From NCBI RefSeq assembly GCF_000025565.1, contig NC_014108.1:20654-84653 (forward strand): a stretch of DNA of 64,000 nucleotides. The letters run 5' to 3'. Position numbers and translations under genes: made by a program. The number at the start of each line of letters is the position of its first letter. The stretch's first letter is position 1. The DNA comes from Enterobacter cloacae subsp. cloacae ATCC 13047 (GTDB lineage: Bacteria > Pseudomonadota > Gammaproteobacteria > Enterobacterales > Enterobacteriaceae). The notes beneath the pieces are model-generated. The model did not search any database and had not been told where the DNA came from. It saw only the letters and a program-made list of their open reading frames with translations. This document shows positions 1-64,000 of this stretch, piece after piece.

Positions 1-616
1 GTTTCTTAGCGTTATCATTTACAGAAACAACTTCCATCACATCTTCATCGTTGAAACACTCCGATGAATTCACCTTCCTCGTAACTCTCGATACGGTTTC
101 AGCCGAGTTATCAATGTTAGCGAATACCTCGGCAATGCTCAGACTGCGTCGTTGATTACCCCTGAATGCCAGAATTACTTTCATTGCCATCTGTGGAGAA
201 GTAGCAAACGCTAATTTTCTTCGAATATCACCACGCTTTTCATACTGAGCCTTATACACCTGTGCTTTTCGAATCCACTCCTGCCACTTACCTGTATAGC
301 TAACGGTGTCACCGCCCCTTTCAACTACAGCATAAGACCAGAAGGCCCATTCCTGATCTGTGAAAGGTACTTTGCCAAACTGCTCCAGTATCGTCATAGC
401 GCTTACTACTGACCATAACGGGGCCTCGATACTCTTACCCCATTCGGCTACAGTATTGTTAGCAGGCGCAGCTGCGCTATCTCTTATCCCCATCTTAACA
501 GCTGCGGTTGTTAGAACGTCTACCGCCTGTGTGCGGGTAAATCCCTTTACCCGCGTCATGTAGTTCATGTATACCGCTATCGGATAGCTACGGTCTTTGA
601 TCAACAATGAATACAT
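1..616 (-). CDS. Third gene of the par operon, 3' end beyond window
   Basis: This is an open frame of at least 205 codons that runs off the left edge. It starts at an ATG (complement of 614-616) two bases after the parB stop codon, with the parB tail GGGAG serving as ribosome binding site, so it is very likely translated with parB. The protein begins MYSLLIKDRSYPIAVYMNY and looks soluble, basic and mostly helical. No catalytic motif or signal peptide is visible and I do not recognise the family. Its position as the third gene of a parA-parB operon suggests a role in plasmid maintenance or replication, but that is inference from context only. Confidence 0.75.
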   Translation of the reverse strand, partial: MYSLLIKDRSYPIAVYMNYMTRVKGFTRTQAVDVLTTAAVKMGIRDSAAAPANNTVAEWGKSIEAPLWSVVSAMTILEQFGKVPFTDQEWAFWSYAVVERGGDTVSYTGKWQEWIRKAQVYKAQYEKRGDIRRKLAFATSPQMAMKVILAFRGNQRRSLSIAEVFANIDNSAETVSRVTRKVNSSECFNDEDVMEVVSVNDNAKK

Positions 617-618
617 GC

Positions 619-2010
619 TCACTCCCGATAGGATACGCTTTTGATGACGTACTCTCCTTCCTTCACAGCGCGAATTTCCGAACCAATTTGAACATACACA
701 AAGCCGTTTGTGTGAACGTTGCTCTCATCAGCTCCTATATGGTCTTTCGGAACTTTTAAAAGCAGCAGACCTTCTTCGCCATTCACTTCAACAAAGATAA
801 CGGCTGTTAACTGGCCTGTTTTTGCTTTTCGGGAACCGCTATCTTTATTTTTTTCTGAATTATCGTTTTGTGGGTTTACATTCTTCAGCGTATTTAGATA
901 CCCAACAATATCCTGATATTCTTCAACGCTAAGGGAATCCTTTTCAGCTAATACGACCTCAGCCCAATCTTTAATCTGTTTTTTACCAAAGTCGATCGCT
1001 TCATCTTCTGTAGCCCAAAGAACAGAATCTTTAAAGTCAACTTCTGCATTAATACCGTGTTCGAATACTGTTTCAAGTGCGGCAAGGAATCCATTATCCG
1101 CAGTTTTAATTAATATATTGACGCGTCCCGTCTGGAAAAGGTAGTCAACAAATGGTATTGCTACCACTGAATCATCCACTTCCGACTGCGATAATATAGT
1201 ATTAGCGCTTGGCTCAGTTTTGGATTTCGGTTCTGTATCGTGCCCGGCAGTCTCCTGCTGAGTACCTGTTTCTGTTTCCTTTATCTTCCCTGTTTTCTTC
1301 GCCTTACGAATCGTTGCTCTGTCCAAATCAGGCAGTTCAATGAGGCTTTTAAATAACTCAGGTTTATCTTTCTGAATTTCGGCAAGGGTAGCTAAAGCTT
1401 CAATATCGTCGATGTTTCCTGACTGATATACCTCACTCATTTCCGGCGTCATATCACGTAATTTGAGAAGCCGAGATACATACGATGCACCACCTTTGAA
1501 CCCCAGACGTTTAGCGATTTCGGCTTGCGTTACTGGTTTACCACTTTGTTTGGCTTTATCCAGGTAATTGCCGATAAAGTTGGCGCGATCAAGTAATGTC
1601 ATGTTGTCGCGTTTGATGTTATTCATGGCGCGATCAAAATAGTTTTCCAGCTCATCTTTATTGTTCAGGCTATTATCGACAATAGCTTTGAGCTTAAATG
1701 CAGGGTTATCTTTCTCTGCTATTAATCCCGCACGCAGACGTGTTGCACCGTGTTGGACACGATACTTGCCTTCTTTATTCGCAGGATAAAGTTGAATTGG
1801 TTCTTTCTGCCCAATTTCTGGGTCAAGAAAATCAGCCACATAAGATTCAATCAGGTTTTCATCGAAATCAGTACGTGGGTTGTCTTCTTCAAAGCAATCT
1901 GAAGGTTTTACCAGAATAATGGTTCCTGAGACATTATCCTTACGTGCAGAAGCTGCCTGTGAAAGTTTGCTAAGGCCCCCGGCCAGTTTGTTAGTCATTG
2001 GAGTTTTCAT
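619..2010 (-). CDS. parB: ParB/KorB-like partition and DNA-binding protein
   Basis: This 463-residue protein has the ParB layout. The N-terminal ParB/sulfiredoxin-like domain (about residues 30-130) carries DNPRTDFDENLIESYVADF and the QHGATRLRAG motif that matches the conserved arginine box. A helix-turn-helix follows (about 165-195, AEIAKRLGFKGGASYVSRLL), then a segment resembling the KorB operator-binding region. A charged low-complexity linker (about 235-265) leads to a long C-terminal domain. Its ATG overlaps the parA stop by four bases, so the two are translationally coupled. ParB proteins bind centromere-like palindromes and stimulate the ParA ATPase to segregate plasmids. The KorB-like HTH makes it my first candidate to bind the dispersed palindrome TTTGCGCATGCGCAAA (inference). 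At 463 residues it is longer than typical plasmid ParB proteins (about 320-360). Confidence 0.9.
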   Translation of the reverse strand: MKTPMTNKLAGGLSKLSQAASARKDNVSGTIILVKPSDCFEEDNPRTDFDENLIESYVADFLDPEIGQKEPIQLYPANKEGKYRVQHGATRLRAGLIAEKDNPAFKLKAIVDNSLNNKDELENYFDRAMNNIKRDNMTLLDRANFIGNYLDKAKQSGKPVTQAEIAKRLGFKGGASYVSRLLKLRDMTPEMSEVYQSGNIDDIEALATLAEIQKDKPELFKSLIELPDLDRATIRKAKKTGKIKETETGTQQETAGHDTEPKSKTEPSANTILSQSEVDDSVVAIPFVDYLFQTGRVNILIKTADNGFLAALETVFEHGINAEVDFKDSVLWATEDEAIDFGKKQIKDWAEVVLAEKDSLSVEEYQDIVGYLNTLKNVNPQNDNSEKNKDSGSRKAKTGQLTAVIFVEVNGEEGLLLLKVPKDHIGADESNVHTNGFVYVQIGSEIRAVKEGEYVIKSVSYRE

Positions 2011-2867
2011 TTTTTCACCGCCAGTTCTAAAATTGTTTTGATTGCAGATCTCATTTCTTTTGCAGCCAGTCTTGCGTTCCCATTATTGATTTTCCATATT
2101 GGAACCAAGTTATCTGTCGCAAATTTTATTGGAGTTCTGACATTCACCTCATTAGTCAGCAAGATTTCGTTCGTTCTCAATTCAGACAGCAATGCCTTTT
2201 CACCATCACTTCGTGAATTATATTTATTAGGGACAACAATAAATGCTGGGACTTTATAAGGGCTATCTGTTTCCCCATCAGTTAACGTTTCCACTAATTG
2301 TTCTATTACTGAAATGGCAGTTACCAGCCCGTGAATAGAGACGTTGCTTAACTCGGTAATCATTGCCGCAGTATCAGCACAAAGGAAAGCCGCCTGCTGC
2401 AAGTTCCCTTTGCCTGGTGGCGTATCAATGATTATCAGATCAAACTGTTCGCGCAGAGACTCAAGATGAGAATGAGGATAAAGCACTATTCCTGATTCAA
2501 AAGGTGTCGAGTTAACTTCATCCAAACGGCTATCGCGCGGCAGGAACCAGCACCCCGGAAGCAGCTCAAGCTCCATGATTGGCTTCGTGATCCCTTCATC
2601 TGTGAACATATCACAAGAAAACGCATAGTCTGGCAATTCAGGATGCGTAGAGCCGGTAACTGTAAGGGTAAGATGCTCATCCATATCGATGAGTAAGGGT
2701 TTCAGCCCTGCTTCTACCGCAGCAGCTGCAATGTGGAATGCCCAGGTACTTTTACCGACACCACCTTTGCCATTACCTGTGCAAAGTACAGGACATAATG
2801 ACTTAATGGCCTTAATTACTGCCTGAGAAAGGAGTGTTTTCTTTAAATTGGAAGGTTTCTTTGTCAT
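2007..2867 (-). CDS. parA: ParA-type partition ATPase
   Basis: This 286-residue protein has a deviant Walker A motif, KGGVGKST (residues 34-41), and a Walker B-like strand LIIIDTPPGKGN near residue 155, which define the ParA/MinD family of dimerising partition ATPases. In this class the ATPase coats the nucleoid non-specifically and is displaced by ParB bound to the plasmid centromere. The N-terminal extension before the P-loop is only about 33 residues, too short for the autorepressor HTH of P1-type ParA. Operon repression is therefore more likely to come from ParB or another regulator acting on the operator-rich region 2868-3205. First gene of the parA-parB-orf operon. Confidence 0.93.
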   Translation of the reverse strand: MTKKPSNLKKTLLSQAVIKAIKSLCPVLCTGNGKGGVGKSTWAFHIAAAAVEAGLKPLLIDMDEHLTLTVTGSTHPELPDYAFSCDMFTDEGITKPIMELELLPGCWFLPRDSRLDEVNSTPFESGIVLYPHSHLESLREQFDLIIIDTPPGKGNLQQAAFLCADTAAMITELSNVSIHGLVTAISVIEQLVETLTDGETDSPYKVPAFIVVPNKYNSRSDGEKALLSELRTNEILLTNEVNVRTPIKFATDNLVPIWKINNGNARLAAKEMRSAIKTILELAVKK

Positions 2868-2927
2868 CTGACAAATCTCCGGTTATGGATTTTCTATCCC
2901 AAATCACTAACTTCATGACTCTATTAA

Positions 2928-2947
2928 CATAACAGTTAAGCGTTACT
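2928..2947. promoter_or_regulatory. Box C palindrome upstream of parA
   Basis: Imperfect copy with core TAACAGTTAAGCGTTA, 61 bases upstream of the parA start. Confidence 0.5.
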
Positions 2948-2967
2948 GACTCAATGCTCCTGCGTGG

Positions 2968-2983
2968 TTTGCGCATGCGCAAA
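2968..2983. promoter_or_regulatory. Box A palindrome (copy 1)
   Basis: Perfect TTTGCGCATGCGCAAA, about 100 bases upstream of the parA start. One of two copies beside parAB, so a parS candidate. Confidence 0.75.
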
Positions 2984-3012
2984 TCAGTTTTGGTTTAAGT
3001 CGCGCCTCAACT

Positions 3013-3055
3013 TGATACAATATTATATCAATGCAGTGTAACAGTAAAGCGTTAC
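3013..3055. promoter_or_regulatory. Composite box B + box C
   Basis: Box B TGATACAATATTATATCA (3013-3030) and box C GTAACAGTAAAGCGTTAC (3038-3055) have centres 25 bases apart, with B on the parA side. Confidence 0.6.
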
Positions 3056-3096
3056 TTTGCATTATTGACGATAATTTTCTTCTTCTTTGCCTGCAA

Positions 3097-3114
3097 ATTT
3101 GCGCATGCGCAAAT
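3097..3114. promoter_or_regulatory. Box A palindrome (copy 2)
   Basis: Perfect 18-base palindrome ATTTGCGCATGCGCAAAT, 130 bases from copy 1 and just upstream of the TTGACA of the RHH-gene promoter. Confidence 0.75.
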
Positions 3115-3156
3115 GGAGTTTTGACAGAACATTCTGGCGCTTTTATATGGATTTTT

Positions 3157-3195
3157 ATGATACAAACACCTATCATGTAACACATAAACGTTACA
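3157..3195. promoter_or_regulatory. Abutting box B and box C before the RHH gene
   Basis: Box B ATGATACAAACACCTATCAT (3157-3176) shares its last base with box C TGTAACACATAAACGTTACA (3176-3195). Both lie between the predicted -10 and the ATG at 3206, the position expected of an operator for autorepression. Confidence 0.65.
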
Positions 3196-3205
3196 GGAGA
3201 TTAAA

Positions 3206-3547
3206 GTGACTACACTATATGTTCGCAAGCAAGGTAAACCTAAAGGCTCAAAGCCCCCTGCCACGACAGCGTCTCGTGTGAAAAAATATCGCCAGAATCT
3301 CAGAGATACCGGTGGATGTACAGTCACCGTAAATCTAGATTCAAAGGAGATCGAACAAATTGAAATTTATAGAAAAACCTCATTGTTACCCTCTTCAGTA
3401 AGCCGCAGTGAGGTTATTAAAAGTATGGCGTGTATTCTGGGCGGCGGAGTCTACTTTATACGTGGCCATGAGATTAGAGCTTCGGTAAACATTACAGAGA
3501 TCCCAGAGTACCCTGCGTGGATGAAAAATTACCTTATGATTCCCTAA
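3206..3547 (+). CDS. Ribbon-helix-helix DNA-binding protein
   Basis: The 113-residue protein has a basic N-terminal tail (about 1-35) followed by a typical RHH core: a strand TVTVNLDSKEIEQIEIYR, then a helix-turn-helix pair around SVSRSEVIKSMACIL (about 68-82). RHH dimers insert the strand into the major groove of short palindromes and often autoregulate. The gene is divergent from parAB and its promoter is packed with box B and box C sites, so it may be one of the plasmid's regulators and may bind one of these boxes (inference). The start has a good ribosome binding site (AGGAG). It could also be a partition accessory protein. Confidence 0.7.
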   Translation: MTTLYVRKQGKPKGSKPPATTASRVKKYRQNLRDTGGCTVTVNLDSKEIEQIEIYRKTSLLPSSVSRSEVIKSMACILGGGVYFIRGHEIRASVNITEIPEYPAWMKNYLMIP

Positions 3548-3689
3548 GAGCATTTGTAGAGCATACCTGAATGTACTGACCAGGCTTTCCCCCACTCCTG
3601 GTCTTTAAAAACTGGTTGCATCGTGCTTTGTGTATCTGCCATAAACTTAAGTACAATTGCGTTTATGGATCATACATAAGGATGTTTTG

Positions 3690-4493
3690 ATGGATATCGC
3701 ACTTTTTCCTGGTCAGAACAGGCGACAGTGGGCTGACACGATGATAAATCTCGAAGCTCGTAAGCTTGTTAATACCGCAAACACCGTTGCGGCCATGCAT
3801 ATCAGTGACTCACTGACGCGCCTGAAGTTTGTTGATGAGATCAGACAAGTCATCATGCAGCAATTTGAAGCCGCCAGACGCGCCACCTCTGATGAGGACT
3901 GTATTGCCTGCCTGAAGAAATTGAGATTAGAAAACAGCTCCTTGCTCGAACAGTCACGCATGCTCAAAACCGGCTACGCCAGGATTTATGCTGAAGTTCG
4001 ATATGTCACTGACCAGAATAAAATCGTTGGTTATTTCATCTCAGGTATCAAAGTCGTCCTTGCTGGCGTTCAGGCCGTTTTTGGTGGCGTAATGATCGCC
4101 TCCATGACCCCTGTAGGTATGCTTGCAGGAGCTGTTCTCGTCGGTGACGCTCTAAACACGGTTTCCAGGGAGGCGGCCCGGCAATTACTGAATGAACCTG
4201 CATCGCAAGGAATACTCGCTGATGGAGCGATGTCAATTGCGGAGTTCATGGGATTTAGTCGCGATGTTGGTCTTGGCGTATTCAACGCCACTACTCTAGC
4301 GGCAAGTGTCTATAGTGTCTTCGGGTTAACAGGCAAAGCTGAGGCCTGGCGGTTATTCCGTTATCTTCCGGGCGACTATTACCGTAAAGTACAAACGATG
4401 TCTCCAGGCAAGCTAAGCATGAAAGTTTTAGGATGGGGAGTCAGTGCAAAGGTTGTACTGGAGCTGCTCACCCACGACGATCAAAATCGTTAA
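3690..4493 (+). CDS. DUF4225-like membrane protein
   Basis: I chose the ATG at 3690 (267 residues, MDIALFPGQ) because AAGGATG lies just before it; an in-frame start at 3657 would add 11 residues. Residues about 1-100 are helical and soluble. A strongly hydrophobic stretch at about 114-160 (YFISGIKVVLAGVQAVFGG onward) suggests one or two membrane helices. The C-terminal part (VYSVFGLTGKAEAWRLFRY) resembles the end of DUF4225 proteins, a family of unknown function that I recall from enterobacteria. Its 3' end overlaps the convergent gene at 4468-4797 by 26 bases. A toxin/immunity-like pairing with that membrane protein is possible but unproven. Confidence 0.7.
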   Translation: MDIALFPGQNRRQWADTMINLEARKLVNTANTVAAMHISDSLTRLKFVDEIRQVIMQQFEAARRATSDEDCIACLKKLRLENSSLLEQSRMLKTGYARIYAEVRYVTDQNKIVGYFISGIKVVLAGVQAVFGGVMIASMTPVGMLAGAVLVGDALNTVSREAARQLLNEPASQGILADGAMSIAEFMGFSRDVGLGVFNATTLAASVYSVFGLTGKAEAWRLFRYLPGDYYRKVQTMSPGKLSMKVLGWGVSAKVVLELLTHDDQNR

Positions 4494-4797
4494 CGTGCGT
4501 TCTCAATAGTTTCCAGGATTTATAACCAACTTTAACAGGCATCACCAGAAGAAACACAATCAGCAGGAAAGCTACGGCTATTGCGCAGGAGATTGCCTGT
4601 GACGGGCTGCCAAAAATAACGCTCAGTATGGTTATAACGGCCATGCCTATGCAAACCCAAATGAACATCCTGAAATAGCCGGAAAGATCAAACAGAACCC
4701 TGTCCAGTGAATCACCGGTTTCAAGGTGACGTTTAATTCTCGCGACTTCCTTTTTCGTAAAGCCTGACGCGTGTAGATCATGTTCTTCCACTGGCAT
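4468..4797 (-). CDS. Small two-helix membrane protein
   Basis: This 109-residue protein has a soluble N-terminus (MPVEEHDLHASGFTKKEVAR) and two adjacent hydrophobic segments at about 46-65 and 69-91, then a basic C-terminus. It has a ribosome binding site-like AGGAGGAT just upstream of the start. It converges on, and its 3' end overlaps, the DUF4225-like gene. No family recognised. Two membrane helices with soluble ends would suit an inner-membrane immunity or accessory protein for its neighbour, but this is context only. Confidence 0.65.
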   Translation of the reverse strand: MPVEEHDLHASGFTKKEVARIKRHLETGDSLDRVLFDLSGYFRMFIWVCIGMAVITILSVIFGSPSQAISCAIAVAFLLIVFLLVMPVKVGYKSWKLLRTHVNDFDRRG

Positions 4798-4799
4798 CC

Positions 4800-5578
4800 T
4801 CCTTCCTTCTGTTTAACCTGTGGACACAGGATACACTATTTTGCACATGATGGATGGGTGCGCGGTTTTATGCGCGTAAGCGCATGTAAGTCGGCAGCAC
4901 AGAGTTTCAATTGACCCGAAACCCTAATCCGACGAAGCCCGGCGAAGCCGGTTCGTGATTGATAGGTAGCACCAATCCCATCCCCCCGCCCTGTTAAGCC
5001 ATAACCCACTTAATGAACGCACTATCATTCATAGCCCCCACGGTGGTGCGCAGTTAGCGCCGAGCGCTTGCGCGAGGGTACGCCGGACCTTCAGGTCCGG
5101 GGCGTGGTACTGCGAGTGCGAAGCCGGAGGCGAGCTACGGGGGCGTTTCCACTGGCCCTGCTGAGCCTGAATACTTGCATGGCCGCAAACTCAAGTTTGC
5201 CTGGCGTTTACGCCAGGTGCTACTTCTTAATTTTTCAATGTATGGGCGCTGGTATCGAGGGAGTGGTTTTATGCCCTGAGCGTAGCGAGGGGAGGTACAT
5301 TCGGCATTCCGAAGGATGCCAATGTAATCCCTTTTTTAAAAGGGCTTGTTTTGTTCAGAAACTACGTTCGAAATTAGCAGTATAGTTCGAAGTTAACTGT
5401 ACATAACTCACTCGATGACTCTATGGTGAGGCACTGGAGGGAGGTTTAAGCAAAAAACGGGGCGGAACGAACGAAAAACATGGAGAGCTACAGCTTAAAA
5501 ATCGAACAAACTTGTCAATCAGAGAAGCAGAGATACCGCCAGAGGCGGTTTTTAGCGTTTCAAATTATTGCGCATAAA
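4800..5578. other. Putative oriR region downstream of repA
   Basis: This stretch of almost 780 bases has no convincing gene. It lies directly downstream of repA, where IncFII and IncI-type plasmids keep their origin. It is rich in stable tetraloop hairpins, for example CCGGACCTTCAGGTCCGG near 5085-5102 and CCTGGCGTTTACGCCAGG near 5199-5216, and has a GC-rich left half and a more AT-rich right half. I saw no perfect DnaA box (TTATCCACA) and no obvious iteron array, so the exact origin cannot be placed. The assignment rests on position and hairpin content. Confidence 0.5.
5536..5553 (+). terminator. Rho-independent terminator facing repA
   Basis: CCGCC-AGA-GGCGG followed by TTTTT on the plus strand. 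It would stop plus-strand transcription from the origin region before it enters repA antisense. Confidence 0.65.
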
Positions 5579-5581
5579 GTC

Positions 5582-6631
5582 CTACTCAACTCCAGCCCTT
5601 GCCAGTAAGAGCCGGTAGAACTGTTCTTCATCGATGTGTCGTAATGTAGGCTGTTCTTTAGAAAGCTCGGCTTCCAGCCGGGTCGTAATGATCGGCATCG
5701 AGCGGCCACTATTCAGGTATTGAAGCCATTTAGCTTTAGCGGCTGCATGCAACTTGACGGGTTGCTTGGCATCAATTGCCTCCTGCAAGCTGGAGACGGC
5801 CTTCTCTTTCTCTTTGATTAACTCCGGGCTGGTGATCTGCCATTTAATCCGCTTCAGAAGTTTTTTGAGTGAATGGCGCTTTTCAATACTCAGGTCAAGG
5901 CGCTCCAGGCGAAGCAGGTGACGTTCATTACGCTGTTTTAATGTCTCACTCAGACCATTTTTACGCGTCCAGGCCTGAAAACGAGTAAGCATTTTCTTCA
6001 GGTGTTCAAGCGTAATGCCTTTGCTTGTGAAAAAATCTACAGTTAAAAAGATACGTAGTGCCTTGTACTGCCTGCTATCTTTGTCGAACTCTCTGACAAC
6101 AATTGCATGGCCCATTTCTTCCGTAACGCGTAAAGCGTGATACGCAACATCACAGGCAGTTCTGCCGTTCTCATATCGATGCAACACGCCCATCTGACGT
6201 GCAATTTCTTCAAACGGCACGCAGATCTCGAAAGGATATTCACTGCTGGGGTTGTAATCACAGTTGGCCGCCAGAGAAAAATGGAGGGCCGTAAGCGCTT
6301 CCCTGCTCTCAGATCTCACACCCAAGCGACGTGGCTTAGGTTTAAAGTTGGGATCAAATTGACGAGAGAACGGTGTATAGCCCTTTTGTCTGAGGGCAAT
6401 AAGTGCCGGATTGCGGTTCCAATCATGGTTGCAGATGCATGCGAAAAGCTGCGCACCAATACCTTTTGGCTGCTTTTTGATTTCGAAAGTTGGAGTGTAT
6501 CTGCGATGAATTTTAGATAGCCCCTTTCGTAACGTGTTGAATTCCCCACGCCTGGAAGGTCTATACCGGATCGCCTCTGGTATCAACTCATGATACAAGT
6601 TTGTATCAGGTTGATTTTCATTAACTTTCAT
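5582..6631 (-). CDS. repA: Replication initiator RepA (IncFII/IncI-type)
   Basis: The 349-residue basic protein has the size and layout of RepA initiators of the IncFII/IncI/IncL-M superfamily (about 285-350 residues). A basic N-terminus is followed by a winged-helix-like central region (FEICVPFEEIARQMGVLHRY, about 140-165) and a Lys/Arg-rich C-terminal helical part. RepA would bind oriR just downstream in cis and recruit replication proteins. No strong ribosome binding site precedes the ATG, and a short upstream frame ends in TGA overlapping the ATG (ATGA), so translation is probably coupled to a leader and limited by the antisense RNA at 6712-6838. A box B palindrome lies inside codons 8-14 (6591-6608). 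Function is well supported by family resemblance plus the antisense control; the exact Inc group is not assigned. Confidence 0.82.
   Translation of the reverse strand: MKVNENQPDTNLYHELIPEAIRYRPSRRGEFNTLRKGLSKIHRRYTPTFEIKKQPKGIGAQLFACICNHDWNRNPALIALRQKGYTPFSRQFDPNFKPKPRRLGVRSESREALTALHFSLAANCDYNPSSEYPFEICVPFEEIARQMGVLHRYENGRTACDVAYHALRVTEEMGHAIVVREFDKDSRQYKALRIFLTVDFFTSKGITLEHLKKMLTRFQAWTRKNGLSETLKQRNERHLLRLERLDLSIEKRHSLKKLLKRIKWQITSPELIKEKEKAVSSLQEAIDAKQPVKLHAAAKAKWLQYLNSGRSMPIITTRLEAELSKEQPTLRHIDEEQFYRLLLARAGVE
6591..6608. promoter_or_regulatory. Box B palindrome inside repA
   Basis: TGATACAAGTTTGTATCA has perfect 8-base arms and lies in the first 15 codons of repA, so a bound protein could block repA expression. 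Confidence 0.55.
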
Positions 6632-6711
6632 TCAAACTGCCCACAATCCACTTGTGAATTGAAAGCAGCGCCAGGGCTTTATTTTAGCCAATAGTTTGCT
6701 ATACTAACCAT

Positions 6712-6838
6712 GAAGCCATTGAGTAGTCTCGTCGCCAAACTAGCTACTTTTATGGTGTTGAGTGGTTCATATAGCGGTTGGTGTCTGGCACTGCCGCCTT
6801 CTTTAAAGCCCCGGTTATCGCAAGATGCCGGGGTTTTT
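6712..6838 (+). ncRNA. Antisense RNA controlling repA (RNAI/CopA-like)
   Basis: On the plus strand an extended -10 (TGCTATACT, 6697-6705) precedes a region with no gene. A stem-loop carries CGTCGCCAA, the complement of the TTGGCG loop in the repA leader. The RNA ends in a strong terminator: CCCCGG, an inner ATC-GCAA-GAT stem, CCGGGG and TTTTT at 6809-6838. The length of about 125 nucleotides fits antisense copy-number regulators. It would pair with the repA leader and reduce initiator synthesis. The start is estimated from the -10. Confidence 0.75.
6809..6838 (+). terminator. Terminator of the repA antisense RNA
   Basis: Stem CCCCGG/CCGGGG with a GCAA tetraloop inner hairpin and five Ts. Confidence 0.85.
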
Positions 6839-6839
6839 A

Positions 6840-7121
6840 CTATACTGTTTTTGTCACCTTAACTTCATCTTTCAGCAAATTGTCGTAACCCGGAAAACGA
6901 GCATCAAGAAAACGGATCACTGAACCTTTAGTGCTGAAGTCTCGTACTTTGCGCTTTTCTTTTTGGGTATGCGTAGTGACCAGCTGCGCAGTGTCACCGC
7001 AGCGCGTCATAAAATGCAGATGGTAGGGACGCGTAGAACCGTTGTCGAATGCGATCTGAATGCCGGAAAGAAAGTTCTCTTTCGCCAGCTTCACTGCCGT
7101 ATCCAGTTTCCAGTTATACAT
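6840..7121 (-). CDS. Small hypothetical protein upstream of repA
   Basis: This 93-residue basic protein has an excellent ribosome binding site (AGAGGAGG) before its ATG. It starts MYNWKLDTAVKLAKENFLSG and is predicted soluble. The TAG stop ends right next to the terminator of the repA antisense RNA, so it lies upstream of repA in the same direction, where IncFII plasmids carry the copB repressor. Sequence similarity to CopB is not evident to me, so a role in copy control is only suggested by position. Family unknown. Confidence 0.65.
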   Translation of the reverse strand: MYNWKLDTAVKLAKENFLSGIQIAFDNGSTRPYHLHFMTRCGDTAQLVTTHTQKEKRKVRDFSTKGSVIRFLDARFPGYDNLLKDEVKVTKTV

Positions 7122-7237
7122 AGAGCCTCCTCTTACACTTTTACAACTCTTTTCAGCATACTATATTAACTACTAATAGGGTAGCAGCTGGATTAAAAAA
7201 TGGTAAGATTTGGATCTAAATCCGGGGGTTGAAGATC

Positions 7238-7678
7238 ATGAGCGGTAAACGAGAAGGTGTAAAAGGCTACAAGCAAATCCATCTGAAAAAGTTCAGCAAG
7301 ACGATTTCGCACAACCTGCGCTTGCTTGCGCTCTCTCGCGACCTGCCTCAGTACGAGCTGCATGACAAGATCATCACTGACTTCATTGAAGACGCCGAAA
7401 TGATCCAGCGGCCACCGGTGATAGATCAAAGTGGCGAAAACGTAAGCAGCGCGGATACACAGGAACTTACCGCAGCATTATCAGCCAGACTCGTTATTCA
7501 ACAACCGCCGTTGGTTGATCAGTGTGGCTATAACGTTTTCATTGGACCGGAAGCTCAGGAACGTGCCGCAGCTCTGTCGGCAAAACTCAAGATACCTGAA
7601 TCTGAAATTTTTTACTCAGCTTTATTCGCGTTTGCCGACCGGTATAAGTTGAGTCAGCCACTTGATAAGGTCGGTTAG
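7238..7678 (+). CDS. Tandem RHH-type regulator A
   Basis: I favour the ATG at 7238 (146 residues) over a TTG at 7229. The protein appears to hold two RHH-like units. One is near YKQIHLKKFSKTISHNLRLL (about 10-50). The second is near CGYNVFIGPEAQERAAALSA (about 97-137). A repeated linker motif (PPVIDQSGENV and PPLVDQCGYNV) precedes or separates them, which is a sign of internal duplication. F TraY is a known single-chain tandem RHH protein that binds oriT and the tra promoter. The location just before the tra operon suggests a similar regulatory or relaxosome role, shared with the next gene. TraY identity is not claimed. Confidence 0.6.
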   Translation: MSGKREGVKGYKQIHLKKFSKTISHNLRLLALSRDLPQYELHDKIITDFIEDAEMIQRPPVIDQSGENVSSADTQELTAALSARLVIQQPPLVDQCGYNVFIGPEAQERAAALSAKLKIPESEIFYSALFAFADRYKLSQPLDKVG

Positions 7679-7754
7679 AATCAGGCTTGTCCTATTGCAG
7701 TAATTGTACTGACATTCTACAAGTCACCACAACAACTATAAATGGGTTAGAAAC

Positions 7755-8078
7755 ATGTCGCATCCTAATGGCTGGATTTATAAACGCTTCAAAATTGAAG
7801 ATGATCTCATGCAGACGATTGACAATCTGGCTGATACACGTGGGGAACAGAAAGCGGATATTATCGCTGAAACAGTTGAGTGGCTGGTTAAAAACCGTAC
7901 CGAAGGGACTGTTTCTCCAAGGTATTTTTCCAGCCCTGATAATGCCACCTACAAGGGTGTATGGCTGAAGCCGGATACAATACGCACTATCAAAATGCTC
8001 TCCAGTGCGGATAATCAAAACCCAAACAGGGTCATCTATACAGCGATTTGTCGTTTCATCGATAAAGACAAAAGTTAA
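7755..8078 (+). CDS. Tandem RHH-type regulator B (TraY-like)
   Basis: The 107-residue protein shows two RHH units in one chain. The first is YKRFKIEDDLMQTIDNLADT with a following helix (about 9-48). The second is YKGVWLKPDTIRTIKMLSSA with IYTAICRFID (about 66-104). This is the architecture of F TraY, which binds oriT and activates the tra promoter. Here the gene lies directly upstream of the tra operon, whose promoter region contains at least two box B sites, so tra regulation through those sites is a reasonable guess. It follows the related tandem protein at 7238 with a 76-base gap; the two may be diverged duplicates. Confidence 0.65.
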   Translation: MSHPNGWIYKRFKIEDDLMQTIDNLADTRGEQKADIIAETVEWLVKNRTEGTVSPRYFSSPDNATYKGVWLKPDTIRTIKMLSSADNQNPNRVIYTAICRFIDKDKS

Positions 8079-8122
8079 GTCCTGCACCTCCCCTTACCCT
8101 TAAGTTACCGCAAACCGGCGTC

Positions 8123-8147
8123 ATGCCAGGAAATTCTTTCCTGGCAT
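8123..8147. terminator. Perfect 11-bp hairpin after the RHH genes
   Basis: Arms ATGCCAGGAAA and TTTCCTGGCAT around a TTC loop. No T-run follows, so termination may be weak or Rho-assisted. A 27-base motif shared with 34437-34463 starts six bases later. Confidence 0.5.
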
Positions 8148-8152
8148 GGTGT

Positions 8153-8179
8153 CGGTTGGACAAGCCGAAGGCGCGTCAG
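8153..8179 (+). repeat. 27-base motif, copy 1
   Basis: Matches 34437-34463 at 24 of 27 positions (shared part reads CGGTTGG-n-CAAGCCG then GGCGCGTCAG). Both copies follow a long hairpin. Confidence 0.6.
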
Positions 8180-8336
8180 TCTCAGCTTCAAATACAATAA
8201 GACATACAGTTTGTATCCTTGTCCACTACTTTGATTTGCAAATCCTGACTTAATCAAACCTCGTTCACGACTCCTAATAATTAATTTAAGCCACTGATAC
8301 ATAAGCAAGTATTTCATCAAGCGAATCAATTTTTTT

Positions 8337-8356
8337 ATGATATTAATTTTTATCAT
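8337..8356. promoter_or_regulatory. Box B palindrome (tra promoter, distal)
   Basis: ATGATATTAATTTTTATCAT, with 6-base perfect arms. Confidence 0.5.
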
Positions 8357-8399
8357 GCAATGTGTTGATTGATTCCAGATAACGTTTATAATCGCCGTA

Positions 8400-8417
8400 T
8401 GATACAAATTCATATCA
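8400..8417. promoter_or_regulatory. Box B palindrome (tra promoter, proximal)
   Basis: TGATACAAATTCATATCA, immediately upstream of the first tra-region gene. Confidence 0.6.
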
Positions 8418-8435
8418 CGGCACGGATAACAGGCG

Positions 8436-8801
8436 ATGAAACTTAATCGAATTACAGCGTCACTGATCACCGTGATGACCTCGCATATGCTGGCACAGCC
8501 AGCATTTGCTGATCGGATTATTCAGCGACCTTCTGGCGCTTTTTACATCGTCAGCGATCAGGAGGCCTCACAAGTATTTGACCGTAACAACTTCGGCTTT
8601 TTTGCTTTGCCACCTTCCGTCAATTACCCAACCTATAAAAGCTCAGGTAAGGGAGCCTCAAAAAAACGAGCAACGAGAACCAAGTCTGTTAAACCGGCTG
8701 TGCAATGCCCTCCGGTTAAATGTCCAGTTGTGCCAGTTAAACCTGTCACGACAGTTGAATCCGCAGAATCAATCTTCCTACGTCTGGAGAATAAGAAATA
8801 A
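8436..8801 (+). CDS. Exported hypothetical protein, first gene of the tra operon
   Basis: This 121-residue protein has a clear Sec signal peptide (cleavage likely after QPAFA, about residue 25). The short mature part has a basic linker (GKGASKKRATRTKSVKP), two cysteines in PPVKCPVV-type context and a Pro/Val-rich tail. It overlaps the dsbC start by one base, so it belongs to the operon. No known Tra family recognised. The periplasmic location and Pro-rich composition would suit an envelope or pilus-assembly accessory. Confidence 0.65.
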   Translation: MKLNRITASLITVMTSHMLAQPAFADRIIQRPSGAFYIVSDQEASQVFDRNNFGFFALPPSVNYPTYKSSGKGASKKRATRTKSVKPAVQCPPVKCPVVPVKPVTTVESAESIFLRLENKK

Positions 8802-9667
8802 TGAATTTTAAAAAAGCTGTAGTTGCCATCGCGATCGTGCTGGGTATGACCTCTCAAATTGCGCATGCGCAAAACGCTACCGATAAACCGGTTGCTGATT
8901 CTTCCAGCATGAAAGCTGCACAAGACCAGCTGGCCGCTTCCTTTAACGGCATGAGTATTACAGGTTTTGGCGAGTCACCTGTTAAGGGTATTTATGAAGT
9001 CAAAACCGGCAGCAATATTCTTTATTTCCATCCTGGTGAAGATGGCAAGAAAGGCGTTTTAATTTTCGGGGAAATGTATGATTCATCCGGTGTGAATCTG
9101 ACCGAACAAAGTAAAATGAATGGCCTGACCGATACTCTGAAAGGCCTGCCTCTTGACTCAGCAATTACGATTGGCCCGAAAGATGCGCCTGTATATTACG
9201 AGTTCACTGACCCTGACTGCCCGTATTGCCATGCTTATGACGAGTGGATCAAAACCTACTCAAAAGATCACCCCGTTCAACGTAAGTTGATTTTCATGGT
9301 AAACCCAGGTCATCCCCTGGCGCGCGCCAAAATTGAGCACGTAATTTGTTCCGACGATAAAGATGCGGCAGTTCGATACGTTTATTCATCCGAACTGCCG
9401 CACAACCCTGACGGTGCAGATGCCATGCAAATGGCTAAGCAAAAAGCTCTGAAAACTTGTAAGGAGGCAGATGCAGTAATAGAGCAACACGCAAAAATAC
9501 TTCAGGCAGTAGGTGTTAATGGAACACCATCGTTCCTGTTTAATGTCGATACCAAACCTAATTTGATTGTCGGTTTTAACCAGCAAAAAATTGCTGCGGC
9601 TATTACCGAACTCGAAAAGCCAGCCGTAACAAAGCTGGAAAAACCTTCCGCTAAACCTGCTAAATAA
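8801..9667 (+). CDS. dsbC: DsbC-like thiol:disulfide isomerase
   Basis: The 288-residue protein starts with a signal peptide (MNFKKAVVAIAIVLGM...IAHAQ). It carries a DsbC-type N-terminal dimerisation region (about 30-125) and a thioredoxin-fold catalytic domain with CPYC at residues 140-143. DsbC homologues are found in F-like transfer regions of the IncHI and IncA/C type and shuffle disulfides in cysteine-rich Tra proteins; here TraN, TraU and the protein at 16116 are such substrates. The cis-Pro region reads GVNGTPSFLF. The IAHAQ codons of the signal peptide are formed by a box A palindrome (8859-8872). The Lys/Pro-rich tail is unusual. Confidence 0.85.
   Translation: MNFKKAVVAIAIVLGMTSQIAHAQNATDKPVADSSSMKAAQDQLAASFNGMSITGFGESPVKGIYEVKTGSNILYFHPGEDGKKGVLIFGEMYDSSGVNLTEQSKMNGLTDTLKGLPLDSAITIGPKDAPVYYEFTDPDCPYCHAYDEWIKTYSKDHPVQRKLIFMVNPGHPLARAKIEHVICSDDKDAAVRYVYSSELPHNPDGADAMQMAKQKALKTCKEADAVIEQHAKILQAVGVNGTPSFLFNVDTKPNLIVGFNQQKIAAAITELEKPAVTKLEKPSAKPAK
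8859..8872. promoter_or_regulatory. Box A palindrome (copy 3) in dsbC signal peptide
   Basis: TTGCGCATGCGCAA is embedded in the coding sequence at the signal peptidase site of DsbC. Confidence 0.65.
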
Positions 9668-9680
9668 CCGGAGTTTACCT

Positions 9681-10085
9681 ATGCAAACTATTTGCAAAAA
9701 CAACTTTTCCGCTCTTTCTATTAATATCAATAAATCGCCATCATTCGTAGACTCTCATATGCAGAAACTGCGTAAGGCAATGGAGTCACGCCAGGCGAAA
9801 TTAATCACAGCCTTCTTTATGGCGCTGGCGTTACTTGCCGTTAGCCAGGGGGTGTTTGCATTTACAACTCCTTCCACCGGTTCATTTGGTTATAACGTTT
9901 ATGACATCGCAATTAACAAAATTGCGAGCGGCCCTATCGGGTTCGTGGGTGGTGCATGGCTGATTGCAATGGGTTCCACAAAAATGAATGAGGGATGGAC
10001 CCGCGCCTTGCCATTCATCCTGGCTGGTTCCTGCCTGATCAAACTCGATGAGATCACCCAGTCTCTCGGTGCGACAATTTTCTAA
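9681..10085 (+). CDS. traA: Type-F propilin TraA
   Basis: The 134-residue precursor has an unusually long leader of 60 residues ending VSQGVFA. Cleavage there gives a mature pilin of 74 residues starting FTTPSTGSFGY, close in size to F pilin (70 residues). The mature part has two hydrophobic segments separated by a short polar loop with KMNEGWTR, as in TraA pilins. It sits directly before traL and traE, the standard order. The leader contains a membrane segment (LITAFFMALALLAVS) preceded by about 40 soluble residues, like the 51-residue F leader. It forms the conjugative pilus after processing. Confidence 0.85.
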   Translation: MQTICKNNFSALSININKSPSFVDSHMQKLRKAMESRQAKLITAFFMALALLAVSQGVFAFTTPSTGSFGYNVYDIAINKIASGPIGFVGGAWLIAMGSTKMNEGWTRALPFILAGSCLIKLDEITQSLGATIF

Positions 10086-10097
10086 AGGAAATTAACG

Positions 10098-10379
10098 ATG
10101 GATTACGGATTTAGAGAAGGCCGATTTTTCCGCTACCCCCATCAACCTATTCAGATATTTTGGTTTGATAGGGATGAATGGATGATCCTCATTGCTTGTT
10201 ATCTCGCAAGTATGCAGTTGGGTGGTTTTACCTGGGCGGTTCTATTCCCCGTATCCATCGTTATTATCAAAATTAAGCGTACTAAAGGCCGGGGGTTCTT
10301 CCGTCATACACTCTATAAACTCGGTTTAGTCGAAATATATGGCTACCCAAATTCATCGGCGAAGAAGCTGGAGGAATAA
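10098..10379 (+). CDS. traL: Pilus assembly protein TraL
   Basis: The 93-residue inner-membrane protein has a central hydrophobic hairpin (WMILIACYLASMQLGGF and AVLFPVSIVIIKI) and the C-terminal GFFRHTLYKLGL motif typical of TraL. TraL is the VirB3-like component of F-type systems that works with the TraC ATPase. Position between traA and traE agrees. Confidence 0.88.
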   Translation: MDYGFREGRFFRYPHQPIQIFWFDRDEWMILIACYLASMQLGGFTWAVLFPVSIVIIKIKRTKGRGFFRHTLYKLGLVEIYGYPNSSAKKLEE

Positions 10380-10382
10380 AAG

Positions 10383-11015
10383 ATGTTCAAAAAGCCGAAT
10401 AAACTCCCGGCAAAAAAGGTTGTCACTGAGGCACTAAATGACCAACAAAAACAAAAGTCGGAAACGAAATTCTTTCGCGCTGCGCTTATCGCAGCAGTCG
10501 TTTTAAACGGTTTAACTTATCAGAAGGTAGATAAGTTAGAAAAAAATCAGACTACGATCATTGTACCTTACGGCGCGAAGTCCAGTGACCTGTTAATTAC
10601 AGGGGAAAGCGCATCTGCCGAGTATATGCGGATGTTGTTGCGACTTGTCATCGCTGATTACGGTTCTATATCGAAAGCCACAATTGACAGTAAATTCTCT
10701 TCCTTGCTTGGCCTGGTATATCCAGACCGCAATGAGGCTGTACGCGTGAAACTTAATGAACGCTCAAAGTATTTTAAGCAGTTTAATACGGTTTCTCAGC
10801 TCATGGAATTGCTGCCTGAACAGGCAATCACCATTACAGAGAATCCAGAGGATATTAAATACACCACAGCCGCGAAGAAAAAGTATCGTATTCAGTTTAG
10901 TGTTGAAACGCGGAAAATTATTGGCGAGGAAGCAAAACCAGCAGAAACCCAAAAAATGTATATTGACTACACGGTTTCAGAAGGTCGTTTCTGGATTCTT
11001 GACATTCAAGGTTAA
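10383..11015 (+). CDS. traE: Pilus assembly protein TraE
   Basis: This 210-residue protein has an N-terminal cytosolic tail, one membrane segment (about 32-48) and a periplasmic domain. This matches the VirB8-like TraE family of F-type conjugation systems, in which TraE is part of the inner-membrane platform. F TraE is 188 residues. It is four bases from traL and three bases from traK, within the tra operon. Confidence 0.85.
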   Translation: MFKKPNKLPAKKVVTEALNDQQKQKSETKFFRAALIAAVVLNGLTYQKVDKLEKNQTTIIVPYGAKSSDLLITGESASAEYMRMLLRLVIADYGSISKATIDSKFSSLLGLVYPDRNEAVRVKLNERSKYFKQFNTVSQLMELLPEQAITITENPEDIKYTTAAKKKYRIQFSVETRKIIGEEAKPAETQKMYIDYTVSEGRFWILDIQG

Positions 11016-11018
11016 AAT

Positions 11019-11810
11019 ATGAAAAAAGCATTATTAGTTTTTCTGACAGTAATGTCAGCACAGACCATTGCTGCCGATAAGAAAACATTCCCTCAAAATA
11101 CTCAGCGTGTTTTACCTGAAGTCTCTACCCAGGTTGTTCTGTCAAACCGCGACGTTAACCGGCTGGTCTGTGAATCTGGCGAGGCAACTAAGCCTGTATA
11201 CAGTAAAGAAAAGCCTGTTGAAGTCGGTGTTGGTTCTGACCGTCGTTCATTCTGGGTAAAGTTTAAGTATTTAGCACAAGACGGTGTAAATCACTATTAC
11301 TCTGAGCCGACAGAACTCTACTTAACGTGCGGTACTTCTACCTTTGAATTAATCGCACTGCCTAAGTATGAAAATCCTCATAAGGTTTTACTTGGTTCAG
11401 ATACGAAAGATCGTATTAAAGATAATCAGGCCTTATTTGGGTCATTGCCGCTGGAAGAAGCTGCAATTGCGCTAACAACCAAAATAATTTCAGATGGTTC
11501 TGGCGGTAAAGGATTACCTGAAAGTTTTGAAGTTGTTCCAGATCGCGGAAGCTGGATGCAGAATATATATGACAGTCGTGGCCGTCATATACCAATTGAA
11601 ATTCGCAAAGAGCGGGATGTTCTTGTCGATGGCACAGGTTTACGCGGTTCGCAGTATACCATTCGCGCATTAAACAACGTCACTTTGACTGAAACAATGT
11701 TCCTTAATTCAAACTTTGGAACAAATATTTTTGCCATTACTGCTGAAAGTCTTTCCCTCAGCAGAGGCCAGCTTTCATCACTTGTCATCGTTCACAGGGA
11801 GACAATGTAA
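11019..11810 (+). CDS. traK: Secretin-like outer membrane core protein TraK
   Basis: The 263-residue protein has a signal peptide (cleavage after TIAA, about residue 19). The N-terminal part has the TraK signature around VVLSNRDVNRLVC. TraK is the VirB9-like ring protein of the F-type outer membrane core complex, which interacts with TraV and TraB. It overlaps traB by one base. F TraK is 242 residues. Confidence 0.88.
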   Translation: MKKALLVFLTVMSAQTIAADKKTFPQNTQRVLPEVSTQVVLSNRDVNRLVCESGEATKPVYSKEKPVEVGVGSDRRSFWVKFKYLAQDGVNHYYSEPTELYLTCGTSTFELIALPKYENPHKVLLGSDTKDRIKDNQALFGSLPLEEAAIALTTKIISDGSGGKGLPESFEVVPDRGSWMQNIYDSRGRHIPIEIRKERDVLVDGTGLRGSQYTIRALNNVTLTETMFLNSNFGTNIFAITAESLSLSRGQLSSLVIVHRETM

Positions 11811-13057
11811 TGGTTGATAATAAATTCCCGCTTATCGAAAAAGCGCGAGCCTGGTTCCATCGCCAGCCTTCTGCTCAGCAGAAGAATATTAAAAAGTACG
11901 GCACTATTGGTACTTTCGTTATCATTGCCCTGGGTATTTATTACCTGACGGGTCAGGATAAAAAGAAACCCGTCGAACCTCCTAAACAGACTGATGTTGC
12001 TGAGGCTAAAACCAGCTCTTACGTCCAGGACGATATTGTTTCCACTCTCGGTGGTCAGATCAAAGATCTCAAATCAGGCATTGATAATCAGGTTAAAGAC
12101 GCAGTGGCTGATGCTATGGCAAAAGGCCAGTTTAGTCTCACCCCTCCTCCTGCTGCTGTTGATACAAACACTCCAGCGGGAAGTTCGCAAACTGCTCAGA
12201 GCGAAAATGCTCAATCACCGGCTTCCGGTAATGCAGCCGACGGTACTGGCATGCTGAGCTATCCCACACCTCCTGCTTACACTGATCCATCCTCTCAGGG
12301 GGGTAAACAGGATTCAGGAAATGGAGAGGAACCTTCTGTTGTATGGGTCGGCGGTATATCTGACGGTAACGGCGATATTGGTATGGCAGCTCCCCAGGAG
12401 GATAACTCCGCAAAAAAGAACGAGATCCAGTTGCCGGTTGGATTTATGAAAGCAAAGCTCCTGGTTGGCGTTAACGCCCTTACAGGTCAGTATGGCTCTG
12501 ATAATCCCCAGACAGTGATGTTCAGGGTTCAGGCTCCGGCACAGTTACCTAACTTCATCAAAATGAACCTGCGCGGGTGCTTCGTGATAGCCAATGCCTC
12601 CGGCAATCTCAGCGCTGAACGCATCATTGTGCTTCCTGTTTCTATGCACTGTATGACAATGGATGGCGGTTACATCGTTGAAGGTGATGTTACCGGATTT
12701 GTTTCTGATCGTGACGGTAAACGTGATATGTCAGCGCGAGTGGTATCCCGTGCCGGTCGTCTGATGGCCGCGACTGTTTTTGCTAAATCCATTGAGGGCT
12801 TTGCGAACGTTATTGGCAATCAAAGCATTCAGCAGAACGTTTCCCCTCTGGGTAGCATCAATACCATCAAGCCAGACGAAGCCTCTAAAAATGCAGCTGC
12901 GACCGGCGTGGCCGGAGGTTTTACTGAGGTATCAAAATACCTGTTAAACCTCGTTCAGCAAACCTCTCCAGCTCTTGAAACCGGCCCTGGTAAAGACGTG
13001 ACTCTCTTTGTTCAGAAAACCGCGACACTCGAAATCAAACAAGTAAGGATCAAATAA
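11810..13057 (+). CDS. traB: TraB, VirB10-like core complex protein
   Basis: The 415-residue protein has a short cytosolic N-terminus, one transmembrane helix (about 31-47, GTFVIIALGIYYLTG), a predicted helical and Pro/Ser/Gln-rich spacer (about 60-200) and a C-terminal beta-rich domain starting near LPVGFMKAKLLVGVNA. This is the TraB/VirB10 layout, which spans both membranes and links the secretion ATPases to the outer-membrane ring. The overlap with traV keeps stoichiometric coupling. Confidence 0.9.
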   Translation: MVDNKFPLIEKARAWFHRQPSAQQKNIKKYGTIGTFVIIALGIYYLTGQDKKKPVEPPKQTDVAEAKTSSYVQDDIVSTLGGQIKDLKSGIDNQVKDAVADAMAKGQFSLTPPPAAVDTNTPAGSSQTAQSENAQSPASGNAADGTGMLSYPTPPAYTDPSSQGGKQDSGNGEEPSVVWVGGISDGNGDIGMAAPQEDNSAKKNEIQLPVGFMKAKLLVGVNALTGQYGSDNPQTVMFRVQAPAQLPNFIKMNLRGCFVIANASGNLSAERIIVLPVSMHCMTMDGGYIVEGDVTGFVSDRDGKRDMSARVVSRAGRLMAATVFAKSIEGFANVIGNQSIQQNVSPLGSINTIKPDEASKNAAATGVAGGFTEVSKYLLNLVQQTSPALETGPGKDVTLFVQKTATLEIKQVRIK

Positions 13058-13575
13058 TGAAACTCGCCAAAATCTCTCTGTTGCTGTTGGGTTCCTCGAT
13101 TCTTTCAGGCTGCTCTCTTCTGCCTTACCACAGTGATTTCGCATGTAAGCTCGAAGATGGTTACGGTAAGTGCATTTCGTCAGACGATGCTTATATTGAG
13201 GCAACAACCGGCGTGGATATGGGGCATGCAATTACCGAAGATGGCGTTGCTGATGACCCAAAGGGATCTGCCGCTAAAACAGCGGCCACGAATCAGGCTG
13301 CGGCAACAAAAGCAGATCCGTCATACCAGCAATATCGTGACCGTGTTTACAAACAAATGGCTCAGCTGGTTGAAGCCCCGCAGACACCGGTTGTTCGTCA
13401 GCCTACAGTGGTTCGAACGCTCATCCTTTCCTACTCACCAGGTCTGGATGACCAGACAGCCTACATGCCGCGTTACGTCTTCACCATGCTGAATGGACCG
13501 AAATTCGTCCTGACTGACTACAAGCTTTCTACAGATGATTCAGCGCCATCATTCCTGATGGGGGGGAAAGGCTAA
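13057..13575 (+). CDS. traV: Outer-membrane lipoprotein TraV
   Basis: The 172-residue protein has a lipoprotein signal with lipobox ILSGC (Cys19) and cysteines shortly after it (SDFACKLEDGYGKC), as in TraV. TraV is the VirB7-like lipoprotein that anchors the TraK/TraB ring in the outer membrane. The central region is Ala/Thr rich and low in complexity. Confidence 0.88.
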   Translation: MKLAKISLLLLGSSILSGCSLLPYHSDFACKLEDGYGKCISSDDAYIEATTGVDMGHAITEDGVADDPKGSAAKTAATNQAAATKADPSYQQYRDRVYKQMAQLVEAPQTPVVRQPTVVRTLILSYSPGLDDQTAYMPRYVFTMLNGPKFVLTDYKLSTDDSAPSFLMGGKG

Positions 13576-16119
13576 ATGCTTAACACTCTGAAAACGGTTG
13601 CTGAGCGCCACCTGTTCCTGCGCAATGAAGTCACTAAATCCGATATTCTGAATATGGCAGTTCGCGATCAGCCTAGCGAATATTTACCTTATCTCGCATT
13701 CAAGAAACGCCTGCCAGGAGAGGATGTTGATACAAACGCCTTCATAAATTTTGACAATACGCTTGGCTGGATTTGGGAACTCAAACCACTGGCATTTATG
13801 GGAAATGACAAGCTCGATAAGCTGCATGGTATCGTGCGCTCCCAATTCCCGAAAGGAACTGTATGCCAGTGGATTTTATATCCCGACCATAATCTGAACA
13901 GTCATATTGAAGAATACTGCAATATACGCGATAAGAGCGATCCCGTTACAGCTATGAACATGGCACAGATGGAAAAATTTCTGCGTGAAGGTGCTGACGG
14001 GGTCGCTAAATTGTTCAACATCCCGCTACGTAACTTCCGTCTGTTCTTCACCATCAAGCACGAGCAGCGCATCTCTGAAGAACTTCTTGTAGCAATCCAT
14101 GAATCTTTCGGCATTGCGGGGATGGAACCCCGCCGCTGGGAGGCCTCTGATCTGATTAAATGGGCCGGTGAATTCTTTAGTGGTGAGCCTAATAACGGAT
14201 TGTATGACCCGGAACGGCAGCTGCGTAAACAGATGAACGCAACAAACATCGACCTTAGCGATCCTGGCTCTTTAATTTATGCCGGACACCGCTACGGTGT
14301 ATGTCTATATCCCAATGTTGTCCCACAGGGCAAAAATAACCCACTCAATACGAATGAACTGTTTGGCGGTTACATGGGTGTTGAGGACGACATGCGACAA
14401 ATCAAGTCGCCTTTCCTTTATACCCTGACAATCGTTTACGACGACCTGCGCAAAAACATAACCGATAAGGCAACACAAACGATGTTCCAGCGCGTTGGTG
14501 CTGGCTTGGCGCATTCGTTACGCCAACGAATGGAGGAATATCACATCATGCAAAGCATGATGGCCAAAGACAGCAAATTCCATTACATGATCCCGCAGCT
14601 CTGGGTGTTTGGTAAAACGGAAAAGGAAGCTTTTGAGGCCGCTGCGCAGGCTAAGAACTTATGGGAGGGCTTTGACTTCCAGATGATGTACGAGCAGTCG
14701 ATTAAGAACGTCATGTTCTATACAGCCCTGCCCTTCGGCTTTTATAACATCGAAAGCAATATCGATAATATAGACCGTCATTTTTATCTCGATAATGAAA
14801 ATATCGCACGCTTCCTACCGGTTCAGACAGATTTTCGTGGCGGTGGCCGTCCGGTGCAATCCCTCATTGGCCGCAAGGGTCAGCTAATCTCACTCGACAT
14901 GTATGATAAGCGAGCGAACGCTCACAACTTCGTTGTGATCGCAGAAACGGGCGGGGGTAAATCGTTCTTCCTGAACAGCATGATCGATGATTACGCCAGT
15001 ATTGGTGCCAAAACGCGAATCATGGATTTGGGTAAAAGCTATGAAAAACTGACACGCATACGCAAAGGTCGCTACATAGATTTCAACCTCGAAAATCCCA
15101 TATGCATCAACCCCCTCGATTTTGTAGCCAATGATGATGAAGACCTGGCCCAGAATATTTCAGCGGCACAGATAGTCTTTAGTTCTGCCGCATACGCGTT
15201 CACCGGCCAATATGTGAATGAACTGGAAGCCAACCTGATAGATCAGGCCTGTCGCCACGCTTACAGTTCAGGTGATGGTATCAGGGGAACGGATGCCGTC
15301 ACTGATTTTCTGACATCCGGCAAATTTCTGGAGTCGGAATACAGCGATAAGCACAAAAAAAGTATTGAAGAGATTCAAGGTGTCGCATTCCAGCTCGCCT
15401 ATCTACTGAAAGCTTTTAAATCTGATCGCGCCTTTGGCAAGTTCTTCTGCGGTCCAACGACCTTCAACATCAAAGATGATGATTTCGTCTGTACTGACCT
15501 GGAGAAGCTGCGCTCTGTTAAGCAGCTATTCTTCCCAATGGTCATGAACCTCATGAACGCGATTACGATGGATTTGTACCTCTCCGACCGCTCGCGTCCG
15601 AGCATTATCCTGGTCGAGGAAGTCGCCTCGATGTTGCAGAAAACCGGCATGGTTTCGATGGACGGTCTGACCCAGATGATAAACGAAGGCTATCGTCGCG
15701 CTCGTAAATACCGCGGCGCGATGGGGATCGTCCTTCAGTCACCGCTGGATTATGAAGTGCTTCCAGGTCTAGGCCCGGTTGTTAAGGCAAACGCCCAATG
15801 GCGTTACTACCTGGAATCGCGCATGTACGACGAAGCGGTTAAGAAAGGCCTTCTTCCTAACATCACGGAAGGCTTCCCGCTTAAGCTATTGAGCAGTGTT
15901 CGTAATGCCCGACCACGATACGGTGAAGTCTTTATCGACTGTCCGTTGGGTATGGGAGTGGCTCGTCTTTGTGTGGATCAGTGGCGTTATTGGGTTAACA
16001 CGTCAGACGGTGCAGATGTTGCTGCATTCGATCGGCTTATGGCTGAGGGCAAGGAACCTGTTGATGCTCTTAAAATACTCTCCGGGGTGAACCCGGATGT
16101 ACTGAGGGCCGGTCGATGA
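13576..16119 (+). CDS. traC: TraC secretion ATPase (VirB4-like)
   Basis: The 847-residue cytoplasmic protein has a TraC N-terminal domain (about 30-280) and a P-loop ATPase domain with Walker A AETGGGKSF (about residues 456-464) and a Walker B-type strand IILVEEVASML near residue 678. TraC energises pilus extension and retraction at the inner face of the channel. Length is close to F TraC (875). It follows traV directly, and its stop overlaps the next start. Confidence 0.93.
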   Translation: MLNTLKTVAERHLFLRNEVTKSDILNMAVRDQPSEYLPYLAFKKRLPGEDVDTNAFINFDNTLGWIWELKPLAFMGNDKLDKLHGIVRSQFPKGTVCQWILYPDHNLNSHIEEYCNIRDKSDPVTAMNMAQMEKFLREGADGVAKLFNIPLRNFRLFFTIKHEQRISEELLVAIHESFGIAGMEPRRWEASDLIKWAGEFFSGEPNNGLYDPERQLRKQMNATNIDLSDPGSLIYAGHRYGVCLYPNVVPQGKNNPLNTNELFGGYMGVEDDMRQIKSPFLYTLTIVYDDLRKNITDKATQTMFQRVGAGLAHSLRQRMEEYHIMQSMMAKDSKFHYMIPQLWVFGKTEKEAFEAAAQAKNLWEGFDFQMMYEQSIKNVMFYTALPFGFYNIESNIDNIDRHFYLDNENIARFLPVQTDFRGGGRPVQSLIGRKGQLISLDMYDKRANAHNFVVIAETGGGKSFFLNSMIDDYASIGAKTRIMDLGKSYEKLTRIRKGRYIDFNLENPICINPLDFVANDDEDLAQNISAAQIVFSSAAYAFTGQYVNELEANLIDQACRHAYSSGDGIRGTDAVTDFLTSGKFLESEYSDKHKKSIEEIQGVAFQLAYLLKAFKSDRAFGKFFCGPTTFNIKDDDFVCTDLEKLRSVKQLFFPMVMNLMNAITMDLYLSDRSRPSIILVEEVASMLQKTGMVSMDGLTQMINEGYRRARKYRGAMGIVLQSPLDYEVLPGLGPVVKANAQWRYYLESRMYDEAVKKGLLPNITEGFPLKLLSSVRNARPRYGEVFIDCPLGMGVARLCVDQWRYWVNTSDGADVAAFDRLMAEGKEPVDALKILSGVNPDVLRAGR

Positions 16120-18146
16120 AGAATGTGAATATCCTGGCTTTGGGAGCATTTATGCTCCCTGTTTCATTTGCGCATGCGCAAATTCAGGCCACCCCGGACA
16201 CAGCCAAAATTACTGCAAGTAAGGATATCGCAGGTTCTATTTCATCAACGGTAAAAGGGAAAACCAGTAACGCCTCCCGTTTAAATGAATCGCAGATCCG
16301 TCCGGTATCCGGTGAAAACAATATGCGAACCTATGACGGCCAAACCGCATTTAACGGCAAAGCCGTTTGTAAAGGCTCATCTGAGTTCATGCGCATGCTT
16401 GTTCAGCCCACAACGAACGGTAATTTAAAACTGCTGAATATCATGCAGGATACCGATATGAACGGCTCCCTGGACATCACAACGTCACCAGGTTGGGATA
16501 TTTCAGTAGTTTGCAGTAACGGCTTTCAGACGTGTTCCGATGCGAATAATGCTGCTACCTGCACTTCTTGGGCCTGGGTTGCAGATCCCAAGAGCTACCA
16601 ACTAGGCCGTAAAAATGTCGCTATGACGGAACTGGGTGGTTGTTACTGCATAAATAACAGCTGTGGCAGCAATCTCGCCTGGAATAATCTGGGCCAAATT
16701 CTTAACGATCTGGGTGGCGGCGCATCACAGGCACTTTCGCGGGCAAACCCCTGGTTCACACTGAGTCAGATTAAGGTTGACGGCGTATCGGCATCTTTCG
16801 TTGGCGGTGACACAGCTTCATGTTCGATTGGTGATTCAGAAGGTTTCTTTGGTACTGCTGATGGTAAAAAAATCCTTAATTACAAGGATAATTATAACGC
16901 CATGAAGACGGATGCCAACAGTCAGAAGACCACCAGTGATGCCTACCGCATGATCACTGAAGGCAGCCTGAACCCAAACGAAACGTCTGATGTGTACTCA
17001 TGCGATATCACTCGCAACGTGAATCTGGATGAACCTAAGCTGAATGAAATTATCGCCTTTGATGGAGGGCAAGGTTCCGTTCAGCAATGTGGCACTGACT
17101 GCCTGCAACTGGTTTTAGGTCGTCTGGGTGATAACTACTGGAGCGGTACGTGTAAATACTTTGAAGTTGATTCTAACTTTTTCATCAAAGACCACACCCG
17201 TATAGCCAGCGCTACGCTCATTAACGCCGTTTTTGATGACTGGATGCAACTGTGGGCCGGAGATAAAGTCGTCTGGTCAGGACCGTATGGCAACTGGAAC
17301 GATGCAGGCCCGGTGCCTGGCGCATGCGAACTGAGCAAGTCATGGAACCAATCTCCGAATACGGACTTTAAAAAGTACCTTGATAAAAATGGCCCGGTCA
17401 AATTCAAAATCCGCGTCGAAGTCTCTGGTGAAGGCGAAGGATATGCTCTGGTACGGCTGAAGGCTGACCTCTCCTGTCGTGAAGGTGATGAGTATGTCTC
17501 AAACACCTGTACTGCTTATGAACAGGACCAAAACTGTCAGCTTGTCGATGAAACTGTGGACGGAGTGAAAACTTTCACTGGTAGCATCAACACCGGCCTT
17601 ATCCCTCTTCCCCAAACCCAGGTTCTTCAGGGCAGCTTCTGCTCTGTCGCTGTGAAACGTGATTGGTTTAAAAAGAAACGGCAATACCGATGCAACCGCA
17701 AGACAGACTTCAATTTCGACAAAATAATTGAGCGTAAGGCCTACATCGATAAAACCGTCACGCCCGGCGACTATAAAGACAAAATGTTCAATAACGGCAA
17801 GGTAACTTACGGTGCAGGTGAATTATTCTGGCCTGACATGCCGAAAGTGGGTGATTGTATAAATATGTGCAAAACCCGTAAGCCGAAACAAACTCCAGAC
17901 ATGGCTGTTTCCGGGCAGGTTGATAAAAATAATAAAGCGAGCGTGATCAAATATGACAATTTCTATTATGAGTGTGATGCAACGAACAAATGCCCTGCTG
18001 AACCTGGCGAGGAAGTTATTAAAGCTTGCCAGTGTCTTAATGAGTTCGCAGAAGCTTCAGCGATCATGCAGGTTATTCGCCAGGCTGGTCAGGACATGAT
18101 CTGTAGTTCCGGCAATCCCAAGAAGCCAGATGGTTCAAGCAAATAA
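16116..18146 (+). CDS. Large cysteine-rich secreted protein, TraN-like
   Basis: The 676-residue protein has a signal peptide ending FAHAQ and many cysteines (for example GGCYCINNSCGS and CSIGDSEGFFG). It lies between traC and the recognisable traN. Long TraN proteins of IncHI and IncA/C type exceed 900 residues, and this gene may represent an N-terminal or companion part of such a mating-pair stabilisation protein, now encoded separately. It would be exported and disulfide-bonded, probably with help from the DsbC encoded earlier. A box A palindrome forms the signal-peptide cleavage codons (16166-16183). Function is inferred from location and composition. Confidence 0.65.
   Translation: MKNVNILALGAFMLPVSFAHAQIQATPDTAKITASKDIAGSISSTVKGKTSNASRLNESQIRPVSGENNMRTYDGQTAFNGKAVCKGSSEFMRMLVQPTTNGNLKLLNIMQDTDMNGSLDITTSPGWDISVVCSNGFQTCSDANNAATCTSWAWVADPKSYQLGRKNVAMTELGGCYCINNSCGSNLAWNNLGQILNDLGGGASQALSRANPWFTLSQIKVDGVSASFVGGDTASCSIGDSEGFFGTADGKKILNYKDNYNAMKTDANSQKTTSDAYRMITEGSLNPNETSDVYSCDITRNVNLDEPKLNEIIAFDGGQGSVQQCGTDCLQLVLGRLGDNYWSGTCKYFEVDSNFFIKDHTRIASATLINAVFDDWMQLWAGDKVVWSGPYGNWNDAGPVPGACELSKSWNQSPNTDFKKYLDKNGPVKFKIRVEVSGEGEGYALVRLKADLSCREGDEYVSNTCTAYEQDQNCQLVDETVDGVKTFTGSINTGLIPLPQTQVLQGSFCSVAVKRDWFKKKRQYRCNRKTDFNFDKIIERKAYIDKTVTPGDYKDKMFNNGKVTYGAGELFWPDMPKVGDCINMCKTRKPKQTPDMAVSGQVDKNNKASVIKYDNFYYECDATNKCPAEPGEEVIKACQCLNEFAEASAIMQVIRQAGQDMICSSGNPKKPDGSSK
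16166..16183. promoter_or_regulatory. Box A palindrome (copy 4) in signal peptide of 16116
   Basis: Perfect ATTTGCGCATGCGCAAAT encoding FAHAQI at the cleavage site. Confidence 0.7.
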
Positions 18147-18155
18147 GGATAAATA

Positions 18156-20051
18156 TTGGAAATGCTGAGGAAGTTCATTAGTTCCATTCTAATCCTGTGC
18201 CAGCTCGTTATGTTGATTGGTATTTTGCCAGCAAAAGCGGCAAATCCTATTGCAACAAATTTCGTATGCGGTCAGGATTTAAATAATAATGGTTATCTGG
18301 GCGACGAAGGCGAATATCAGGCCTGTCAAACTGCCACGATAAATCATTCTACGGCGGCGAATTCGTATTGCCTGCCGGGATACACAATGCAGGCAAACGG
18401 GGCTTGCATGAAATACGAATATGCCCCTCTGGGTAGCCAGTGTCCCAATGGCTACTTCATCCAGAATGGCCGCTGCGTGCAAGAAAGTCTGTTACAGGCC
18501 CAGGGCTACTGCCCAAGTGGCTATGTAATGGTAGGTAATGGCTGTCAGTCCTATACCTACACTGCCCCGACGCAAACCTGTCCCGCAGGCTCTTTCATTC
18601 AGAATGGCCGTTGTATCACTCAGCAGCAGATTCAGCCCACAGTTAGTTGTCCTAATGTTGGTGGTAAACAATGGGCCTATGACGGGGCCGGGAAATGTGT
18701 GATGCCTAGCGCAATCATGCAGGTTCCGGGCGGAGGCCGTTGCACTAATGTCCCTGCCGGTTATCAATTGGCAGAATGCCGGATCACCATGCAGGGTCCG
18801 GCCCAATTCTGGACAACTGTTGTATACGCGCAATACCTCTGCTCTGCCGGTTCTATGGTTAACGGCTCATGTGTCGTTAACGCAGATGCCGGGGCTGTGC
18901 AGCTGACCTGTCCATCCGGGACTGTGCTCGAAGGTGGTCAGTGCAAACACACCTCAACCACAAACCTGAATTATCTGTGCAGCACGGGTACGCTGGTCAA
19001 TGGCAACCAGTGTAAAGTCGTGTCCGATGCCGGACCTGTGCAGGCCGTTTGTCAGTCAGGTTACGTTATACAAAATGGTCAGTGTGTAAAATCCACGTCA
19101 TCATCCACGCAGTATTCCTGCTCACAGGGAACGCTCAGTGGCACAAACTGTGTCTGGAACACGTCGGAGAACTACTGCCCAATCGGTGTAAATCAGTCCT
19201 GCCTGAATAATAACGGCGGAGCGTCATGCTCTCCCAATAAATGCATTGATGTCAGCGTTAACAAGCCGGTGGATGAAGGTAACATAGACGGTTCAATGCT
19301 GGTCAATGACGGTAAGAAGTCTGACGATGGCGTATGTATGGATCAGCTGTTTATCTTCAGTGGCCGTGCGCAGGATTGCAAGCTCGCTGGGGTAGATACG
19401 GCCTTTAAGAACTGCTGCAAAAGCGAAGGGAAGGTATTCACCGACTCCGTAGGAGCATTGGGTAATATCTCCACGGCGGCCAGTACCATATCCAAAGTGT
19501 ACGGCGCTGCGCAGGAGGCTTATACCTACTATACCGTCGCGATGCAGGCGACCGGTGATGCAGCTGTCGCATCGTCTATGGCAGCCCAGGGCTTTGGTGA
19601 TGCCATGCTGGTTGCCTTTGACCCGACAAGTCTGGCGATCTCCGTTGCCATTTACTTCGCTATGCAATACCTCATGAAAGCCTGCGATCAGACGTCGATG
19701 GAAACCGCTATGCAGGCCGGTTCCGGTTACTGTCATGAAGTCGGGACATACTGCAAAAAGAAAATCCCTCTGCTGGGCTGTGTCCAGAAGGCAACCTCAT
19801 ACTGCTGTTTTAACTCCAAGCTGGCGAGAATTATTCATGAACAGGGCAGACCGCAGCTGAAGAACTTCAGTGGTTGGGGCGATTCGGGTTCACCGCAGTG
19901 CAGGGGATTCACTCCAGACGAGTTTGCCGCCATCAACTTTGCGGAGATTGACCTCAGCGAATATGTTGAAGATATGGTGAAAAAAGCAACCGATGAAATC
20001 CAGAAGGATGTTAATCAAATCACCCAGGATTTCTACGAAAAAACAAATTAA
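18156..20051 (+). CDS. traN: Mating-pair stabilisation protein TraN with Cys-rich repeats
   Basis: This 631-residue protein has a signal peptide (MLRKFISSILILCQLVMLIG, cleavage near PAKAA). The start is either TTG 18156 or ATG 18162; AGGAT fits the TTG better. Residues about 75-340 hold at least eight short repeats of the type C-x-x-G-x-n-NG-x-C (CPNGYFIQNGRC, CPAGSFIQNGRC, CPSGTVLEGGQC). The C-terminal 260 residues, with CYCCFNSKLARI-like cysteines and HEQGRPQL, are the conserved TraN tail. TraN is the outer-membrane adhesin that recognises a recipient receptor and stabilises mating pairs. The repeat array is probably the variable receptor-facing part (inference). Confidence 0.85.
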   Translation: MEMLRKFISSILILCQLVMLIGILPAKAANPIATNFVCGQDLNNNGYLGDEGEYQACQTATINHSTAANSYCLPGYTMQANGACMKYEYAPLGSQCPNGYFIQNGRCVQESLLQAQGYCPSGYVMVGNGCQSYTYTAPTQTCPAGSFIQNGRCITQQQIQPTVSCPNVGGKQWAYDGAGKCVMPSAIMQVPGGGRCTNVPAGYQLAECRITMQGPAQFWTTVVYAQYLCSAGSMVNGSCVVNADAGAVQLTCPSGTVLEGGQCKHTSTTNLNYLCSTGTLVNGNQCKVVSDAGPVQAVCQSGYVIQNGQCVKSTSSSTQYSCSQGTLSGTNCVWNTSENYCPIGVNQSCLNNNGGASCSPNKCIDVSVNKPVDEGNIDGSMLVNDGKKSDDGVCMDQLFIFSGRAQDCKLAGVDTAFKNCCKSEGKVFTDSVGALGNISTAASTISKVYGAAQEAYTYYTVAMQATGDAAVASSMAAQGFGDAMLVAFDPTSLAISVAIYFAMQYLMKACDQTSMETAMQAGSGYCHEVGTYCKKKIPLLGCVQKATSYCCFNSKLARIIHEQGRPQLKNFSGWGDSGSPQCRGFTPDEFAAINFAEIDLSEYVEDMVKKATDEIQKDVNQITQDFYEKTN

Positions 20052-20209
20052 TAATTAATCAACGCTCTCACGGATGAGAGCAATAAAAACAATCTATTCA
20101 ACATGATATGAGAACTCACAAAATCAATTTAAACTAATTAAAAAATCAGCATGCCATCTAATTGATTATAGTTTATGATACAAATACGTATCATGAACGA
20201 AGATCCATT
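20052..20209 (+). promoter_or_regulatory. Intergenic region before traWU
   Basis: The first real gap in the tra operon (158 bases, AT-rich). It holds a small hairpin around GCTCTCACGGATGAGAGC (20064-20081), possibly a terminator, and a box B site at 20175-20194. A separate, box B-regulated promoter for the downstream half of the operon is likely. Confidence 0.5.
20175..20194. promoter_or_regulatory. Box B palindrome before traWU
   Basis: ATGATACAAATACGTATCAT, a near-perfect 20-base palindrome, 15 bases before the ATG at 20210. Confidence 0.65.
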
Positions 20210-21808
20210 ATGCAAAAAATAATGACGCTGCTGATTAGTGCCACTCTGTCCTTTGCCGCCAGTGCTGCCACTGTCGGCAATACTATAGGCCAGATCTATG
20301 ACATTGCCGAACCCGATGCTCTCAGTGAAATTGAGAGTCGCGTCCGTAGTGTTGACTGGTCAAAGGAAATGAATAAAAACCGCGAATCGTGGCATGCATT
20401 TCGCGGCGTTCCTTTGCCTGTTGCCAAAGAAACACGAACCCGCACCTACGTTCCCTTTTATACCTCGCTCATCGATGTTCCCGATAAAGAGGGCCGTATC
20501 CTGTATCCGAAAGGGTATACGTTTAATCCATTACAGCATGTTCATCTGCCCCAGCGCATTGTGGTGATATCCCCAGGCCAGGAGGAATGGCTGAAATCGC
20601 ACGTCCAGGATACCGACATGGTGCTGTATACCCACGGCGATGTCATAACCAAAGGCGAGTCGCTGGGTCGCCCGGCATTTATACTTGATCCCACGCTGCA
20701 ACAGCGCCTTGATGTGAAAGTCACTCCCAGTATTGTTCAGCAGGAAGGCGCACACCTGGTAATCAACGAATTTGCCTGGAATCCCGAAAAGAAAACATCC
20801 ACAGCGCTTCTGAAATTGATGTCGGATGACATGCTCAGTGCTACTTCCGATGTACTCAGCACAGCCTTCAACGCATTAATTCCCGCAGCTCGCGCGGAAT
20901 GCAAAACTTCCTTCCTGAACCCGGTGACGGATATCGGCTGGTCCTGTATTTTTCCGATGCGTATAGCCGGTGTGCAAATCGTAGGCGGCGAAGAAAATGC
21001 CAGCCACAGCGACAGTCCTGTTTGTGTCTGCAAAGGGGGCGCAGTACCAACTATCGGCCTGAAAACCTCGTTTTGGGAGCCGAAACGTATCATTGATACA
21101 GTTTCTGATCCCTACTGCATGATGCCTCTCGGTACGACACTGACTACGCCAAAGCCAGGTACTCTGGCCGGGGGGCTGAACGAAAACAGCACCTCTAAAA
21201 GAGCATTCCAGCAAGCCCATTATTATATCTTCCCGGCGTGGAAGATTCTCAACATGTTCTACGACATTCCCTGCCTCGATGATGAAGGGTATGACGTGGC
21301 GATGATGACTGAGATCCTTCCTCAGTGGAACAATGACATTTTAAGTCTGATCATTAACCCGGAAGCCCTTCTTTTTGCCAATCCTATTTCCACGATCACC
21401 TGTTCCGCAGACGCAGCTGCGGCTTCGTTTGGGATGCCGCTTAATGCCCTTTTCTGGTGTATGGGTTCATGGGGAAATGCCTACCCACTCTCAGGCTCCA
21501 TTACCTCCACAGACTACGTAGAGGCCAACGCCGGTATTGCAGCCCGAACCATTTATATGATGGGTCGCCTCGGCCTGCTCTGGAATACATCAGACGATGG
21601 ATGCTACCGGGAACTGGCCCCTATCTGGCGCAAAGATCGCTTCAAATTGCAGATGATGCGCCCTGCTCGCAGTACAACATGCCTCCCTATTGGCCGTGAG
21701 GGCTTGCTCTGGACCGGCGGGAAACATGATCCACGAAAAGACAACTTCATGTGGATGATGTTCGAGAAAAAAGACTGCTGCGTCCGTTATTCGGGTTCAG
21801 TTATGTAA
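20210..21808 (+). CDS. TraW-TraU fusion protein
   Basis: I chose ATG 20210 (532 residues), after the box B site; an upstream TTG frame would put the operator inside the gene. Residues 1-21 are a signal peptide. Residues about 22-205 resemble TraW (IGQIYDIAEPDALSEIESRV, the middle PKGYTFNPLQHV block and the late GVKV-type strand). From about residue 228 the protein matches TraU (NPVTDIGWSCIFPMRIAG, SFWEPKRIIDT, NPEALLFANPIS, LFWCMGSWGNAYP). In F and most relatives these are two separate periplasmic pilus proteins encoded side by side. The junction LSTAFNALIPAARAEC looks like the remains of the TraU signal peptide. No stop codon interrupts the frame. Confidence 0.88.
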   Translation: MQKIMTLLISATLSFAASAATVGNTIGQIYDIAEPDALSEIESRVRSVDWSKEMNKNRESWHAFRGVPLPVAKETRTRTYVPFYTSLIDVPDKEGRILYPKGYTFNPLQHVHLPQRIVVISPGQEEWLKSHVQDTDMVLYTHGDVITKGESLGRPAFILDPTLQQRLDVKVTPSIVQQEGAHLVINEFAWNPEKKTSTALLKLMSDDMLSATSDVLSTAFNALIPAARAECKTSFLNPVTDIGWSCIFPMRIAGVQIVGGEENASHSDSPVCVCKGGAVPTIGLKTSFWEPKRIIDTVSDPYCMMPLGTTLTTPKPGTLAGGLNENSTSKRAFQQAHYYIFPAWKILNMFYDIPCLDDEGYDVAMMTEILPQWNNDILSLIINPEALLFANPISTITCSADAAAASFGMPLNALFWCMGSWGNAYPLSGSITSTDYVEANAGIAARTIYMMGRLGLLWNTSDDGCYRELAPIWRKDRFKLQMMRPARSTTCLPIGREGLLWTGGKHDPRKDNFMWMMFEKKDCCVRYSGSVM

Positions 21809-21812
21809 GCGC

Positions 21813-21830
21813 ATTTGCGCATGCACAAAT
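21813..21830. promoter_or_regulatory. Box A palindrome (copy 5, one mismatch)
   Basis: ATTTGCGCATGCACAAAT between traWU and the next gene, close to the ribosome binding site of 21844. Confidence 0.6.
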
Positions 21831-21843
21831 TTAAGGAAAACAA

Positions 21844-22239
21844 ATGCGAAGCCTAATTCTGAACAAAAACATTTCCGTATCAGCAATCTTCTTTTTTTTA
21901 CTGTGTTTTAAAGGGGGAGATATGGCTGCGTGGGTAACAGATAAGACAAACCTGATTACCTGGCTGGAAGCAAATAAGCTGAACAATACCTTCAGCGGGG
22001 CGGATTTTTCAGTGCTTCCAGCCATAGCGGTCATCGCCGGTATGTATGCGGTTAGTCACCTGATCATATTTGTCACTGAAATAGCATTTGCAACATATGC
22101 TGCATTTTCTTCAGTGCCTGAAACGACCGAACTGGTCGTGAGCAAAAATCCCCAAACCGCAGCTCAGGCACCAGAACATAAAGAACAGGATGCCTCACCT
22201 GCACAGTCCGAACGCCATGATAACCCGGAGAAACACTGA
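21844..22239 (+). CDS. Small membrane protein between traU and trbC
   Basis: The 131-residue protein has two hydrophobic segments (about 10-22 and 60-90) and a polar Gln/Pro/Glu-rich tail. AAGGAAAA precedes the ATG at 21844; a second start at 21922 with a stronger GGGGGAG is possible and would drop the first segment. Its stop overlaps the trbC start. Its place in the operon suggests an inner-membrane transfer accessory. I do not recognise a family. Confidence 0.6.
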   Translation: MRSLILNKNISVSAIFFFLLCFKGGDMAAWVTDKTNLITWLEANKLNNTFSGADFSVLPAIAVIAGMYAVSHLIIFVTEIAFATYAAFSSVPETTELVVSKNPQTAAQAPEHKEQDASPAQSERHDNPEKH

Positions 22240-22988
22240 TGAAGAACAGCACCATTTTTCTCCTGGCCTCCCTTGCAACGTTCGGTGTCTGTGCAACCGG
22301 TAGTGAACCCCTGTCAGTAAAAATATCACCAGAAATGATGGCCGCAGCCCGGAATGCGAATGCACAGGCTGTGCAGACACTCAATGATGATGAACAGGGA
22401 GTGGCGCGTCAGTTTGCGTCGTCAATTGCCGAATTTTCAAAGAGTGATGCCTTCAAGAAAAAGCAGGAGGCGGTGAAGTCGCAGGTTTTTGCCTCTGCTG
22501 GTATGCAGGATGATGAGAAGAAAGAAGACGGGCCAAAACTCGCCGGTAATCAGCTCGTCATGTTTGTTTCCAGCAGTATGCCGCTTGTCACTCTGCGTAA
22601 ATATGCACACGACCTCTCCAAAGTAGGAGGAGTGATGGTCATGCGAGGTACAGTAGGCGGGATCAGTAAAATGGTCGATACCATTACGCTGACCCGTAAT
22701 GTACTTAACGCAGATCCCTCCTGCGAAGGGGCAAAATGCAAGATGTGGGGTACGGAAATGCTCATCGACCCCATGCTGTTCCGCATTTACGGCATCAATA
22801 AAGTACCAGCTCTTATCTACCAGCCTGACATGCAGATTCAGAGTTACTGCGATGGCCTGGAAAAGGTCAATAAGGCATCAGCTGTCGTGTATGGTGATGC
22901 GTCCGTTCGCGCACTGCTGGAGCGAATGAACATGATTTCGCCGGATGAAAAGGTTAAGCGCCTGATCACAACACTGGAGAAAGCATGA
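22239..22988 (+). CDS. trbC: Pilus assembly protein TrbC
   Basis: The 249-residue periplasmic protein has a signal peptide (cleavage near FGVCA) and the type-F TrbC domain (about 100-245): LVMFVSSSMPLVTLRKYAHD, then the RIYGINKVPALIY strand near residue 187. It has a thioredoxin-like fold without a CxxC. TrbC takes part in F pilus assembly with TraW, TraU and TraF; here it follows the TraW-TraU fusion. It overlaps the peptidase gene by four bases. Confidence 0.87.
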   Translation: MKNSTIFLLASLATFGVCATGSEPLSVKISPEMMAAARNANAQAVQTLNDDEQGVARQFASSIAEFSKSDAFKKKQEAVKSQVFASAGMQDDEKKEDGPKLAGNQLVMFVSSSMPLVTLRKYAHDLSKVGGVMVMRGTVGGISKMVDTITLTRNVLNADPSCEGAKCKMWGTEMLIDPMLFRIYGINKVPALIYQPDMQIQSYCDGLEKVNKASAVVYGDASVRALLERMNMISPDEKVKRLITTLEKA

Positions 22989-23485
22989 TGATTCTGAAGC
23001 GTCTGGCAACGCGCATTCAGCTATCCGATGAATCGCGCGCATATCTCAACACCACCACCATAGCCCTCTCCCTGGTGCTCGCATACAGTCTGTTTACCCA
23101 TATTCTGATCCCGGCCACGCACAGCGTATTTCCGGTCGTGCTTTTTCGTACCGGTCATGAGGCCACAGAGCAGGACCAGTATGTGCGCTTCTATCTGAAA
23201 GACCGTTATTTGCCCCGTGGCGAAGCGAACCTGGTGAAGCGTTTGGGCTGTATCGCCGGTCAGTACCTTCAGCGCGAAGGCAACCAGTTTTACTGTGACG
23301 GTGTAGAAATTGCGCGAGCGATGGCCCATGACCACAAAGGGAATGCCCTTCCGGTATTCAACTTCACCGGCATTATCCCCGAAGGAAAAGCCTTTGCCGT
23401 GGGGGACACCATTAACAGCTATGACAGCCGCTATTGGGGTTTTATTGATATCGCGACGACAGAAAAACTCATTCCCGTTTTTTAA
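22985..23485 (+). CDS. S26-family signal peptidase (TrhF/TraF type)
   Basis: The 166-residue protein has an N-terminal membrane segment (TTIALSLVLAYSLFTHILI, about 25-45) and an S26 peptidase layout: a candidate serine region HSVFPVVLFR, a VKRLGCIAGQ segment with the expected catalytic lysine, and the conserved GDTINSYDSRYWG box. Such peptidases in IncHI and IncA/C-like transfer regions process pilin or other Tra precursors, as TraF does in IncP. Its presence, absent from F, places this system between F and the IncHI/IncA-C branch. The canonical SMxP motif is altered to SVFP. Confidence 0.8.
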   Translation: MMILKRLATRIQLSDESRAYLNTTTIALSLVLAYSLFTHILIPATHSVFPVVLFRTGHEATEQDQYVRFYLKDRYLPRGEANLVKRLGCIAGQYLQREGNQFYCDGVEIARAMAHDHKGNALPVFNFTGIIPEGKAFAVGDTINSYDSRYWGFIDIATTEKLIPVF

Positions 23486-23488
23486 GTC

Positions 23489-23506
23489 ATTTGCGCATGC
23501 GCAAAT
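23489..23506. promoter_or_regulatory. Box A palindrome (copy 6)
   Basis: Perfect ATTTGCGCATGCGCAAAT between the peptidase stop and traF. Confidence 0.7.
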
Positions 23507-23527
23507 TGCTCTTTCATTGAGGCATAT

Positions 23528-24355
23528 ATGATCAAAGAAATGATACTGGTCGGTGCAACATTGTTTTCATTTCCGGTATTGGCTACCAGTGATGCTGCTG
23601 CACCTGTTAAAAACCCCAGACACGGTTTATTCTGGTATGAGACTCCCAAAAAGGAGGAAGAAAAGAAGGCAGAAAATAAATATCCACGCCCTGTAATTCC
23701 TTCTGCCGATGAACTATTTAAGATGCATCCAAAGGATGTTCAGGATTTACTGGATAAAACCAGGGATTACGCACTGTTTAAATTATCCCCTGACGTTGTT
23801 CTTGATTACTACAAAGTTCAGGATGCTGCACGCAGAAAGTCAGCTGCATTTACCAGCCTGACGGGTTACGTGATGCTGGAAAATCCCCAACTGAATGCAG
23901 CTTCAGATTATCCGATCACGAATCCAGGCAACGCTGAGAAACAGCGCGAACGTCAGGAGCTTAAAAGTAAAAGTCTGATTAAAAATCGTGATGAATATGC
24001 ACTGCTTTTCTTTAGCGAGCCTAATTGTGGTTTCTGCGTACAGCAATCACGTATCCTTGAAAACTTTCAGCGTGAAACCAGCTGGTATATCAAAGAAATT
24101 GATATTACTCGCCAGCCTGCGGCCAGGAAAAAATTCAACGTTGATCGTGCCCCCGTTACCATTCTGATCAAACGCAACTCCGATACGGACAAGTGGATGC
24201 CTGTCTCTGTCGGCGTCGATTCGTTAGATAACCTCAGAACCAGTATTTACAACATGACTCGCGTACTCAACGGCGAACTTGACCCGCGCCAGTTCTTTAC
24301 CAATGAGAAACAGCAGGGCGGATTCTTTGATCCGTTAAAAGGAGCCAATAAATGA
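23528..24355 (+). CDS. traF: TraF, thioredoxin-fold pilus assembly protein
   Basis: The 275-residue protein has a signal peptide (cleavage near VLATS), the TraF N-terminal part starting FWYETPKKEEEKK and a thioredoxin-like domain with an intact CGFC (SEPNCGFCVQQSRILENF, about 165-180). F TraF lacks a complete CxxC, so this copy may be redox-active. TraF cooperates with TraH and TraU in F pilus assembly and disulfide folding. It overlaps the next gene by four bases, which encodes a shorter paralogue. Confidence 0.87.
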   Translation: MIKEMILVGATLFSFPVLATSDAAAPVKNPRHGLFWYETPKKEEEKKAENKYPRPVIPSADELFKMHPKDVQDLLDKTRDYALFKLSPDVVLDYYKVQDAARRKSAAFTSLTGYVMLENPQLNAASDYPITNPGNAEKQRERQELKSKSLIKNRDEYALLFFSEPNCGFCVQQSRILENFQRETSWYIKEIDITRQPAARKKFNVDRAPVTILIKRNSDTDKWMPVSVGVDSLDNLRTSIYNMTRVLNGELDPRQFFTNEKQQGGFFDPLKGANK

Positions 24356-24831
24356 AACCATTACTTCATTTTATGTTTCTTATGTTTTGCCTTCTCAGTC
24401 ATGCACAGGCTGAAACGTCTTCACCGCAGGCTCAGGCACAAGCTGAAAATGCGATGGTCACAGATTTATTGTTCAAAAACAGGAAGAACTTTGCCCTTCT
24501 TTATTTTGTACAACCAGGCTGTGTTTATTGCCAGCATCAGCTTCCCGTCATGGAGGAATTTCAGAAGGAAACAAACTGGTATGTGAAAACCATCGACATC
24601 ATTCAGAACCCGGAGGTGCGTTCGAAATTCAATATTAATGGCACTCCGGTGATTGTCCTGATTAAGAAAAATGCTGGCGCAAATAACTGGCAAGCCGTCT
24701 CAATCGGATACTCGCCTTTAAATACATTACGTGAAGATGTTTTTAATCTGGTTCGCCTGTTTAACGGCCAGGTCCCTCAAAGTAAATATTTCGTTCGTAC
24801 CCAGCGAAACGAATCAACCCCCATTCGTTAA
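24352..24831 (+). CDS. TrbB-like thioredoxin-fold protein, short paralogue of TraF
   Basis: The 159-residue exported protein has a thioredoxin-like domain with CVYC (VQPGCVYCQHQLPVMEEFQK). The core aligns well with the TraF just upstream (shared FQ-ET-WYVK-IDI, and PV-ILIK). F-type systems carry TrbB as a periplasmic disulfide isomerase; this gene may fill that role. The tandem arrangement with traF suggests duplication. Signal peptide cleavage near HAQAE. Confidence 0.8.
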   Translation: MKPLLHFMFLMFCLLSHAQAETSSPQAQAQAENAMVTDLLFKNRKNFALLYFVQPGCVYCQHQLPVMEEFQKETNWYVKTIDIIQNPEVRSKFNINGTPVIVLIKKNAGANNWQAVSIGYSPLNTLREDVFNLVRLFNGQVPQSKYFVRTQRNESTPIR

Positions 24832-24846
24832 CAGGGAAGCATTATT

Positions 24847-26235
24847 ATGAAACTCACAAATTTATTACTTCTCGCAGTCAGCGCGTTATCTCCAATCCAT
24901 TGTTTCGCCGCCGGTAACTGGGCTGATAAATGGTTTGATAACGCTGTCTATGACTCACCCAGCAGTTTCGATAGTCAAAAACGAGGCTATTACACGATGG
25001 GGGGATTCACGGCGCGAACCACTACCAGTACCGATTACCCTATCACCATTTCCCCCCCTCGCCTGTCGGTAGGATGTGGGGGCATTGACGGATTCCTGGG
25101 AGGCTTTTCCTTCCTCGATCCTGATTTTTTGGTAGAGAAAGCACAACGAGCAATGCAGGCCGCGCCTTATGTTGCGTTCGATATGGCACTCAAAACCATG
25201 TGTAAGGAGTGCGCTGACACCCTGGGTAAAATTGAGCAGATCACTAACTTCCTGAACGGTATTCAGCTAAACGAATGTGCGCTGGCGAAGCCTATTGCTA
25301 CAACACTGGTCGAACGCGACCCGACAGCACTAAAAGGGCTGTGGACTGAAGCAACCGGCACGAAAAATCTCGATGAAGCTGTTGATCGTATGTGGAGTGA
25401 CACCACTTCAAAGATTAAAGCTGCTGATGACAAACCAATTGCAGACCTGAAATCGATGATTTCAGGATGCCCGGCTGATTTCCGGGATCTGATGCAGCAT
25501 GGGTCAATCGTAGAACGTGCAGCTAAGAAAGTGGGGATGGGCGACTATGCCGATACCATTCGCGGGTACATGGGTGATGTGTGGATCGAGTCTAAAACCA
25601 ACGACAAAATCCCGGTCGCTAAGTCCATCACCAGCTGCCCTCAGAATAAGAAGTTTTCCCTGGATGATATGCTTAACGGACGTGCCTACGTGAAAACCAT
25701 TGATCAGCAATGTGTTCCTTCCGGCTCAAGACCTGTCCGCACCGTTGTGTATCAGAAGATGGAAAGCATCGTTTCCCGTATCAAAAATAATCAGCCGCTG
25801 ACTTCAGATAACCAGGCATTCATTAACCAGACCAATATCCCGGTTTATACCATTCTGAAACAGGCTGTAGTAACCGGCCAGGATACTGTGACGCTGAACG
25901 TATTGAGCGAACTGGTTGGCCTTTACTACACGTACTTCATCTTTACCGACCTGTACCGCAATACGGAAAACACCTTTGATAAAGTCAATGAAATGGTATC
26001 CACACCACTCGCTGATCCGTCTGCCGGTTCCAAGCCCTGCCGTATGGATTTGTTTAAGCCTGCTATCGCCAAATTCGATGACCTGATCACGCAAGCGCGT
26101 GATGCCAGTACAAAAGTTGAAGCTGCCTATAACAGCCGCCTACAGTCCTATACGCTGAACCAGGGCTTCATCAAGTCGTTTGAAACACAGGAGCGCCAGG
26201 ATCAAAGCGATCGTGCCGCAGGAGGCTTACGCTGA
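24847..26235 (+). CDS. traH: TraH pilus assembly protein
   Basis: The 462-residue periplasmic protein has a signal peptide (cleavage after HCFAA). The TraH signature is visible at the mature N-terminus (NWADKWFDNAVYDSP, YTMGGFTAR and RLSVGCGGIDGFLGGFSF). TraH is needed for F pilus assembly and DNA transfer and has a helical C-terminal half. Length equals F TraH (458). It overlaps traG by one base. Confidence 0.93.
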   Translation: MKLTNLLLLAVSALSPIHCFAAGNWADKWFDNAVYDSPSSFDSQKRGYYTMGGFTARTTTSTDYPITISPPRLSVGCGGIDGFLGGFSFLDPDFLVEKAQRAMQAAPYVAFDMALKTMCKECADTLGKIEQITNFLNGIQLNECALAKPIATTLVERDPTALKGLWTEATGTKNLDEAVDRMWSDTTSKIKAADDKPIADLKSMISGCPADFRDLMQHGSIVERAAKKVGMGDYADTIRGYMGDVWIESKTNDKIPVAKSITSCPQNKKFSLDDMLNGRAYVKTIDQQCVPSGSRPVRTVVYQKMESIVSRIKNNQPLTSDNQAFINQTNIPVYTILKQAVVTGQDTVTLNVLSELVGLYYTYFIFTDLYRNTENTFDKVNEMVSTPLADPSAGSKPCRMDLFKPAIAKFDDLITQARDASTKVEAAYNSRLQSYTLNQGFIKSFETQERQDQSDRAAGGLR

Positions 26236-29200
26236 TGAAAAGACACCTTTTCTTGCTCGCCGGGTTGATGGCCGTAAGCCCGTTCGCGCTGGCGATGGAT
26301 GCTGAATACGTGGTCATGGGTGGCTTCTCAACCATTGTGAATGCATTTACGCGCGTCAAACTCATTTTCAATGACAACCAGTACGCCTCGATGGTCACAG
26401 CGTTTGTGGTTATGGGGATGCTTTCCGCCCTGCTGCTGAAATCGGCAAAGGGTGGTTATGAATACCTTGAAACCGGTAAAGCGCAGATGGGCATGGGATG
26501 GCTTGGCCTTACCATGCTGGGGACTATCGTTTATTTCGGTCTGGTGCAACCAAAAGGCACTATCCATATTTACGATCAGAGCCGCAACCAGTATCAGGCT
26601 GTAAGCGGCATACCCGATTTTCTCATTTTAACTGCTGGCGTTACCAATCAGGCATACCAGGCTTTTGTTGATATGAGTAACCGCAATACGGCCACCACGA
26701 CGCGATTCACCGGGGAGGGAACCCCAATCAAAATGCTTCTCGGTATCCTGAACCGCAACGGTGCTCAGTTTGATCCCTATCTGACCGCCAACGTTAAAGC
26801 AATGTGGAACCAGTGTTCTCCTGTGGCAGAGACTCGCGGCTTTGATCCCCGGTCACTCAAGTCAGGTTCTTCAGTCCTGGATGTGGTATCAGCTCTTGCC
26901 CCCCTGCGAAATCAGGCGGTCTATACCAGCTGGGTAAGTCCATCAAATCCCCAGGGGGCGACAGTCACCTGCGATCAGGCCTATGTCTCTCTTAAAAGTG
27001 ATTTAGGGAACCCTGCTGCCTATGGAGCGCGCATTGCTGATATCTGCACGAAGAACGGGTATACCTCTGGTAACGCCACACAGTTAGCAGAATGCAAGAG
27101 TCGCATGGAAAATGGTCTACAGACCATTTTTGGCGCAAGTGGGCTTTCGCTCAATACAGCCATGAGTAATGTCCTCGTCTCACAGGCCATCACAGACGCG
27201 ATGCTTCAGAACAATCCTGACGTGGCAACCACAATGCTGACAAACCGCGCCATGATTAACGGTGGTATGGCTGACGCTATCACAAACCCTGAATGGCTAA
27301 GCTTCATCATGGCCGGTGTGATAGCAATTATCCTTTCTGTGACCCCACTTCTGTTACTGCTTGTATTCACCCCCTTAATGGGGAAAGCACTGACACTGCT
27401 GTTTGGTTTATGGATCTTTATTACCAGCTGGCAGATTGCGGATGCCCTGCTCCTTCAGGCCGGAACCGATGAAATTCTTACGGCCATGAATGACCTTAAA
27501 TCGATGGGGCTTGGCATCGACGCGGTACAAATGGGGCCTTCTTCCACCATGAAAGCCATGTCGGTAATGGCATCTGCCCGTGAGACGGCCCTTCAAATCG
27601 CGATGCTGATAGCCGGGTTGTTCGGCGTAAGCGCATATGGACTCAGTGCATTTGGTCAGAAAGCCATGAGCCGGCTTGATCGCGTCACTGAAGAAACCAG
27701 CGATAAAGCCTTTACGCCAGAAGGCAAAGGTGCACAGATTGATGCCATGAATCGCGGCCATGCAACCCTGCAAACCGCTGCGGATATCGGCAACATCGAG
27801 CTAATGAGTAGCGCCACGTCCTTTAACCAAAGCTCAGCTATTGAAAGTGGCCTCACGCAAATCTCTGCGCTGGGCGGTACGCCTGGCGTAGCGGCACAGC
27901 GTTCCGGTGCGGTAGAAGGTGGTCGGGCCTCCGGCACAACGCGAGGTTACGAAAATGGAAATATGGGGGGAGGTTTCCTTGCAGCTTCAGAAACTTCAAT
28001 GGTTCAGGCTCAATCCAGCATTGGTGAAGCTCAGGGTATCCAGCATGCGGCCAGCGCGTCGAACATGTCTGTTACAGAGCAGTCTGAACTCAGTAGCGGC
28101 GTGAGTCACACGATGCAAACCGCTGATGCACAATCCAACCTGAAAAATGGCGGAGGCCAGCTCTCCACCCTGTCTGACCAGCAAGGCAAGCTGCATTCCA
28201 CCGAGCGTGAGACTCAGCTGGGTCACGCTGCCGGTACTCGTCAGGCGGCCAGTGCAACAGGCAAATCCGTCACCGACTTCACGCAGGAGAAAACAGCGAC
28301 AAGTGCGATTAATGAACATGCAAGCGGCCAGGGCCAGCTACAGGCTTCTGGAGGTACTTTAGGAGGGCTACATTCACGCTCCCAATATACTGCGGCCGCT
28401 GAAAGTGACGAACGCCAGGGTCGTGCTGACGCGCTCCATAATGCATATGATGCTGAAGGCGGGATCGCCAGTGGGGTCAGTGAATCCCAGACAGAACATC
28501 TCACCCAGAATCTTCACGATATGCGTGAACAGAAAGCCAATATTCAGGAGATCAGCAAAGCCACGGGAACAACAGAAAGCCAGTCACGCGAAATTCTCTC
28601 TGCTGCCCGTTCTGCTGAACAGATGGGTACGCTGGAGGGGAACAACTTCAGTCCGAAACAGATGCAGGAGAATTCTGCCTGGTCAACTTCCAAAGGTGCA
28701 AATATTATCCAGGGTGAGAAAACCGCTTTCAAAGAGCGCGACGTGGCGATGCCGGAATACGCCAGACGACACGGCGAAACCGATATGCATCAGGCGCTTT
28801 CTGGTCAGGACAAGTTCGACACGCTTAGCGATGCACTTAAAGGTGATAAACCAGCCGCCGATGCGCTGGCAGGAGCCAACACCACCCTTGCGATTAACCA
28901 GAACGATGCCAGAAACCTTGAGGATAGCGGCCTGATCAACCAGACGCAGGCAGACGCTGTCCCTGATAACGGTGTAGGGACAGTCCATATGTCTATGCGC
29001 GATACGCCTGACGGCAAGAACGCATCTACATCAACGGTTAAAACGGGTAGCAGCACAGTCAGCGATGACAGCTTTACCACTAATTCTGAACAGACCTTTG
29101 GGTCCGCACCATCTGCACAACAAAATCTCCAGCATGCACCGGCGATTGAACGCTTTGTTGCTTCAGCTGAACGCACCAATGCAGGGTCTTCCTCTCGTCT

Positions 29201-30185
29201 GTTAGGTGCAGAGATAGCGAAAAGTCTCTCGCCATTTATCTCTCAGTCCGGGGATGGCCGTACTCAACAGGCTATCGACGGTGGGGCCAGCGTTGGCAAA
29301 TCAGGGTTCTTACGTGAGGTGGGTAAAGCCGTTGGAGTGGATCTCAGCGCCGGGGTCAATATGAGTAATATTAATGGCCGCTCTACGACAACGGATCAGA
29401 TAGCCGCAGCTGCCGGACATAAGATCCAGCAGTTCCGTGACAGCGCCACAGAGCAAGCCGATGCAGCTCATCTGAGCGGGAGAGACAGAGAGGAATTTAT
29501 TAATCAGAACGTTGCCCTTCAGTCGGAAGCGTTTTACAGGCCATTACTTAAAGCCGCTCAGGAAACGGCTGAAGCTCATTCTACAGGCTCGATAGTCAGT
29601 GATATCTCAACGCCTCAAACTACACAGCCAACGCCTGAAAAGAGCGAGAGTGGCTTCACACGCGGCGGTATCAGCAGCCCGCTGGAATATGCCGCGCGTA
29701 AGCAGGCGGAGACTGAATCGGCGCAGCCGCAACGCGCAGAGTATGTGCCACAGCATCAGGAGCAGCAGCAACCGGCAGCATCAGAAAGGGCTAATCCGTC
29801 CGGTAATACCCTGGTCGAACGACCCGCCGTTACTGAGGCGCAGCAATCCGGGACCCTCCCCTCAGCTCGCCAGGACGCTGTAATTTCCGAAACAACAGCG
29901 CCAGCACTACCCACGCCAGGCGCAGAGCCATCACCCGCAGCGCAGCAGGTAATGGTTAATGAAAGTGCGCAATACCAGGGGCCGCAGCCATCACCGCTTC
30001 CTTCTCAGCCAGCACTGTCAGGCGGCAGTCGAAATGGCCCAGCCGAGGCAGCGACCCCTAATGAAGCAGCAGACGAAAGCACACACTCAAGCAGTGCTCA
30101 TCCTCCGGTGGCCTCCGGCAACAGTGATTCCGGTATCCCACTTCAGACCAGTACAGGGGGGAATAATAAAAATATTCCGCGTTAA
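26235..30185 (+). CDS. traG: TraG, mating-pair stabilisation protein with extended tail
   Basis: The 1316-residue protein has an N-terminal membrane part with several hydrophobic segments (about 1-25, 50-68, 80-100, 355-400, 455-475), as in F TraG. A very long, hydrophilic Ala/Gln/Ser/Gly-rich tail (about 500-1316) follows. F TraG is 938 residues; related IncHI TrhG proteins are about 1300, so this is the long type. TraG acts in pilus assembly (N-terminus) and mating-pair stabilisation and entry exclusion (C-terminal periplasmic part). The last 150 residues are low-complexity Pro/Ala/Gln. It is the last large gene of the tra operon. Confidence 0.9.
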   Translation: MKRHLFLLAGLMAVSPFALAMDAEYVVMGGFSTIVNAFTRVKLIFNDNQYASMVTAFVVMGMLSALLLKSAKGGYEYLETGKAQMGMGWLGLTMLGTIVYFGLVQPKGTIHIYDQSRNQYQAVSGIPDFLILTAGVTNQAYQAFVDMSNRNTATTTRFTGEGTPIKMLLGILNRNGAQFDPYLTANVKAMWNQCSPVAETRGFDPRSLKSGSSVLDVVSALAPLRNQAVYTSWVSPSNPQGATVTCDQAYVSLKSDLGNPAAYGARIADICTKNGYTSGNATQLAECKSRMENGLQTIFGASGLSLNTAMSNVLVSQAITDAMLQNNPDVATTMLTNRAMINGGMADAITNPEWLSFIMAGVIAIILSVTPLLLLLVFTPLMGKALTLLFGLWIFITSWQIADALLLQAGTDEILTAMNDLKSMGLGIDAVQMGPSSTMKAMSVMASARETALQIAMLIAGLFGVSAYGLSAFGQKAMSRLDRVTEETSDKAFTPEGKGAQIDAMNRGHATLQTAADIGNIELMSSATSFNQSSAIESGLTQISALGGTPGVAAQRSGAVEGGRASGTTRGYENGNMGGGFLAASETSMVQAQSSIGEAQGIQHAASASNMSVTEQSELSSGVSHTMQTADAQSNLKNGGGQLSTLSDQQGKLHSTERETQLGHAAGTRQAASATGKSVTDFTQEKTATSAINEHASGQGQLQASGGTLGGLHSRSQYTAAAESDERQGRADALHNAYDAEGGIASGVSESQTEHLTQNLHDMREQKANIQEISKATGTTESQSREILSAARSAEQMGTLEGNNFSPKQMQENSAWSTSKGANIIQGEKTAFKERDVAMPEYARRHGETDMHQALSGQDKFDTLSDALKGDKPAADALAGANTTLAINQNDARNLEDSGLINQTQADAVPDNGVGTVHMSMRDTPDGKNASTSTVKTGSSTVSDDSFTTNSEQTFGSAPSAQQNLQHAPAIERFVASAERTNAGSSSRLLGAEIAKSLSPFISQSGDGRTQQAIDGGASVGKSGFLREVGKAVGVDLSAGVNMSNINGRSTTTDQIAAAAGHKIQQFRDSATEQADAAHLSGRDREEFINQNVALQSEAFYRPLLKAAQETAEAHSTGSIVSDISTPQTTQPTPEKSESGFTRGGISSPLEYAARKQAETESAQPQRAEYVPQHQEQQQPAASERANPSGNTLVERPAVTEAQQSGTLPSARQDAVISETTAPALPTPGAEPSPAAQQVMVNESAQYQGPQPSPLPSQPALSGGSRNGPAEAATPNEAADESTHSSSAHPPVASGNSDSGIPLQTSTGGNNKNIPR

Positions 30186-30256
30186 CTAACCATAACAGCC
30201 AGGGACGGCATTGACTATGTAACAGTTAAGTGATATACGAAGTGTAGGGATATTTT

Positions 30257-30313
30257 ATGAACGGTGAATTAAAATTTGAAAGACAAACCATTGTGTACGG
30301 GAGGTCGCAATGA
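30257..30313 (+). CDS. Possible 18-residue leader peptide
   Basis: A short frame (MNGELKFERQTIVYGRSQ) whose TGA overlaps the ATG of 30310 as ATGA. Its last codons contain the GGGAGG ribosome binding site of that gene. It follows an incomplete box C at 30219-30236. It may couple translation of the next gene or may be chance. Confidence 0.3.
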   Translation: MNGELKFERQTIVYGRSQ

Positions 30314-30561
30314 AAAACTGGACCAAAAACTTTATTGAAGACATGAAGCATATCTGGCGGGAGTTCAGGCGGGATATTGCTGAAACAAATGCTAAAAAAA
30401 GCCACTGTGATGATGATATGGCTGGCATAAGCCATTCCGTGAACTGGAATAATGTACCTGATTTAGATCCGCGAAAGCCGGTTAACAACCTAGATAACTT
30501 CTACTCTCGACAGTTAAGGGGAACGGATAACCCAGGTACGCGATACCAGCACAGGAACTAA
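30310..30561 (+). CDS. Small hydrophilic hypothetical protein
   Basis: The 83-residue protein is rich in charged and aromatic residues (MKNWTKNFIEDMKHIWREF) with no membrane segment. The ribosome binding site GGGAGG is excellent. It follows traG after 125 bases with its own upstream half-operator. No family recognised. The C-terminus (LDPRKPVNNLDNFYSRQLRG) is basic. Confidence 0.6.
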   Translation: MKNWTKNFIEDMKHIWREFRRDIAETNAKKSHCDDDMAGISHSVNWNNVPDLDPRKPVNNLDNFYSRQLRGTDNPGTRYQHRN

Positions 30562-30564
30562 TTG

Positions 30565-30582
30565 TTTTGCGCATGCGCAAAA
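30565..30582. promoter_or_regulatory. Box A palindrome (copy 7)
   Basis: Perfect TTTTGCGCATGCGCAAAA directly after the stop of 30310 and upstream of the promoter of 30642. Confidence 0.7.
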
Positions 30583-30604
30583 TGCAGCTAAGTCTGCATT
30601 TTTT

Positions 30605-30633
30605 TGACTAAATATGATACATTTTTATATCAT
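30605..30633 (+). promoter_or_regulatory. Promoter overlapped by box B, upstream of 30642
   Basis: TTGACT at 30605-30610 and TATCAT 18 bases later form a plausible sigma70 promoter. The -10 is the right arm of the box B palindrome ATGATACATTTTTATATCAT (30614-30633), so a bound protein would exclude RNA polymerase. Confidence 0.6.
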
Positions 30634-30641
30634 GGTGACAT

Positions 30642-30977
30642 ATGTTAACACGCAGATTAATTCCGTTCTTATTACTGCTGCCTCTGACCTCTCAGGCAAT
30701 TTCAATGCCTGCAAGCGACATGCAGGAATCTGAAAAAATAAAGTATATGCAGAAAATGAGTGGTACAGACCATTCACGGCTTGCCGCCTTCGTGCAGGCA
30801 GACCAGTCATTTACGCAGTGGTGCGGTCGTTCAGCTACCGTATCAGATTTAAAGCGTATATCGCTTCAAGACGGGTTCGCCATGCTCTATGAGCGTCTTA
30901 GCAGCGGCCAGGCCCAGGGAATGACGCAAACCAAAACACTTTTAGTAAAAGACAATCCTAAATTCTGTAAGGGGTAA
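30642..30977 (+). CDS. Small exported hypothetical protein
   Basis: The 111-residue protein has a signal peptide (MLTRRLIPFLLLLPLTSQA, cleavage near residue 19) and two cysteines in the mature part (WCGRS and KFCKG), which could form a disulfide. It is three bases upstream of the next gene, so co-transcribed. No family recognised. Likely periplasmic. Confidence 0.65.
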   Translation: MLTRRLIPFLLLLPLTSQAISMPASDMQESEKIKYMQKMSGTDHSRLAAFVQADQSFTQWCGRSATVSDLKRISLQDGFAMLYERLSSGQAQGMTQTKTLLVKDNPKFCKG

Positions 30978-30980
30978 AAA

Positions 30981-31490
30981 ATGACTGACGAACAAATCAA
31001 CTATGTAGGCTTTGCTATTCTGGCCGCACTTTTCTGGTACGTACAAATTTATCGTCCACGAAAAAAAATGCGTAACCCCGGCGAGCTGAGCGTAAAAGCT
31101 GTGATGAACCCGGAAGAACAGCAAATGTATAATGCGATCAATTTTGTATTCCCCTCCCCCTACATTCTTAAAAGCAATGTCAGCCTGGATGACCTGCTGT
31201 TTTCTCCTGATATGGACAAGAAAGCGCATTTCCATAAATCGATGCGTCAACATCAGGTTGCCTGGCTTGTACTCGACGAAAAGCGCACACCTCTGCTGGC
31301 CGTAGATTTTCTGGCTGCGGGTGAAGATTTGAAGATGAACTACCTCTCACAGGCAGGCGTGGGATGCTGCATCTTTACGCCGGGAACTTCAGCTGAACAA
31401 ATGATCCAACATCTTCAGGAAGCAGCTGATTCCCTCAACGAAATGCAAAACGGCCAGTACGCGGAAAGTGAACAGCCAGCAACCGCGTAA
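30981..31490 (+). CDS. Membrane-anchored DUF2726-like protein
   Basis: The 169-residue protein has an N-terminal membrane helix (about 9-24) followed by a basic stretch (YRPRKKMRN) and a cytosolic domain. The part from EEQQMYNAINFVFPSPYIL to RTPLLAVDFLAAGEDLKMNY resembles DUF2726, a family related to restriction-endonuclease-like folds. The acidic/lysine active-site pattern is not clearly complete here. It is co-operonic with the exported protein upstream. Function unknown. Confidence 0.6.
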   Translation: MTDEQINYVGFAILAALFWYVQIYRPRKKMRNPGELSVKAVMNPEEQQMYNAINFVFPSPYILKSNVSLDDLLFSPDMDKKAHFHKSMRQHQVAWLVLDEKRTPLLAVDFLAAGEDLKMNYLSQAGVGCCIFTPGTSAEQMIQHLQEAADSLNEMQNGQYAESEQPATA

Positions 31491-31534
31491 CCTTCATGAC
31501 GGCCTCTTTAAGGGGCCGCTTTCAGGATGCAGCC

Positions 31535-31933
31535 ATGTTGAAAAATGAAGTACCGCTTGCACTCAGCCCAACATGCTTTATCCATCACGTTTTTATCGAT
31601 GCCTGGCATCATTCTCTTTCAACCATGATTCGAAAGGCCTCCAGACAGTTCGGAGAACAGATAATTTCGCATTATCGCTCAGACGATATCAGTGGAGAAT
31701 ACCGGGTATTTTCTGGATTTGGGGATGGTTACTGGATGATAGGCGTCGGTATAGAAATACCCGTTGATTTGTGCAAACAGTTCCCGTCATTAATTGTCAG
31801 CAACCGATTAATAGAAAGGAGGCACTGCCCGGATAACATTACGATGATCATAGAATATGAATTGGGGAAAATGCCCGTTGGTCGAATCAACGGGCATTTA
31901 ACAAGAAAATTAACCGTTACATGTAACGTTTAA
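31535..31933 (+). CDS. Hypothetical protein
   Basis: I chose ATG 31535 (132 residues, MLKNEVPLALSPTCF) because CAGGATGC precedes it. An ATG at 31496 is in frame but poorly placed, and the intervening DNA forms a hairpin (CGGCCTC-TTTAA-GGGGCCG) that may be a terminator for the upstream genes. The protein looks soluble (YRVFSGFGDGYWMIGVGIEI). The 3' end overlaps the convergent small membrane gene at 31930. No family recognised. Confidence 0.55.
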   Translation: MLKNEVPLALSPTCFIHHVFIDAWHHSLSTMIRKASRQFGEQIISHYRSDDISGEYRVFSGFGDGYWMIGVGIEIPVDLCKQFPSLIVSNRLIERRHCPDNITMIIEYELGKMPVGRINGHLTRKLTVTCNV

Positions 31934-32031
31934 TTTTTCTTCTTACCACTCAGAATATAATAACCCGTACTTACCACCAGTGCTGCAATGAGCAGCACTG
32001 ATTGCCAGAACATGATTGGGTCTGTATGCAT
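31930..32031 (-). CDS. 33-residue single-helix membrane peptide
   Basis: A short gene with a strong ribosome binding site (GGAGGA, six bases from the ATG). It codes for MHTDPIMFWQSVLLIAALVV followed by STGYYILSGKKKN: one membrane helix of about 20 residues and a positively charged tail, so the C-terminus probably faces the cytoplasm. Its stop overlaps the convergent gene at 31933. Such small proteins occur as regulators of membrane complexes or as toxins; no evidence decides here. Confidence 0.6.
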   Translation of the reverse strand: MHTDPIMFWQSVLLIAALVVSTGYYILSGKKKN

Positions 32032-32117
32032 AAATCCTCCTTTGGTCGGTGATAGTCACCAACATCACTATACGTTAAGCGCGTGAGAAATGCGTACTCT
32101 CGGATCTTAAACAGAAA

Positions 32118-32137
32118 AGCCCGGCATTGGCCGGGCT
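32118..32137 (-). terminator. Terminator of the lipoprotein gene
   Basis: AGCCCGGC-ATTG-GCCGGGCT; on the minus strand it is followed by TTTTCTGTTT. It ends transcription of the gene at 32164-32427. Confidence 0.8.
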
Positions 32138-32163
32138 ATATGATTCTGCTGGTTATCAGAATA

Positions 32164-32427
32164 TCAGGACTTACATGTATAATCGGAGAAGGTATCTTTC
32201 GGCTGCCAGCGGCCTAAAAGAAATGCATAACCTGGACGGTTCTGTACGCGTACAAACTCCCGCCCGAAGCGGTCAGATCGCATTGCATTTACGTGAACAG
32301 GCTCTTCTTGCTTCCCGCCCCACGTATGAATTTTGATTTTAGCCTCGCAGTCCACGGTCTTCATATTCCCGCCAAAACCTGCACAGCCTGAAACCAGAAA
32401 AACACCCAGAAGCAATAATTTTTTCAT
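32164..32427 (-). CDS. Small outer-membrane lipoprotein
   Basis: The 87-residue protein has a lipoprotein signal peptide with lipobox LVSGC (Cys15) and a short mature domain with two further cysteines. Its promoter region carries a paired box B and box C (32503-32548), linking it to the plasmid-wide regulation. Small plasmid lipoproteins can act in entry exclusion or envelope function, but no family is recognised. Confidence 0.7.
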   Translation of the reverse strand: MKKLLLLGVFLVSGCAGFGGNMKTVDCEAKIKIHTWGGKQEEPVHVNAMRSDRFGREFVRVQNRPGYAFLLGRWQPKDTFSDYTCKS

Positions 32428-32466
32428 ATTTTATATTCCTTGCGTAAATCCGTCTAAAAGATAAGT

Positions 32467-32484
32467 TTCGGCAGGAATGATAAA
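32467..32484 (+). repeat. 18-base direct repeat, copy 1
   Basis: TTCGGCAGGAATGATAAA, identical to 39862-39879. The two copies bracket the hha-dnaB-RES block. Confidence 0.55.
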
Positions 32485-32502
32485 ATCTTTAATCCCGCCC
32501 TT

Positions 32503-32548
32503 TGATACAAATATATATCAAAGACATGTAACAGTAAAGTGTTACATG
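32503..32548. promoter_or_regulatory. Composite box B + box C
   Basis: Box B TGATACAAATATATATCA (32503-32520) and box C TGTAACAGTAAAGTGTTACA (32527-32546, with CATG extended arms) have centres 25 bases apart, upstream of the minus-strand lipoprotein gene with B proximal. Confidence 0.65.
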
Positions 32549-32688
32549 CATTTTTTCTTTTATTTCTGTGACCAGGCCGGGAATCAAGAACCCAGGGTCT
32601 AGGCAAAGTACATTATCAGCTTCATGGGAAAATCATCAAAATGTGTACCACAGTAAAGTATTCGAAACGAACTAATACCGTTTTGTTA
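32549..32688. other. Short gap downstream of hha
   Basis: AT-rich spacer between the lipoprotein operator and the hha stop. I see no further gene or strong terminator. Confidence 0.4.
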
Positions 32689-32892
32689 TTACCTCACGTA
32701 TCGCCACATATGCGATGGCACTTTATCAAAGTATTTACCTGCAATAATCTCAGCAAGCCGGTGATCTGAAGCAGAATAAAATACAATCAAGTCTTCCTTG
32801 CTGAGCGTATCCTCTTTACGTTGAATAATTTTCTCCAGTGTCGAAATTTCCGAAACCTTCCTGAGTTTTAATAACCAATCCTGTTTTTGCAT
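32689..32892 (-). CDS. Hha/YmoA-family nucleoid-associated regulator
   Basis: The 67-residue protein matches Hha along its full length: LLKLRKVSEISTLEKIIQRK, then VFYSASDHRLAEI (Hha has AVFYSAADHRLAEL) and the end KVPSHMWRYVR (Hha KIPSSVWKFIR). Hha proteins bind H-NS-type proteins and help silence horizontally acquired DNA and conjugation genes. Plasmid copies are known, and here an H-NS-like protein is encoded at 48386. It starts 12 bases after dnaB, so it is probably co-transcribed with it. Only the N-terminal few residues differ in length from chromosomal Hha (72). Confidence 0.93.
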   Translation of the reverse strand: MQKQDWLLKLRKVSEISTLEKIIQRKEDTLSKEDLIVFYSASDHRLAEIIAGKYFDKVPSHMWRYVR

Positions 32893-32904
32893 ATTAATTC
32901 CTGA

Positions 32905-34275
32905 TTAATCGTCTGAGCCAATCCCGGCATAATTATCAAAGCGTGACCATTGCCCATTAAAGGTAAGTCTGACGGTTCCAATAGGGCCGTTGCGTTGCTT
33001 CCCGATGATTATTTCTGCAATTCCCTTATCTTCGCTTCTTTCGTTGTAAACTTCATCGCGGTAAATAAACATGATCACATCAGCATCCTGTTCAATTGAC
33101 CCGGACTCCCGCAGGTCTGAGTTCAGTGGCCGCTTATCCGCACGGGCTTCCAGTGATCGGTTAAGCTGTGACAACGCAATCACTGGTAATTGCAACTCTT
33201 TCGCCAGGCTTTTCAGAGAACGAGTTATTTCGGCAATTTCCAATGTTCGGTTGGAGTCAATTTCGGGTACACGCATCAATTGAAGGTAATCCACCATAAT
33301 CAGACTCAGGCCTCCACATTCACGGTGCAGTCGTCTGGCCCGGCTTCTCAGCTCTGTTGGCGTAAGACCACTGGTGTCATCAATATGAATATTGTCTCTT
33401 TCCAGTAACACTCCTGATGTAGCTGCAATCCGCTGCCATTCGTCATCATCGAGCATACCAGTACGGATATGGGTTTGATCTACGCGCCCTAAAGAGGCCA
33501 ACATACGCATCATCAACTGTTCTTTCGGCATTTCCAGACTGAAAATCAACACCGGTTTATCCTGGCTGTTTGCCACGTTTTCGCAGATGTTCATTGCAAA
33601 CGTGGTTTTCCCCATCGAAGGCCGCGCCGCAATCACAATTAAATCGGAGTTCTGAAGCCCTGCTGTTTTTTTATTGAGATCATTATATCCGGTATCCAGA
33701 CCTGTAATGCCGTCGTGTGGAGTGTGGAATAATTGATCTAGACGCTCAATGGTACTTCCTAGAATTGCGCTAATTGGAGAAGGGCCTGTTTGAGATTTAG
33801 CTCGTACTTCTGAGATACCCATTACCCTACTTTCTGCCAGATCAAGCAACTCTTTCGCCGTCCGGCCACGCGGCTGCATTGTCTCCGAAGCAACTTCATT
33901 TACCACAGCCAGAATTTCGCGCTTAATTGCAGTCTCTCTTACCAAATTCGCATAGGCGTGAATATTGGCCGCGCTGGGTGTATTCTTCGATAATTCGGCA
34001 ATGTAACCAAACCCGCCGCAGGCTTGTTCCAGTCCCTTACCTCGTAGTGAATCCGTCAGTGTTATGAGGTCAATTGGAAAGTTTTGCTTAACAAGCACGC
34101 CCATTTCGCGATAAATCACGCGATGTACTTTCAGATAGAAGTCTGCTTCAGACAGGATTTCTGCGATGTTATCCCATTCATCATTCGCTAGCATCAAACC
34201 ACCCAATACAGCCTGTTCTGCCTCGTGCGAACGTGGGAGTGCGGCGAGATTCTGATCTTGAGATTCATTCTTCAT
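32905..34275 (-). CDS. dnaB: Plasmid-encoded replicative DNA helicase DnaB
   Basis: The 456-residue protein is a complete DnaB: N-terminal domain (about 10-115, SHEAEQAVLGGLMLANDEW), linker helix, and RecA-like domain with Walker A ARPSMGKTTFA (about 217-227) and Walker B-type strand LIMVDYLQLM near residue 325. Replicative helicases of this type unwind DNA at the fork. E. coli DnaB is 471 residues. Carriage by a RepA-type plasmid is unusual because such plasmids normally recruit host DnaB; it may replace or supplement the host helicase at oriR. A box A variant lies upstream (34357-34374). Confidence 0.95.
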   Translation of the reverse strand: MKNESQDQNLAALPRSHEAEQAVLGGLMLANDEWDNIAEILSEADFYLKVHRVIYREMGVLVKQNFPIDLITLTDSLRGKGLEQACGGFGYIAELSKNTPSAANIHAYANLVRETAIKREILAVVNEVASETMQPRGRTAKELLDLAESRVMGISEVRAKSQTGPSPISAILGSTIERLDQLFHTPHDGITGLDTGYNDLNKKTAGLQNSDLIVIAARPSMGKTTFAMNICENVANSQDKPVLIFSLEMPKEQLMMRMLASLGRVDQTHIRTGMLDDDEWQRIAATSGVLLERDNIHIDDTSGLTPTELRSRARRLHRECGGLSLIMVDYLQLMRVPEIDSNRTLEIAEITRSLKSLAKELQLPVIALSQLNRSLEARADKRPLNSDLRESGSIEQDADVIMFIYRDEVYNERSEDKGIAEIIIGKQRNGPIGTVRLTFNGQWSRFDNYAGIGSDD

Positions 34276-34356
34276 TGTCTGACCTGTATCTGATGACTGT
34301 CGTTTTATCGAGTGAGTTTACCGTAACTCTGTACATGTAACTAACGCTCTCCATTG

Positions 34357-34374
34357 ATTGTGCATGCGCAAAAT
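34357..34374. promoter_or_regulatory. Box A palindrome (copy 8, variant)
   Basis: ATTGTGCATGCGCAAAAT, two mismatches to the consensus, upstream of dnaB. Confidence 0.5.
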
Positions 34375-34396
34375 TGAGCACCAAACTAATACCGGG

Positions 34397-34441
34397 AACC
34401 GGGAAAGCACCTGAGAATTCTTATCAGGGGCTTTCCCGGTT
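34397..34441 (-). terminator. Long hairpin after gene 34460
   Basis: Twelve-base perfect arms AACCGGGAAAGC and GCTTTCCCGGTT with an inner CCTGA/TCAGG stem, located just after the 34460 stop. It probably separates that gene from dnaB. Confidence 0.65.
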
Positions 34442-34463
34442 GGGCAAGCCGCGGGCGCGTCAG
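34437..34463 (+). repeat. 27-base motif, copy 2
   Basis: Matches 8153-8179 at 24 of 27 positions. It overlaps the right arm of the hairpin and the stop codon of gene 34460. Confidence 0.6.
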
Positions 34464-36535
34464 GCCTTTCCATGCTCTTTCATCAGTCGGTTCATCGCTC
34501 TTTTCGATAGCGCCAGTGTTACCGTTCCACAAAATTTTCTGCTCCATGGATCACGTATCGCCCATGCTGCGGGATCGATTCGGTCAAGTATGGCGTTCCC
34601 CCTGTAATCTTTATCATTCGACCAGTGCTGCAATACCTCTGGTAATTCGTCTACCCGACAACCTGCCAACACCGCTAGATCATATGAAGCTCTCGGCATG
34701 AAATGAATGAACCAGGAGGCGCGGGAACCCATCAGATAGCACAGATGACCTTTATCGTAACCAGCTGTAAGGTAGTTCTCAGCAAAGTAATGGCTGTTGC
34801 GGTTGGCATCCTCCTGACTTGCATAGCGGTTCATAAAGGCACATCTCCCCAGAACAGAATCAACAGAGAGCACCGGTGAGGCTGAATTCCTGCGAATATC
34901 ATCGAGCCAGATTGTTTCTTCTATGGCCATTGCACATAAGCGTTCTGCGTTGCGTTCCAGCGAAGCTCGCCACCATGCTTCGATTTCCTCATGGGTAAGC
35001 TCATATTCCTCATCGGCCAGCTGAGTAATGGCTTTTGCAAAGTTGTAACGGGCAATATAACGTCGGTCGGAGTCCAGCTTCCCGGCATCGCCAAACTGTA
35101 CAGCTGATAACGGTGTAAGCTCATAGCGCCCCTCTTTTTCCCAGCTCGCTAACGCGGCATATTCCCGGCGCGGCATGGAGGCTATCTGATGCACATCTGT
35201 TACCGTACTCAGTGCCGACCTACTCCTGCTATTACCGGACTTAACGGAAGGCAGGTAATGAACATGCTCATCGTTTTTAACTAGATTGAGCACGTCAGGC
35301 GAGACTTTCTGGCCGTAACGCGCTACCAGCCAGTTGTGCGGTTTCCCTCCGTCAGCAGCATCAATGGTCTGGTGAAAGTCTTCTGCGCAGATTTCTTCCA
35401 CCGTCAGCTCTGGCAAGGTTAGCAGCTGGCTTTGCACTACCGGCATGCCAGCACGGGCAGCCTGTTCAGCCAGTAATGCCGGTGAGGCAATCATTTCTGC
35501 GGTATAGCTGAGTGATTTCGCTTGCCAGCCCTGTTGCCAGTATTTGTCTGCGATCAGCTCGAACATGAGGGCTATCCAGATAATCTGTTTTGCCTCCAAG
35601 TCTTGCAGCTGGCAAACGGACTGCACCCGTTGCTGCCGTGGAACGAGGTTAGTATCAGTTGATCGGTCACGGTACAGCGTCCGGGCATCCTCGTCGTACT
35701 TAAACTTAAGCAGCTGGTACGGAAACCAGTGCCGTCCGGCCCGTTCGTCAAACTCCCTGTCTGGTCGGCGTGACATACCTCGTTGCATGGGATGGGTATG
35801 TTGTGGGTGATCGGACAACACAAACAGATTGCCGCCGTTCTTTACGGTAAACGCGAAATAGCTGTAGAAGTCGCTAGGGTCACGCACAAGGTTCAGAGTG
35901 ATACCATCCCGCGCACTGACAGCTTCATCGAGCAATGAGTTGATGTTCCAGAACTGGTGAACTGTATTCAGCCATGAGAAGTGGTCCGTTCCAGCCTGTT
36001 CACCACGGGTAAACTGATTGACGGAAAGCTCCTGAAATGACTTCAGCGCATCCCGGCGAATCATTGCCATCGTGCTGATGTCAGCCACAACCTTCTCTCT
36101 GCTATCAGAATACAGCCCGTATTGTTTTAGCGCCGCTGTCAGCTTTTCGGTAAAACATTTATACGAAAAACTGACTTCGTCACTATTAATCATTTTTAGA
36201 AAATCGCCACTTTTTTGCAGGTAATGTTGCGTATTTTTCGGCTCATTCAGTAATTGCCCAACGGTAAACGACCGGTTGTTAAAATATGTTTCAGAAAACG
36301 CAATGAGCAACAAATAAGTTGTTATGCCTGAAGGATCGAGAGTTTGGGATTCCTGTAACTCTTCGTGCATTCTTTTTATGGTCAGATCGGATAGCCCCGC
36401 CCCCATACGTACAGTAAAACTTTTCGCGTCCGGGTCAATGCCTGTTAATTCAACCCATACGTTAAGAGCCTGAAATAGCTTATCTGAACTAGTCATATTA
36501 CCCGTCATGAACTCGTGATATTTTTCAGTATTCAC
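34460..36535 (-). CDS. Large hypothetical protein (691 residues)
   Basis: A long, soluble, mixed-charge protein with no signal peptide, membrane helix, P-loop or recognised catalytic motif. Visible landmarks are FSWLNTVHQFWNINSLLDEA (about 185-205), LKFKYDEDARTLYRDRSTD (about 278-296) and a Trp/Arg-rich C-terminus (IRDPWSRKFCGTVTLALSK). Codon use and GC resemble the backbone genes. It precedes dnaB and hha on the same strand but is separated from them by a strong hairpin. I do not recognise the family and assign no function. Confidence 0.65.
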   Translation of the reverse strand: MNTEKYHEFMTGNMTSSDKLFQALNVWVELTGIDPDAKSFTVRMGAGLSDLTIKRMHEELQESQTLDPSGITTYLLLIAFSETYFNNRSFTVGQLLNEPKNTQHYLQKSGDFLKMINSDEVSFSYKCFTEKLTAALKQYGLYSDSREKVVADISTMAMIRRDALKSFQELSVNQFTRGEQAGTDHFSWLNTVHQFWNINSLLDEAVSARDGITLNLVRDPSDFYSYFAFTVKNGGNLFVLSDHPQHTHPMQRGMSRRPDREFDERAGRHWFPYQLLKFKYDEDARTLYRDRSTDTNLVPRQQRVQSVCQLQDLEAKQIIWIALMFELIADKYWQQGWQAKSLSYTAEMIASPALLAEQAARAGMPVVQSQLLTLPELTVEEICAEDFHQTIDAADGGKPHNWLVARYGQKVSPDVLNLVKNDEHVHYLPSVKSGNSRSRSALSTVTDVHQIASMPRREYAALASWEKEGRYELTPLSAVQFGDAGKLDSDRRYIARYNFAKAITQLADEEYELTHEEIEAWWRASLERNAERLCAMAIEETIWLDDIRRNSASPVLSVDSVLGRCAFMNRYASQEDANRNSHYFAENYLTAGYDKGHLCYLMGSRASWFIHFMPRASYDLAVLAGCRVDELPEVLQHWSNDKDYRGNAILDRIDPAAWAIRDPWSRKFCGTVTLALSKRAMNRLMKEHGKA

Positions 36536-36584
36536 TCTGTATCTGTGTTTGTATACGAGAGTGCTATTTATACATGCGGTACAA

Positions 36585-37067
36585 TTAATACTCGCCGTTA
36601 TTCACCGATGGGGCAGGTCTCAATTTTGTCCACAGTGGTACAATTCCCTCAAGCCAAATGTACCCGCAGTTAATTGCGAAAGGCATATATTTTAACATCG
36701 TTAGCAATATGACCTTTAATTTTTCATTTGCCATATCTAGAGTCTGTTGAGCACTATCAGTTCCCGGATTGAATGAGAAGTCTTCAATCACAAACAAACA
36801 AAAACCAGCCATCAACGGGTAAATGATTATACCGAAAATTGCCATCAACATTCTTTCACGGTGCTTGCGCGTTGCTCTCGTTGTCGGTTCCGTAAGTATG
36901 TTTCTTAAATTAAAGATAAACACTAAAACAACCATGTAAACTAAAAGCCTGCCCCAGACCGGCTGTAGCTCATTCCCTGTATTCCAGAAGGAAAATATTA
37001 CACCTCCGGCAACGCCCAATGCTGGAGCCATAAATAGCAGCAGAATGAATGCAATTAGCTTATTCAT
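36585..37067 (-). CDS. Membrane protein with four helices
   Basis: The 160-residue protein has hydrophobic segments at about 3-26, 41-57, 73-95 and 115-145, consistent with a small multi-pass inner-membrane protein. It overlaps the upstream gene (37060-37491) by eight bases, so the two are coupled. No family recognised. Confidence 0.65.
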   Translation of the reverse strand: MNKLIAFILLLFMAPALGVAGGVIFSFWNTGNELQPVWGRLLVYMVVLVFIFNLRNILTEPTTRATRKHRERMLMAIFGIIIYPLMAGFCLFVIEDFSFNPGTDSAQQTLDMANEKLKVILLTMLKYMPFAINCGYIWLEGIVPLWTKLRPAPSVNNGEY

Positions 37068-37491
37068 CGTCGACTTCCTCTCCAGACATCATCAAGGAAG
37101 CATTCATACTGATAAAGGCTTGTGCAGCTTCAAGTTCTTCAAAGCGCGCAATGACTAGCGTTTCAGCGCCATAATCGCCGCGTACCTCGAAGGAATAGGC
37201 ATCATCCTGATCGCAGTCTCGTCCGTCCAAATCCAGCGATACAAGCCGCAGGTTGTCATAGTCTGCATCGTTACCGAAGGGTAAATCGGAAAAGACCTCA
37301 CGCAACGCACGAACATCATATTCACTGCTTTCACGACACGCTTCGTGTAATTGCCCGCCTAACGTGTCCAGCACATCCTTGCTAATCACAGTATCACCGT
37401 GACCCCGCATCAGTTCAGCAACAGCAAATATCACTCCACGCAGAAACCCTTTACCTTCTGCTTCTTTTACCAAATCTATCTGCTCAGTCAT
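37060..37491 (-). CDS. Acidic hypothetical protein
   Basis: The 143-residue soluble acidic protein starts MTEQIDLVKEAEGKGFLRG and has a two-part look: an N-terminal helical region and a C-terminal beta-rich part (LVSLDLDGRDCDQDDAYSFEV). It is the first gene of a two-gene unit with the four-helix membrane protein. A paired box B and box C (37511-37555) sits 20 bases upstream of its start. No family recognised. Confidence 0.6.
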   Translation of the reverse strand: MTEQIDLVKEAEGKGFLRGVIFAVAELMRGHGDTVISKDVLDTLGGQLHEACRESSEYDVRALREVFSDLPFGNDADYDNLRLVSLDLDGRDCDQDDAYSFEVRGDYGAETLVIARFEELEAAQAFISMNASLMMSGEEVDDE

Positions 37492-37510
37492 ATCCTTCCT
37501 CTCATCAGCA

Positions 37511-37555
37511 ATGATATTAATTTATATCATGAGAATATAACAGATAACTGTTACA
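37511..37555. promoter_or_regulatory. Composite box B + box C
   Basis: Box B ATGATATTAATTTATATCAT (37511-37530) and box C TATAACAGATAACTGTTACA (37536-37555) have centres 25 bases apart, with B proximal to the minus-strand gene at 37491. Confidence 0.65.
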
Positions 37556-37627
37556 TGCAAGAGCGCATGATGTTCGTGTGAAATCGTGGGGGCTACAGGC
37601 ATTTCAGCCCCCTAACTCATCTGCAAG

Positions 37628-39142
37628 TCAAATTGGATTTCGTTTTTCCGTGGGCCGGATAACTGGCATTCCTTGCTCAATTTCTGTTGAAGTTTTCTGA
37701 TAGGAGACCCCCTGAATGTGATAATAAGTCAGACCATCAGGGATCATTTCAAGGCTATGTTTGCGCTGGGAAAGCATAAAGTCAGAACGAAATTCCCAAT
37801 CATTATCCCTCTCTGGCTCAGCGTCTACGACCTGATGGATTGAGGGATGAAAATGTCCAGGTTCATCTTCGAAATCATGCATAAACCGCACCTGATATTC
37901 CCGCATATGCTTATCGGAGTGTTTTACCCCCGCAGACTTACTGAACAAAACAATATTGTAGCCTCCCGGCGCCTTGTGCCTGCGACGGCTCCCCTTCGCT
38001 TCCCTTTTTACCTGCGTAGAACGAAAACTAATGCCATCGAGCTGGTATTTCTCTGAGACACTTAGATATTCAGCTATCGCCTGAGTGATCAAGTATTCGC
38101 TGTCCTGCCGCTTACCGAAGACTGGCAGCGTCATTTTGCGTGAGAAAGTTTTTAGAAAGGCTGTTCGTTCAAGACTACGTATGGTCTTGGGGTTAAATAC
38201 ACTTTCGCGTGAAAAGATAAGTGTATCAAGAGCCGAAATATCGAGAATACGCATTTCTTTGAGTGGTCTGAAAGCGGCGACAACCACGCGACTGCCTACC
38301 GGCGGTCGGACTTCAGATATTGCCACATCCTGAGTTGTTGCCCCGTAAAAAACGGATATCCCCTGTGCGTTCATTCGACCTGAACGGGCTTTATCGGGTG
38401 GAGGTGGCCCGAAATTGCGCTCCGGGTGGGTCAGAGCTTCTTCCACTTCCTCTAGCGTTTCAAATACCCTGGCTCGATACAAAGCCGTATCGCCGTCAAT
38501 TATCTGTATAGGAGATTCATCTTTCTCTGTTTTAAACTCTTTCAAATCGACAAACAAATCATCGAGGAACACTTTAACGGTACGGTTGAAGAACCGAGCT
38601 TCTTCATTTAGTGACCGGATCATTTTTTTCCATGCCCGACTTAAATTCTCTGAACTAAACCCTCGTCCTGTATACACATAATCTTCATTATAATTTGGTG
38701 GATCTGTATCCTGATAATCATTGAACTCATCACAGAGACAATCATAAATATCAGTAATAATATCCTCATCATCTACTTTTAGTTCGTCACAAATTACTTC
38801 CTGCGCTGTCGAGCCAGAGGTTGTACCGAAATAATAATCTGCTTCTCTTGGCTCGTAATAATCTTCAAACACCTGATTCATCAGACCAGCAATATGTGAG
38901 ACGGGAACATTCTTAAATCGCTTATGGCAATAACTGCACTCCTGACCTGCTGAGCCAAAGTTTTTTATTTCTGCTTTAACATATTTCTCACCTATGCAGG
39001 CATGACATATATATTTTTCATCGTTCATTACTGTCTTGCTCCTGAAATACTTTTCAAGTATATCCGCACCTTGATTCGCTCGGTAATGGTTCACTGCTTT
39101 TTCTGTTCTCTGCCAGGCATAATCATGCACTGGAATGGTCAT
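37628..39142 (-). CDS. RES-domain protein with HEPN/RES-type N-terminal region
   Basis: The 504-residue protein has a zinc-ribbon-like start (CHACIGEKY at about 44-52 and CSYCHKRF at about 71-78), an all-helical N-terminal region and a C-terminal RES domain (about 225-420: DTALYRARVF, ISVFYGATTQDVAISEVRP, and later SDKHMREYQVRFM). RES proteins of the Xre-RES toxin-antitoxin class degrade NAD+; the Arg, Tyr and Glu residues of the fold appear present. Larger proteins with a HEPN/RES N-terminal domain exist but their role is less known. No Xre antitoxin gene lies next to it. A paired box B/C operator is 140 bases upstream. Confidence 0.8.
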   Translation of the reverse strand: MTIPVHDYAWQRTEKAVNHYRANQGADILEKYFRSKTVMNDEKYICHACIGEKYVKAEIKNFGSAGQECSYCHKRFKNVPVSHIAGLMNQVFEDYYEPREADYYFGTTSGSTAQEVICDELKVDDEDIITDIYDCLCDEFNDYQDTDPPNYNEDYVYTGRGFSSENLSRAWKKMIRSLNEEARFFNRTVKVFLDDLFVDLKEFKTEKDESPIQIIDGDTALYRARVFETLEEVEEALTHPERNFGPPPPDKARSGRMNAQGISVFYGATTQDVAISEVRPPVGSRVVVAAFRPLKEMRILDISALDTLIFSRESVFNPKTIRSLERTAFLKTFSRKMTLPVFGKRQDSEYLITQAIAEYLSVSEKYQLDGISFRSTQVKREAKGSRRRHKAPGGYNIVLFSKSAGVKHSDKHMREYQVRFMHDFEDEPGHFHPSIHQVVDAEPERDNDWEFRSDFMLSQRKHSLEMIPDGLTYYHIQGVSYQKTSTEIEQGMPVIRPTEKRNPI

Positions 39143-39636
39143 CAGTTATCTTACCTGTTTTAGATGTCAGTGGTTACCGTCAGTTACTTGTCCGGTTACG
39201 CCCACAGAAATGACACCAACGGCGCGAGGCGCGTTTTCCTGATTATCGCCGATGATTTCTTTTTTCCAGAAAACGCTTTCATGATTCGAATTTATATCAT
39301 AGAGTATGTAACAGTAAAGCGTTACAACCAAGAGTCGACGTTTTTTCTCCGCATGCGGCAAAACGGTTAAAGATCCGCATAACCCGCAGCGGGGGCTTTT
39401 GCGGATATGTAGTGGGCTTAGCAGGTGATCGGACACCATATAGGCGATCCGTGTGACCGTTTAGCTTTCTGCCCTGGATAAATGTTTACGGTAAAACGAT
39501 AAATTTCGCGTAAACTTCCGCAAATGCTGCGAAGCTCCTGGGTATTTTTTTCAGTTCCGGTGACAGACCGGAAATCGTACAATTTTGCATTCAGGCAGAG
39601 CGGGATCTGTTCCGCTCGATAAAGAGGAACGCCACG
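39143..39636. promoter_or_regulatory. Gene-free region with operators and hairpins
   Basis: A 494-base gap between the RES gene (minus) and 39637 (plus). It contains a paired box B and box C at 39281-39326, a hairpin TTCCGGT-GACAG-ACCGGAA near 39554-39572 and another, GAGCGG-n8-CCGCTC, near 39598-39617. Short frames here lack ribosome binding sites. It probably holds divergent promoters. Confidence 0.5.
39281..39326. promoter_or_regulatory. Composite box B + box C upstream of the RES gene
   Basis: Box B variant ATGATTCGAATTTATATCAT (39281-39300) and box C TGTAACAGTAAAGCGTTACA (39307-39326), centres 26 bases apart. Confidence 0.6.
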
Positions 39637-39849
39637 ATGGATAAAGCAAAGATTAATGACGAACCGGCTGCTGCACCTCAGCGCAAGCCAGGCACTATTA
39701 GCCCAAGAGTTTTCTTTGGCGGCTTCCTGTTAGGTGGCATTGTCGGGCTTGGCCTTTCACTGATGTACGATTACAAAGCGATGCAGGCGGTATCCGTGGC
39801 TGCGATGTGTATTGGGTTTTACTACCTCGTGACCAAGCGTGCGAAGTAA
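39637..39849 (+). CDS. Small membrane protein
   Basis: The 70-residue protein has a polar N-terminus (MDKAKINDEPAAAPQRKPG) and two closely spaced membrane helices (about 28-43 and 49-64), ending with a basic tail. The ribosome binding site AGAGGAAC is good. It starts a run of plus-strand genes leading to the ResD-like recombinase. No family recognised. Confidence 0.6.
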   Translation: MDKAKINDEPAAAPQRKPGTISPRVFFGGFLLGGIVGLGLSLMYDYKAMQAVSVAAMCIGFYYLVTKRAK

Positions 39850-39861
39850 TGAGCGAGGTTG

Positions 39862-39879
39862 TTCGGCAGGAATGATAAA
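39862..39879 (+). repeat. 18-base direct repeat, copy 2
   Basis: TTCGGCAGGAATGATAAA, identical to 32467-32484, 7.4 kb apart and upstream of the recombinase gene. Confidence 0.55.
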
Positions 39880-39941
39880 GATGTGAACGTGGAACCGTTC
39901 AGCGGTTCATTTCTTCAGAAATCAGAACAAGGAGTACATTC

Positions 39942-40232
39942 ATGACCAGTTCCGTTCCTCCCCTGTCCAGCCGCGACAGGTATCGTCTGATGTTACAAAC
40001 GTTTCCGCTGCTGGCGAATTACTGGAACACGGACGATGACTGCCTGCGCTATGACGAATTGAAGGAGGCTATTGGAGTGCTCAGTCGTGGCGAGCAAATC
40101 ATGGCCCGGTTCTACTTGTCGGTCTGGACCGGGGAGAATCACGACTTTGACTTTCTGGATGCTGCCGCCCTGCTCAGTTCGGACGGCAAAAAAATTATTC
40201 TGACCTGGTTTGCCGATCCTTTCTGGCCGTAA
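39942..40232 (+). CDS. Hypothetical protein upstream of resD
   Basis: The 96-residue soluble, acidic protein (YRLMLQTFPLLANYWNTDDD) has a good ribosome binding site (AAGGAG). It looks helical throughout. It sits two genes upstream of the ResD-like recombinase. I do not recognise it. Confidence 0.6.
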   Translation: MTSSVPPLSSRDRYRLMLQTFPLLANYWNTDDDCLRYDELKEAIGVLSRGEQIMARFYLSVWTGENHDFDFLDAAALLSSDGKKIILTWFADPFWP

Positions 40233-40313
40233 CTCAGAAGACACAAGCGCAGCCTTCACCAACCGGCTGCGTCACTGTCAGATTGGCGGCAATTCTCCCA
40301 GGATTCCACACTG

Positions 40314-40331
40314 ATTTGCGCATGCGCAAAT
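40314..40331. promoter_or_regulatory. Box A palindrome (copy 9)
   Basis: Perfect ATTTGCGCATGCGCAAAT, 40 bases upstream of the TTG start at 40371. Confidence 0.7.
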
Positions 40332-40370
40332 TACCCTTTGCAAGATCAGACCAGGATGTGAGGACATACT

Positions 40371-40994
40371 TTGGAAACTGCTTTTTTCGACAACGATGAA
40401 TATTGCATGCAAATGGTTTGTGCCATCTGTTCCCGCTACCGCTATATCGATAGTGTTAACCAGCGCAAGTCCATTGTTGAAGACATCCGGCCCCTGGTTT
40501 ACGTTCATCCCCGGCCCGACAGCTTTGTATCGTTTCTGACCGATGAACTGTCCCGGAGAGGACGTAAGTACCTCTGGGATCAGCAGAACTGGCAGAATGA
40601 CCTTAATCTGCTTATTCGTGATCTGAAAGAGCTGCTGATCATTCGCCGCATCTCAGAAGAAGTCCACCTTACCCTTGATGAAAAATTCCGTCAGGAAAGT
40701 CAGGCACAGACTGATGGCCGGTTTCTGGAAATGCTTTTGACCTATTCTCCGGCGCTGCCAACCGAGTGTGTCGCGTTGCAGCTTGTGAGATATATCAGCG
40801 CGTTTCCGCAGGAAACCCGTTCCGCAGTCGCTGGCGTGGTGACAATGATTTTCCGCCACCTTCCGTACCCGGAAACCCTGAAAGAATCCTTTCTTTTGGA
40901 CCCGGAACTGCGTGAAAGATACTGCCACCCGGACCAAGATCCCCGGCTCAGCTATGCCCTTTATCTCGCTGACGAGCTGCAATTACACCTTTGA
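40371..40994 (+). CDS. Hypothetical protein coupled to resD
   Basis: The 207-residue soluble protein begins at TTG (METAFFDNDEYCMQMVCAIC) after GAGGAC. It is helical, with a mid-region of basic and acidic heptads. The stop overlaps an upstream in-frame start of the recombinase gene, so the pair is probably co-translated. Family not recognised; the coupling suggests an accessory to site-specific resolution. Confidence 0.65.
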   Translation: METAFFDNDEYCMQMVCAICSRYRYIDSVNQRKSIVEDIRPLVYVHPRPDSFVSFLTDELSRRGRKYLWDQQNWQNDLNLLIRDLKELLIIRRISEEVHLTLDEKFRQESQAQTDGRFLEMLLTYSPALPTECVALQLVRYISAFPQETRSAVAGVVTMIFRHLPYPETLKESFLLDPELRERYCHPDQDPRLSYALYLADELQLHL

Positions 40995-41023
40995 ACTCAG
41001 GCTTTAAATCGAGAAGGCAGGTA

Positions 41024-41800
41024 ATGTTGGAACGTTCTCACTATCCAAGTGCAATGCTGATGCCGGTCACTGACCTCGACTGGTCGCGGATTTTTGCCAT
41101 GCGCCAGCTCGCCATTTCTTCTTCTGATGCACCGGCATACATGCTCGCGCCAGAGGTTGCACTCCTGTTCAGCTATATGCACGATCTGCGCGAACGCTGT
41201 TATTTTGAAACGTTATGGAATACAGGAGCCAGGCCAAATGAAGCCCTGGCGCTGACTCCACAGGACTTTTCTTTTGATGCTGTTATGCCATTTGTCACGC
41301 TGAAAACGCTTAAACAGAGGAATCGGGGACGTGGCCGCCCGGAGAAAAATGCTCCCCCTGTTCGTTCAGTCGCTCTTTGGGATGCCGATTATCGCGCACG
41401 TATGCAGTCCCTGATCACCACCTTTGGTATTCGTAAAACCGATCTAATCTGGCCGGGCCGCAGTTCTTCTTCCGCCACTCAGCCAGTTTCCGTATCTGCT
41501 GATACCGTATCACGCTGGCTTAATCGTGCTTTAGCTGCCGCAGAAAGTGACGGTGTCACATTTAGTGTTTCGCCTATCGTACCCAAAACCTTCCGGCACA
41601 GTTTTGCGATGCACATTTTATTTAACCGGATTCATCCCAAAGTCTTGCAGTCGCTGATGGGCCACAAATCGTTTAAGAGTACAGAAGTCTATACCCGGTT
41701 GTTCCTGTTCGATGTCGCCGGGCAGCATGAGGTTAGTTTCGGATTCGATGTAGAACAGGCGCGGCAGGCTCTGAGGCTCGGAGTGATGAAACAGGACTGA
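41024..41800 (+). CDS. resD: Tyrosine recombinase, ResD-like (plasmid multimer resolution)
   Basis: I chose ATG 41024 (258 residues) after AGGCAGGT; a TTG at 40991 would add 11 residues. The sequence matches F ResD (D protein) in several blocks: LAPEVALLFSYMHDL, YFETLWNTGARPNEALALT and LQSLMGHKSFKSTEVYTRLF. The catalytic Arg (GARPNE), Arg (TFRHSF), His (GHKS) and Tyr (EVYTRLF) are present. The first residue of the HxxR box is Lys (PKTFR) where ResD and XerD have His. ResD resolves plasmid multimers at a specific site and supports stable inheritance. The target site is probably upstream. Confidence 0.88.
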   Translation: MLERSHYPSAMLMPVTDLDWSRIFAMRQLAISSSDAPAYMLAPEVALLFSYMHDLRERCYFETLWNTGARPNEALALTPQDFSFDAVMPFVTLKTLKQRNRGRGRPEKNAPPVRSVALWDADYRARMQSLITTFGIRKTDLIWPGRSSSSATQPVSVSADTVSRWLNRALAAAESDGVTFSVSPIVPKTFRHSFAMHILFNRIHPKVLQSLMGHKSFKSTEVYTRLFLFDVAGQHEVSFGFDVEQARQALRLGVMKQD

Positions 41801-41814
41801 TTATACAACTGGTA

Positions 41815-42021
41815 CTACAGGCCAGAACACTTCGGCCAGAGACTCGTGACAATGAGAGTAGCCAGCCCAATAGCTAAAAAAATCAGTGCTGGCACAGTCG
41901 ATAAGCGGATCAACATGGCTATACCCGTCACGATCATATCACTCACATCATTCATGGCCTGCCAATCATTAAACGATGGTGGGTTCATTATGGTACTCAA
42001 AAACAGTTCTAAAAATTGCAT
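41815..42021 (-). CDS. Small membrane protein
   Basis: The 68-residue protein has a very strong ribosome binding site (GGAGGACGA) and one membrane segment (about 38-62, LIRLSTVPALIFLAIGLATL). The N-terminus is amphipathic (MQFLELFLSTIMNPPSFNDW). It is the last gene of a minus-strand run of small accessory genes. No family recognised. Confidence 0.6.
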   Translation of the reverse strand: MQFLELFLSTIMNPPSFNDWQAMNDVSDMIVTGIAMLIRLSTVPALIFLAIGLATLIVTSLWPKCSGL

Positions 42022-42039
42022 TCGTCCTCCAGGGCAACC

Positions 42040-42255
42040 TTATTCTTCGACTGTGCCTATACGTTTTTGACAGCTGCCGCAGTATGCGGTTTTCTTTTCC
42101 TTCGTTCTCACATAATCCCACATGTGCGTATTATCGCCACTACCGCCGTCAAAACGATAAAATACTGAAGTAGAACCACTTACAGTTGCCCGAACATAAA
42201 ATTCGTCATACCCACAATAAGGACACTTCTGAATCCCGCCACGAATTTTCTTCAT
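42040..42255 (-). CDS. Zinc-ribbon protein
   Basis: The 71-residue protein has two CxxC knuckles (CPYCGYDE near the start, CGSCQKRI near the end), with a beta-rich middle. This makes a single zinc ribbon, common in small phage and plasmid proteins. Function unknown. Confidence 0.7.
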   Translation of the reverse strand: MKKIRGGIQKCPYCGYDEFYVRATVSGSTSVFYRFDGGSGDNTHMWDYVRTKEKKTAYCGSCQKRIGTVEE

Positions 42256-42273
42256 AGAAATGTTATCCGTTGT

Positions 42274-42570
42274 TTAAGGCGCTATGCCCGTATCCCAGCG
42301 CCAGGTATCCGGGCCATCTTCACCGGCGCAAGCACTGGCGACAACCTGATCATAACGCTCGCCAGCCAGCTCCCGAACCATCTGATCTATTACCCAGCGA
42401 AGATGATGCACCTCGTCACTTCCCCCAAATCGACTTGCCAGTTCGATAGCACGTTCAATGCGCTGTTGTTCGTCCGGGGGAGGAAAGCATCGTAAATTGT
42501 CGGGAGATTGAGTAACCATTTCAGTTTTGCTGCCCTGTTTTCTCATGTGATTAAAGCTATCTTTCATCAT
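42274..42570 (-). CDS. Hypothetical protein, phage/plasmid type
   Basis: The 98-residue protein contains PDEQQRIERAIELASRFGG, VIDQMVRELAGERYDQVV and an end WDTGIAP. These resemble small proteins I recall from enterobacterial prophages and plasmids (C-terminal W-D-x-G-I-A-P), of unknown function. Confidence 0.6.
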   Translation of the reverse strand: MMKDSFNHMRKQGSKTEMVTQSPDNLRCFPPPDEQQRIERAIELASRFGGSDEVHHLRWVIDQMVRELAGERYDQVVASACAGEDGPDTWRWDTGIAP

Positions 42571-42756
42571 TGATTCGACACTCCTTTTGAACTCCTGGAC
42601 ATCACTATCGGGGCGGTTCTCGAAAAACTACATTTGGTACGGTATGGCATAGTAACTGTCCGATTTATTGACTGTGCTCTCGACGCCAAATTGAGATTCG
42701 CTGTTGTTCGTCTGTCATACTTTCCTCTAAATTTTGATGAACGCGCAATTTTGGAA

Positions 42757-43269
42757 CTAACTGGCAAATGAAATAACAACCCGCGTTTTGTCTGGATCTC
42801 CAAGCCGTTTTAGAATAAGCAGGTCCTCAAAAAACTTCGGTTTCAGATATTCTCTGATCGTCATACGCTTGCCGCGCCCTGGGGGGTGAGGGTTATCGCG
42901 ATTTGCGTCATTTCTTCTGTTTTCGAACTCAACATCATAATCGAACTCAAGTAGCTCGCTGACCAGATACCAGGTAGCCGAAGTGTTATTTTCATGGTCC
43001 GGCCACTCTGTTGTTCCGTTAAACTCCCAGAGGCTTTCGATTTGCGCAGCAGCCTTTTCCACAGCTGGCAGTCCTCGCGGCTCACTGAGTACCGGAACGC
43101 AGGCATAGTTTCTGACATCTGCAAGGAAGGCGAAAACGCCGTAGTTCTGTTCTGAGAAGGGATGATGTGTTTTCTCATCGTACCTGGTAAAAATGTCGTC
43201 ATGCACATTCTCCCAGCCATGCTCTGTAAGGATCTGAACTTGTGTCGCGATACCGGTTCCCATCTGCAT
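42757..43269 (-). CDS. Hypothetical protein, soluble
   Basis: The 170-residue protein has no signal peptide or membrane segment. Visible parts are VHDDIFTRYDEKTHHPFSEQ, a variable middle and a basic end (GKRMTIREYLKPKFFEDLLI). It resembles phage-type hypothetical proteins. Ribosome binding site AGGAGAG is good. Confidence 0.6.
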   Translation of the reverse strand: MQMGTGIATQVQILTEHGWENVHDDIFTRYDEKTHHPFSEQNYGVFAFLADVRNYACVPVLSEPRGLPAVEKAAAQIESLWEFNGTTEWPDHENNTSATWYLVSELLEFDYDVEFENRRNDANRDNPHPPGRGKRMTIREYLKPKFFEDLLILKRLGDPDKTRVVISFAS

Positions 43270-43288
43270 CTCTCCTGTTTAAAACATT

Positions 43289-43762
43289 TTACCTATGCCG
43301 CTGCCGCCAGATCGAAGGTTCAACCGGCTCCTTCTCAGACCATAATCCTCTCCGTGCAGTCCGGGCATCCCGTTCATAACGCAGATATTCAGGCTCAGTG
43401 GCGAGGCCCTTATAACGGTATACCCACGCCATGCCTGAATATACCTGTGTGGCGTTAATATCTCGGCCATCCAGTATCAGAGTTGCCAGTAATCGACCAT
43501 AGCGGTCCCGCTTTTCTCCGACAGCAAGCACAGTTTTCCCTCCCACGATTGCCGTCAGTGCCTGCCTTGACCGTTGACCAAAAGGCTGAGCCTTTTCAGG
43601 AGCATCAATCCCATTAAGCCTGACGCGCGTTGCAACATTCCCAGCCAGGATTTCTACAGTATCACCATCCAGCACTCGGACAATTTTTCCAGTGATATCA
43701 GCCTCAGCCACTACAGGAATGCTCAGCATTATCAGCGGCAATACCTTTAGCGCGTTATTCAT
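43289..43762 (-). CDS. Secreted thermonuclease-like protein (SNase fold)
   Basis: The 157-residue protein has a signal peptide (MNNALKVLPLIMLSIPVVA) and a staphylococcal nuclease domain: VRVLDGDTVEIL-type strand (IVRVLDGDTVEIL), RVRLNGIDAPEKAQPFGQR and GEKRDRYGRLLATL. The Arg, Asp and Glu residues used for calcium binding and catalysis are present. Similar small nucleases are carried by several conjugative plasmids and are exported to the periplasm. A box C site lies just upstream (43778-43797). Confidence 0.88.
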   Translation of the reverse strand: MNNALKVLPLIMLSIPVVAEADITGKIVRVLDGDTVEILAGNVATRVRLNGIDAPEKAQPFGQRSRQALTAIVGGKTVLAVGEKRDRYGRLLATLILDGRDINATQVYSGMAWVYRYKGLATEPEYLRYERDARTARRGLWSEKEPVEPSIWRQRHR

Positions 43763-43777
43763 TTTCCCCTCTGGACA

Positions 43778-43820
43778 AATAACAGATAAGTGTTACTATC
43801 ATGATACATATTGGTATCAT
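43778..43820. promoter_or_regulatory. Composite box C + box B between divergent genes
   Basis: Box C AATAACAGATAAGTGTTACT (43778-43797) and box B ATGATACATATTGGTATCAT (43801-43820) have centres 23 bases apart, serving the nuclease gene (minus) and the gene at 43853 (plus). Confidence 0.65.
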
Positions 43821-43852
43821 GTCAAGCATTATCAACTTTGAGGTAGCTCGTC

Positions 43853-44263
43853 GTGTTGAAGTCTATAAGTAAAATCTTTCGAGGCGGTTTTAAAGCTGAA
43901 GCTACAGGCGTAATTCTGTTAATTATTTTCTATTATCTTCTGCTTAGCCGTACAGGTGAAACATTATCCACCTATGAATTCGTCACATCTTTACTTTGGA
44001 TGAATTTCATCACGGCCATCAGTTTATGGTTACAATCCATTCGTTTTTATAAAAATGCACTCAGAAGGAATGATAAAGAAGACCTTAAGTTGAGTGCTGC
44101 TGCTTCTATGTGCCTGGCGGTAATGTTTATGGCAGGAAGTATTACAATGCAGAGTATTCCCCCCCTGTCAGGGCAATATCTAATAATTGCGCTGGCATCT
44201 TTTTATGGATTAGCCATTGGTTTGTTTTCTGTTGCAACTTTATATAGGGCCGCCCAGCAGTGA
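43853..44263 (+). CDS. Four-helix membrane protein
   Basis: The 136-residue protein starts at GTG with GAGG nine bases upstream. It has hydrophobic segments at about 19-33, 42-62, 83-102 and 108-128, consistent with a small four-helix membrane protein. It is divergent from the nuclease gene across the paired operator. No family recognised. Confidence 0.6.
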   Translation: MLKSISKIFRGGFKAEATGVILLIIFYYLLLSRTGETLSTYEFVTSLLWMNFITAISLWLQSIRFYKNALRRNDKEDLKLSAAASMCLAVMFMAGSITMQSIPPLSGQYLIIALASFYGLAIGLFSVATLYRAAQQ

Positions 44264-44356
44264 TGGACGGCGCGAACATCCTGAGCAACGCGGAACATTA
44301 AGAGGTGGGATCGGTAACTTGCCCCGCTATCTGGTCAAAATATTAAGGTACTAAAC

Positions 44357-45025
44357 TTGCATATCCAACCCCGGACTCATTTATTGACTTCATGCGCAAA
44401 GGGAAAGAACCATTTCACATCCACCTCTCCGGTTCTGGAAATTATGCCGAATACAACACCGAAATTATTGATTGAGACATGGCTGAGTAAACTCAGAAGT
44501 TACCCGCCTGAACGAGCCGTATCCGTAATTGACCTCTATAGGGGAGCACACTGGTCTTGCGCCAAAGAGATCCTCAAAACGACACCTAACCTGGACCTAT
44601 GGGTTATATCAGCTGGCATGGGTTTACTTCATTGTTCTGAAGAGGTAATTCCGTATGAAGCGACCTTCAACAAGTTGCCTTTTGCACCTTCTTCCTGGTG
44701 GGAAACTCTGACTGAAGCAACTCAAGGAGTACGTCGTTCCAGTTCGATAGCTCAGCTCATGCAAACATATCCCGGCGATAATTACGTTATTTCAGGATCA
44801 CCGGTCTACGTTGCAGCTGTTGAACGTGATATCACAGCAGGCATGGCCTCTCTGATTAATCCTCTTGCACAGTTAACGGTCATTACATCAGGCGGCTATA
44901 AAGGAATGCTTGAGCCATATCTTGTCAGAAGCCATGCAGGTATGCTGAACAGTCTCAACGCTAATATGGTTTGCCTGAACATCAAGCTCGCCAGAAGCAT
45001 CATACAAAATATTGGATGTAGCTAA
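44357..45025 (+). CDS. DUF6884-like protein
   Basis: The 222-residue protein starts at TTG with AAGGTA before it. The start LLTSCAKGK, the middle VIDLYRGAHWSCAKEIL and WVISAGMGLLHCSEEVIPYEATF match the pattern of DUF6884/YaaA-like proteins (SC-x-KK near the start and an ISA-x-GL-x-(5-10)-PY motif). These occur in phages and beside nucleoside-modification or defence genes; the activity is not established. No such partner gene is seen nearby. Confidence 0.65.
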   Translation: MHIQPRTHLLTSCAKGKNHFTSTSPVLEIMPNTTPKLLIETWLSKLRSYPPERAVSVIDLYRGAHWSCAKEILKTTPNLDLWVISAGMGLLHCSEEVIPYEATFNKLPFAPSSWWETLTEATQGVRRSSSIAQLMQTYPGDNYVISGSPVYVAAVERDITAGMASLINPLAQLTVITSGGYKGMLEPYLVRSHAGMLNSLNANMVCLNIKLARSIIQNIGCS

Positions 45026-45089
45026 TCCTTATTTCACAACAATGCGATATTTAAAAACTGAAACCAAATGACAGATATGGGAGAGTTAA

Positions 45090-45242
45090 ATGTTAGGTAA
45101 TGAGCATGAATTGAACACCTACATAATACTGGGTCTACTCTTGTTCACCGGGGCAGCTTTTCTCTGTAAAGGCGCAGTTGGCAATCTTGCCGCTCTTGCT
45201 GGCCTGGCAATGTCTGTTTTTGCACTAATTATCTGGTTGTGA
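45090..45242 (+). CDS. 50-residue membrane peptide
   Basis: A short gene after GGGAGAG coding MLGNEHELNTYIILGLLLFT then two hydrophobic segments (about 11-26 and 32-50). It is probably an inner-membrane micropeptide with both ends close to the membrane. It follows the DUF6884-like gene after 64 bases. No family recognised. Confidence 0.5.
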   Translation: MLGNEHELNTYIILGLLLFTGAAFLCKGAVGNLAALAGLAMSVFALIIWL

Positions 45243-45356
45243 GAGGCCGCACCTGTGGCCTATTGCACGGCTATCGCTTACTTTAGAGACATCTAGGCTC
45301 ACTGGACGTTAGACTCATTCTGTCCAGCCCCGCTCGCGGCTGTTTGTGTATAAAGC

Positions 45357-45794
45357 TTATTTATCCAGCCACGCTGCCCCTATCCAGACTCCGTGGGCGA
45401 TAGAATGCGCATGTTCTGCTATATCGGTTTCACCATAAGGATCATTACTTACCTCGCAGTCAGCTCCGCCAATGGTGTTGTCCAGTGTCACCACAACGTC
45501 GTAGGCAGGATATGCTGTCTTGATAGCCTCACGTATGGCGTTACTGTACCGCTGCTGTTCCTGCTGCGTCAGCATGTCAAATACAGCTTTCACGCCCACG
45601 GTGTATGTGATGAGAGGTAGCTGCGGCATAGCGCTGCCTGTCGGAAACAGCGCTTCATGTGCGCGGTGCTCTGCCTCGGTCATATTTTCAATATCGTGCT
45701 GACGCTGGCAGCGCGTACAGCGGATTTTCCCGCCAGGCATATCCTCGCCGCAATTCGGGCAGTTCTCCAGATTGTCCTCTTTATTGATCCTCAT
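45357..45794 (-). CDS. Zinc-ribbon hypothetical protein
   Basis: The 145-residue protein has an N-terminal zinc ribbon (CPNCGEDMPGGKIRCTRCQRQ, Cys pairs at about residues 12-15 and 26-29) followed by a helical, soluble domain. It overlaps the RelB-like gene upstream by four bases, so they form an operon. It could be a partner of that DNA-binding protein, though no RelE-type toxin features are visible. Confidence 0.65.
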   Translation of the reverse strand: MRINKEDNLENCPNCGEDMPGGKIRCTRCQRQHDIENMTEAEHRAHEALFPTGSAMPQLPLITYTVGVKAVFDMLTQQEQQRYSNAIREAIKTAYPAYDVVVTLDNTIGGADCEVSNDPYGETDIAEHAHSIAHGVWIGAAWLDK

Positions 45795-46330
45795 TCCAGC
45801 TCTCCTTTCCTGACACAGTGAACTAAACCGGCCACTTTACTCTCAAATTCATGGACGGCGAATGCAAAACTAGTCTGTTCCAGCGTAGAAAATGTTACTT
45901 TCTCATAGCCGTACCCGAAATTTCGCGTATCAACAAGAATACTCAAAGCCTTATTAAAAGCATTCAGTGCCAGTTCAGCATCCCGGTTATCTGGAATAAG
46001 GCTGATTTTATCTTTGGCACAACGGTACAGTGCATCGAGGCGGCGGTAATACTCCATCAGTTTTGCCTTTTCAATCCCGTCCGGCTGTTCAGTCCATGCC
46101 TGTAAATTGGAGATCACCGCAAGAGCTTCAGCTAACATATCTGAACTTTCACGTAATAAATCATGCGGTGTTTTCACAACGGAGGTGATCACAAACGGCA
46201 GTTTCTTTTGCTCAGCAACATACTGATAAAACGCTGCAATAGCCTGAGTCTGGCTAATGTTAAGCAGCTTCAGCACCTCATCTGCCTGGTTCTTTATATC
46301 ATCATCAATGCGTGCGTTAATGGTCGCCAT
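45791..46330 (-). CDS. RelB/DinJ-like DNA-binding protein with long C-terminal extension
   Basis: The 179-residue protein starts MATINARIDDDIKNQADEVL, a typical RelB/DinJ antitoxin RHH domain (about 1-50). RelB-type antitoxins are 80-100 residues; here about 120 residues of helical sequence follow, with no toxin motif. No RelE/YafQ-type toxin gene is adjacent. A perfect 19-base inverted repeat lies 36 bases upstream and is probably its operator. It may be a stand-alone autoregulated repressor derived from an antitoxin. Confidence 0.7.
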   Translation of the reverse strand: MATINARIDDDIKNQADEVLKLLNISQTQAIAAFYQYVAEQKKLPFVITSVVKTPHDLLRESSDMLAEALAVISNLQAWTEQPDGIEKAKLMEYYRRLDALYRCAKDKISLIPDNRDAELALNAFNKALSILVDTRNFGYGYEKVTFSTLEQTSFAFAVHEFESKVAGLVHCVRKGELE

Positions 46331-46365
46331 TGTCCTCTCTCCTTGTGGTGGTCACACATTAACCA

Positions 46366-46412
46366 TAATGCATTTTTGCATTACAAGCAAGCAGTAATGC
46401 AAAAATGCATTA
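46366..46412. promoter_or_regulatory. Perfect 19-base inverted repeat operator
   Basis: Arms TAATGCATTTTTGCATTAC and its exact reverse complement, separated by nine bases (AAGCAAGCA). Each arm is itself palindromic (AATGCA-TTTT-TGCATT), giving four half-sites. It lies between the RelB-like gene (minus) and umuD. Confidence 0.75.
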
Positions 46413-46438
46413 CATATACAGCTCTAAAGGAGAGCAAA

Positions 46439-46454
46439 TTTGCGCATGCGCAAA
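46439..46454. promoter_or_regulatory. Box A palindrome (copy 10)
   Basis: Perfect TTTGCGCATGCGCAAA, upstream of umuD (about 200 bases). Confidence 0.7.
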
Positions 46455-46623
46455 ATATAAAACCATGTTTGCCGTTACCACAACATCATCGTTACACTAT
46501 ACCGGGGGAGGGGTGTCATTGGGTTGGTTTGTTGGTGGAGGCATCCCTCTCTTTTTAGCCTTAAATCATACAGGTAGCATTTTCCCTGTATCGGTCACTT
46601 GAAATCTCCATACGGGTCAATAA

Positions 46624-46643
46624 TACTGTACAAAAACACAGTA
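46624..46643 (+). promoter_or_regulatory. LexA-binding box (SOS box)
   Basis: TACTGTACAAAAACACAGTA matches the SOS consensus TACTG-n10-CAGTA in every fixed position. It is 13 bases upstream of the umuD start. umuDC would therefore be damage-inducible through LexA. Confidence 0.9.
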
Positions 46644-46656
46644 TAGAGTTAACTGT

Positions 46657-47094
46657 ATGAAACACATTTCATTGGTTCAGCCTGATATTCAGCGAGTCTC
46701 AAGTAAACAGCCTTTCTTTGGTGATTTGATCCCTTGTGGCTTTCCACTCCCCTCTGAAGGCATTGAAGATCAACCTCTTGATTTGCATAACTACTGTGTA
46801 AAGCGCCCTTCAAGCACCTTCTTCATTCGATGCGATGGCCTTTCTATGATTGATGCAGGTATTGCGCCGCGAGATTTGCTGGTAGTAGATTGCTCTATTC
46901 GCCCTGAGCATGGAGCCATTGTTGTGGCCCGTGTAGATGGTGAGTTCACAGTAAAAAAATTACAGCTTCGTCCGTTTCCTGCACTAATCCCAATGAACCC
47001 AGACTTTCCCGTCATTGAAGTAGAGCCGGAACTTCTTGAAATTTTTGGCGTGGTTACTTTCAGTATCAGGGACTGCCTTCATGTTTCTGCATAG
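46657..47094 (+). CDS. umuD: UmuD-like subunit of translesion polymerase V
   Basis: The 145-residue S24 peptidase-like protein carries the Cys27-Gly28 self-cleavage site, the nucleophile Ser63 (CDGLSMID) and the catalytic Lys100 (GEFTVKKLQL). RecA-stimulated cleavage gives the active form that joins UmuC. Length (139 in E. coli) and the LexA box fit well. Plasmid homologues are called MucA, ImpA or RumA; which branch is uncertain. Confidence 0.92.
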   Translation: MKHISLVQPDIQRVSSKQPFFGDLIPCGFPLPSEGIEDQPLDLHNYCVKRPSSTFFIRCDGLSMIDAGIAPRDLLVVDCSIRPEHGAIVVARVDGEFTVKKLQLRPFPALIPMNPDFPVIEVEPELLEIFGVVTFSIRDCLHVSA

Positions 47095-48343
47095 TGATGC
47101 TAATGCATTTTATGTAAGCTGCCAGACAGCAATGGAGCCTAGTCTTATAGGTAAGCCAGTCATTGTCACCACGAATAATGATGGTGCTATCGCAGCCTTA
47201 AATACTGAAGCAAAGTCACTGGGCCTTAAACGTGGACAGCCTTTGTTTGAGATCCAGCAAGTAATTCGGGATAACCATGTCAGGGTGTTTTCATCCAATT
47301 TCGTGCTTTATGGGGATTTTTCTGCACGTTTTCATACCACGATTGGTGAAAGTGTACCCCGCCATGAAATTTACAGTTGTGATGAAGTTTTTGCATCCCT
47401 GCATGGCATGGATAAGCTTGTCAGCTTCGAAGATTTTGGTCGGGAGCTACGTGAAAAAGTTTACCGGCATACCTCGTTGAAATGCGGTATTGGCATTGCG
47501 GAAACCAAAACTCTCTGCAAAGCAGCTACCTGGGCCGCCAAAAAGTACCCCCAAACGAAAGGCGTGGTCGTAATAAGTGACCCCGCCAGGCGTGACCGGC
47601 TTTTAGCGCTAATTCCTGTCCGTGAAGTGTGGGGGATCGGCAGCAGGCTTGCTAAACGCCTCAATGAAATGGGCATAGTCACCGCCCTTGAATTAGCCAG
47701 AATGGATACACGGCTTGTTCGTAAGCTGATGGGAGTAGTTGTTGAACGCACCGTGCGGGAGCTGCGCGGCGAAGCCTGCTTTGGGCTTGATACTAACCCG
47801 CCATCACGAAAGCAGATAATAGTGTCCCGCTCCTTCGGTCAACGCACGACTGATCTCGAAGACGTTCGGCAGGCTATATGCGCTTTCAGCTGCCAGGCCG
47901 CTGAGAAACTCCGCAGAGATCGCAGTTTTGCGGGTGCTGTTACTGTTTTCATACAAAACAGCCGCCACAGCCAGGCTGAACCTTATTTCTCCGCCGTTGC
48001 ACTCGAACCACTACCTGTTACACAGGACTCACGGGATTTAATCCAGGCCGCTCAAACAGCACTTCTCCGAATCTGGAAACCAGGTGTCCATTATGCGAAA
48101 GCTGGAGTTATGCTTAGTGACATTGGTGATGGCCGGGAACAACTGGACCTGTTTAGCAATAAGCAGCCAGGAAGAAACAGCAAGGCCTTAATGCAGATTA
48201 TTGATAAGCTGAATTTGGCAGAGCGCGGCACTATCTTTATGGCCGGTGAGGGGGTTCATCGCAAGTATAAAGGCAAACAGCAGTGGCTGTCGCCCTGCTA
48301 TACGACACGCTGGAAGGACATACCTGTTGCCTGGCTAAAATAA
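47081..48343 (+). CDS. umuC: UmuC-like Y-family DNA polymerase
   Basis: The 420-residue protein starts at ATG 47081, inside the last codons of umuD (overlap of 14 bases); longer upstream starts are unsupported. It has the Y-family motifs: FLHSDANAFYVSC at the start (catalytic Asp), IYSCDEVFASLHGMD, GIGIAETKTLCKAATWAAKK and the C-terminal little-finger region. Length is equal to E. coli UmuC (422). It extends primers past lesions and raises SOS mutagenesis. Confidence 0.94.
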   Translation: MFLHSDANAFYVSCQTAMEPSLIGKPVIVTTNNDGAIAALNTEAKSLGLKRGQPLFEIQQVIRDNHVRVFSSNFVLYGDFSARFHTTIGESVPRHEIYSCDEVFASLHGMDKLVSFEDFGRELREKVYRHTSLKCGIGIAETKTLCKAATWAAKKYPQTKGVVVISDPARRDRLLALIPVREVWGIGSRLAKRLNEMGIVTALELARMDTRLVRKLMGVVVERTVRELRGEACFGLDTNPPSRKQIIVSRSFGQRTTDLEDVRQAICAFSCQAAEKLRRDRSFAGAVTVFIQNSRHSQAEPYFSAVALEPLPVTQDSRDLIQAAQTALLRIWKPGVHYAKAGVMLSDIGDGREQLDLFSNKQPGRNSKALMQIIDKLNLAERGTIFMAGEGVHRKYKGKQQWLSPCYTTRWKDIPVAWLK

Positions 48344-48345
48344 GA

Positions 48346-48365
48346 AACCCGCCAGTGGGCGGGTT
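48346..48365 (+). terminator. Hairpin after umuC
   Basis: AACCCGCC-AGTG-GGCGGGTT directly after the umuC stop. It lacks a T-run, so it may act as a bidirectional or weak terminator. Confidence 0.5.
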
Positions 48366-48385
48366 GCATGGATTCTAGTGAGAGA

Positions 48386-48808
48386 CTACTCACCTGAAAC
48401 TTCATACCGTTTCAGGGCTTCTTCACCTTCGCTCTCTATTATCTCTCGTAGCGCACGCGGGTACACCCCCACTCCTTTATAATGGACAAGCTTTCCATGA
48501 ATACGGAAGGTTCGCATCTGACCGATCGAGGGCCGCTTTCGGGGCCGGGTATTGTCGAGTAGCTCATCCGGCTCAATACCGTCCTGACGCAGCAAAGAAA
48601 GATGCTCACGGATTTTGTCCTGCTTTTCTTTCTGCCGCAGCCGTTCTTCTTCAAGCTGTGCTTCACGCGTCTCAATAATACGATTCAAATCCGCACGTAC
48701 AATCCCCAGCAGGCGCAAATCCATTTTTTTGAACACAGCAGTACGGCGGGTAATGCTCGATAAATATTCAGCTACTGCGTTCACGGTCAGAGGCGTTTTT
48801 TTATTCAT
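48386..48808 (-). CDS. H-NS-like nucleoid protein
   Basis: The 140-residue protein has an H-NS layout: a helical N-terminal oligomerisation part (DLRLLGIVRADLNRIIETRE), the linker motif LRQDGIEPDELL (H-NS has LIADGIDPNELL) and a C-terminal domain with HYKGVGVYPRALREII at the place of the DNA-binding WTGQGRTPAVIKKAM loop. The key QGR of H-NS is replaced by VGV, so the DNA-binding mode may differ. Together with the Hha-like protein at 32689 it could silence the plasmid's own AT-rich genes in new hosts. It follows a co-directional gene by 12 bases. Confidence 0.8.
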   Translation of the reverse strand: MNKKTPLTVNAVAEYLSSITRRTAVFKKMDLRLLGIVRADLNRIIETREAQLEEERLRQKEKQDKIREHLSLLRQDGIEPDELLDNTRPRKRPSIGQMRTFRIHGKLVHYKGVGVYPRALREIIESEGEEALKRYEVSGE

Positions 48809-48820
48809 TGTCGTGATCGC

Positions 48821-49255
48821 TTATGGTTTGTTACTAACGGAGAGGTCGAAGGGGATATAGTTGTCCTGTTCGAGAACAAAATAGCTTAAATCCTCCATGC
48901 GAAATGCTCTGTCTTTCTCAGGGCTATACCAGATATACCCTCGCTTGAACGTCTGTTCATCTACATTGACGATCAAGCTAAACGGTTCTTCTTCCAATGC
49001 CTCTTTTTCACGGCCAAACAACGGGCTGTACAGTCCAGACAGGCGGATCACGCTATCACGCTTTTCGTTGTAAGTACGAATTGCGCGATAAATCGCTGAA
49101 TGTTTGAACTCAACGAAATCATAAGGCTTGATTTTGAGTACGAGGCTTTTCGCGACAGCTTTGATTAACTCACCACCGCTTTTACTAAGGAGCAATAGCG
49201 TTTGTTCAATGGAATCCATCAACCTCTTGTTTTGTAAGTTAAACTTATCTGTCAT
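48821..49255 (-). CDS. Hypothetical protein upstream of the H-NS-like gene
   Basis: The 144-residue soluble protein (MTDKFNLQNKRLMDSIEQTL) has a helical first half and a mixed second half (FKRGYIWYSPEKDRAFRMED). It is 12 bases upstream of the H-NS-like gene and probably in its operon. No family recognised. Confidence 0.6.
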   Translation of the reverse strand: MTDKFNLQNKRLMDSIEQTLLLLSKSGGELIKAVAKSLVLKIKPYDFVEFKHSAIYRAIRTYNEKRDSVIRLSGLYSPLFGREKEALEEEPFSLIVNVDEQTFKRGYIWYSPEKDRAFRMEDLSYFVLEQDNYIPFDLSVSNKP

Positions 49256-49330
49256 TAAAATTCACTCCGAAATCAAATTAATTAATCATTGCACAAAATT
49301 TAAATTATCTCAATCAAGAGGGGTTTGTAT

Positions 49331-49362
49331 TATAACAGTTACGTGATACATTTTTATATCAT
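49331..49362. promoter_or_regulatory. Box B with overlapping partial box C
   Basis: Box B GTGATACATTTTTATATCAT (49343-49362), with a box C-like TATAACAGTTACGTGA running into its left arm, 24 bases before the TTG start at 49387. Confidence 0.55.
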
Positions 49363-49386
49363 GACAATTAGCATGAGGATTCATAA

Positions 49387-50097
49387 TTGAAGTTTACAAA
49401 ACTGACCTTTATAGCCTTGCTCATTCTGGGGTCCAGTCCGGTGCTGGGATCGTCAAATACGCAACAACAGCTCACTGGTTTTCTGGCCGGGCAGGAAAAC
49501 GGAGTCAGCGCGAAGCAAGTTCTCACTTCCGATGATCTGTTCAATAAATTGATACACCAGGAAAGCCGGGGAAATCAGTTCAGTAAAAACGGCCAGCCTC
49601 TTACGTCACCAAAAGGTGCTGTAGGCATTGCGCAGGTAATGCCCGAAACAGCTCCAGAAGCGGCAAGATTAGCCGGGCTGGAATGGAGTGCATGGCGGTA
49701 TCGAAATGACGAGACGTATAACAAGGCGCTTGGGCGAGCATATCTCGACTCGCAGCTGGAGAGATACGATGGCAACCACGTTCTCGCGCTAGCTGCATAT
49801 AACGCCGGGCCTGGGAGTGTTGATAAATGGCTTAAACGCTTTGGAGATCCGCGCAGTGGTGAGATCAGCAATAAGCAGTTTATGCAGTTAATCCCATTCA
49901 TTGAAACCCAGGCGTATGTCGCCAGTATCCTGAACGATACTCCTGGTGTGTTCCGCTTTACACCATCCCGTAAAAAAGCTCCTGTAGGTGAAGGTCATAA
50001 AATTGAGTTTCGAGATACGCATCCAGGCATTACGTTCAACCTCGCGGTTAACCAAACGTTCAGTTATGGAAACGGAAAACTGGTAGGTGGATTATGA
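49387..50097 (+). CDS. Lytic transglycosylase (VirB1-like)
   Basis: The 236-residue protein starts at TTG and has a signal peptide (MKFTKLTFIALLILGSSPVLG). It has a lysozyme-like SLT domain: LIHQESRGNQFSKNGQPL with the catalytic Glu, SPKGAVGIAQVMPETA and LALAAYNAGPGSVDKW. These enzymes open peptidoglycan for the conjugation channel. F-type systems encode an analogous enzyme (Orf169) elsewhere. It is coupled to the next gene by a four-base overlap. Confidence 0.9.
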   Translation: MKFTKLTFIALLILGSSPVLGSSNTQQQLTGFLAGQENGVSAKQVLTSDDLFNKLIHQESRGNQFSKNGQPLTSPKGAVGIAQVMPETAPEAARLAGLEWSAWRYRNDETYNKALGRAYLDSQLERYDGNHVLALAAYNAGPGSVDKWLKRFGDPRSGEISNKQFMQLIPFIETQAYVASILNDTPGVFRFTPSRKKAPVGEGHKIEFRDTHPGITFNLAVNQTFSYGNGKLVGGL

Positions 50098-50426
50098 CCC
50101 GATTCTTCTTTTCGCTGGGATCAGCTTTAATGGCTTTTTCCTACTATCTCATCTTATGGATAGACCCGACAGTGTTATCACACCGGGCATCAATACTAGG
50201 TGTATTAATCGCATTCTTCGGTCTACACATCGGTCTTAAACGCATACTGAACCGTCATGTTAGGCATGTCTTCTGTCTGTTTGTAACTGCCGGATTGTTT
50301 ACGTTCTATCGCTCGTTTACTGACGGGAATGTGTTTCTGTACGCGCTAATCGGGCTTCATGGTGTAGTTGCACTGACGGTGCTTTTGACCGTCCCTCTTA
50401 GCATTGAGCGTAGTGAACCTAAATGA
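50094..50426 (+). CDS. Three- to four-helix membrane protein
   Basis: The 110-residue hydrophobic protein has segments at about 3-22, 32-48, 57-75 and 80-100. It overlaps the transglycosylase and the next gene by four bases each, so the whole operon is translationally coupled. No family recognised. Confidence 0.65.
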   Translation: MTRFFFSLGSALMAFSYYLILWIDPTVLSHRASILGVLIAFFGLHIGLKRILNRHVRHVFCLFVTAGLFTFYRSFTDGNVFLYALIGLHGVVALTVLLTVPLSIERSEPK

Positions 50427-50713
50427 GCGCAAAGCTATTTGGAGCATTGTTGGTTGTGTGTGGCATAGCCGGTGCGGTAGTCCTTTGGATACTGAGTAAA
50501 ACATCTTCGCAAACTTCGGAGAGTAATCAGGTCCGGCGCTTCAAACTCGACCATGAGTATGAAAACAAAGGGTTCACTGAAAAAGGCCAGAGTGAAGGCT
50601 TACTCGATATCCCGACAGAAATCAGCACTGATAAAAGCAACGCTTTTGAAAGCAAACAAGCATTCACTTCACCTGATAAGCATTACGACAGCCTCCCCGG
50701 AGATAAATTCTAA
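50423..50713 (+). CDS. Hypothetical membrane-anchored protein
   Basis: The 96-residue protein has an N-terminal membrane helix (about 3-22) and a hydrophilic, probably unstructured, remainder rich in Ser, Lys and Glu. Its stop overlaps the start of the nuclease gene by one base. No family recognised. Confidence 0.6.
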   Translation: MSAKLFGALLVVCGIAGAVVLWILSKTSSQTSESNQVRRFKLDHEYENKGFTEKGQSEGLLDIPTEISTDKSNAFESKQAFTSPDKHYDSLPGDKF

Positions 50714-51243
50714 TGTCGAAAAACCTTATGATTGGCCTGGCTCTCCTGCTCATGGTCTTTATTTATGCGCTGTGCTTTCGCAAAAAAAACAATCACGACC
50801 GGAAAAGACTTTCAGCTGAGAAAATCATTGAGGTTATTAACTCCATTGACCTCCCGGCCCAGAAAATCGCCTACCTACGTAAAGTTGACCCCTACGCCTT
50901 TGAAGAACTGATAATGACTCTCCTGCAACGAAAAGGATTTGTGATTGGCAGAAACAAGCGCTACAGCGGCGATGGTGGCCTGGATGGTCGGTTTGAGCAT
51001 AACCGGCAGCTGTGGTTGATACAGGCAAAACGCTATTCGAATCGCATCAAACAGGAGCACGTCAGTGCCTTTGCCTCTCTACTCAAGGAGAACAACTGTA
51101 GCGGAGGTATCTTCGTACATACCGGTAAGACACCTGCATCGGTGCGAGAGTACGTAAAGGCACGCTCAAGCCCACAAATAGAAATTATCTCAGGCGACCG
51201 TCTACTGAATCTTTTCGATTCGACCGTAAAGCTAAAATTCTAA
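50713..51243 (+). CDS. Membrane-anchored Mrr-like restriction endonuclease
   Basis: The 176-residue protein has an N-terminal membrane helix (about 5-20, IGLALLLMVFIYALC) and an Mrr-type PD-(D/E)xK nuclease domain: YAFEELIMTLLQRKGF, then the catalytic GDGGLDG (Asp) and the QAKRY strand (Gln-x-Lys). Mrr-like enzymes cleave modified DNA, but membrane-anchored forms next to a VirB1 gene may instead act on incoming or outgoing DNA at the membrane. It is the fourth gene of the transglycosylase operon. Confidence 0.8.
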   Translation: MSKNLMIGLALLLMVFIYALCFRKKNNHDRKRLSAEKIIEVINSIDLPAQKIAYLRKVDPYAFEELIMTLLQRKGFVIGRNKRYSGDGGLDGRFEHNRQLWLIQAKRYSNRIKQEHVSAFASLLKENNCSGGIFVHTGKTPASVREYVKARSSPQIEIISGDRLLNLFDSTVKLKF

Positions 51244-51279
51244 CCCCTCATCCAATGCCATCACAGGAGAGCTATCACC

Positions 51280-52035
51280 ATGACTAAAAATTTCATACGA
51301 ATCGCAATTTACGGGTGGACATGGTGTTCATGGGCTATTCGAAATTTAATCTTTTTTCCCGCTGCAACACTGACCCTTATCATCGCATTTTTGATGGTTC
51401 TCGATCACTCTTCACCCGGTCAGATAATGGTGAGAATAATGCAGAGCGCAGACAAGGTAACTGACGGGGTTAACTGGACGTGGCGCGAATGCCCCTCAGT
51501 TTCCAGCAATTCAAATGTATTTCCGCCAGAACCATCCATTCGCCCCTCAGCTTTGGAAGCGAATTGCCCTGAAATGGTATCCGATGCCAGAGGGTATGCC
51601 GAGCATATTGACCGAAATTTCATGCCATTAGTCTGGATATGGTGGACAATCATGGCAGCTATCAGCGTGACAGTAGAACGGTTCCCTGTGTTTAAACATC
51701 GAACCCGCCTTCAGATGCGAACTATTACTACGCGGGAACAGTTATTAGTGAACGGAAAAGTCCGAGAAAGACTAGCCACACATATTGTGACCGGCGCTCA
51801 TGGATACGAAACACTTTGCACAAGCGGCTGTAACGTTAGTTACAACGATAAACGGGTATTAATTGAAAATTGTGAAAAACTGGCTGAAAACGCACTGCCC
51901 GTTACCTGTAGAACCTGTTTTACTATCTGGAACGATGTACATTCTTATCAGCCCGGCGACTTCGACATGGAATCAGGCAAAGGAAACTTTACCGAAAAAG
52001 ACCTCACTGAGATCACGATTCCAACAGCACATTAA
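51280..52035 (+). CDS. Membrane protein with a Cys-rich C-terminal domain
   Basis: The 251-residue protein has two membrane helices (about 25-43 and 114-131), a periplasmic loop with cysteines between them and a cytosolic C-terminus with four cysteines in LCTSGCNVSY and TCRTCFTIW. It probably binds zinc. It lies 36 bases after the Mrr-like gene and may belong to the same transcript. No family recognised; position suggests a conjugation- or entry-related role. Confidence 0.65.
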   Translation: MTKNFIRIAIYGWTWCSWAIRNLIFFPAATLTLIIAFLMVLDHSSPGQIMVRIMQSADKVTDGVNWTWRECPSVSSNSNVFPPEPSIRPSALEANCPEMVSDARGYAEHIDRNFMPLVWIWWTIMAAISVTVERFPVFKHRTRLQMRTITTREQLLVNGKVRERLATHIVTGAHGYETLCTSGCNVSYNDKRVLIENCEKLAENALPVTCRTCFTIWNDVHSYQPGDFDMESGKGNFTEKDLTEITIPTAH

Positions 52036-52042
52036 GTTGATG

Positions 52043-52058
52043 TTTGCGCATGCGCAAA
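52043..52058. promoter_or_regulatory. Box A palindrome (copy 11)
   Basis: Perfect TTTGCGCATGCGCAAA between 51280 and 52102. Confidence 0.7.
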
Positions 52059-52101
52059 TCCCCCTACCCGTTCTAACTTTTGGGAGTTTATCGACCGAAC
52101 C

Positions 52102-52380
52102 ATGACGCTTGAGCTGGCCGTAGCCAGCGAACGCGCTCCAAATCGTCTTTGCAAGGCGGCTAAAGCAATGCTCAACGTCGTTTACGATCCTCTTAAGCGT
52201 CGATTCGTTGACGGTATCAGTAGTTCTGGCAAGGCTTTGGAAAAGCTGGAAGAGCTAAAAACGTATCGCGAAAACCCGGTGACAAAGATGATCAATGAAT
52301 TTACTGAGGCTGAGAAGTTTGGCGACGTTGGTGAGTATCGCCGCCAAAGAGCTGAACGGATGATGCAAAACGCGGCATAA
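52102..52380 (+). CDS. Small basic hypothetical protein
   Basis: The 92-residue helical protein (LELAVASERAPNRLCKAAKA) has no membrane segment. It follows the box A site at 52043 and a terminator closes it. No family recognised. Confidence 0.55.
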   Translation: MTLELAVASERAPNRLCKAAKAMLNVVYDPLKRRFVDGISSSGKALEKLEELKTYRENPVTKMINEFTEAEKFGDVGEYRRQRAERMMQNAA

Positions 52381-52386
52381 TCTATT

Positions 52387-52407
52387 AGGGCGCTTCTGCG
52401 CCCTTTA
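52387..52407 (+). terminator. Terminator after 52102
   Basis: AGGGCGC-TTCT-GCGCCCT then TTTAAAA; shared with the end of the convergent DUF4365 gene. Confidence 0.75.
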
Positions 52408-53262
52408 AAAGCCCGTCATGTGATAAACCCAATCCTCTGTCTGTCTTTTGATTTCTCTACTCAAGTTTCTAGGAAGTATTTGATTAGGGGTTCTCCCTAC
52501 TTTTATCCCATTAAAAGCATTATTAAACATGTAGAGTAATATCGATTCATTTTCTTCAAAATAATCTATTACCTCGCCTATGAAAGGCGCTCTGATTATC
52601 AATCTTCTGTCGAGGCAAACTGCATCTATTAACTCCTCATAATCAATGAAATGATGGTTAAATGTGTCGATTTCACTATTGAAGGATATAAAATCCTTAT
52701 TCTCATTCTGAAGGTTATAGTCTTCTTCAACAAAGTTATCCAAGTCATGCTCTTTAAGGGATTTTAATAATGACCTTGCTACTCTTATCAGCCGTTTATC
52801 AGTGTCTGAAAGTATCGCCTCTTTCCAAGAGTCTTTTGACTCCGAGGTTAATTTATCAGATTCAGAGAACAAAACTTTTTTGGATTGAAAGCCTGTCGTG
52901 CCCATTTCCATAACAATTTCATCTAAGTATTCTTTTGAAAATGACTTCCAGTACATTACAGGTTCACTATGGTTATCACCCATTAAGATGCGAACTAAAA
53001 TGACTTGGCTTTCCAACTGTTGCCAATACATAAAGTCTGACAAATCAATAGACATGTCAGGGTCGTTTTCAACCGTTGATTTAATTTGAACCGCAAAGAA
53101 GTCACCAGTTGATATTTCATCTTCAAAGATTTCAACCTGAGCATCTATTCCAACGTCAATATCAAGCAATCGACAAGGCCATTTAAAATTGCGGACCATC
53201 CAATATGCAAAATAATACTCACCTGCTTTTCCTGTTGCCCCGTTCTTTTTATATTTTTTCAT
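52405..53262 (-). CDS. DUF4365 protein, likely nuclease-fold accessory gene
   Basis: The 285-residue protein has the DUF4365 N-terminal domain (about 10-130): AGEYYFAYWMVRNF, LDIDVGIDAQVEIFED and FFAVQIKSTVEND. The Asp/Glu...Gln-x-Lys pattern indicates a PD-(D/E)xK nuclease fold. The gene is visibly more AT-rich than its neighbours and sits alone between two terminators, signs of recent acquisition. DUF4365 domains are common in defence-related proteins, so a defence role is possible. Confidence 0.75.
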   Translation of the reverse strand: MKKYKKNGATGKAGEYYFAYWMVRNFKWPCRLLDIDVGIDAQVEIFEDEISTGDFFAVQIKSTVENDPDMSIDLSDFMYWQQLESQVILVRILMGDNHSEPVMYWKSFSKEYLDEIVMEMGTTGFQSKKVLFSESDKLTSESKDSWKEAILSDTDKRLIRVARSLLKSLKEHDLDNFVEEDYNLQNENKDFISFNSEIDTFNHHFIDYEELIDAVCLDRRLIIRAPFIGEVIDYFEENESILLYMFNNAFNGIKVGRTPNQILPRNLSREIKRQTEDWVYHMTGF

Positions 53263-53452
53263 AGTTTGGTTACTGCCTCTTCTTTTTCGATAAGGAAATC
53301 AGGCTACACCCTCTTAGATAGACTGCCAACAAAATCATGAATGTGATAAATAAACACCCAAAATAGCTAACAGGCTATCTCGCACGTGAATATTATTCTT
53401 GACCAAATTATCATCTACTTTGAGACGGCCTGGCAACGATATCTCAGGCATA
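53263..53452. other. Spacer between DUF4365 gene and traI terminator
   Basis: AT-rich intergenic DNA with no convincing gene or repeat. It presumably holds the DUF4365 promoter. Confidence 0.4.
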
Positions 53453-53478
53453 AAAAACCCCGTCGATACGGGGTTTTT
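53453..53478 (-). terminator. Bidirectional terminator after traI
   Basis: AAAAACCCCG-TCGATA-CGGGGTTTTT, ending the traD-traI transcript and protecting it from opposing transcription. Confidence 0.88.
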
Positions 53479-53485
53479 GTATCTG

Positions 53486-56400
53486 TTACAGCGACTTTTG
53501 CCGCGTCTTTTGCGCAACTTCCCGTGTTTTCTCAACCACCTTGCTTACTGTTGAAGTAACCGCTTTGTCCACCGCAGCCTCCAGCTTCATGAGTGATCGC
53601 ATGCCAAAGCCCAACCCCGTTCCAAACTGTTTATCAAATGCGGCCATGTCGCTTTTGGTAATGGATACCTTGCGATCCTGAAGGGCTGTTTGCCTGAAAC
53701 CGGGATTTGTGCGCAGGCTATCAAGCAGCTTCTCTTTATCATCAGTGATAATTCGCAGATTAACCGCCGTTTTGGTCAGCGCGTTATGAAGCGCTTCCTG
53801 AGTGGCAAACTGTTTCTTCCATGACTCCATCAACGTGATCACATTATCAAACTGTTTATCTTTGATATTGAACATATTATTGGAATATCCCCACTCCATG
53901 TGTTTCCAGCTGGCCGCGTCCACCGTGACCTGCCGATTATTTGCAAGACGTAGAGTAACCTTCGTGCCGTCGAGTGAAACTACCGAGCCGGTCATTTTGG
54001 ACGACACCCCCTTTCCGTCAGCACTCTCTAACTTGTCAGCGGGAACGGTGCGCGTGAAACGCAGGGTTTCCCCCTTCTGAATTTGTTTTTGCTCCACATG
54101 AAAGACCTGCACGGAGTTGTTACGGCTACCAGCGATATCAGCTGCGTTAATAGTTACACGATGCCCCGCCTCAAGCGATACCAGTATCAACTCATTACCG
54201 GCCTTGTTCACCGCCTCAACGGTATAATATGCGCCCTTCTCTATACCCGGTCGCTGGCTTTCAAACTGCACAACCTGGCCTGGCTTGTAGTTTGTCGCAA
54301 CCTTCTTCTCAAATGGATCGAGATTCGCATTACGATAAAGCGCCGTCGTTAAAGGAGTACCCTGAAGAACCCCCTCTGACTGAAGGCCTCTGCGTATTTG
54401 CACATCAACTTTGTTGCGAGATAAGTAGTCAGGGATAACAATTGCGGTTTTAGCCCGGTCTTCTGGCGAGAGGTTCAACCAAGAGTTTGCAATAACATTC
54501 AGCCGGATTGTGCGATCATTGTTTTGGTTATCGAGGTCGCGTACTTCACTCATCATCGGACTGACATGAGCAAGCGCGTCCTCAATTTTCCCCTGAGTCA
54601 GCTTATCTGTTGCCAGGTTAATCTCAGGGTTCAGCGAACGATTCGCCTTGTCAAAATCAATGGTGGCGATCCCCTGCTCGGCCAGCAATGATGGCATGTT
54701 GCCCCAAGCTATAGAGTTCTCTTGTCGGTCGGCTACAAGCACCATCCTCGCCCCGACATACCTTGCCGCCTGCTGCAATCGAAGCACGTTCTCAGCCCCC
54801 ATTTGAGAAACGTTTTCCACTACCCAGAGTTCCTTACCTGGTCGGACGATTTGACCTGCCGCAATCTTAGCTTCCATCTGGTCAAGGTGCTGGTAGATAT
54901 TGGCTGAGAACTTCATAGATTCACGCATCTGCTTAACCCCCTCGGCAGTAGTCGAAAATCCTTTCACACGATATCCCCGCTCTTTGGCGATATCCTTGCC
55001 AATTTCTCTCATAACATCACGATGGCCACTCAGGTCGCTACCGGTGATGAGAATAGCTTCATCCCTGCTGGTCATCACTGTAGTCAGCGCGGCCTGAGTC
55101 GCCGCTGAGACAGGCTCAGCTATTCCCTGCCGGGCCTTATCTTCTCTCGCAGAAAGATAACGACTGACAACCGATTTCCCGGCAATGGGCGCATAGCGAT
55201 CCTTACCTTGCAGCATATGCCGCACAATCTGGGCTTCATTTCGAATGTTCTGTGGCATGGTGTAGTAATTCTCACTATTCACTTTTTCATGATTAATGTG
55301 AGAAAGCCCTACCTCACCCCGCATTCGCATGGCGTAAATAGCAGTCTCTATATCTCTGACATCATACGTTCCCAGCGTGTTTTTCAGCGTCTCAGCCACC
55401 AACGCAGAATGACTAAACACTCCCTGCTTGTTTGCCAGTTTTTGAGTGGCTATGTTCAGATCGGCATACAGCTGCCGGGTATCAGTAGATTCAGCCTGAA
55501 GGTGCTCAGCAGCTCGCTTCATACTCTTGGTGGAAAAACCCGTGAGTGATGTTGTTTTATTGGCGTCATGTTCAGAAAGGGCTTTAATTACTTTCCCAAC
55601 ATTGTCCACGTACAACCGAGCCTCGTAACGGGCGCGACTAAGGTTGACATAGAAACTACGCTCGTTGACCAGATTGCGCCGCCAGGACTCGATTTGCGCC
55701 ATCACGCGATCCACAGTCTTTCCCTGAGCCTTGTATGACGTCATTGCGTAACTATGTGAAATGTTATGAAGTTTTGATGAGTCCAGAGAAAGCTCTTTCC
55801 CCTTTTCATCTGTGAGGATGAATGTTCCTGAGGTCGAATCGATACGGGATACTTTAAATTCATCACCGTTACGCACGTTAAGATCTTTGCGCGACTTGGT
55901 AAAGACAACCTTTTCCTGTTCAGAAAAGAGAATTTTGTCCTCCCGAAAGACATCAATCGCAAACTTAGACTTACCGGTAATTTCAGATGGATTGAATTTC
56001 CTTTCCTGACCATCTCCGCTTTTAAGCAATAACTCCTTACCGGAAACCTCTGCTACCTTCCAGAACTCCCCTTTCTTAAACTCACCGTGATCAAGCTGAA
56101 ACTCAATAATCTGACCAAATCGGTAATACCGGCTGTCAGTACGTTCAGCTTCATTAAGGTTTTCGCTGAGCAGGCTACGCACAGCAACTTCATTGGCCGA
56201 TAGTTCACCATCATTAACACGCTTTTCATGCACGCTCGCATTAAAGTCCTGGCGACCCTCATTATCAGGGATAATGACCAACGTTTTTTCACGATCCGCC
56301 TGAGAGAGAGCCAGATAGTCATCGAGTATGCTGTGTTTTTCCATGTCATAAACGGAATCCTTCAGACGAGAAAAAGCCTGTGAAAAATTACCGCTTATAG

Positions 56401-58492
56401 AGTCGTACACCGCAGCACGCAGCTGTTCATCTTTCTGACGAATAATGGTCTGGACATTGGACGTTTGCATACCGAAGCCCTGCAATACAGCAAACGGGCG
56501 ACCCCAATCTACTGATTCCATCTGTTTCTTATCGCCAAGAAGCAACAATTTTGCATTGCTTCGCTCAGCTTCCATTATGAGGGCATGCTGATTGTCAGCC
56601 CCAACAAGACTCGCCTCATCGACAAGCCAGATTTCACGGGTGCTGACAGTGCCTTTCATGCGCCGGTACAGGAATGAATCTACCGTGCTGGCCGGGATAC
56701 CTGTTTCCTTCGCGAGCGTCTCTGTAGCGGAACCGGTTGGCGCTAATCCCTTGAAGCTAAAGCCTTTAGATTGACCGTAACCAATCAGACACTGGAGTAA
56801 CGTAGTTTTACCGGTTCCGGCGAATCCCTGTATGCCGGATACCAGGTCTTTGTTTGTGGCCGCATCGATAATCGCCTGCCTCTGGTCTGGCGAGAAAGCA
56901 AACTGTGAACCAAATTCTACGGTCTTTTCTGCTTCAAACTGATCGATGTATGCAGCGATACTGGAAACATCACCGGCGGCCTGACGCGACTCCTTACCAC
57001 TAAGCATGGTCAGGACCATTTCACGCTCTTTTTCGAATGCTTTCGGCGTGGTGTAAGCAGCTTCACCATTTCCTGATCTGGAAGTACGGGGAAGCAGCTC
57101 CCCGGAGTTGACCATCGCCCGGAGTATTTGTTCTATATCACCAGGTAGAGCCTCGCCTATTGCAAGACCCATTGCCTCACTCATTACGCTGCTGTGCGTA
57201 AACACTGCTTCGTCTGCCGCCTTAACTTTATAGGCAAGCCTGACGTCATGGAGAATCGCCGCCAGCTCGCTCGCGGAAAGGTCCTGATGGCTGATGTACT
57301 CTCGTGCATACTTCTCTGTAGCTCGCTCAGTGCCGTTAATGTTCGCAATACCAGAAAGTAGGCCTGCATTCGTCAAGGGGTTGCCGGGACTTACCTCTAC
57401 TCCTTCGCCACGCTCAATATGATTCATATTTGTATCATTGGAGGGTGTAGAAAAATCAGTTTCATTTCCAACCAGATGCTCCGGCGCTACTGAGTGACTA
57501 TTTTCTTTAGGCCCAGAAACGCCTGTAACCGCTTCAGAAGAGTTTTCGCTGTCAAAAGAAGGTTGAGGGTCATCTAACCTTTTAAACGTCTTAGCATTGT
57601 CATAGGAGCGGTTAATAACCTCATCAAGTGATACCCCACTTTCTTTAACTGTTTCTTCCCATGAGGCTTTCAGCTCGTCATATTCCATGTGCGTTTTGGA
57701 CTCGCGACTATACAACGCCGCTTTCTCCATAGACTTAGCATCAAACAGTCCATACTGCTTAGCCGCCTCAAGAACTTCTTTGCGACGTTTAGAGAACGCA
57801 TCTAAAAGAGAATGAGGAACGCCTTTTATATCCCAAAGGCCAGTTTCATGATCAATTTCGAGATCGTAGCCTAATTGCTTTACTAATTTGGCTAAATGAG
57901 AACGATAAACCAGACCAATTCCAAGCTGATTTTCAAACATTTTTAGGGTTTCAAGGCTTCGCCATTGCCCTGATTCATCCATCACTGCATTCATCACGAC
58001 ATTATGCGAGTGTAACTGCGGATCATGTTTTCTCGATTCAGTATGGACGTAGCTTGCATATACCAGATTATTAACTTTGGTGTATTCAGTATTACCGCCA
58101 TTTGATATACGCGTTAATGCATATTCTTTCTCTAAAAACTTCATTGTTTCAGCTGTAGCTTTTATGTGCGCATCAACTAAGCGTTTATCGTTACCAGCCA
58201 ATGCTAACACCGAAACACTTTTTGGGGCTGATAAAGTAAAATCCCAGGCAGGAACATGTGAAATTGTTCCATCACCGCCATTTTTACCCAAATGAATTTC
58301 GGGACTTATACGCCCCTCAAGCATCCGAACAAAATCTTCAGATTCGACTGGCCCCTCCAGACCTAAAATTTCAGCGCCAGCACCGCCCCATCGAGACGTA
58401 ATATCACCGCTATCCTTATCATAATATTGGTCAGGCGAATTATAATACGAAGAAGCCTGAGCAACATTTGTAACTTTAGCAACACTAAGCAT
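53486..58492 (-). CDS. traI: TraI relaxase-helicase (MOBF)
   Basis: The 1668-residue protein has a MOBF relaxase domain (about 1-310) with paired tyrosines (ASSYYNSPDQYYDKDS, Tyr16-17 and 23-24) and the histidine cluster HDPQLHSHN. A RecD-like helicase follows with Walker A GFAGTGKTT (Lys about 561), Walker B WLVDEASLVG, GDKKQ, SYAMTSYKAQGKTVDRV and YVNLSRARYE. A second RecD-like copy (about 1100-1600) is degenerate: ILITGSDLSGHR where the P-loop should be and WVVENVSQMG (about 1223) for the DE box. F TraI has the reverse order (inactive first, active second). It nicks oriT and unwinds the transferred strand. A box B-like site lies within (57419-57438). Its ATG overlaps the traD stop. Confidence 0.95.
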   Translation of the reverse strand: MLSVAKVTNVAQASSYYNSPDQYYDKDSGDITSRWGGAGAEILGLEGPVESEDFVRMLEGRISPEIHLGKNGGDGTISHVPAWDFTLSAPKSVSVLALAGNDKRLVDAHIKATAETMKFLEKEYALTRISNGGNTEYTKVNNLVYASYVHTESRKHDPQLHSHNVVMNAVMDESGQWRSLETLKMFENQLGIGLVYRSHLAKLVKQLGYDLEIDHETGLWDIKGVPHSLLDAFSKRRKEVLEAAKQYGLFDAKSMEKAALYSRESKTHMEYDELKASWEETVKESGVSLDEVINRSYDNAKTFKRLDDPQPSFDSENSSEAVTGVSGPKENSHSVAPEHLVGNETDFSTPSNDTNMNHIERGEGVEVSPGNPLTNAGLLSGIANINGTERATEKYAREYISHQDLSASELAAILHDVRLAYKVKAADEAVFTHSSVMSEAMGLAIGEALPGDIEQILRAMVNSGELLPRTSRSGNGEAAYTTPKAFEKEREMVLTMLSGKESRQAAGDVSSIAAYIDQFEAEKTVEFGSQFAFSPDQRQAIIDAATNKDLVSGIQGFAGTGKTTLLQCLIGYGQSKGFSFKGLAPTGSATETLAKETGIPASTVDSFLYRRMKGTVSTREIWLVDEASLVGADNQHALIMEAERSNAKLLLLGDKKQMESVDWGRPFAVLQGFGMQTSNVQTIIRQKDEQLRAAVYDSISGNFSQAFSRLKDSVYDMEKHSILDDYLALSQADREKTLVIIPDNEGRQDFNASVHEKRVNDGELSANEVAVRSLLSENLNEAERTDSRYYRFGQIIEFQLDHGEFKKGEFWKVAEVSGKELLLKSGDGQERKFNPSEITGKSKFAIDVFREDKILFSEQEKVVFTKSRKDLNVRNGDEFKVSRIDSTSGTFILTDEKGKELSLDSSKLHNISHSYAMTSYKAQGKTVDRVMAQIESWRRNLVNERSFYVNLSRARYEARLYVDNVGKVIKALSEHDANKTTSLTGFSTKSMKRAAEHLQAESTDTRQLYADLNIATQKLANKQGVFSHSALVAETLKNTLGTYDVRDIETAIYAMRMRGEVGLSHINHEKVNSENYYTMPQNIRNEAQIVRHMLQGKDRYAPIAGKSVVSRYLSAREDKARQGIAEPVSAATQAALTTVMTSRDEAILITGSDLSGHRDVMREIGKDIAKERGYRVKGFSTTAEGVKQMRESMKFSANIYQHLDQMEAKIAAGQIVRPGKELWVVENVSQMGAENVLRLQQAARYVGARMVLVADRQENSIAWGNMPSLLAEQGIATIDFDKANRSLNPEINLATDKLTQGKIEDALAHVSPMMSEVRDLDNQNNDRTIRLNVIANSWLNLSPEDRAKTAIVIPDYLSRNKVDVQIRRGLQSEGVLQGTPLTTALYRNANLDPFEKKVATNYKPGQVVQFESQRPGIEKGAYYTVEAVNKAGNELILVSLEAGHRVTINAADIAGSRNNSVQVFHVEQKQIQKGETLRFTRTVPADKLESADGKGVSSKMTGSVVSLDGTKVTLRLANNRQVTVDAASWKHMEWGYSNNMFNIKDKQFDNVITLMESWKKQFATQEALHNALTKTAVNLRIITDDKEKLLDSLRTNPGFRQTALQDRKVSITKSDMAAFDKQFGTGLGFGMRSLMKLEAAVDKAVTSTVSKVVEKTREVAQKTRQKSL
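57419..57438. promoter_or_regulatory. Box B palindrome inside traI
   Basis: ATGATTCATATTTGTATCAT, one arm mismatch to the consensus, in the traI linker coding region. It may be functional or fortuitous. Confidence 0.35.
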
Positions 58493-60765
58493 TACATGCC
58501 TCCTGGATATTCATGCTGGTCAAATGACTTCTCATTATTTCGATTAGTCACGTCATTGTTACTGTTTTTCTCCGTATTTGATTGCTCAGTTGAGAATGAA
58601 CTTTCATACTCCGCCAGAAAATCGTGAGCAACCTGCGTATCAAATTGAAGGTTAGAGAAATCCCCTTCATCATCCTGATCATCTGCGTCAGACTGTTTCT
58701 TATTTGCAGCGTTCATAGCCTGAGCAACTGCATTCATCTGCGTTTTCGACTTTACAGATGACATGGCCTGCGCGACGGGATTCGAAACATCGGCGTTCGA
58801 CGTCGTCTTACTGCCATCCGGCGGTGCAGAGTTATCAATAACTTCATCCAGGACTTGCTCCTGCGTTTTACCCGCATCAGGGTTTGGCTTACTCCCTTGT
58901 TTGAACTTCTGCGGTTCACGCTTCTCTCTGGAGTTTTCTTTGTTAACGATACTGACTACATGTTCAGGGGAAATCTCATTCTCTTTGGACAACTGCGAAA
59001 GGAAGGAGGTGTCGTTTAATGCTTCATTTTCAATGATGCCTGGATGCAGCTCCTTCATATAGTCGTAAGGGAACTTGATTTTTGCTACAGGCAAGCCGCG
59101 ACCTAACTTCAGATAACAGGTGTTATCCGGCAATGCTGTGATCTGGCTTCGCAGGATTAGATTTCCTTCTTTGTCCTGACGATTTATCGATGTTGCATCA
59201 CGAACATCATTTGCGCCGTAGCTTGTATTTTCCGACGATTTCTCCGTCTCCTGATCACCCAACTGGTCAGCTAACCATGCAGCCCCTTTACTACCATTGA
59301 TACGAAAAGCGGCTATTGCACCGATACCATCCATCAGGATCTGACTTTTCTTTTCCCCGTAGACAACATCAGTCTGAGCATTGGACTGAAAGCCCAAGAT
59401 TGGGAAGCCACCAAATTTTCGGCATGTTGACATGAAATCAGGTAGCGAGGGGATCTCCTGAAGAGTACCTGCTTCATCGATGCTCGTACCAATTAAACGG
59501 TCTTGAGATGGTTCGAGAGTCAGAATTGCAGACAGGGCAGATTCGATCATCATGGTAATCATCGGCTTGAGAGTATCCTTCATATCGTCACGCACAGTGA
59601 TGAATACCCAGGCATCAGAATCTTCGTCCTGTGCCCAATTTTTGAAGGAAAATCGTGGGCCGGTAGGGAGAGCAAGGTGTTTAAAATTTCGGGTGTAAGC
59701 GGTTATAACAGCCCTTACTGAACCGGCCAATTTGTCGAGATCTAAATTCATGACGTTACGAGCATCGGTCGTAGCAACAACGTTGGCAATCTTGTCGTTT
59801 GGCATACGAAGAATGATATTCATCAAGTGCTCGACTGAGGGAACGTCATAGCGCTTTCCGAGTTGTTCCAGCAAAGCCGAAAATAACAAGCGTGGAGCCT
59901 CAATCCAGAATGGATCTCCTCCCCCATTGTTGTCTGGTATAGCGGCTTTCGCCATACGGTCATACATTGCCGGGTTTTTCCCTTCAGCCCAGAAATCCCA
60001 TGAGTGTGATCGGGTATCAAATACGTTCAGAATTACATCTTTTCCCGGACGATAAAAACGCTTAACAAATTCACCTGAAATATCATAAAGCACTGCCTTT
60101 CTTTGCTGCGCTCTTAGCTGGCGCAGCAATTCCCTGATAATGGTGGATTTACCTACACCCGGAGAGCCTAAAAGAGCTATGCCAGAGTTTTCCTGATAAC
60201 GTACAAGAGGTACATTCGCGATAGATATCCGAGAAAGACGACCATCTTCCTTCACTCTATCGTTAGCTGCTTCAATCAGTTCCTTTACAGTGGCAAGTTC
60301 AGCACCTCGACGATGCTCATCCTTACTTTCCTGCTTGCCTTTGTTGAGAATAAATCGGAAGAGATACCATGCTGCAATAAGTGCGACAATTGATGAGATA
60401 ACAAGGCTTATTATCAGGTTGGATATCAGCGCATCCGCATGATTTTGCATTGTCGGTGAGCTAACTATCTGAGCATCCCTAACCATAACTTTACGGCCAT
60501 CAGGTAGCTCAAGCGTGGTTTTACCTTTCTTAAGACCAATCAGTTCAACTAATGTGTAGGAGTAGCCATACTTTAACCCCATGTACCAGTCAGTCTTATC
60601 AGTGATTTGGTAAGTCACGGCGGTGGTGGCAATAACAAACACACATAAGACAATCTTGAAGTACCTCGTCAGAGTTTGGTGCAACATACGGATGAAGTGC
60701 ATCAATACCTGACCGCCACGGTTTAGGTCCGATACGGTGCTTTTTTCCTGTTTCTGGTCGAGCAT
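58492..60765 (-). CDS. traD: TraD coupling protein (VirD4-type ATPase)
   Basis: The 757-residue protein has two N-terminal membrane helices (about 38-58 and 112-138) with a periplasmic loop between, then the FtsK-like motor: Walker A LGSPGVGKSTII (about 199-210) and Walker B IDEAG in GTSIDEAGTLQEIP. It couples the TraI-DNA complex to the secretion channel. The long acidic, Gln/Asn-rich tail (about 640-757) probably contacts relaxosome proteins as F TraD does. F TraD is 717 residues. It overlaps traI and is two bases from the RHH gene. Confidence 0.95.
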   Translation of the reverse strand: MLDQKQEKSTVSDLNRGGQVLMHFIRMLHQTLTRYFKIVLCVFVIATTAVTYQITDKTDWYMGLKYGYSYTLVELIGLKKGKTTLELPDGRKVMVRDAQIVSSPTMQNHADALISNLIISLVISSIVALIAAWYLFRFILNKGKQESKDEHRRGAELATVKELIEAANDRVKEDGRLSRISIANVPLVRYQENSGIALLGSPGVGKSTIIRELLRQLRAQQRKAVLYDISGEFVKRFYRPGKDVILNVFDTRSHSWDFWAEGKNPAMYDRMAKAAIPDNNGGGDPFWIEAPRLLFSALLEQLGKRYDVPSVEHLMNIILRMPNDKIANVVATTDARNVMNLDLDKLAGSVRAVITAYTRNFKHLALPTGPRFSFKNWAQDEDSDAWVFITVRDDMKDTLKPMITMMIESALSAILTLEPSQDRLIGTSIDEAGTLQEIPSLPDFMSTCRKFGGFPILGFQSNAQTDVVYGEKKSQILMDGIGAIAAFRINGSKGAAWLADQLGDQETEKSSENTSYGANDVRDATSINRQDKEGNLILRSQITALPDNTCYLKLGRGLPVAKIKFPYDYMKELHPGIIENEALNDTSFLSQLSKENEISPEHVVSIVNKENSREKREPQKFKQGSKPNPDAGKTQEQVLDEVIDNSAPPDGSKTTSNADVSNPVAQAMSSVKSKTQMNAVAQAMNAANKKQSDADDQDDEGDFSNLQFDTQVAHDFLAEYESSFSTEQSNTEKNSNNDVTNRNNEKSFDQHEYPGGM

Positions 60766-60767
60766 AA

Positions 60768-61118
60768 TTAGTCCTCCACGCCTAGCTGTTTCATGATGTT
60801 GCTTACGCGCGCATTACTTTTTGAGAAGATAAATTTACTGGCAATCTCTGTTGCAGCATCTTCACTGAGTTCAGGATTTGCACTCATGATGATGAACACC
60901 GCCAGGTGAATAATGTTGTAGGAAGAGGACAGTACATGCTTAAGAGACACATCTGCCTTGAAGGTTGACGTTCCAGCATTGGTTAGCTCATTGATGACTA
61001 TTTTTTTTGCCAGCTCATTTACAGACATACCCCGCCTTGCGGCTTCCTTCTGAAGCGCTAGATCCAGTGCTCCCGATAAGCGGAATTGAATCTGCTGCTT
61101 GGTCTTAACGTTTCCCAT
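60768..61118 (-). CDS. RHH relaxosome accessory protein (TrwA-like position)
   Basis: The 116-residue protein has an N-terminal RHH domain (QIQFRLSGALDLALQKEAAR, then GMSVNELAKKIVINEL) and a helical C-terminal part. The order RHH-coupling protein-relaxase away from oriT is that of R388 (trwA-trwB-trwC). TrwA binds oriT and represses its operon. Five GTATAC sites and one box B (61148-61167) lie just upstream and are candidate binding sites. I do not assign a symbol because the sequence itself was not recognised as TrwA or TraM. Confidence 0.75.
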   Translation of the reverse strand: MGNVKTKQQIQFRLSGALDLALQKEAARRGMSVNELAKKIVINELTNAGTSTFKADVSLKHVLSSSYNIIHLAVFIIMSANPELSEDAATEIASKFIFSKSNARVSNIMKQLGVED

Positions 61119-61147
61119 GTGTAAAGCACCTCCTTTGATGCATATAA

Positions 61148-61167
61148 ATGATACATATTTGTATCAT
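61148..61167. promoter_or_regulatory. Box B palindrome upstream of the RHH-traD-traI operon
   Basis: ATGATACATATTTGTATCAT, near-perfect, 30 bases upstream of the start at 61118. Confidence 0.65.
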
Positions 61168-61175
61168 AGAACATT

Positions 61176-61333
61176 GTATACATCCATTTCCCCAGACGGG
61201 CCGGGATATTCCCTGTTATTTCTCGACGTATGTGTATACCTCAGTGTGTATACGCCTCTCAGTCTTTGTGCTTCGCGGCTTTTAAAGGGGTAAATATGAA
61301 AATGTATACAGATTCGTACATGATGGGGTATAC
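61176..61333. promoter_or_regulatory. Cluster of five GTATAC sites
   Basis: GTATAC occurs at 61176, 61234, 61248, 61304 and 61328 (first base). About 0.04 copies would be expected by chance in this length. The two at 61234 and 61248 sit in GTGTATAC direct repeats 14 bases apart. Likely binding sites of the relaxosome accessory RHH protein. Confidence 0.65.
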
Positions 61334-61368
61334 CCCCTAAAGCTAGGCGCAGCATGGCTTTAGGCTCA

Positions 61369-61392
61369 GCATTGTATAATGCGTGGGGTGTG
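61369..61392 (+). other. nic site and its hairpin
   Basis: GCATT-GTAT-AATGC hairpin followed by GTGGGGTGT. Predicted cleavage is between T61391 and G61392 on the plus strand, by analogy with F. Confidence 0.85.
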
Positions 61393-61560
61393 ACGCGATT
61401 TTCTGGACTTGCCCAGCGCACAATCTCCTTTTGCCTGGTTGTTCTACTCCAGCCTATGTCCCCCTCACTGTTCTCCAGCTCTGCACATGATCGCTTAGGT
61501 CAATCTCTATGACCTGGAATGAGCCTGCACCACTGCGGGGGCGCAGGGATGACTCTTGTA

Positions 61561-61743
61561 ACCAGGGGGCATCTGCGCAGCAGTGCGCCCGGCCATCACC
61601 ACGGCGGCAACCTCCTGCGCGGGGCGGGAACGGTCACGCGTCTGCGCGTCACCTGCCGTCACGATCTGCCCCCTGCCGGAACGCTGGCGCGGCGCTCCGG
61701 CTGTGCCGGACACCAGGGGGCATCTGCGCAGCAGTGCGCCCGG
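61561..61743. repeat. Two identical 32-base direct repeats in GC-rich segment
   Basis: Copies at 61561-61592 and 61712-61743 are identical and begin ACCAGGGGGCATCTGCGCAG. Each contains the inverted repeat GCGCA-GCAG-TGCGC. The interval is about 70% GC, against a lower surrounding level. They are on the leading side of nic. Confidence 0.75.
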
Positions 61744-61795
61744 TTATCACTACGGTAATGGCGTTACGGATTGCGATAAGAATATGAATCTAGTG

Positions 61796-61815
61796 ATTTT
61801 GCGCATGCGCAAAAT
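61796..61815. promoter_or_regulatory. Box A palindrome (copy 12)
   Basis: ATTTTGCGCATGCGCAAAAT, a perfect 20-base palindrome, upstream of 61930. Confidence 0.7.
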
Positions 61816-61895
61816 TGAGAGCGCGAATCCGCTCAAAATTGCGCTCAGAAAATGGTGATCCATAGCTGTAGTTGTAAGCATGAAACTAAACGTCT

Positions 61896-61915
61896 ATGAT
61901 ACATTCGTGTATCAT
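61896..61915. promoter_or_regulatory. Box B palindrome before 61930
   Basis: ATGATACATTCGTGTATCAT, 14 bases before the ATG. Confidence 0.65.
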
Positions 61916-61929
61916 AGAAAGAGGTGAAT

Positions 61930-62181
61930 ATGGCTGTAATCCAACCACGCGGGAAAGCCACGAATAAACGTTTTCAGTTTACGGCCCCGGCAGAACTAAT
62001 TGACGAGTTTAACCAAAAGAAGGAGCTGCTAGAGCGTACAGATCTATCAATTGATATGACAGACGATTTCATTAAGGTTATTAAGGATGCTATCAAGACT
62101 ATAGACAAGCGCCTGGCTGAAGTTAAAGAAACACCAGAACATACTGACAGAACTGGTGTAAACACCCAGCAACAGGCATAA
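61930..62181 (+). CDS. Small basic/acidic hypothetical protein at start of leading region
   Basis: I chose ATG 61930 (83 residues) with AGAGG upstream; a GTG at 61924 is possible. The protein (MAVIQPRGKATNKRFQFTAP) has an extended N-terminus followed by two predicted helices; an RHH-like fold is possible (FQFTAPAELIDEFNQ). It is the first gene entering the recipient. Both a box A and a box B control it. No family assigned. Confidence 0.6.
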   Translation: MAVIQPRGKATNKRFQFTAPAELIDEFNQKKELLERTDLSIDMTDDFIKVIKDAIKTIDKRLAEVKETPEHTDRTGVNTQQQA

Positions 62182-62183
62182 AA

Positions 62184-62208
62184 AAAAGCAGGCTTAAAGC
62201 CTGCTTTT
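62184..62208. terminator. Bidirectional terminator
   Basis: AAAAGCAGGC-TTAAA-GCCTGCTTTT between the convergent genes ending at 62181 and 62212. Confidence 0.88.
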
Positions 62209-62211
62209 AAT

Positions 62212-62409
62212 TTATTTTGAAACGTATTTTAGATTTTTCTCCAGAGCTTCATAAAAGCCAGGTTCAAAATCGAACGCTCGCCAGTGTAAATGTCCTTTTT
62301 CTCTTATTTCAACTCTCGCGCTACCATGAGCAACAACATCAGGTGCAACAGTTACACCTTCTTTTAGATTTGGATATAACGCGATAATAGCTAAAGTTTG
62401 CTCATTCAT
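62212..62409 (-). CDS. Small hypothetical leading-region protein
   Basis: The 65-residue protein (MNEQTLAIIALYPNLKEGVT) is soluble. It is preceded by a leader (62421-62460) almost identical to the one before 63634, including the GGGAGGA ribosome binding site. No family recognised. Confidence 0.65.
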   Translation of the reverse strand: MNEQTLAIIALYPNLKEGVTVAPDVVAHGSARVEIREKGHLHWRAFDFEPGFYEALEKNLKYVSK

Positions 62410-62420
62410 TTATGTTTATT

Positions 62421-62460
62421 TCCTCCCGAATAACGGCGGGTGTCCGTTTGGCTATGTGCC
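62421..62460 (-). repeat. Repeated 5' leader, copy 1
   Basis: Minus-strand leader sharing CCAAACGGACACCCGCCGT with 63644-63684. It ends in CGGGAGGA; CCCG and CGGG may pair and cover the ribosome binding site. Confidence 0.65.
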
Positions 62461-62558
62461 TTTAATCTGTGAAGTATTATATAACATAATATATTCATCA
62501 GCTAGGGATATTTACAAAATGTAAATTTAATTGTTTGCGTGAATTTCCCGAAAACGCT

Positions 62559-62693
62559 TTATAAAGGGCGACCCTGAAGAAAATCCAACCACCATAAAAT
62601 TTCCTTTAAGTCGCTAACCTTCATGGCTGGTAGTTTAGTCTGTTTACCACTTTTCAACTGTTCCGCTATGCGGCTATAATCGCTTTGTGACAT
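62559..62693 (-). CDS. 44-residue hypothetical protein
   Basis: A short gene with a GGAGAGG ribosome binding site coding MSQSDYSRIAEQLKSGKQTK and ending LQGRPL; soluble, helical, with a Trp-Trp pair. It sits between the two leader-controlled genes. Not recognised. Confidence 0.5.
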   Translation of the reverse strand: MSQSDYSRIAEQLKSGKQTKLPAMKVSDLKEILWWLDFLQGRPL

Positions 62694-62755
62694 AGTAGCC
62701 TCTCCGCTATTTTGTTGCATTGCCGGGCTGTTACAGCAGCCCGGCCCCTATCACA

Positions 62756-63634
62756 TTAGCCCTGTAATTCTCTTAGTTCCTTGCCGATCTCCCCATCTAC
62801 GCCATGATTAAAGAAAAAGTCGCGGCTAACTTTCCAAAGATCACCGCTGATATACGCCGCGACGGTGCAGCTCTCTGGCACAATTTCCTGACCATACTTT
62901 TTCCTGACATTATCAATAGCTTTCTGCGTGAGTTCTTCAGAGTAATCTCTTGAATAATGTAAATAGTCAACGCCGCCGTAAATGTCAGTGAAAGGTGTGC
63001 TGTTGCTTTCATGAATATCTGCATACATATCATAATGACCGGTTTTATATTTACCGATGATATCCTGTACCTGATCTTTAGTTGGGCCATCAATCCATTT
63101 AACAGATATCGAGTCATAGCCTGTTTTACGGACTGAAAACTTTGTACCCGGATACGCGGCCTTAAGCTCAGTCCGCATGTTCTTTGCCACTACGGCAGCA
63201 TGAGATCGTGAACTACTGCCAATTTTTTCTAACCCGCTGTATTTCGGATCGCCGGTTAATTGCACTTTTTTCAAAGCATATGCTGCATCTGCTTCGGCTT
63301 TATCCTCTGCTGCCTTTTTCTGAGTAGCTATAACCACTTCGCGTATACGTTCAATTTCCTCGTGGCTTTTCACTTCGTCAAAGATGCGCCATTGAACGCC
63401 CCGTAAAATGCATTCCGGCAAGCGCTTAGTTTCTGACCCACTCTCAAACAAAATATCGAATTCAGCCTTACCACCGGATACCATAACGCCGCCAAAATGG
63501 ACCCGTGAGGTTGCAGGGCTTTGCTCACCATAGATAGCGGAAACAACACCATTTCCCAGGCCGTAAAGCCCTGTGTAAACCACCTGGCCGACTTGGACAA
63601 TGACGGTTTTTGGATCGAAAGTCTGACTAGTCAT
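62756..63634 (-). CDS. LPD29-domain leading-region protein
   Basis: The 292-residue protein has a N-terminal beta-rich part (about 1-85: VGQVVYTGLYGLGNGVVSAI), a coiled helix rich in Ala/Glu/Lys (about 95-125) and a C-terminal LPD29-like domain (about 140-240: RTELKAAYPGTKFSVRKTGY, SVKWIDGP). LPD domains are carried by large polyvalent proteins of phages and plasmids delivered with DNA. The N-terminal part appears distinct. It is preceded by leader copy 2. Confidence 0.7.
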   Translation of the reverse strand: MTSQTFDPKTVIVQVGQVVYTGLYGLGNGVVSAIYGEQSPATSRVHFGGVMVSGGKAEFDILFESGSETKRLPECILRGVQWRIFDEVKSHEEIERIREVVIATQKKAAEDKAEADAAYALKKVQLTGDPKYSGLEKIGSSSRSHAAVVAKNMRTELKAAYPGTKFSVRKTGYDSISVKWIDGPTKDQVQDIIGKYKTGHYDMYADIHESNSTPFTDIYGGVDYLHYSRDYSEELTQKAIDNVRKKYGQEIVPESCTVAAYISGDLWKVSRDFFFNHGVDGEIGKELRELQG

Positions 63635-63643
63635 TCAATTTAC

Positions 63644-63684
63644 TCCTCCCGGATTACGGCGGGTGTCCGTTTGGGCGTAATGCC
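63644..63684 (-). repeat. Repeated 5' leader, copy 2
   Basis: Second copy of the minus-strand leader, ending in CGGGAGGA just before the start at 63634. The core of 19 bases is identical to copy 1. Confidence 0.65.
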
Positions 63685-63719
63685 CTGTTTCTGTTAGTTA
63701 TTATAGTAAATCCGGCCCG

Positions 63720-64000
63720 GTTCATCCAGCAATATTTACATATTGTGAATTTATTTTTTTGCCACGTCCCCGCGCAGCTGCTGCACCGTCCAGGAAAAAA
63801 TCGGGGGTCCCTTCAGGGTTCCGATTTTTATCCTTGACGGCTCTCCCCCCGATACCCTGCCGGATGGGGGAGGGTTCCCGCAGGGAGCCATCCCCCATGT
63901 AAGACCGCCGTTGACCTTCAGCAAGCCCCGCAGACATACACCGGCGCTCATGGCCGCACCACTTCCCTGGAGTTCGCCAGAAGCGAACGGTGGAAGCGCG
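63720..64000. other. Structured leading-region DNA at window end
   Basis: GC-rich DNA with several strong hairpins: CTCCCCC...GGGGGAG (about 63841-63870), a CCCGCAGGG stem, and GGGTCCC-TTCAGGG-type repeats. A frame of 71 codons on the minus strand (63722-63937) lacks a ribosome binding site and is doubtful. Such structured leading-region DNA can act as single-strand promoters (as F Frpo) that fire before the second strand is made. The region continues past the window. Confidence 0.45.

Follow-up and report, generated by a model that had tools for sequence, protein, structure and literature searches.

Dispersed, evenly spaced palindromes are likely loading sites for a KorB-type ParB on an Enterobacter cloacae plasmid

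A 16-bp palindrome (box A) is repeated at dispersed and evenly spaced positions on a plasmid of Enterobacter cloacae subsp. cloacae ATCC 13047. It reads TTTGCGCATGCGCAAA at sites in the window, the stretch of 64,000 nucleotides analyzed here (positions 20654–84653 of the 84,653-bp plasmid contig). Judged from the sequences, box A is very likely bound by the ParB protein encoded in the window. It is likely the parS/O_B-type binding and loading site of this KorB-type ParB, and its use in partition is probable, if slightly less so than its role as a loading site.

Distribution of box A

All twelve palindromes described in a first-pass annotation were recovered in a scan at up to 3 mismatches, although their starts had been placed 0–2 nt away from the correct positions (Table 1). 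The exact 16-mer is present at nine of these sites and the exact 14-base core at ten, as annotated. In 100 dinucleotide shuffles, the mean is 0.64 and the maximum 3 sites (up to 3 mismatches). The whole 84.7-kb plasmid contains 18 copies at up to 2 mismatches.

Table 1. Box A copies and associated features, in window coordinates
Feature	Position	Strand	Context
box A, exact	2968..2983	.	100 bp upstream of parA
box A, exact	3098..3113	.	230 bp upstream of parA
box A, 1 mismatch	8858..8873	.	within dsbC-like gene, codons near signal-peptide end (IAHAQN)
box A, exact	16167..16182	.	within traN-like gene, near signal-peptide end (FAHAQI)
box A, 1 mismatch	21814..21829	.	35-bp gap 3' of traU, 5 nt past stop
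box A, exact	23490..23505	.	gap of 42 bp separating S26 peptidase gene from traF, 4 nt past stop
box A, exact	30566..30581	.	tandem gap 3' of traG, 4 nt past small-ORF stop
box A, 2 mismatches	34357..34372	.	gap between dnaB-like gene and 691-aa ORF
box A, exact	40315..40330	.	tandem gap ahead of 207-aa ORF
box A, exact	46439..46454	.	umuD upstream region
box A, exact	52043..52058	.	7 nt past traP stop
box A, exact	61798..61813	.	10 nt past a stop, far side of mobF/T4CP region
parB	619..2010	-	KorB-domain protein, proposed box binder
parA	2007..2867	-	Walker-type ATPase, proposed ParB partner; Pfam AAA_31, E 1.2e-19
third par-operon gene	1..616	-	234-aa protein, truncated by window edge; weak winged-helix-like C-terminal part
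box B, CGTTACATGTAACG	31915..31928	.	second, rarer palindrome of these plasmids

The motif is not equally common in host chromosomes. The other two contigs of the 5.6-Mb genome have no site at up to 1 mismatch, and their two matches, each with 2 mismatches, are both on one contig (C3). Other genomes of the order are nearly empty as well: exact TTTGYGCATGCRCAAA occurs as a single copy in 6 of 393, and in two copies in none. A host-encoded factor as the reader of the boxes was rejected because, within this genome, sites at up to 1 mismatch are confined to the plasmid and the exact string is this rare elsewhere.

In the openly licensed literature searched, four exact box strings are absent. Among the matches listed there, those for GCGCATGCGC include nothing on plasmid partition, and those on pYE854, pECL_B, evenly spaced parS and scattered KorB sites show no network of these boxes.

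Placement relative to genes

As first annotated, ten of the boxes in the window are intergenic and two lie in apparent signal-peptide codons (dsbC and traN). In the related plasmid NZ_CP077213, the boxes occupy 3 divergent, 11 tandem and 2 convergent gaps, near the 4.2, 10.1 and 1.7 expected from gap length (a comparison made without a statistical test). Six of 16 intergenic boxes start within 10 nt past a stop codon, compared to 0.9 for random positions, and the two boxes of Table 1 in gaps of 35 and 42 bp are inside the tra operon. A simple scan detected no sigma-70-like promoter beside the parA boxes, while shuffles gave 1.4.

These observations bear on the possibility that box A serves as operator for a repressor acting across the plasmid, either ParB acting as KorB or another protein, that mainly silences backbone promoters. 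The KorB proteins of RK2 and RA3 are such repressors, that of RK2 also from distal sites. Moreover, two boxes are upstream of parA and one is upstream of umuD, and box B could be a partner operator, like that of KorA. However, gap types near the length expectation, starts just past stop codons, boxes in tra-operon gaps of 35 and 42 bp and parA boxes free of a recognizable promoter all argue against this explanation, which we consider unlikely. Repressor action from distal boxes is possible.

The first-pass annotation noted two copies beside parAB. This is correct for the window and does not hold as a general rule, as the related plasmid pKL53-S has none there at up to 2 mismatches. One box of pKL53-S is located inside parB instead.

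The boxes within dsbC, traN, trbC and parB share one reading frame in 36 of 36 copies. At the protein level they are marked by F/I/L-A/V-H-A-Q, found in signal peptides or in the ParB linker, which provides a simple mark for finding such plasmids. The A-H-A motif is tied to signal peptidase.

The similarity between box A sites ends at 16 bp, and most flanks are unrelated. Flanks of about 116–510 bp are common to three leading-region copies in NZ_CP077213 and to four in pKL53-S, as would be expected if the copies derived from a small mobile element or repeat. This origin was nonetheless rejected because the flanks are unrelated at most sites, where only the 16 bp are in common, and the single reading frame of the in-gene copies also speaks against it. 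We regard it as scarcely credible.

Spacing of box A

The boxes are evenly spaced, with a coefficient of variation (CV) of 0.44 compared to 1.07 for random non-coding positions (0/5000). Close pairs were merged at 300 bp before the spacing tests, a cut-off of our own choice. Without merging, P is 0.0008 for the plasmid itself and 0.0019 for NZ_CP077213 against a uniform null, and 0/5000 against the non-coding null. Ten of the eleven gaps in the window span 1.7–9.8 kb, as annotated. The statement that most are 4–7 kb needs correction, as five are in this range and two are just above it. In NZ_CP077213, 91% of the sequence is within 3 kb of a box.

Even spacing is shown for the Enterobacteriaceae branch. 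In pYE854 the boxes are not even (P of 0.34, 0.71 and 0.54 across tests), and they are still uneven after removal of an accessory block by coordinates only (P of 0.55). Plasmids W12 and W13 give P of 0.005 and 0.048 against a mapped-gene null. Under a uniform null restricted to exact T..A sites, the values are 0.16 and 0.35. For pBTX_120, the uniform null does not indicate even spacing (P of 0.20). The tests on several plasmids are not independent because related plasmids share sites, and the PLSDB gene tables are incomplete.

Even spacing, indifference to gap type and placement near stop codons or in signal-peptide codons together suggest plasmid-wide loading of ParB. That the spacing was selected for such loading has somewhat less than an even chance of being right. 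As the spacing is even and the boxes show no sign of being aimed at promoters, the reason for a dozen or more dispersed KorB/ParB sites on one plasmid (partition, silencing or compaction) can be tested by moving or removing boxes with gene starts untouched.

The ParB protein

The window ParB contains a KorB DNA-binding domain, an N-terminal CTP-binding fold in which the residues aligned to KorB Arg117 and Asn146 are kept, and a C-terminal SH3-like dimerization domain. It resembles RK2 KorB in all three parts and is predicted, from the structural model, to be a KorB-type CTP-dependent clamp. A ParB dimer would recognize the palindrome with one subunit per half-site. As KorB and other ParBs do, the bound protein may then close as a CTP-dependent clamp and slide over the flanking DNA, and ParA would act on the ParB-loaded plasmid to bring about segregation. 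The 18 sites, about 5 kb apart, mostly non-coding and showing no preference for divergent gaps, would place a loading site within a few kb of nearly every position.

The binder could also be the third par-operon protein (234 residues), one of its neighbors of 94 and 171 residues, or an unrecognized small DNA-binding protein. The third protein matches nothing in Pfam, nor in Foldseek at E≤0.001, and no clear relative of its predicted structure was found. No tie in sequence to known palindrome binders was seen for these candidates, while ParB has one, with precedents, and we consider another binder from the plasmid improbable.

Box A is also found in 35 stretches of viral contigs, with one copy in 33, two in one and four in one. 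The four-copy stretch is an E. coli inovirus (filamentous) prophage, and three of its copies are exact. No ParB relative is present in this 5.5-kb stretch, so the palindrome may also be read by a different protein. Of 5426 E. coli genomes, 9 contain the prophage, and 3 and 1 contain relatives of the parAB pair. The two lists share no named strain (4 of the 9 prophage genomes have no strain name). Hijacking of the plasmid's ParB by the prophage is possible but unsupported.

Related plasmids and a base switch in Yersinia

The first-pass proposal of a parS/operator network for ParB is still the leading explanation and is partly supported, by co-occurrence, by a symmetric base switch that tracks ParB divergence and by the KorB-like model. 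All 14 plasmid records examined, drawn from the best 60 of 538 tblastn records, contain 10 to 21 boxes, and parB adjoins parA in each. Among 394 genomes of the order the only ParB relative is the window's own, so co-occurrence at the genome level rests on one positive. A related-locus search of genome contigs found one distant locus only. NZ_CP077213 and pYE854 have 34 protein families in common, and co-occurrence therefore fits any protein of the plasmid backbone equally well.

In the three Yersinia plasmids, T..A replaces C..G at positions 5/12 in 42 of 42 boxes, including orthologous in-gene sites. Their ParB is about 31% identical to that of the Enterobacter group. Residue 204, aligned with a base-contact residue of KorB (in RK2 KorB, Thr211 and Arg240 have this role), is Glu or Asp with C..G boxes and Trp with T..A boxes. 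It is only a candidate for the specificity determinant, as the two DNA-binding domains are 36% identical and differ at many residues. The network may be an instance in nature of a DNA-binding protein that has changed specificity along with its full set of sites, and this residue and base pair are candidates for the change.

The symmetric switch keeps a stem paired, and stop codons precede many boxes, as would suit an RNA hairpin (UUUGCG-CAUG-CGCAAA) located where genes end within polycistronic mRNA. However, the would-be loop CATG is conserved at 1.00 at each position over 124 sites, and loops need no palindrome. In addition, some boxes are in divergent gaps, and no Rfam family reaches the gathering score in the window. 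A hairpin role is very improbable.

Returning to ParB as the reader of box A, we put forward only tentatively the combined reading that a selected tiling of ParB sites every ~5 kb spares gene starts and proteins, and that a change of residue 204 from Glu/Asp to Trp accompanied a network-wide switch from C:G to T:A. ParB would then coat the whole plasmid as sliding clamps, instead of acting from one centromere or at chosen promoters.

Comparison with known dispersed systems

Dispersed KorB/ParB sites are of a known kind, found with other sequences in RK2, IncC and NAH7. The less expected aspect here is the layout, with even spacing, no preference for divergent gaps and boxes near stop codons or in signal-peptide codons.

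The proposed likeness to RK2 KorB holds for the protein and for the dispersal of sites, and is weaker for the layout, given the gap indifference, near-stop starts and even spacing. The RK2 operator O_B, TTTAGCSGCTAAA, is not matched by the present boxes; a KorB plasmid, pYKCS045, has 10 exact sites for it. Known O_B operators serve promoters, near or distal, from 4–10 bp or from 45 to >1000 bp upstream (PMC11790492), whereas the present boxes often lie near stops. Relative to RK2 KorB, the window ParB is predicted to contain an additional domain (about residues 281–376). RK2 has KorA as a partner with its own operator, and the present plasmids have box B as a second palindrome. RA3 (IncU) KorB, like the window ParB, is a KorB-type ParB; it combines a partition function with global regulation, and has few sites, with two additional ones mentioned besides parS (PMC8124265).

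The IncC plasmid R55 is similar to the present plasmid in having a KorB-domain ParB in a parAB operon and 14 dispersed palindromes, most of them intergenic and four in ORFs. EMSA was reportedly carried out on three chosen sites, two of them plasmid-derived, and parAB stabilized a replicon with one site (PMC10954446). In IncC pMR0211, the published 14-bp core TTTCACATGTGAAA, which differs in sequence from box A, has 14 sites at up to 1 mismatch, while box A has one match, with 2 mismatches. IncC spacing is uneven (CV of 1.29, to which a large accessory gap contributes), and the IncC ParB is 21% identical to the window ParB.

NAH7 (IncP-9) has dispersed intergenic parS-NAH palindromes, and parS5 is reported to be bound by ParB in EMSA (PMC12421886). 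Six sites are found at up to 2 mismatches from the 18-bp TTTCTCGCATGCGAGAAA, and box A is absent at the same threshold. The spacing is uneven (CV of 1.28, to which a 52.9-kb gap contributes), and the ParB is 20% identical to that of the window. Perfect parS-NAH copies have the same central CGCATGCG as box A.

Box A in the plasmid and its relatives

The first-pass annotation had claimed 12 copies of the 16-base palindrome box A, ten with an intact 14-base core. All 12 copies are present in the window (dinucleotide shuffles average 0.64), the core is intact in ten as claimed, and nine are fully exact. The window takes up the greater part of a plasmid contig of 84,653 bp, which has 18 boxes in total (≤2 mismatches). 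The remainder of the 5.6-Mb, three-contig genome contains two matches, both with 2 mismatches, and no closer copy. Among 394 genomes of the order, the exact pattern TTTGYGCATGCRCAAA has 14 copies in the window's own genome and a single copy in each of 6 others, and is absent from 387. Of the same 394 genomes, the window's own is the only one with a match (E≤1e-10) to the KorB-type ParB of this plasmid.

NZ_CP077213 and NZ_CP056778 (Enterobacter cloacae) are identical to the window over its first 25 kb. Among the best 60 of 538 records from tblastn with ParB, plasmids are found in graded identity steps (~98%, 63-66%, 49%, 46%, 43% and ~32%), followed by partial KorB-type matches. At ≤2 mismatches, box A has 10-21 copies in 13 of 13 related records searched, and the reversed box has none in any of them. 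A further record, pKL53-S, carries 16 boxes. By PLSDB typing, 11 of 14 related records are conjugative with a MOBF relaxase (10 MPF_F, one MPF_T), and the other three are non-mobilizable, with MPF_F.

When the motif is not presupposed, the box core is the commonest 14-bp palindrome in each of 11 enterobacterial sequences (12-21 copies). Conservation ends at the 16-bp edges, as judged from 124 distinct sites in ten enterobacterial plasmids, picked at ≤2 mismatches.

A base switch in the Yersinia plasmids

The commonest palindrome in the Yersinia plasmids (pYE854, NZ_CP025801 and NZ_CP124241) is TTGTGCATGCACAA. With positions 5 and 12 free and one mismatch permitted elsewhere, ten enterobacterial plasmids have C..G at these positions in 165 of 174 sites, one-sided variants in 9 and T..A in none. 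The Yersinia plasmids have T..A in 42 of 42 sites, 32 of them exact TTTGTGCATGCACAAA. The base change is visible at orthologous positions, at nucleotide 57 of dsbC (box present in 14 of 14 sequences) and at nucleotide 45-51 of a traN-like gene (13 of 14, the exception being the related plasmid W05).

The boxes of dsbC, traN, trbC and parB use a single reading frame in 36 of 36 cases, encoding (F/I/L)AHAQ; boxes of other small ORFs lie outside this count. Yersinia boxes in these genes encode (F/L)VHAQ, and the DNA switch therefore produces an Ala to Val substitution together with a synonymous Ala codon change. This points to selection on the DNA. AHA ahead of Q fits a signal-peptidase site, and the tolerance of boxes in signal-peptide codons would be accounted for in this way.

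AHAQ is also found in 10 of 22 ParB homologues, at residues 258-277, within a stretch (245-280) that is disordered in the structure model of ParB. The parB linker itself encodes a box in the related plasmids W09, W10 and pKL53-S and in the three Yersinia plasmids, at differing linker positions in the two groups. Beyond its DNA-binding part, and ahead of the C-terminal domain, ParB has an extra predicted domain (residues ~281-376); most of this domain is missing from P0023, a 400-aa homologue.

Placement and spacing

Boxes located wholly within annotated genes number 2 of 18 in NZ_CP077213 (15.1 expected), 6 of 16 in pKL53-S (13.0 expected) and 5 of 14 in pYE854 (11.4 expected). In these three plasmids, counts by type of intergenic gap, compared without a statistical test, are close to the length-based expectation. 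A stop codon lies ≤10 nt ahead of the box start for 6 of 16 boxes (random 0.9) and for 5 of 10 (random 0.5); in pYE854 this holds for just 1 of 8 (P 0.32).

The boxes are evenly spaced, with a CV of 0.44, where randomly drawn non-coding positions give 1.07 (0 of 5000); the values for pKL53-S are 0.58 and 1.24 (P 0.0004). Against a null that uses homology-mapped genes, each of the 11 enterobacterial sequences, which are not independent, has P ≤0.0037 for evenness. Under a uniform null, P is 0.03 or less in ten of them and 0.20 in pBTX_120, which carries a 21.7-kb gap. Spacing is not even in pYE854 (P 0.34 and 0.71). For the other two Yersinia plasmids, P is 0.005 and 0.048 by the homology-mapped null, but 0.16 and 0.35 when exact sites are set against the uniform null. 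By the same measure, the sites of IncC pMR0211 (CV 1.29), NAH7 (1.28) and an IncP-type plasmid (0.98) are less even, each plasmid having large gaps to which accessory DNA probably contributes. With boxes ~5 kb apart, 91% of NZ_CP077213 is ≤3 kb from a box, as compared to 73% for random sites.

The longest box-free stretch of the window's plasmid (9.8 kb) holds mobF and the coupling-protein gene, and has long genes with few gaps between them. The longest gap is also located there in NZ_CP077213 (11.4 kb) and pKL53-S (12.1 kb).

A model for box function

In the best-supported model, the boxes are a set of ParB loading sites, and ParB would load at dispersed boxes over the whole plasmid. We infer binding from three things: ParB is homologous to KorB, boxes and ParB switched together, and there are precedents. 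The IncC ParB is reported to bind three tested sites, all 14 plasmid copies being regarded as parS by the authors, and IncC parAB stabilised a replicon (PMC10954446). The NAH7 ParB bound a parS site that shares the central CGCATGCG with box A (PMC12421886). KorB is described as loading at O_B, its operator in RK2, closing with CTP and sliding as far as 1.5 kb to reach promoters (PMC11790492).

Plasmid-wide loading fits the even layout, with no aim at divergent gaps, better than promoter control does; both may operate at parA. The boxes could conceivably be read by another protein common to these plasmids, and the 34 protein families shared by NZ_CP077213 and pYE854 supply other candidates. The third par-operon protein, with a confident structure model (pLDDT 91.6), has winged-helix matches that are weak at best. 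With ParB as the favored reader, the box network is real and well supported, a variant of known dispersed KorB/ParB site networks. The literature searched, mostly at listing level, showed no example of its box sequence, its even layout or its co-ordinated specificity switch.

Other elements

Coordinates of ParB, the longest box-free stretch and the additional elements
Feature	Window	Window's plasmid contig (G000:C2)	Other sequences
ParB gene	619-2010 (-)		
Box-free stretch with mobF	52059-61797		
Box B, second palindrome CGTTA-N4-TAACG	31915-31928	147, 8977, 52568	pYE854 5558, 62334
Repeated module, apparent leading region		around 323, 5618, 9153 (outside window)	pKL53-S 1160, 4976, 7123, 76618
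Box A copies, E. coli inovirus prophage			viral-contig stretches L092 4412, 4787, 5261, 5359; L104 293, 668

Box B has 2-5 exact copies in 11 of the 14 sequences scanned, one in W09 and W10, and none in the related plasmid W06 (shuffles about 0.1). It is 20-64 bp from box A in 6 of 7 Yersinia copies and 171-180 bp away in many enterobacterial ones, and may serve as operator for a KorA-like partner.

Copies of the module in the apparent leading region have 116-510 bp in common, and their box A is nested within a longer inverted repeat. Single-stranded DNA folding has z about -4 on both strands for a 116-nt piece and about -2 for an overlapping 146-nt piece; the module might function as a single-strand element during plasmid entry.

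The inovirus prophage has four box A copies (three exact) inside 1 kb and no ParB relative within the stretch examined, an arrangement that the ParB-loading model does not account for. This box-bearing prophage is present in 9 of 5426 E. coli genomes.
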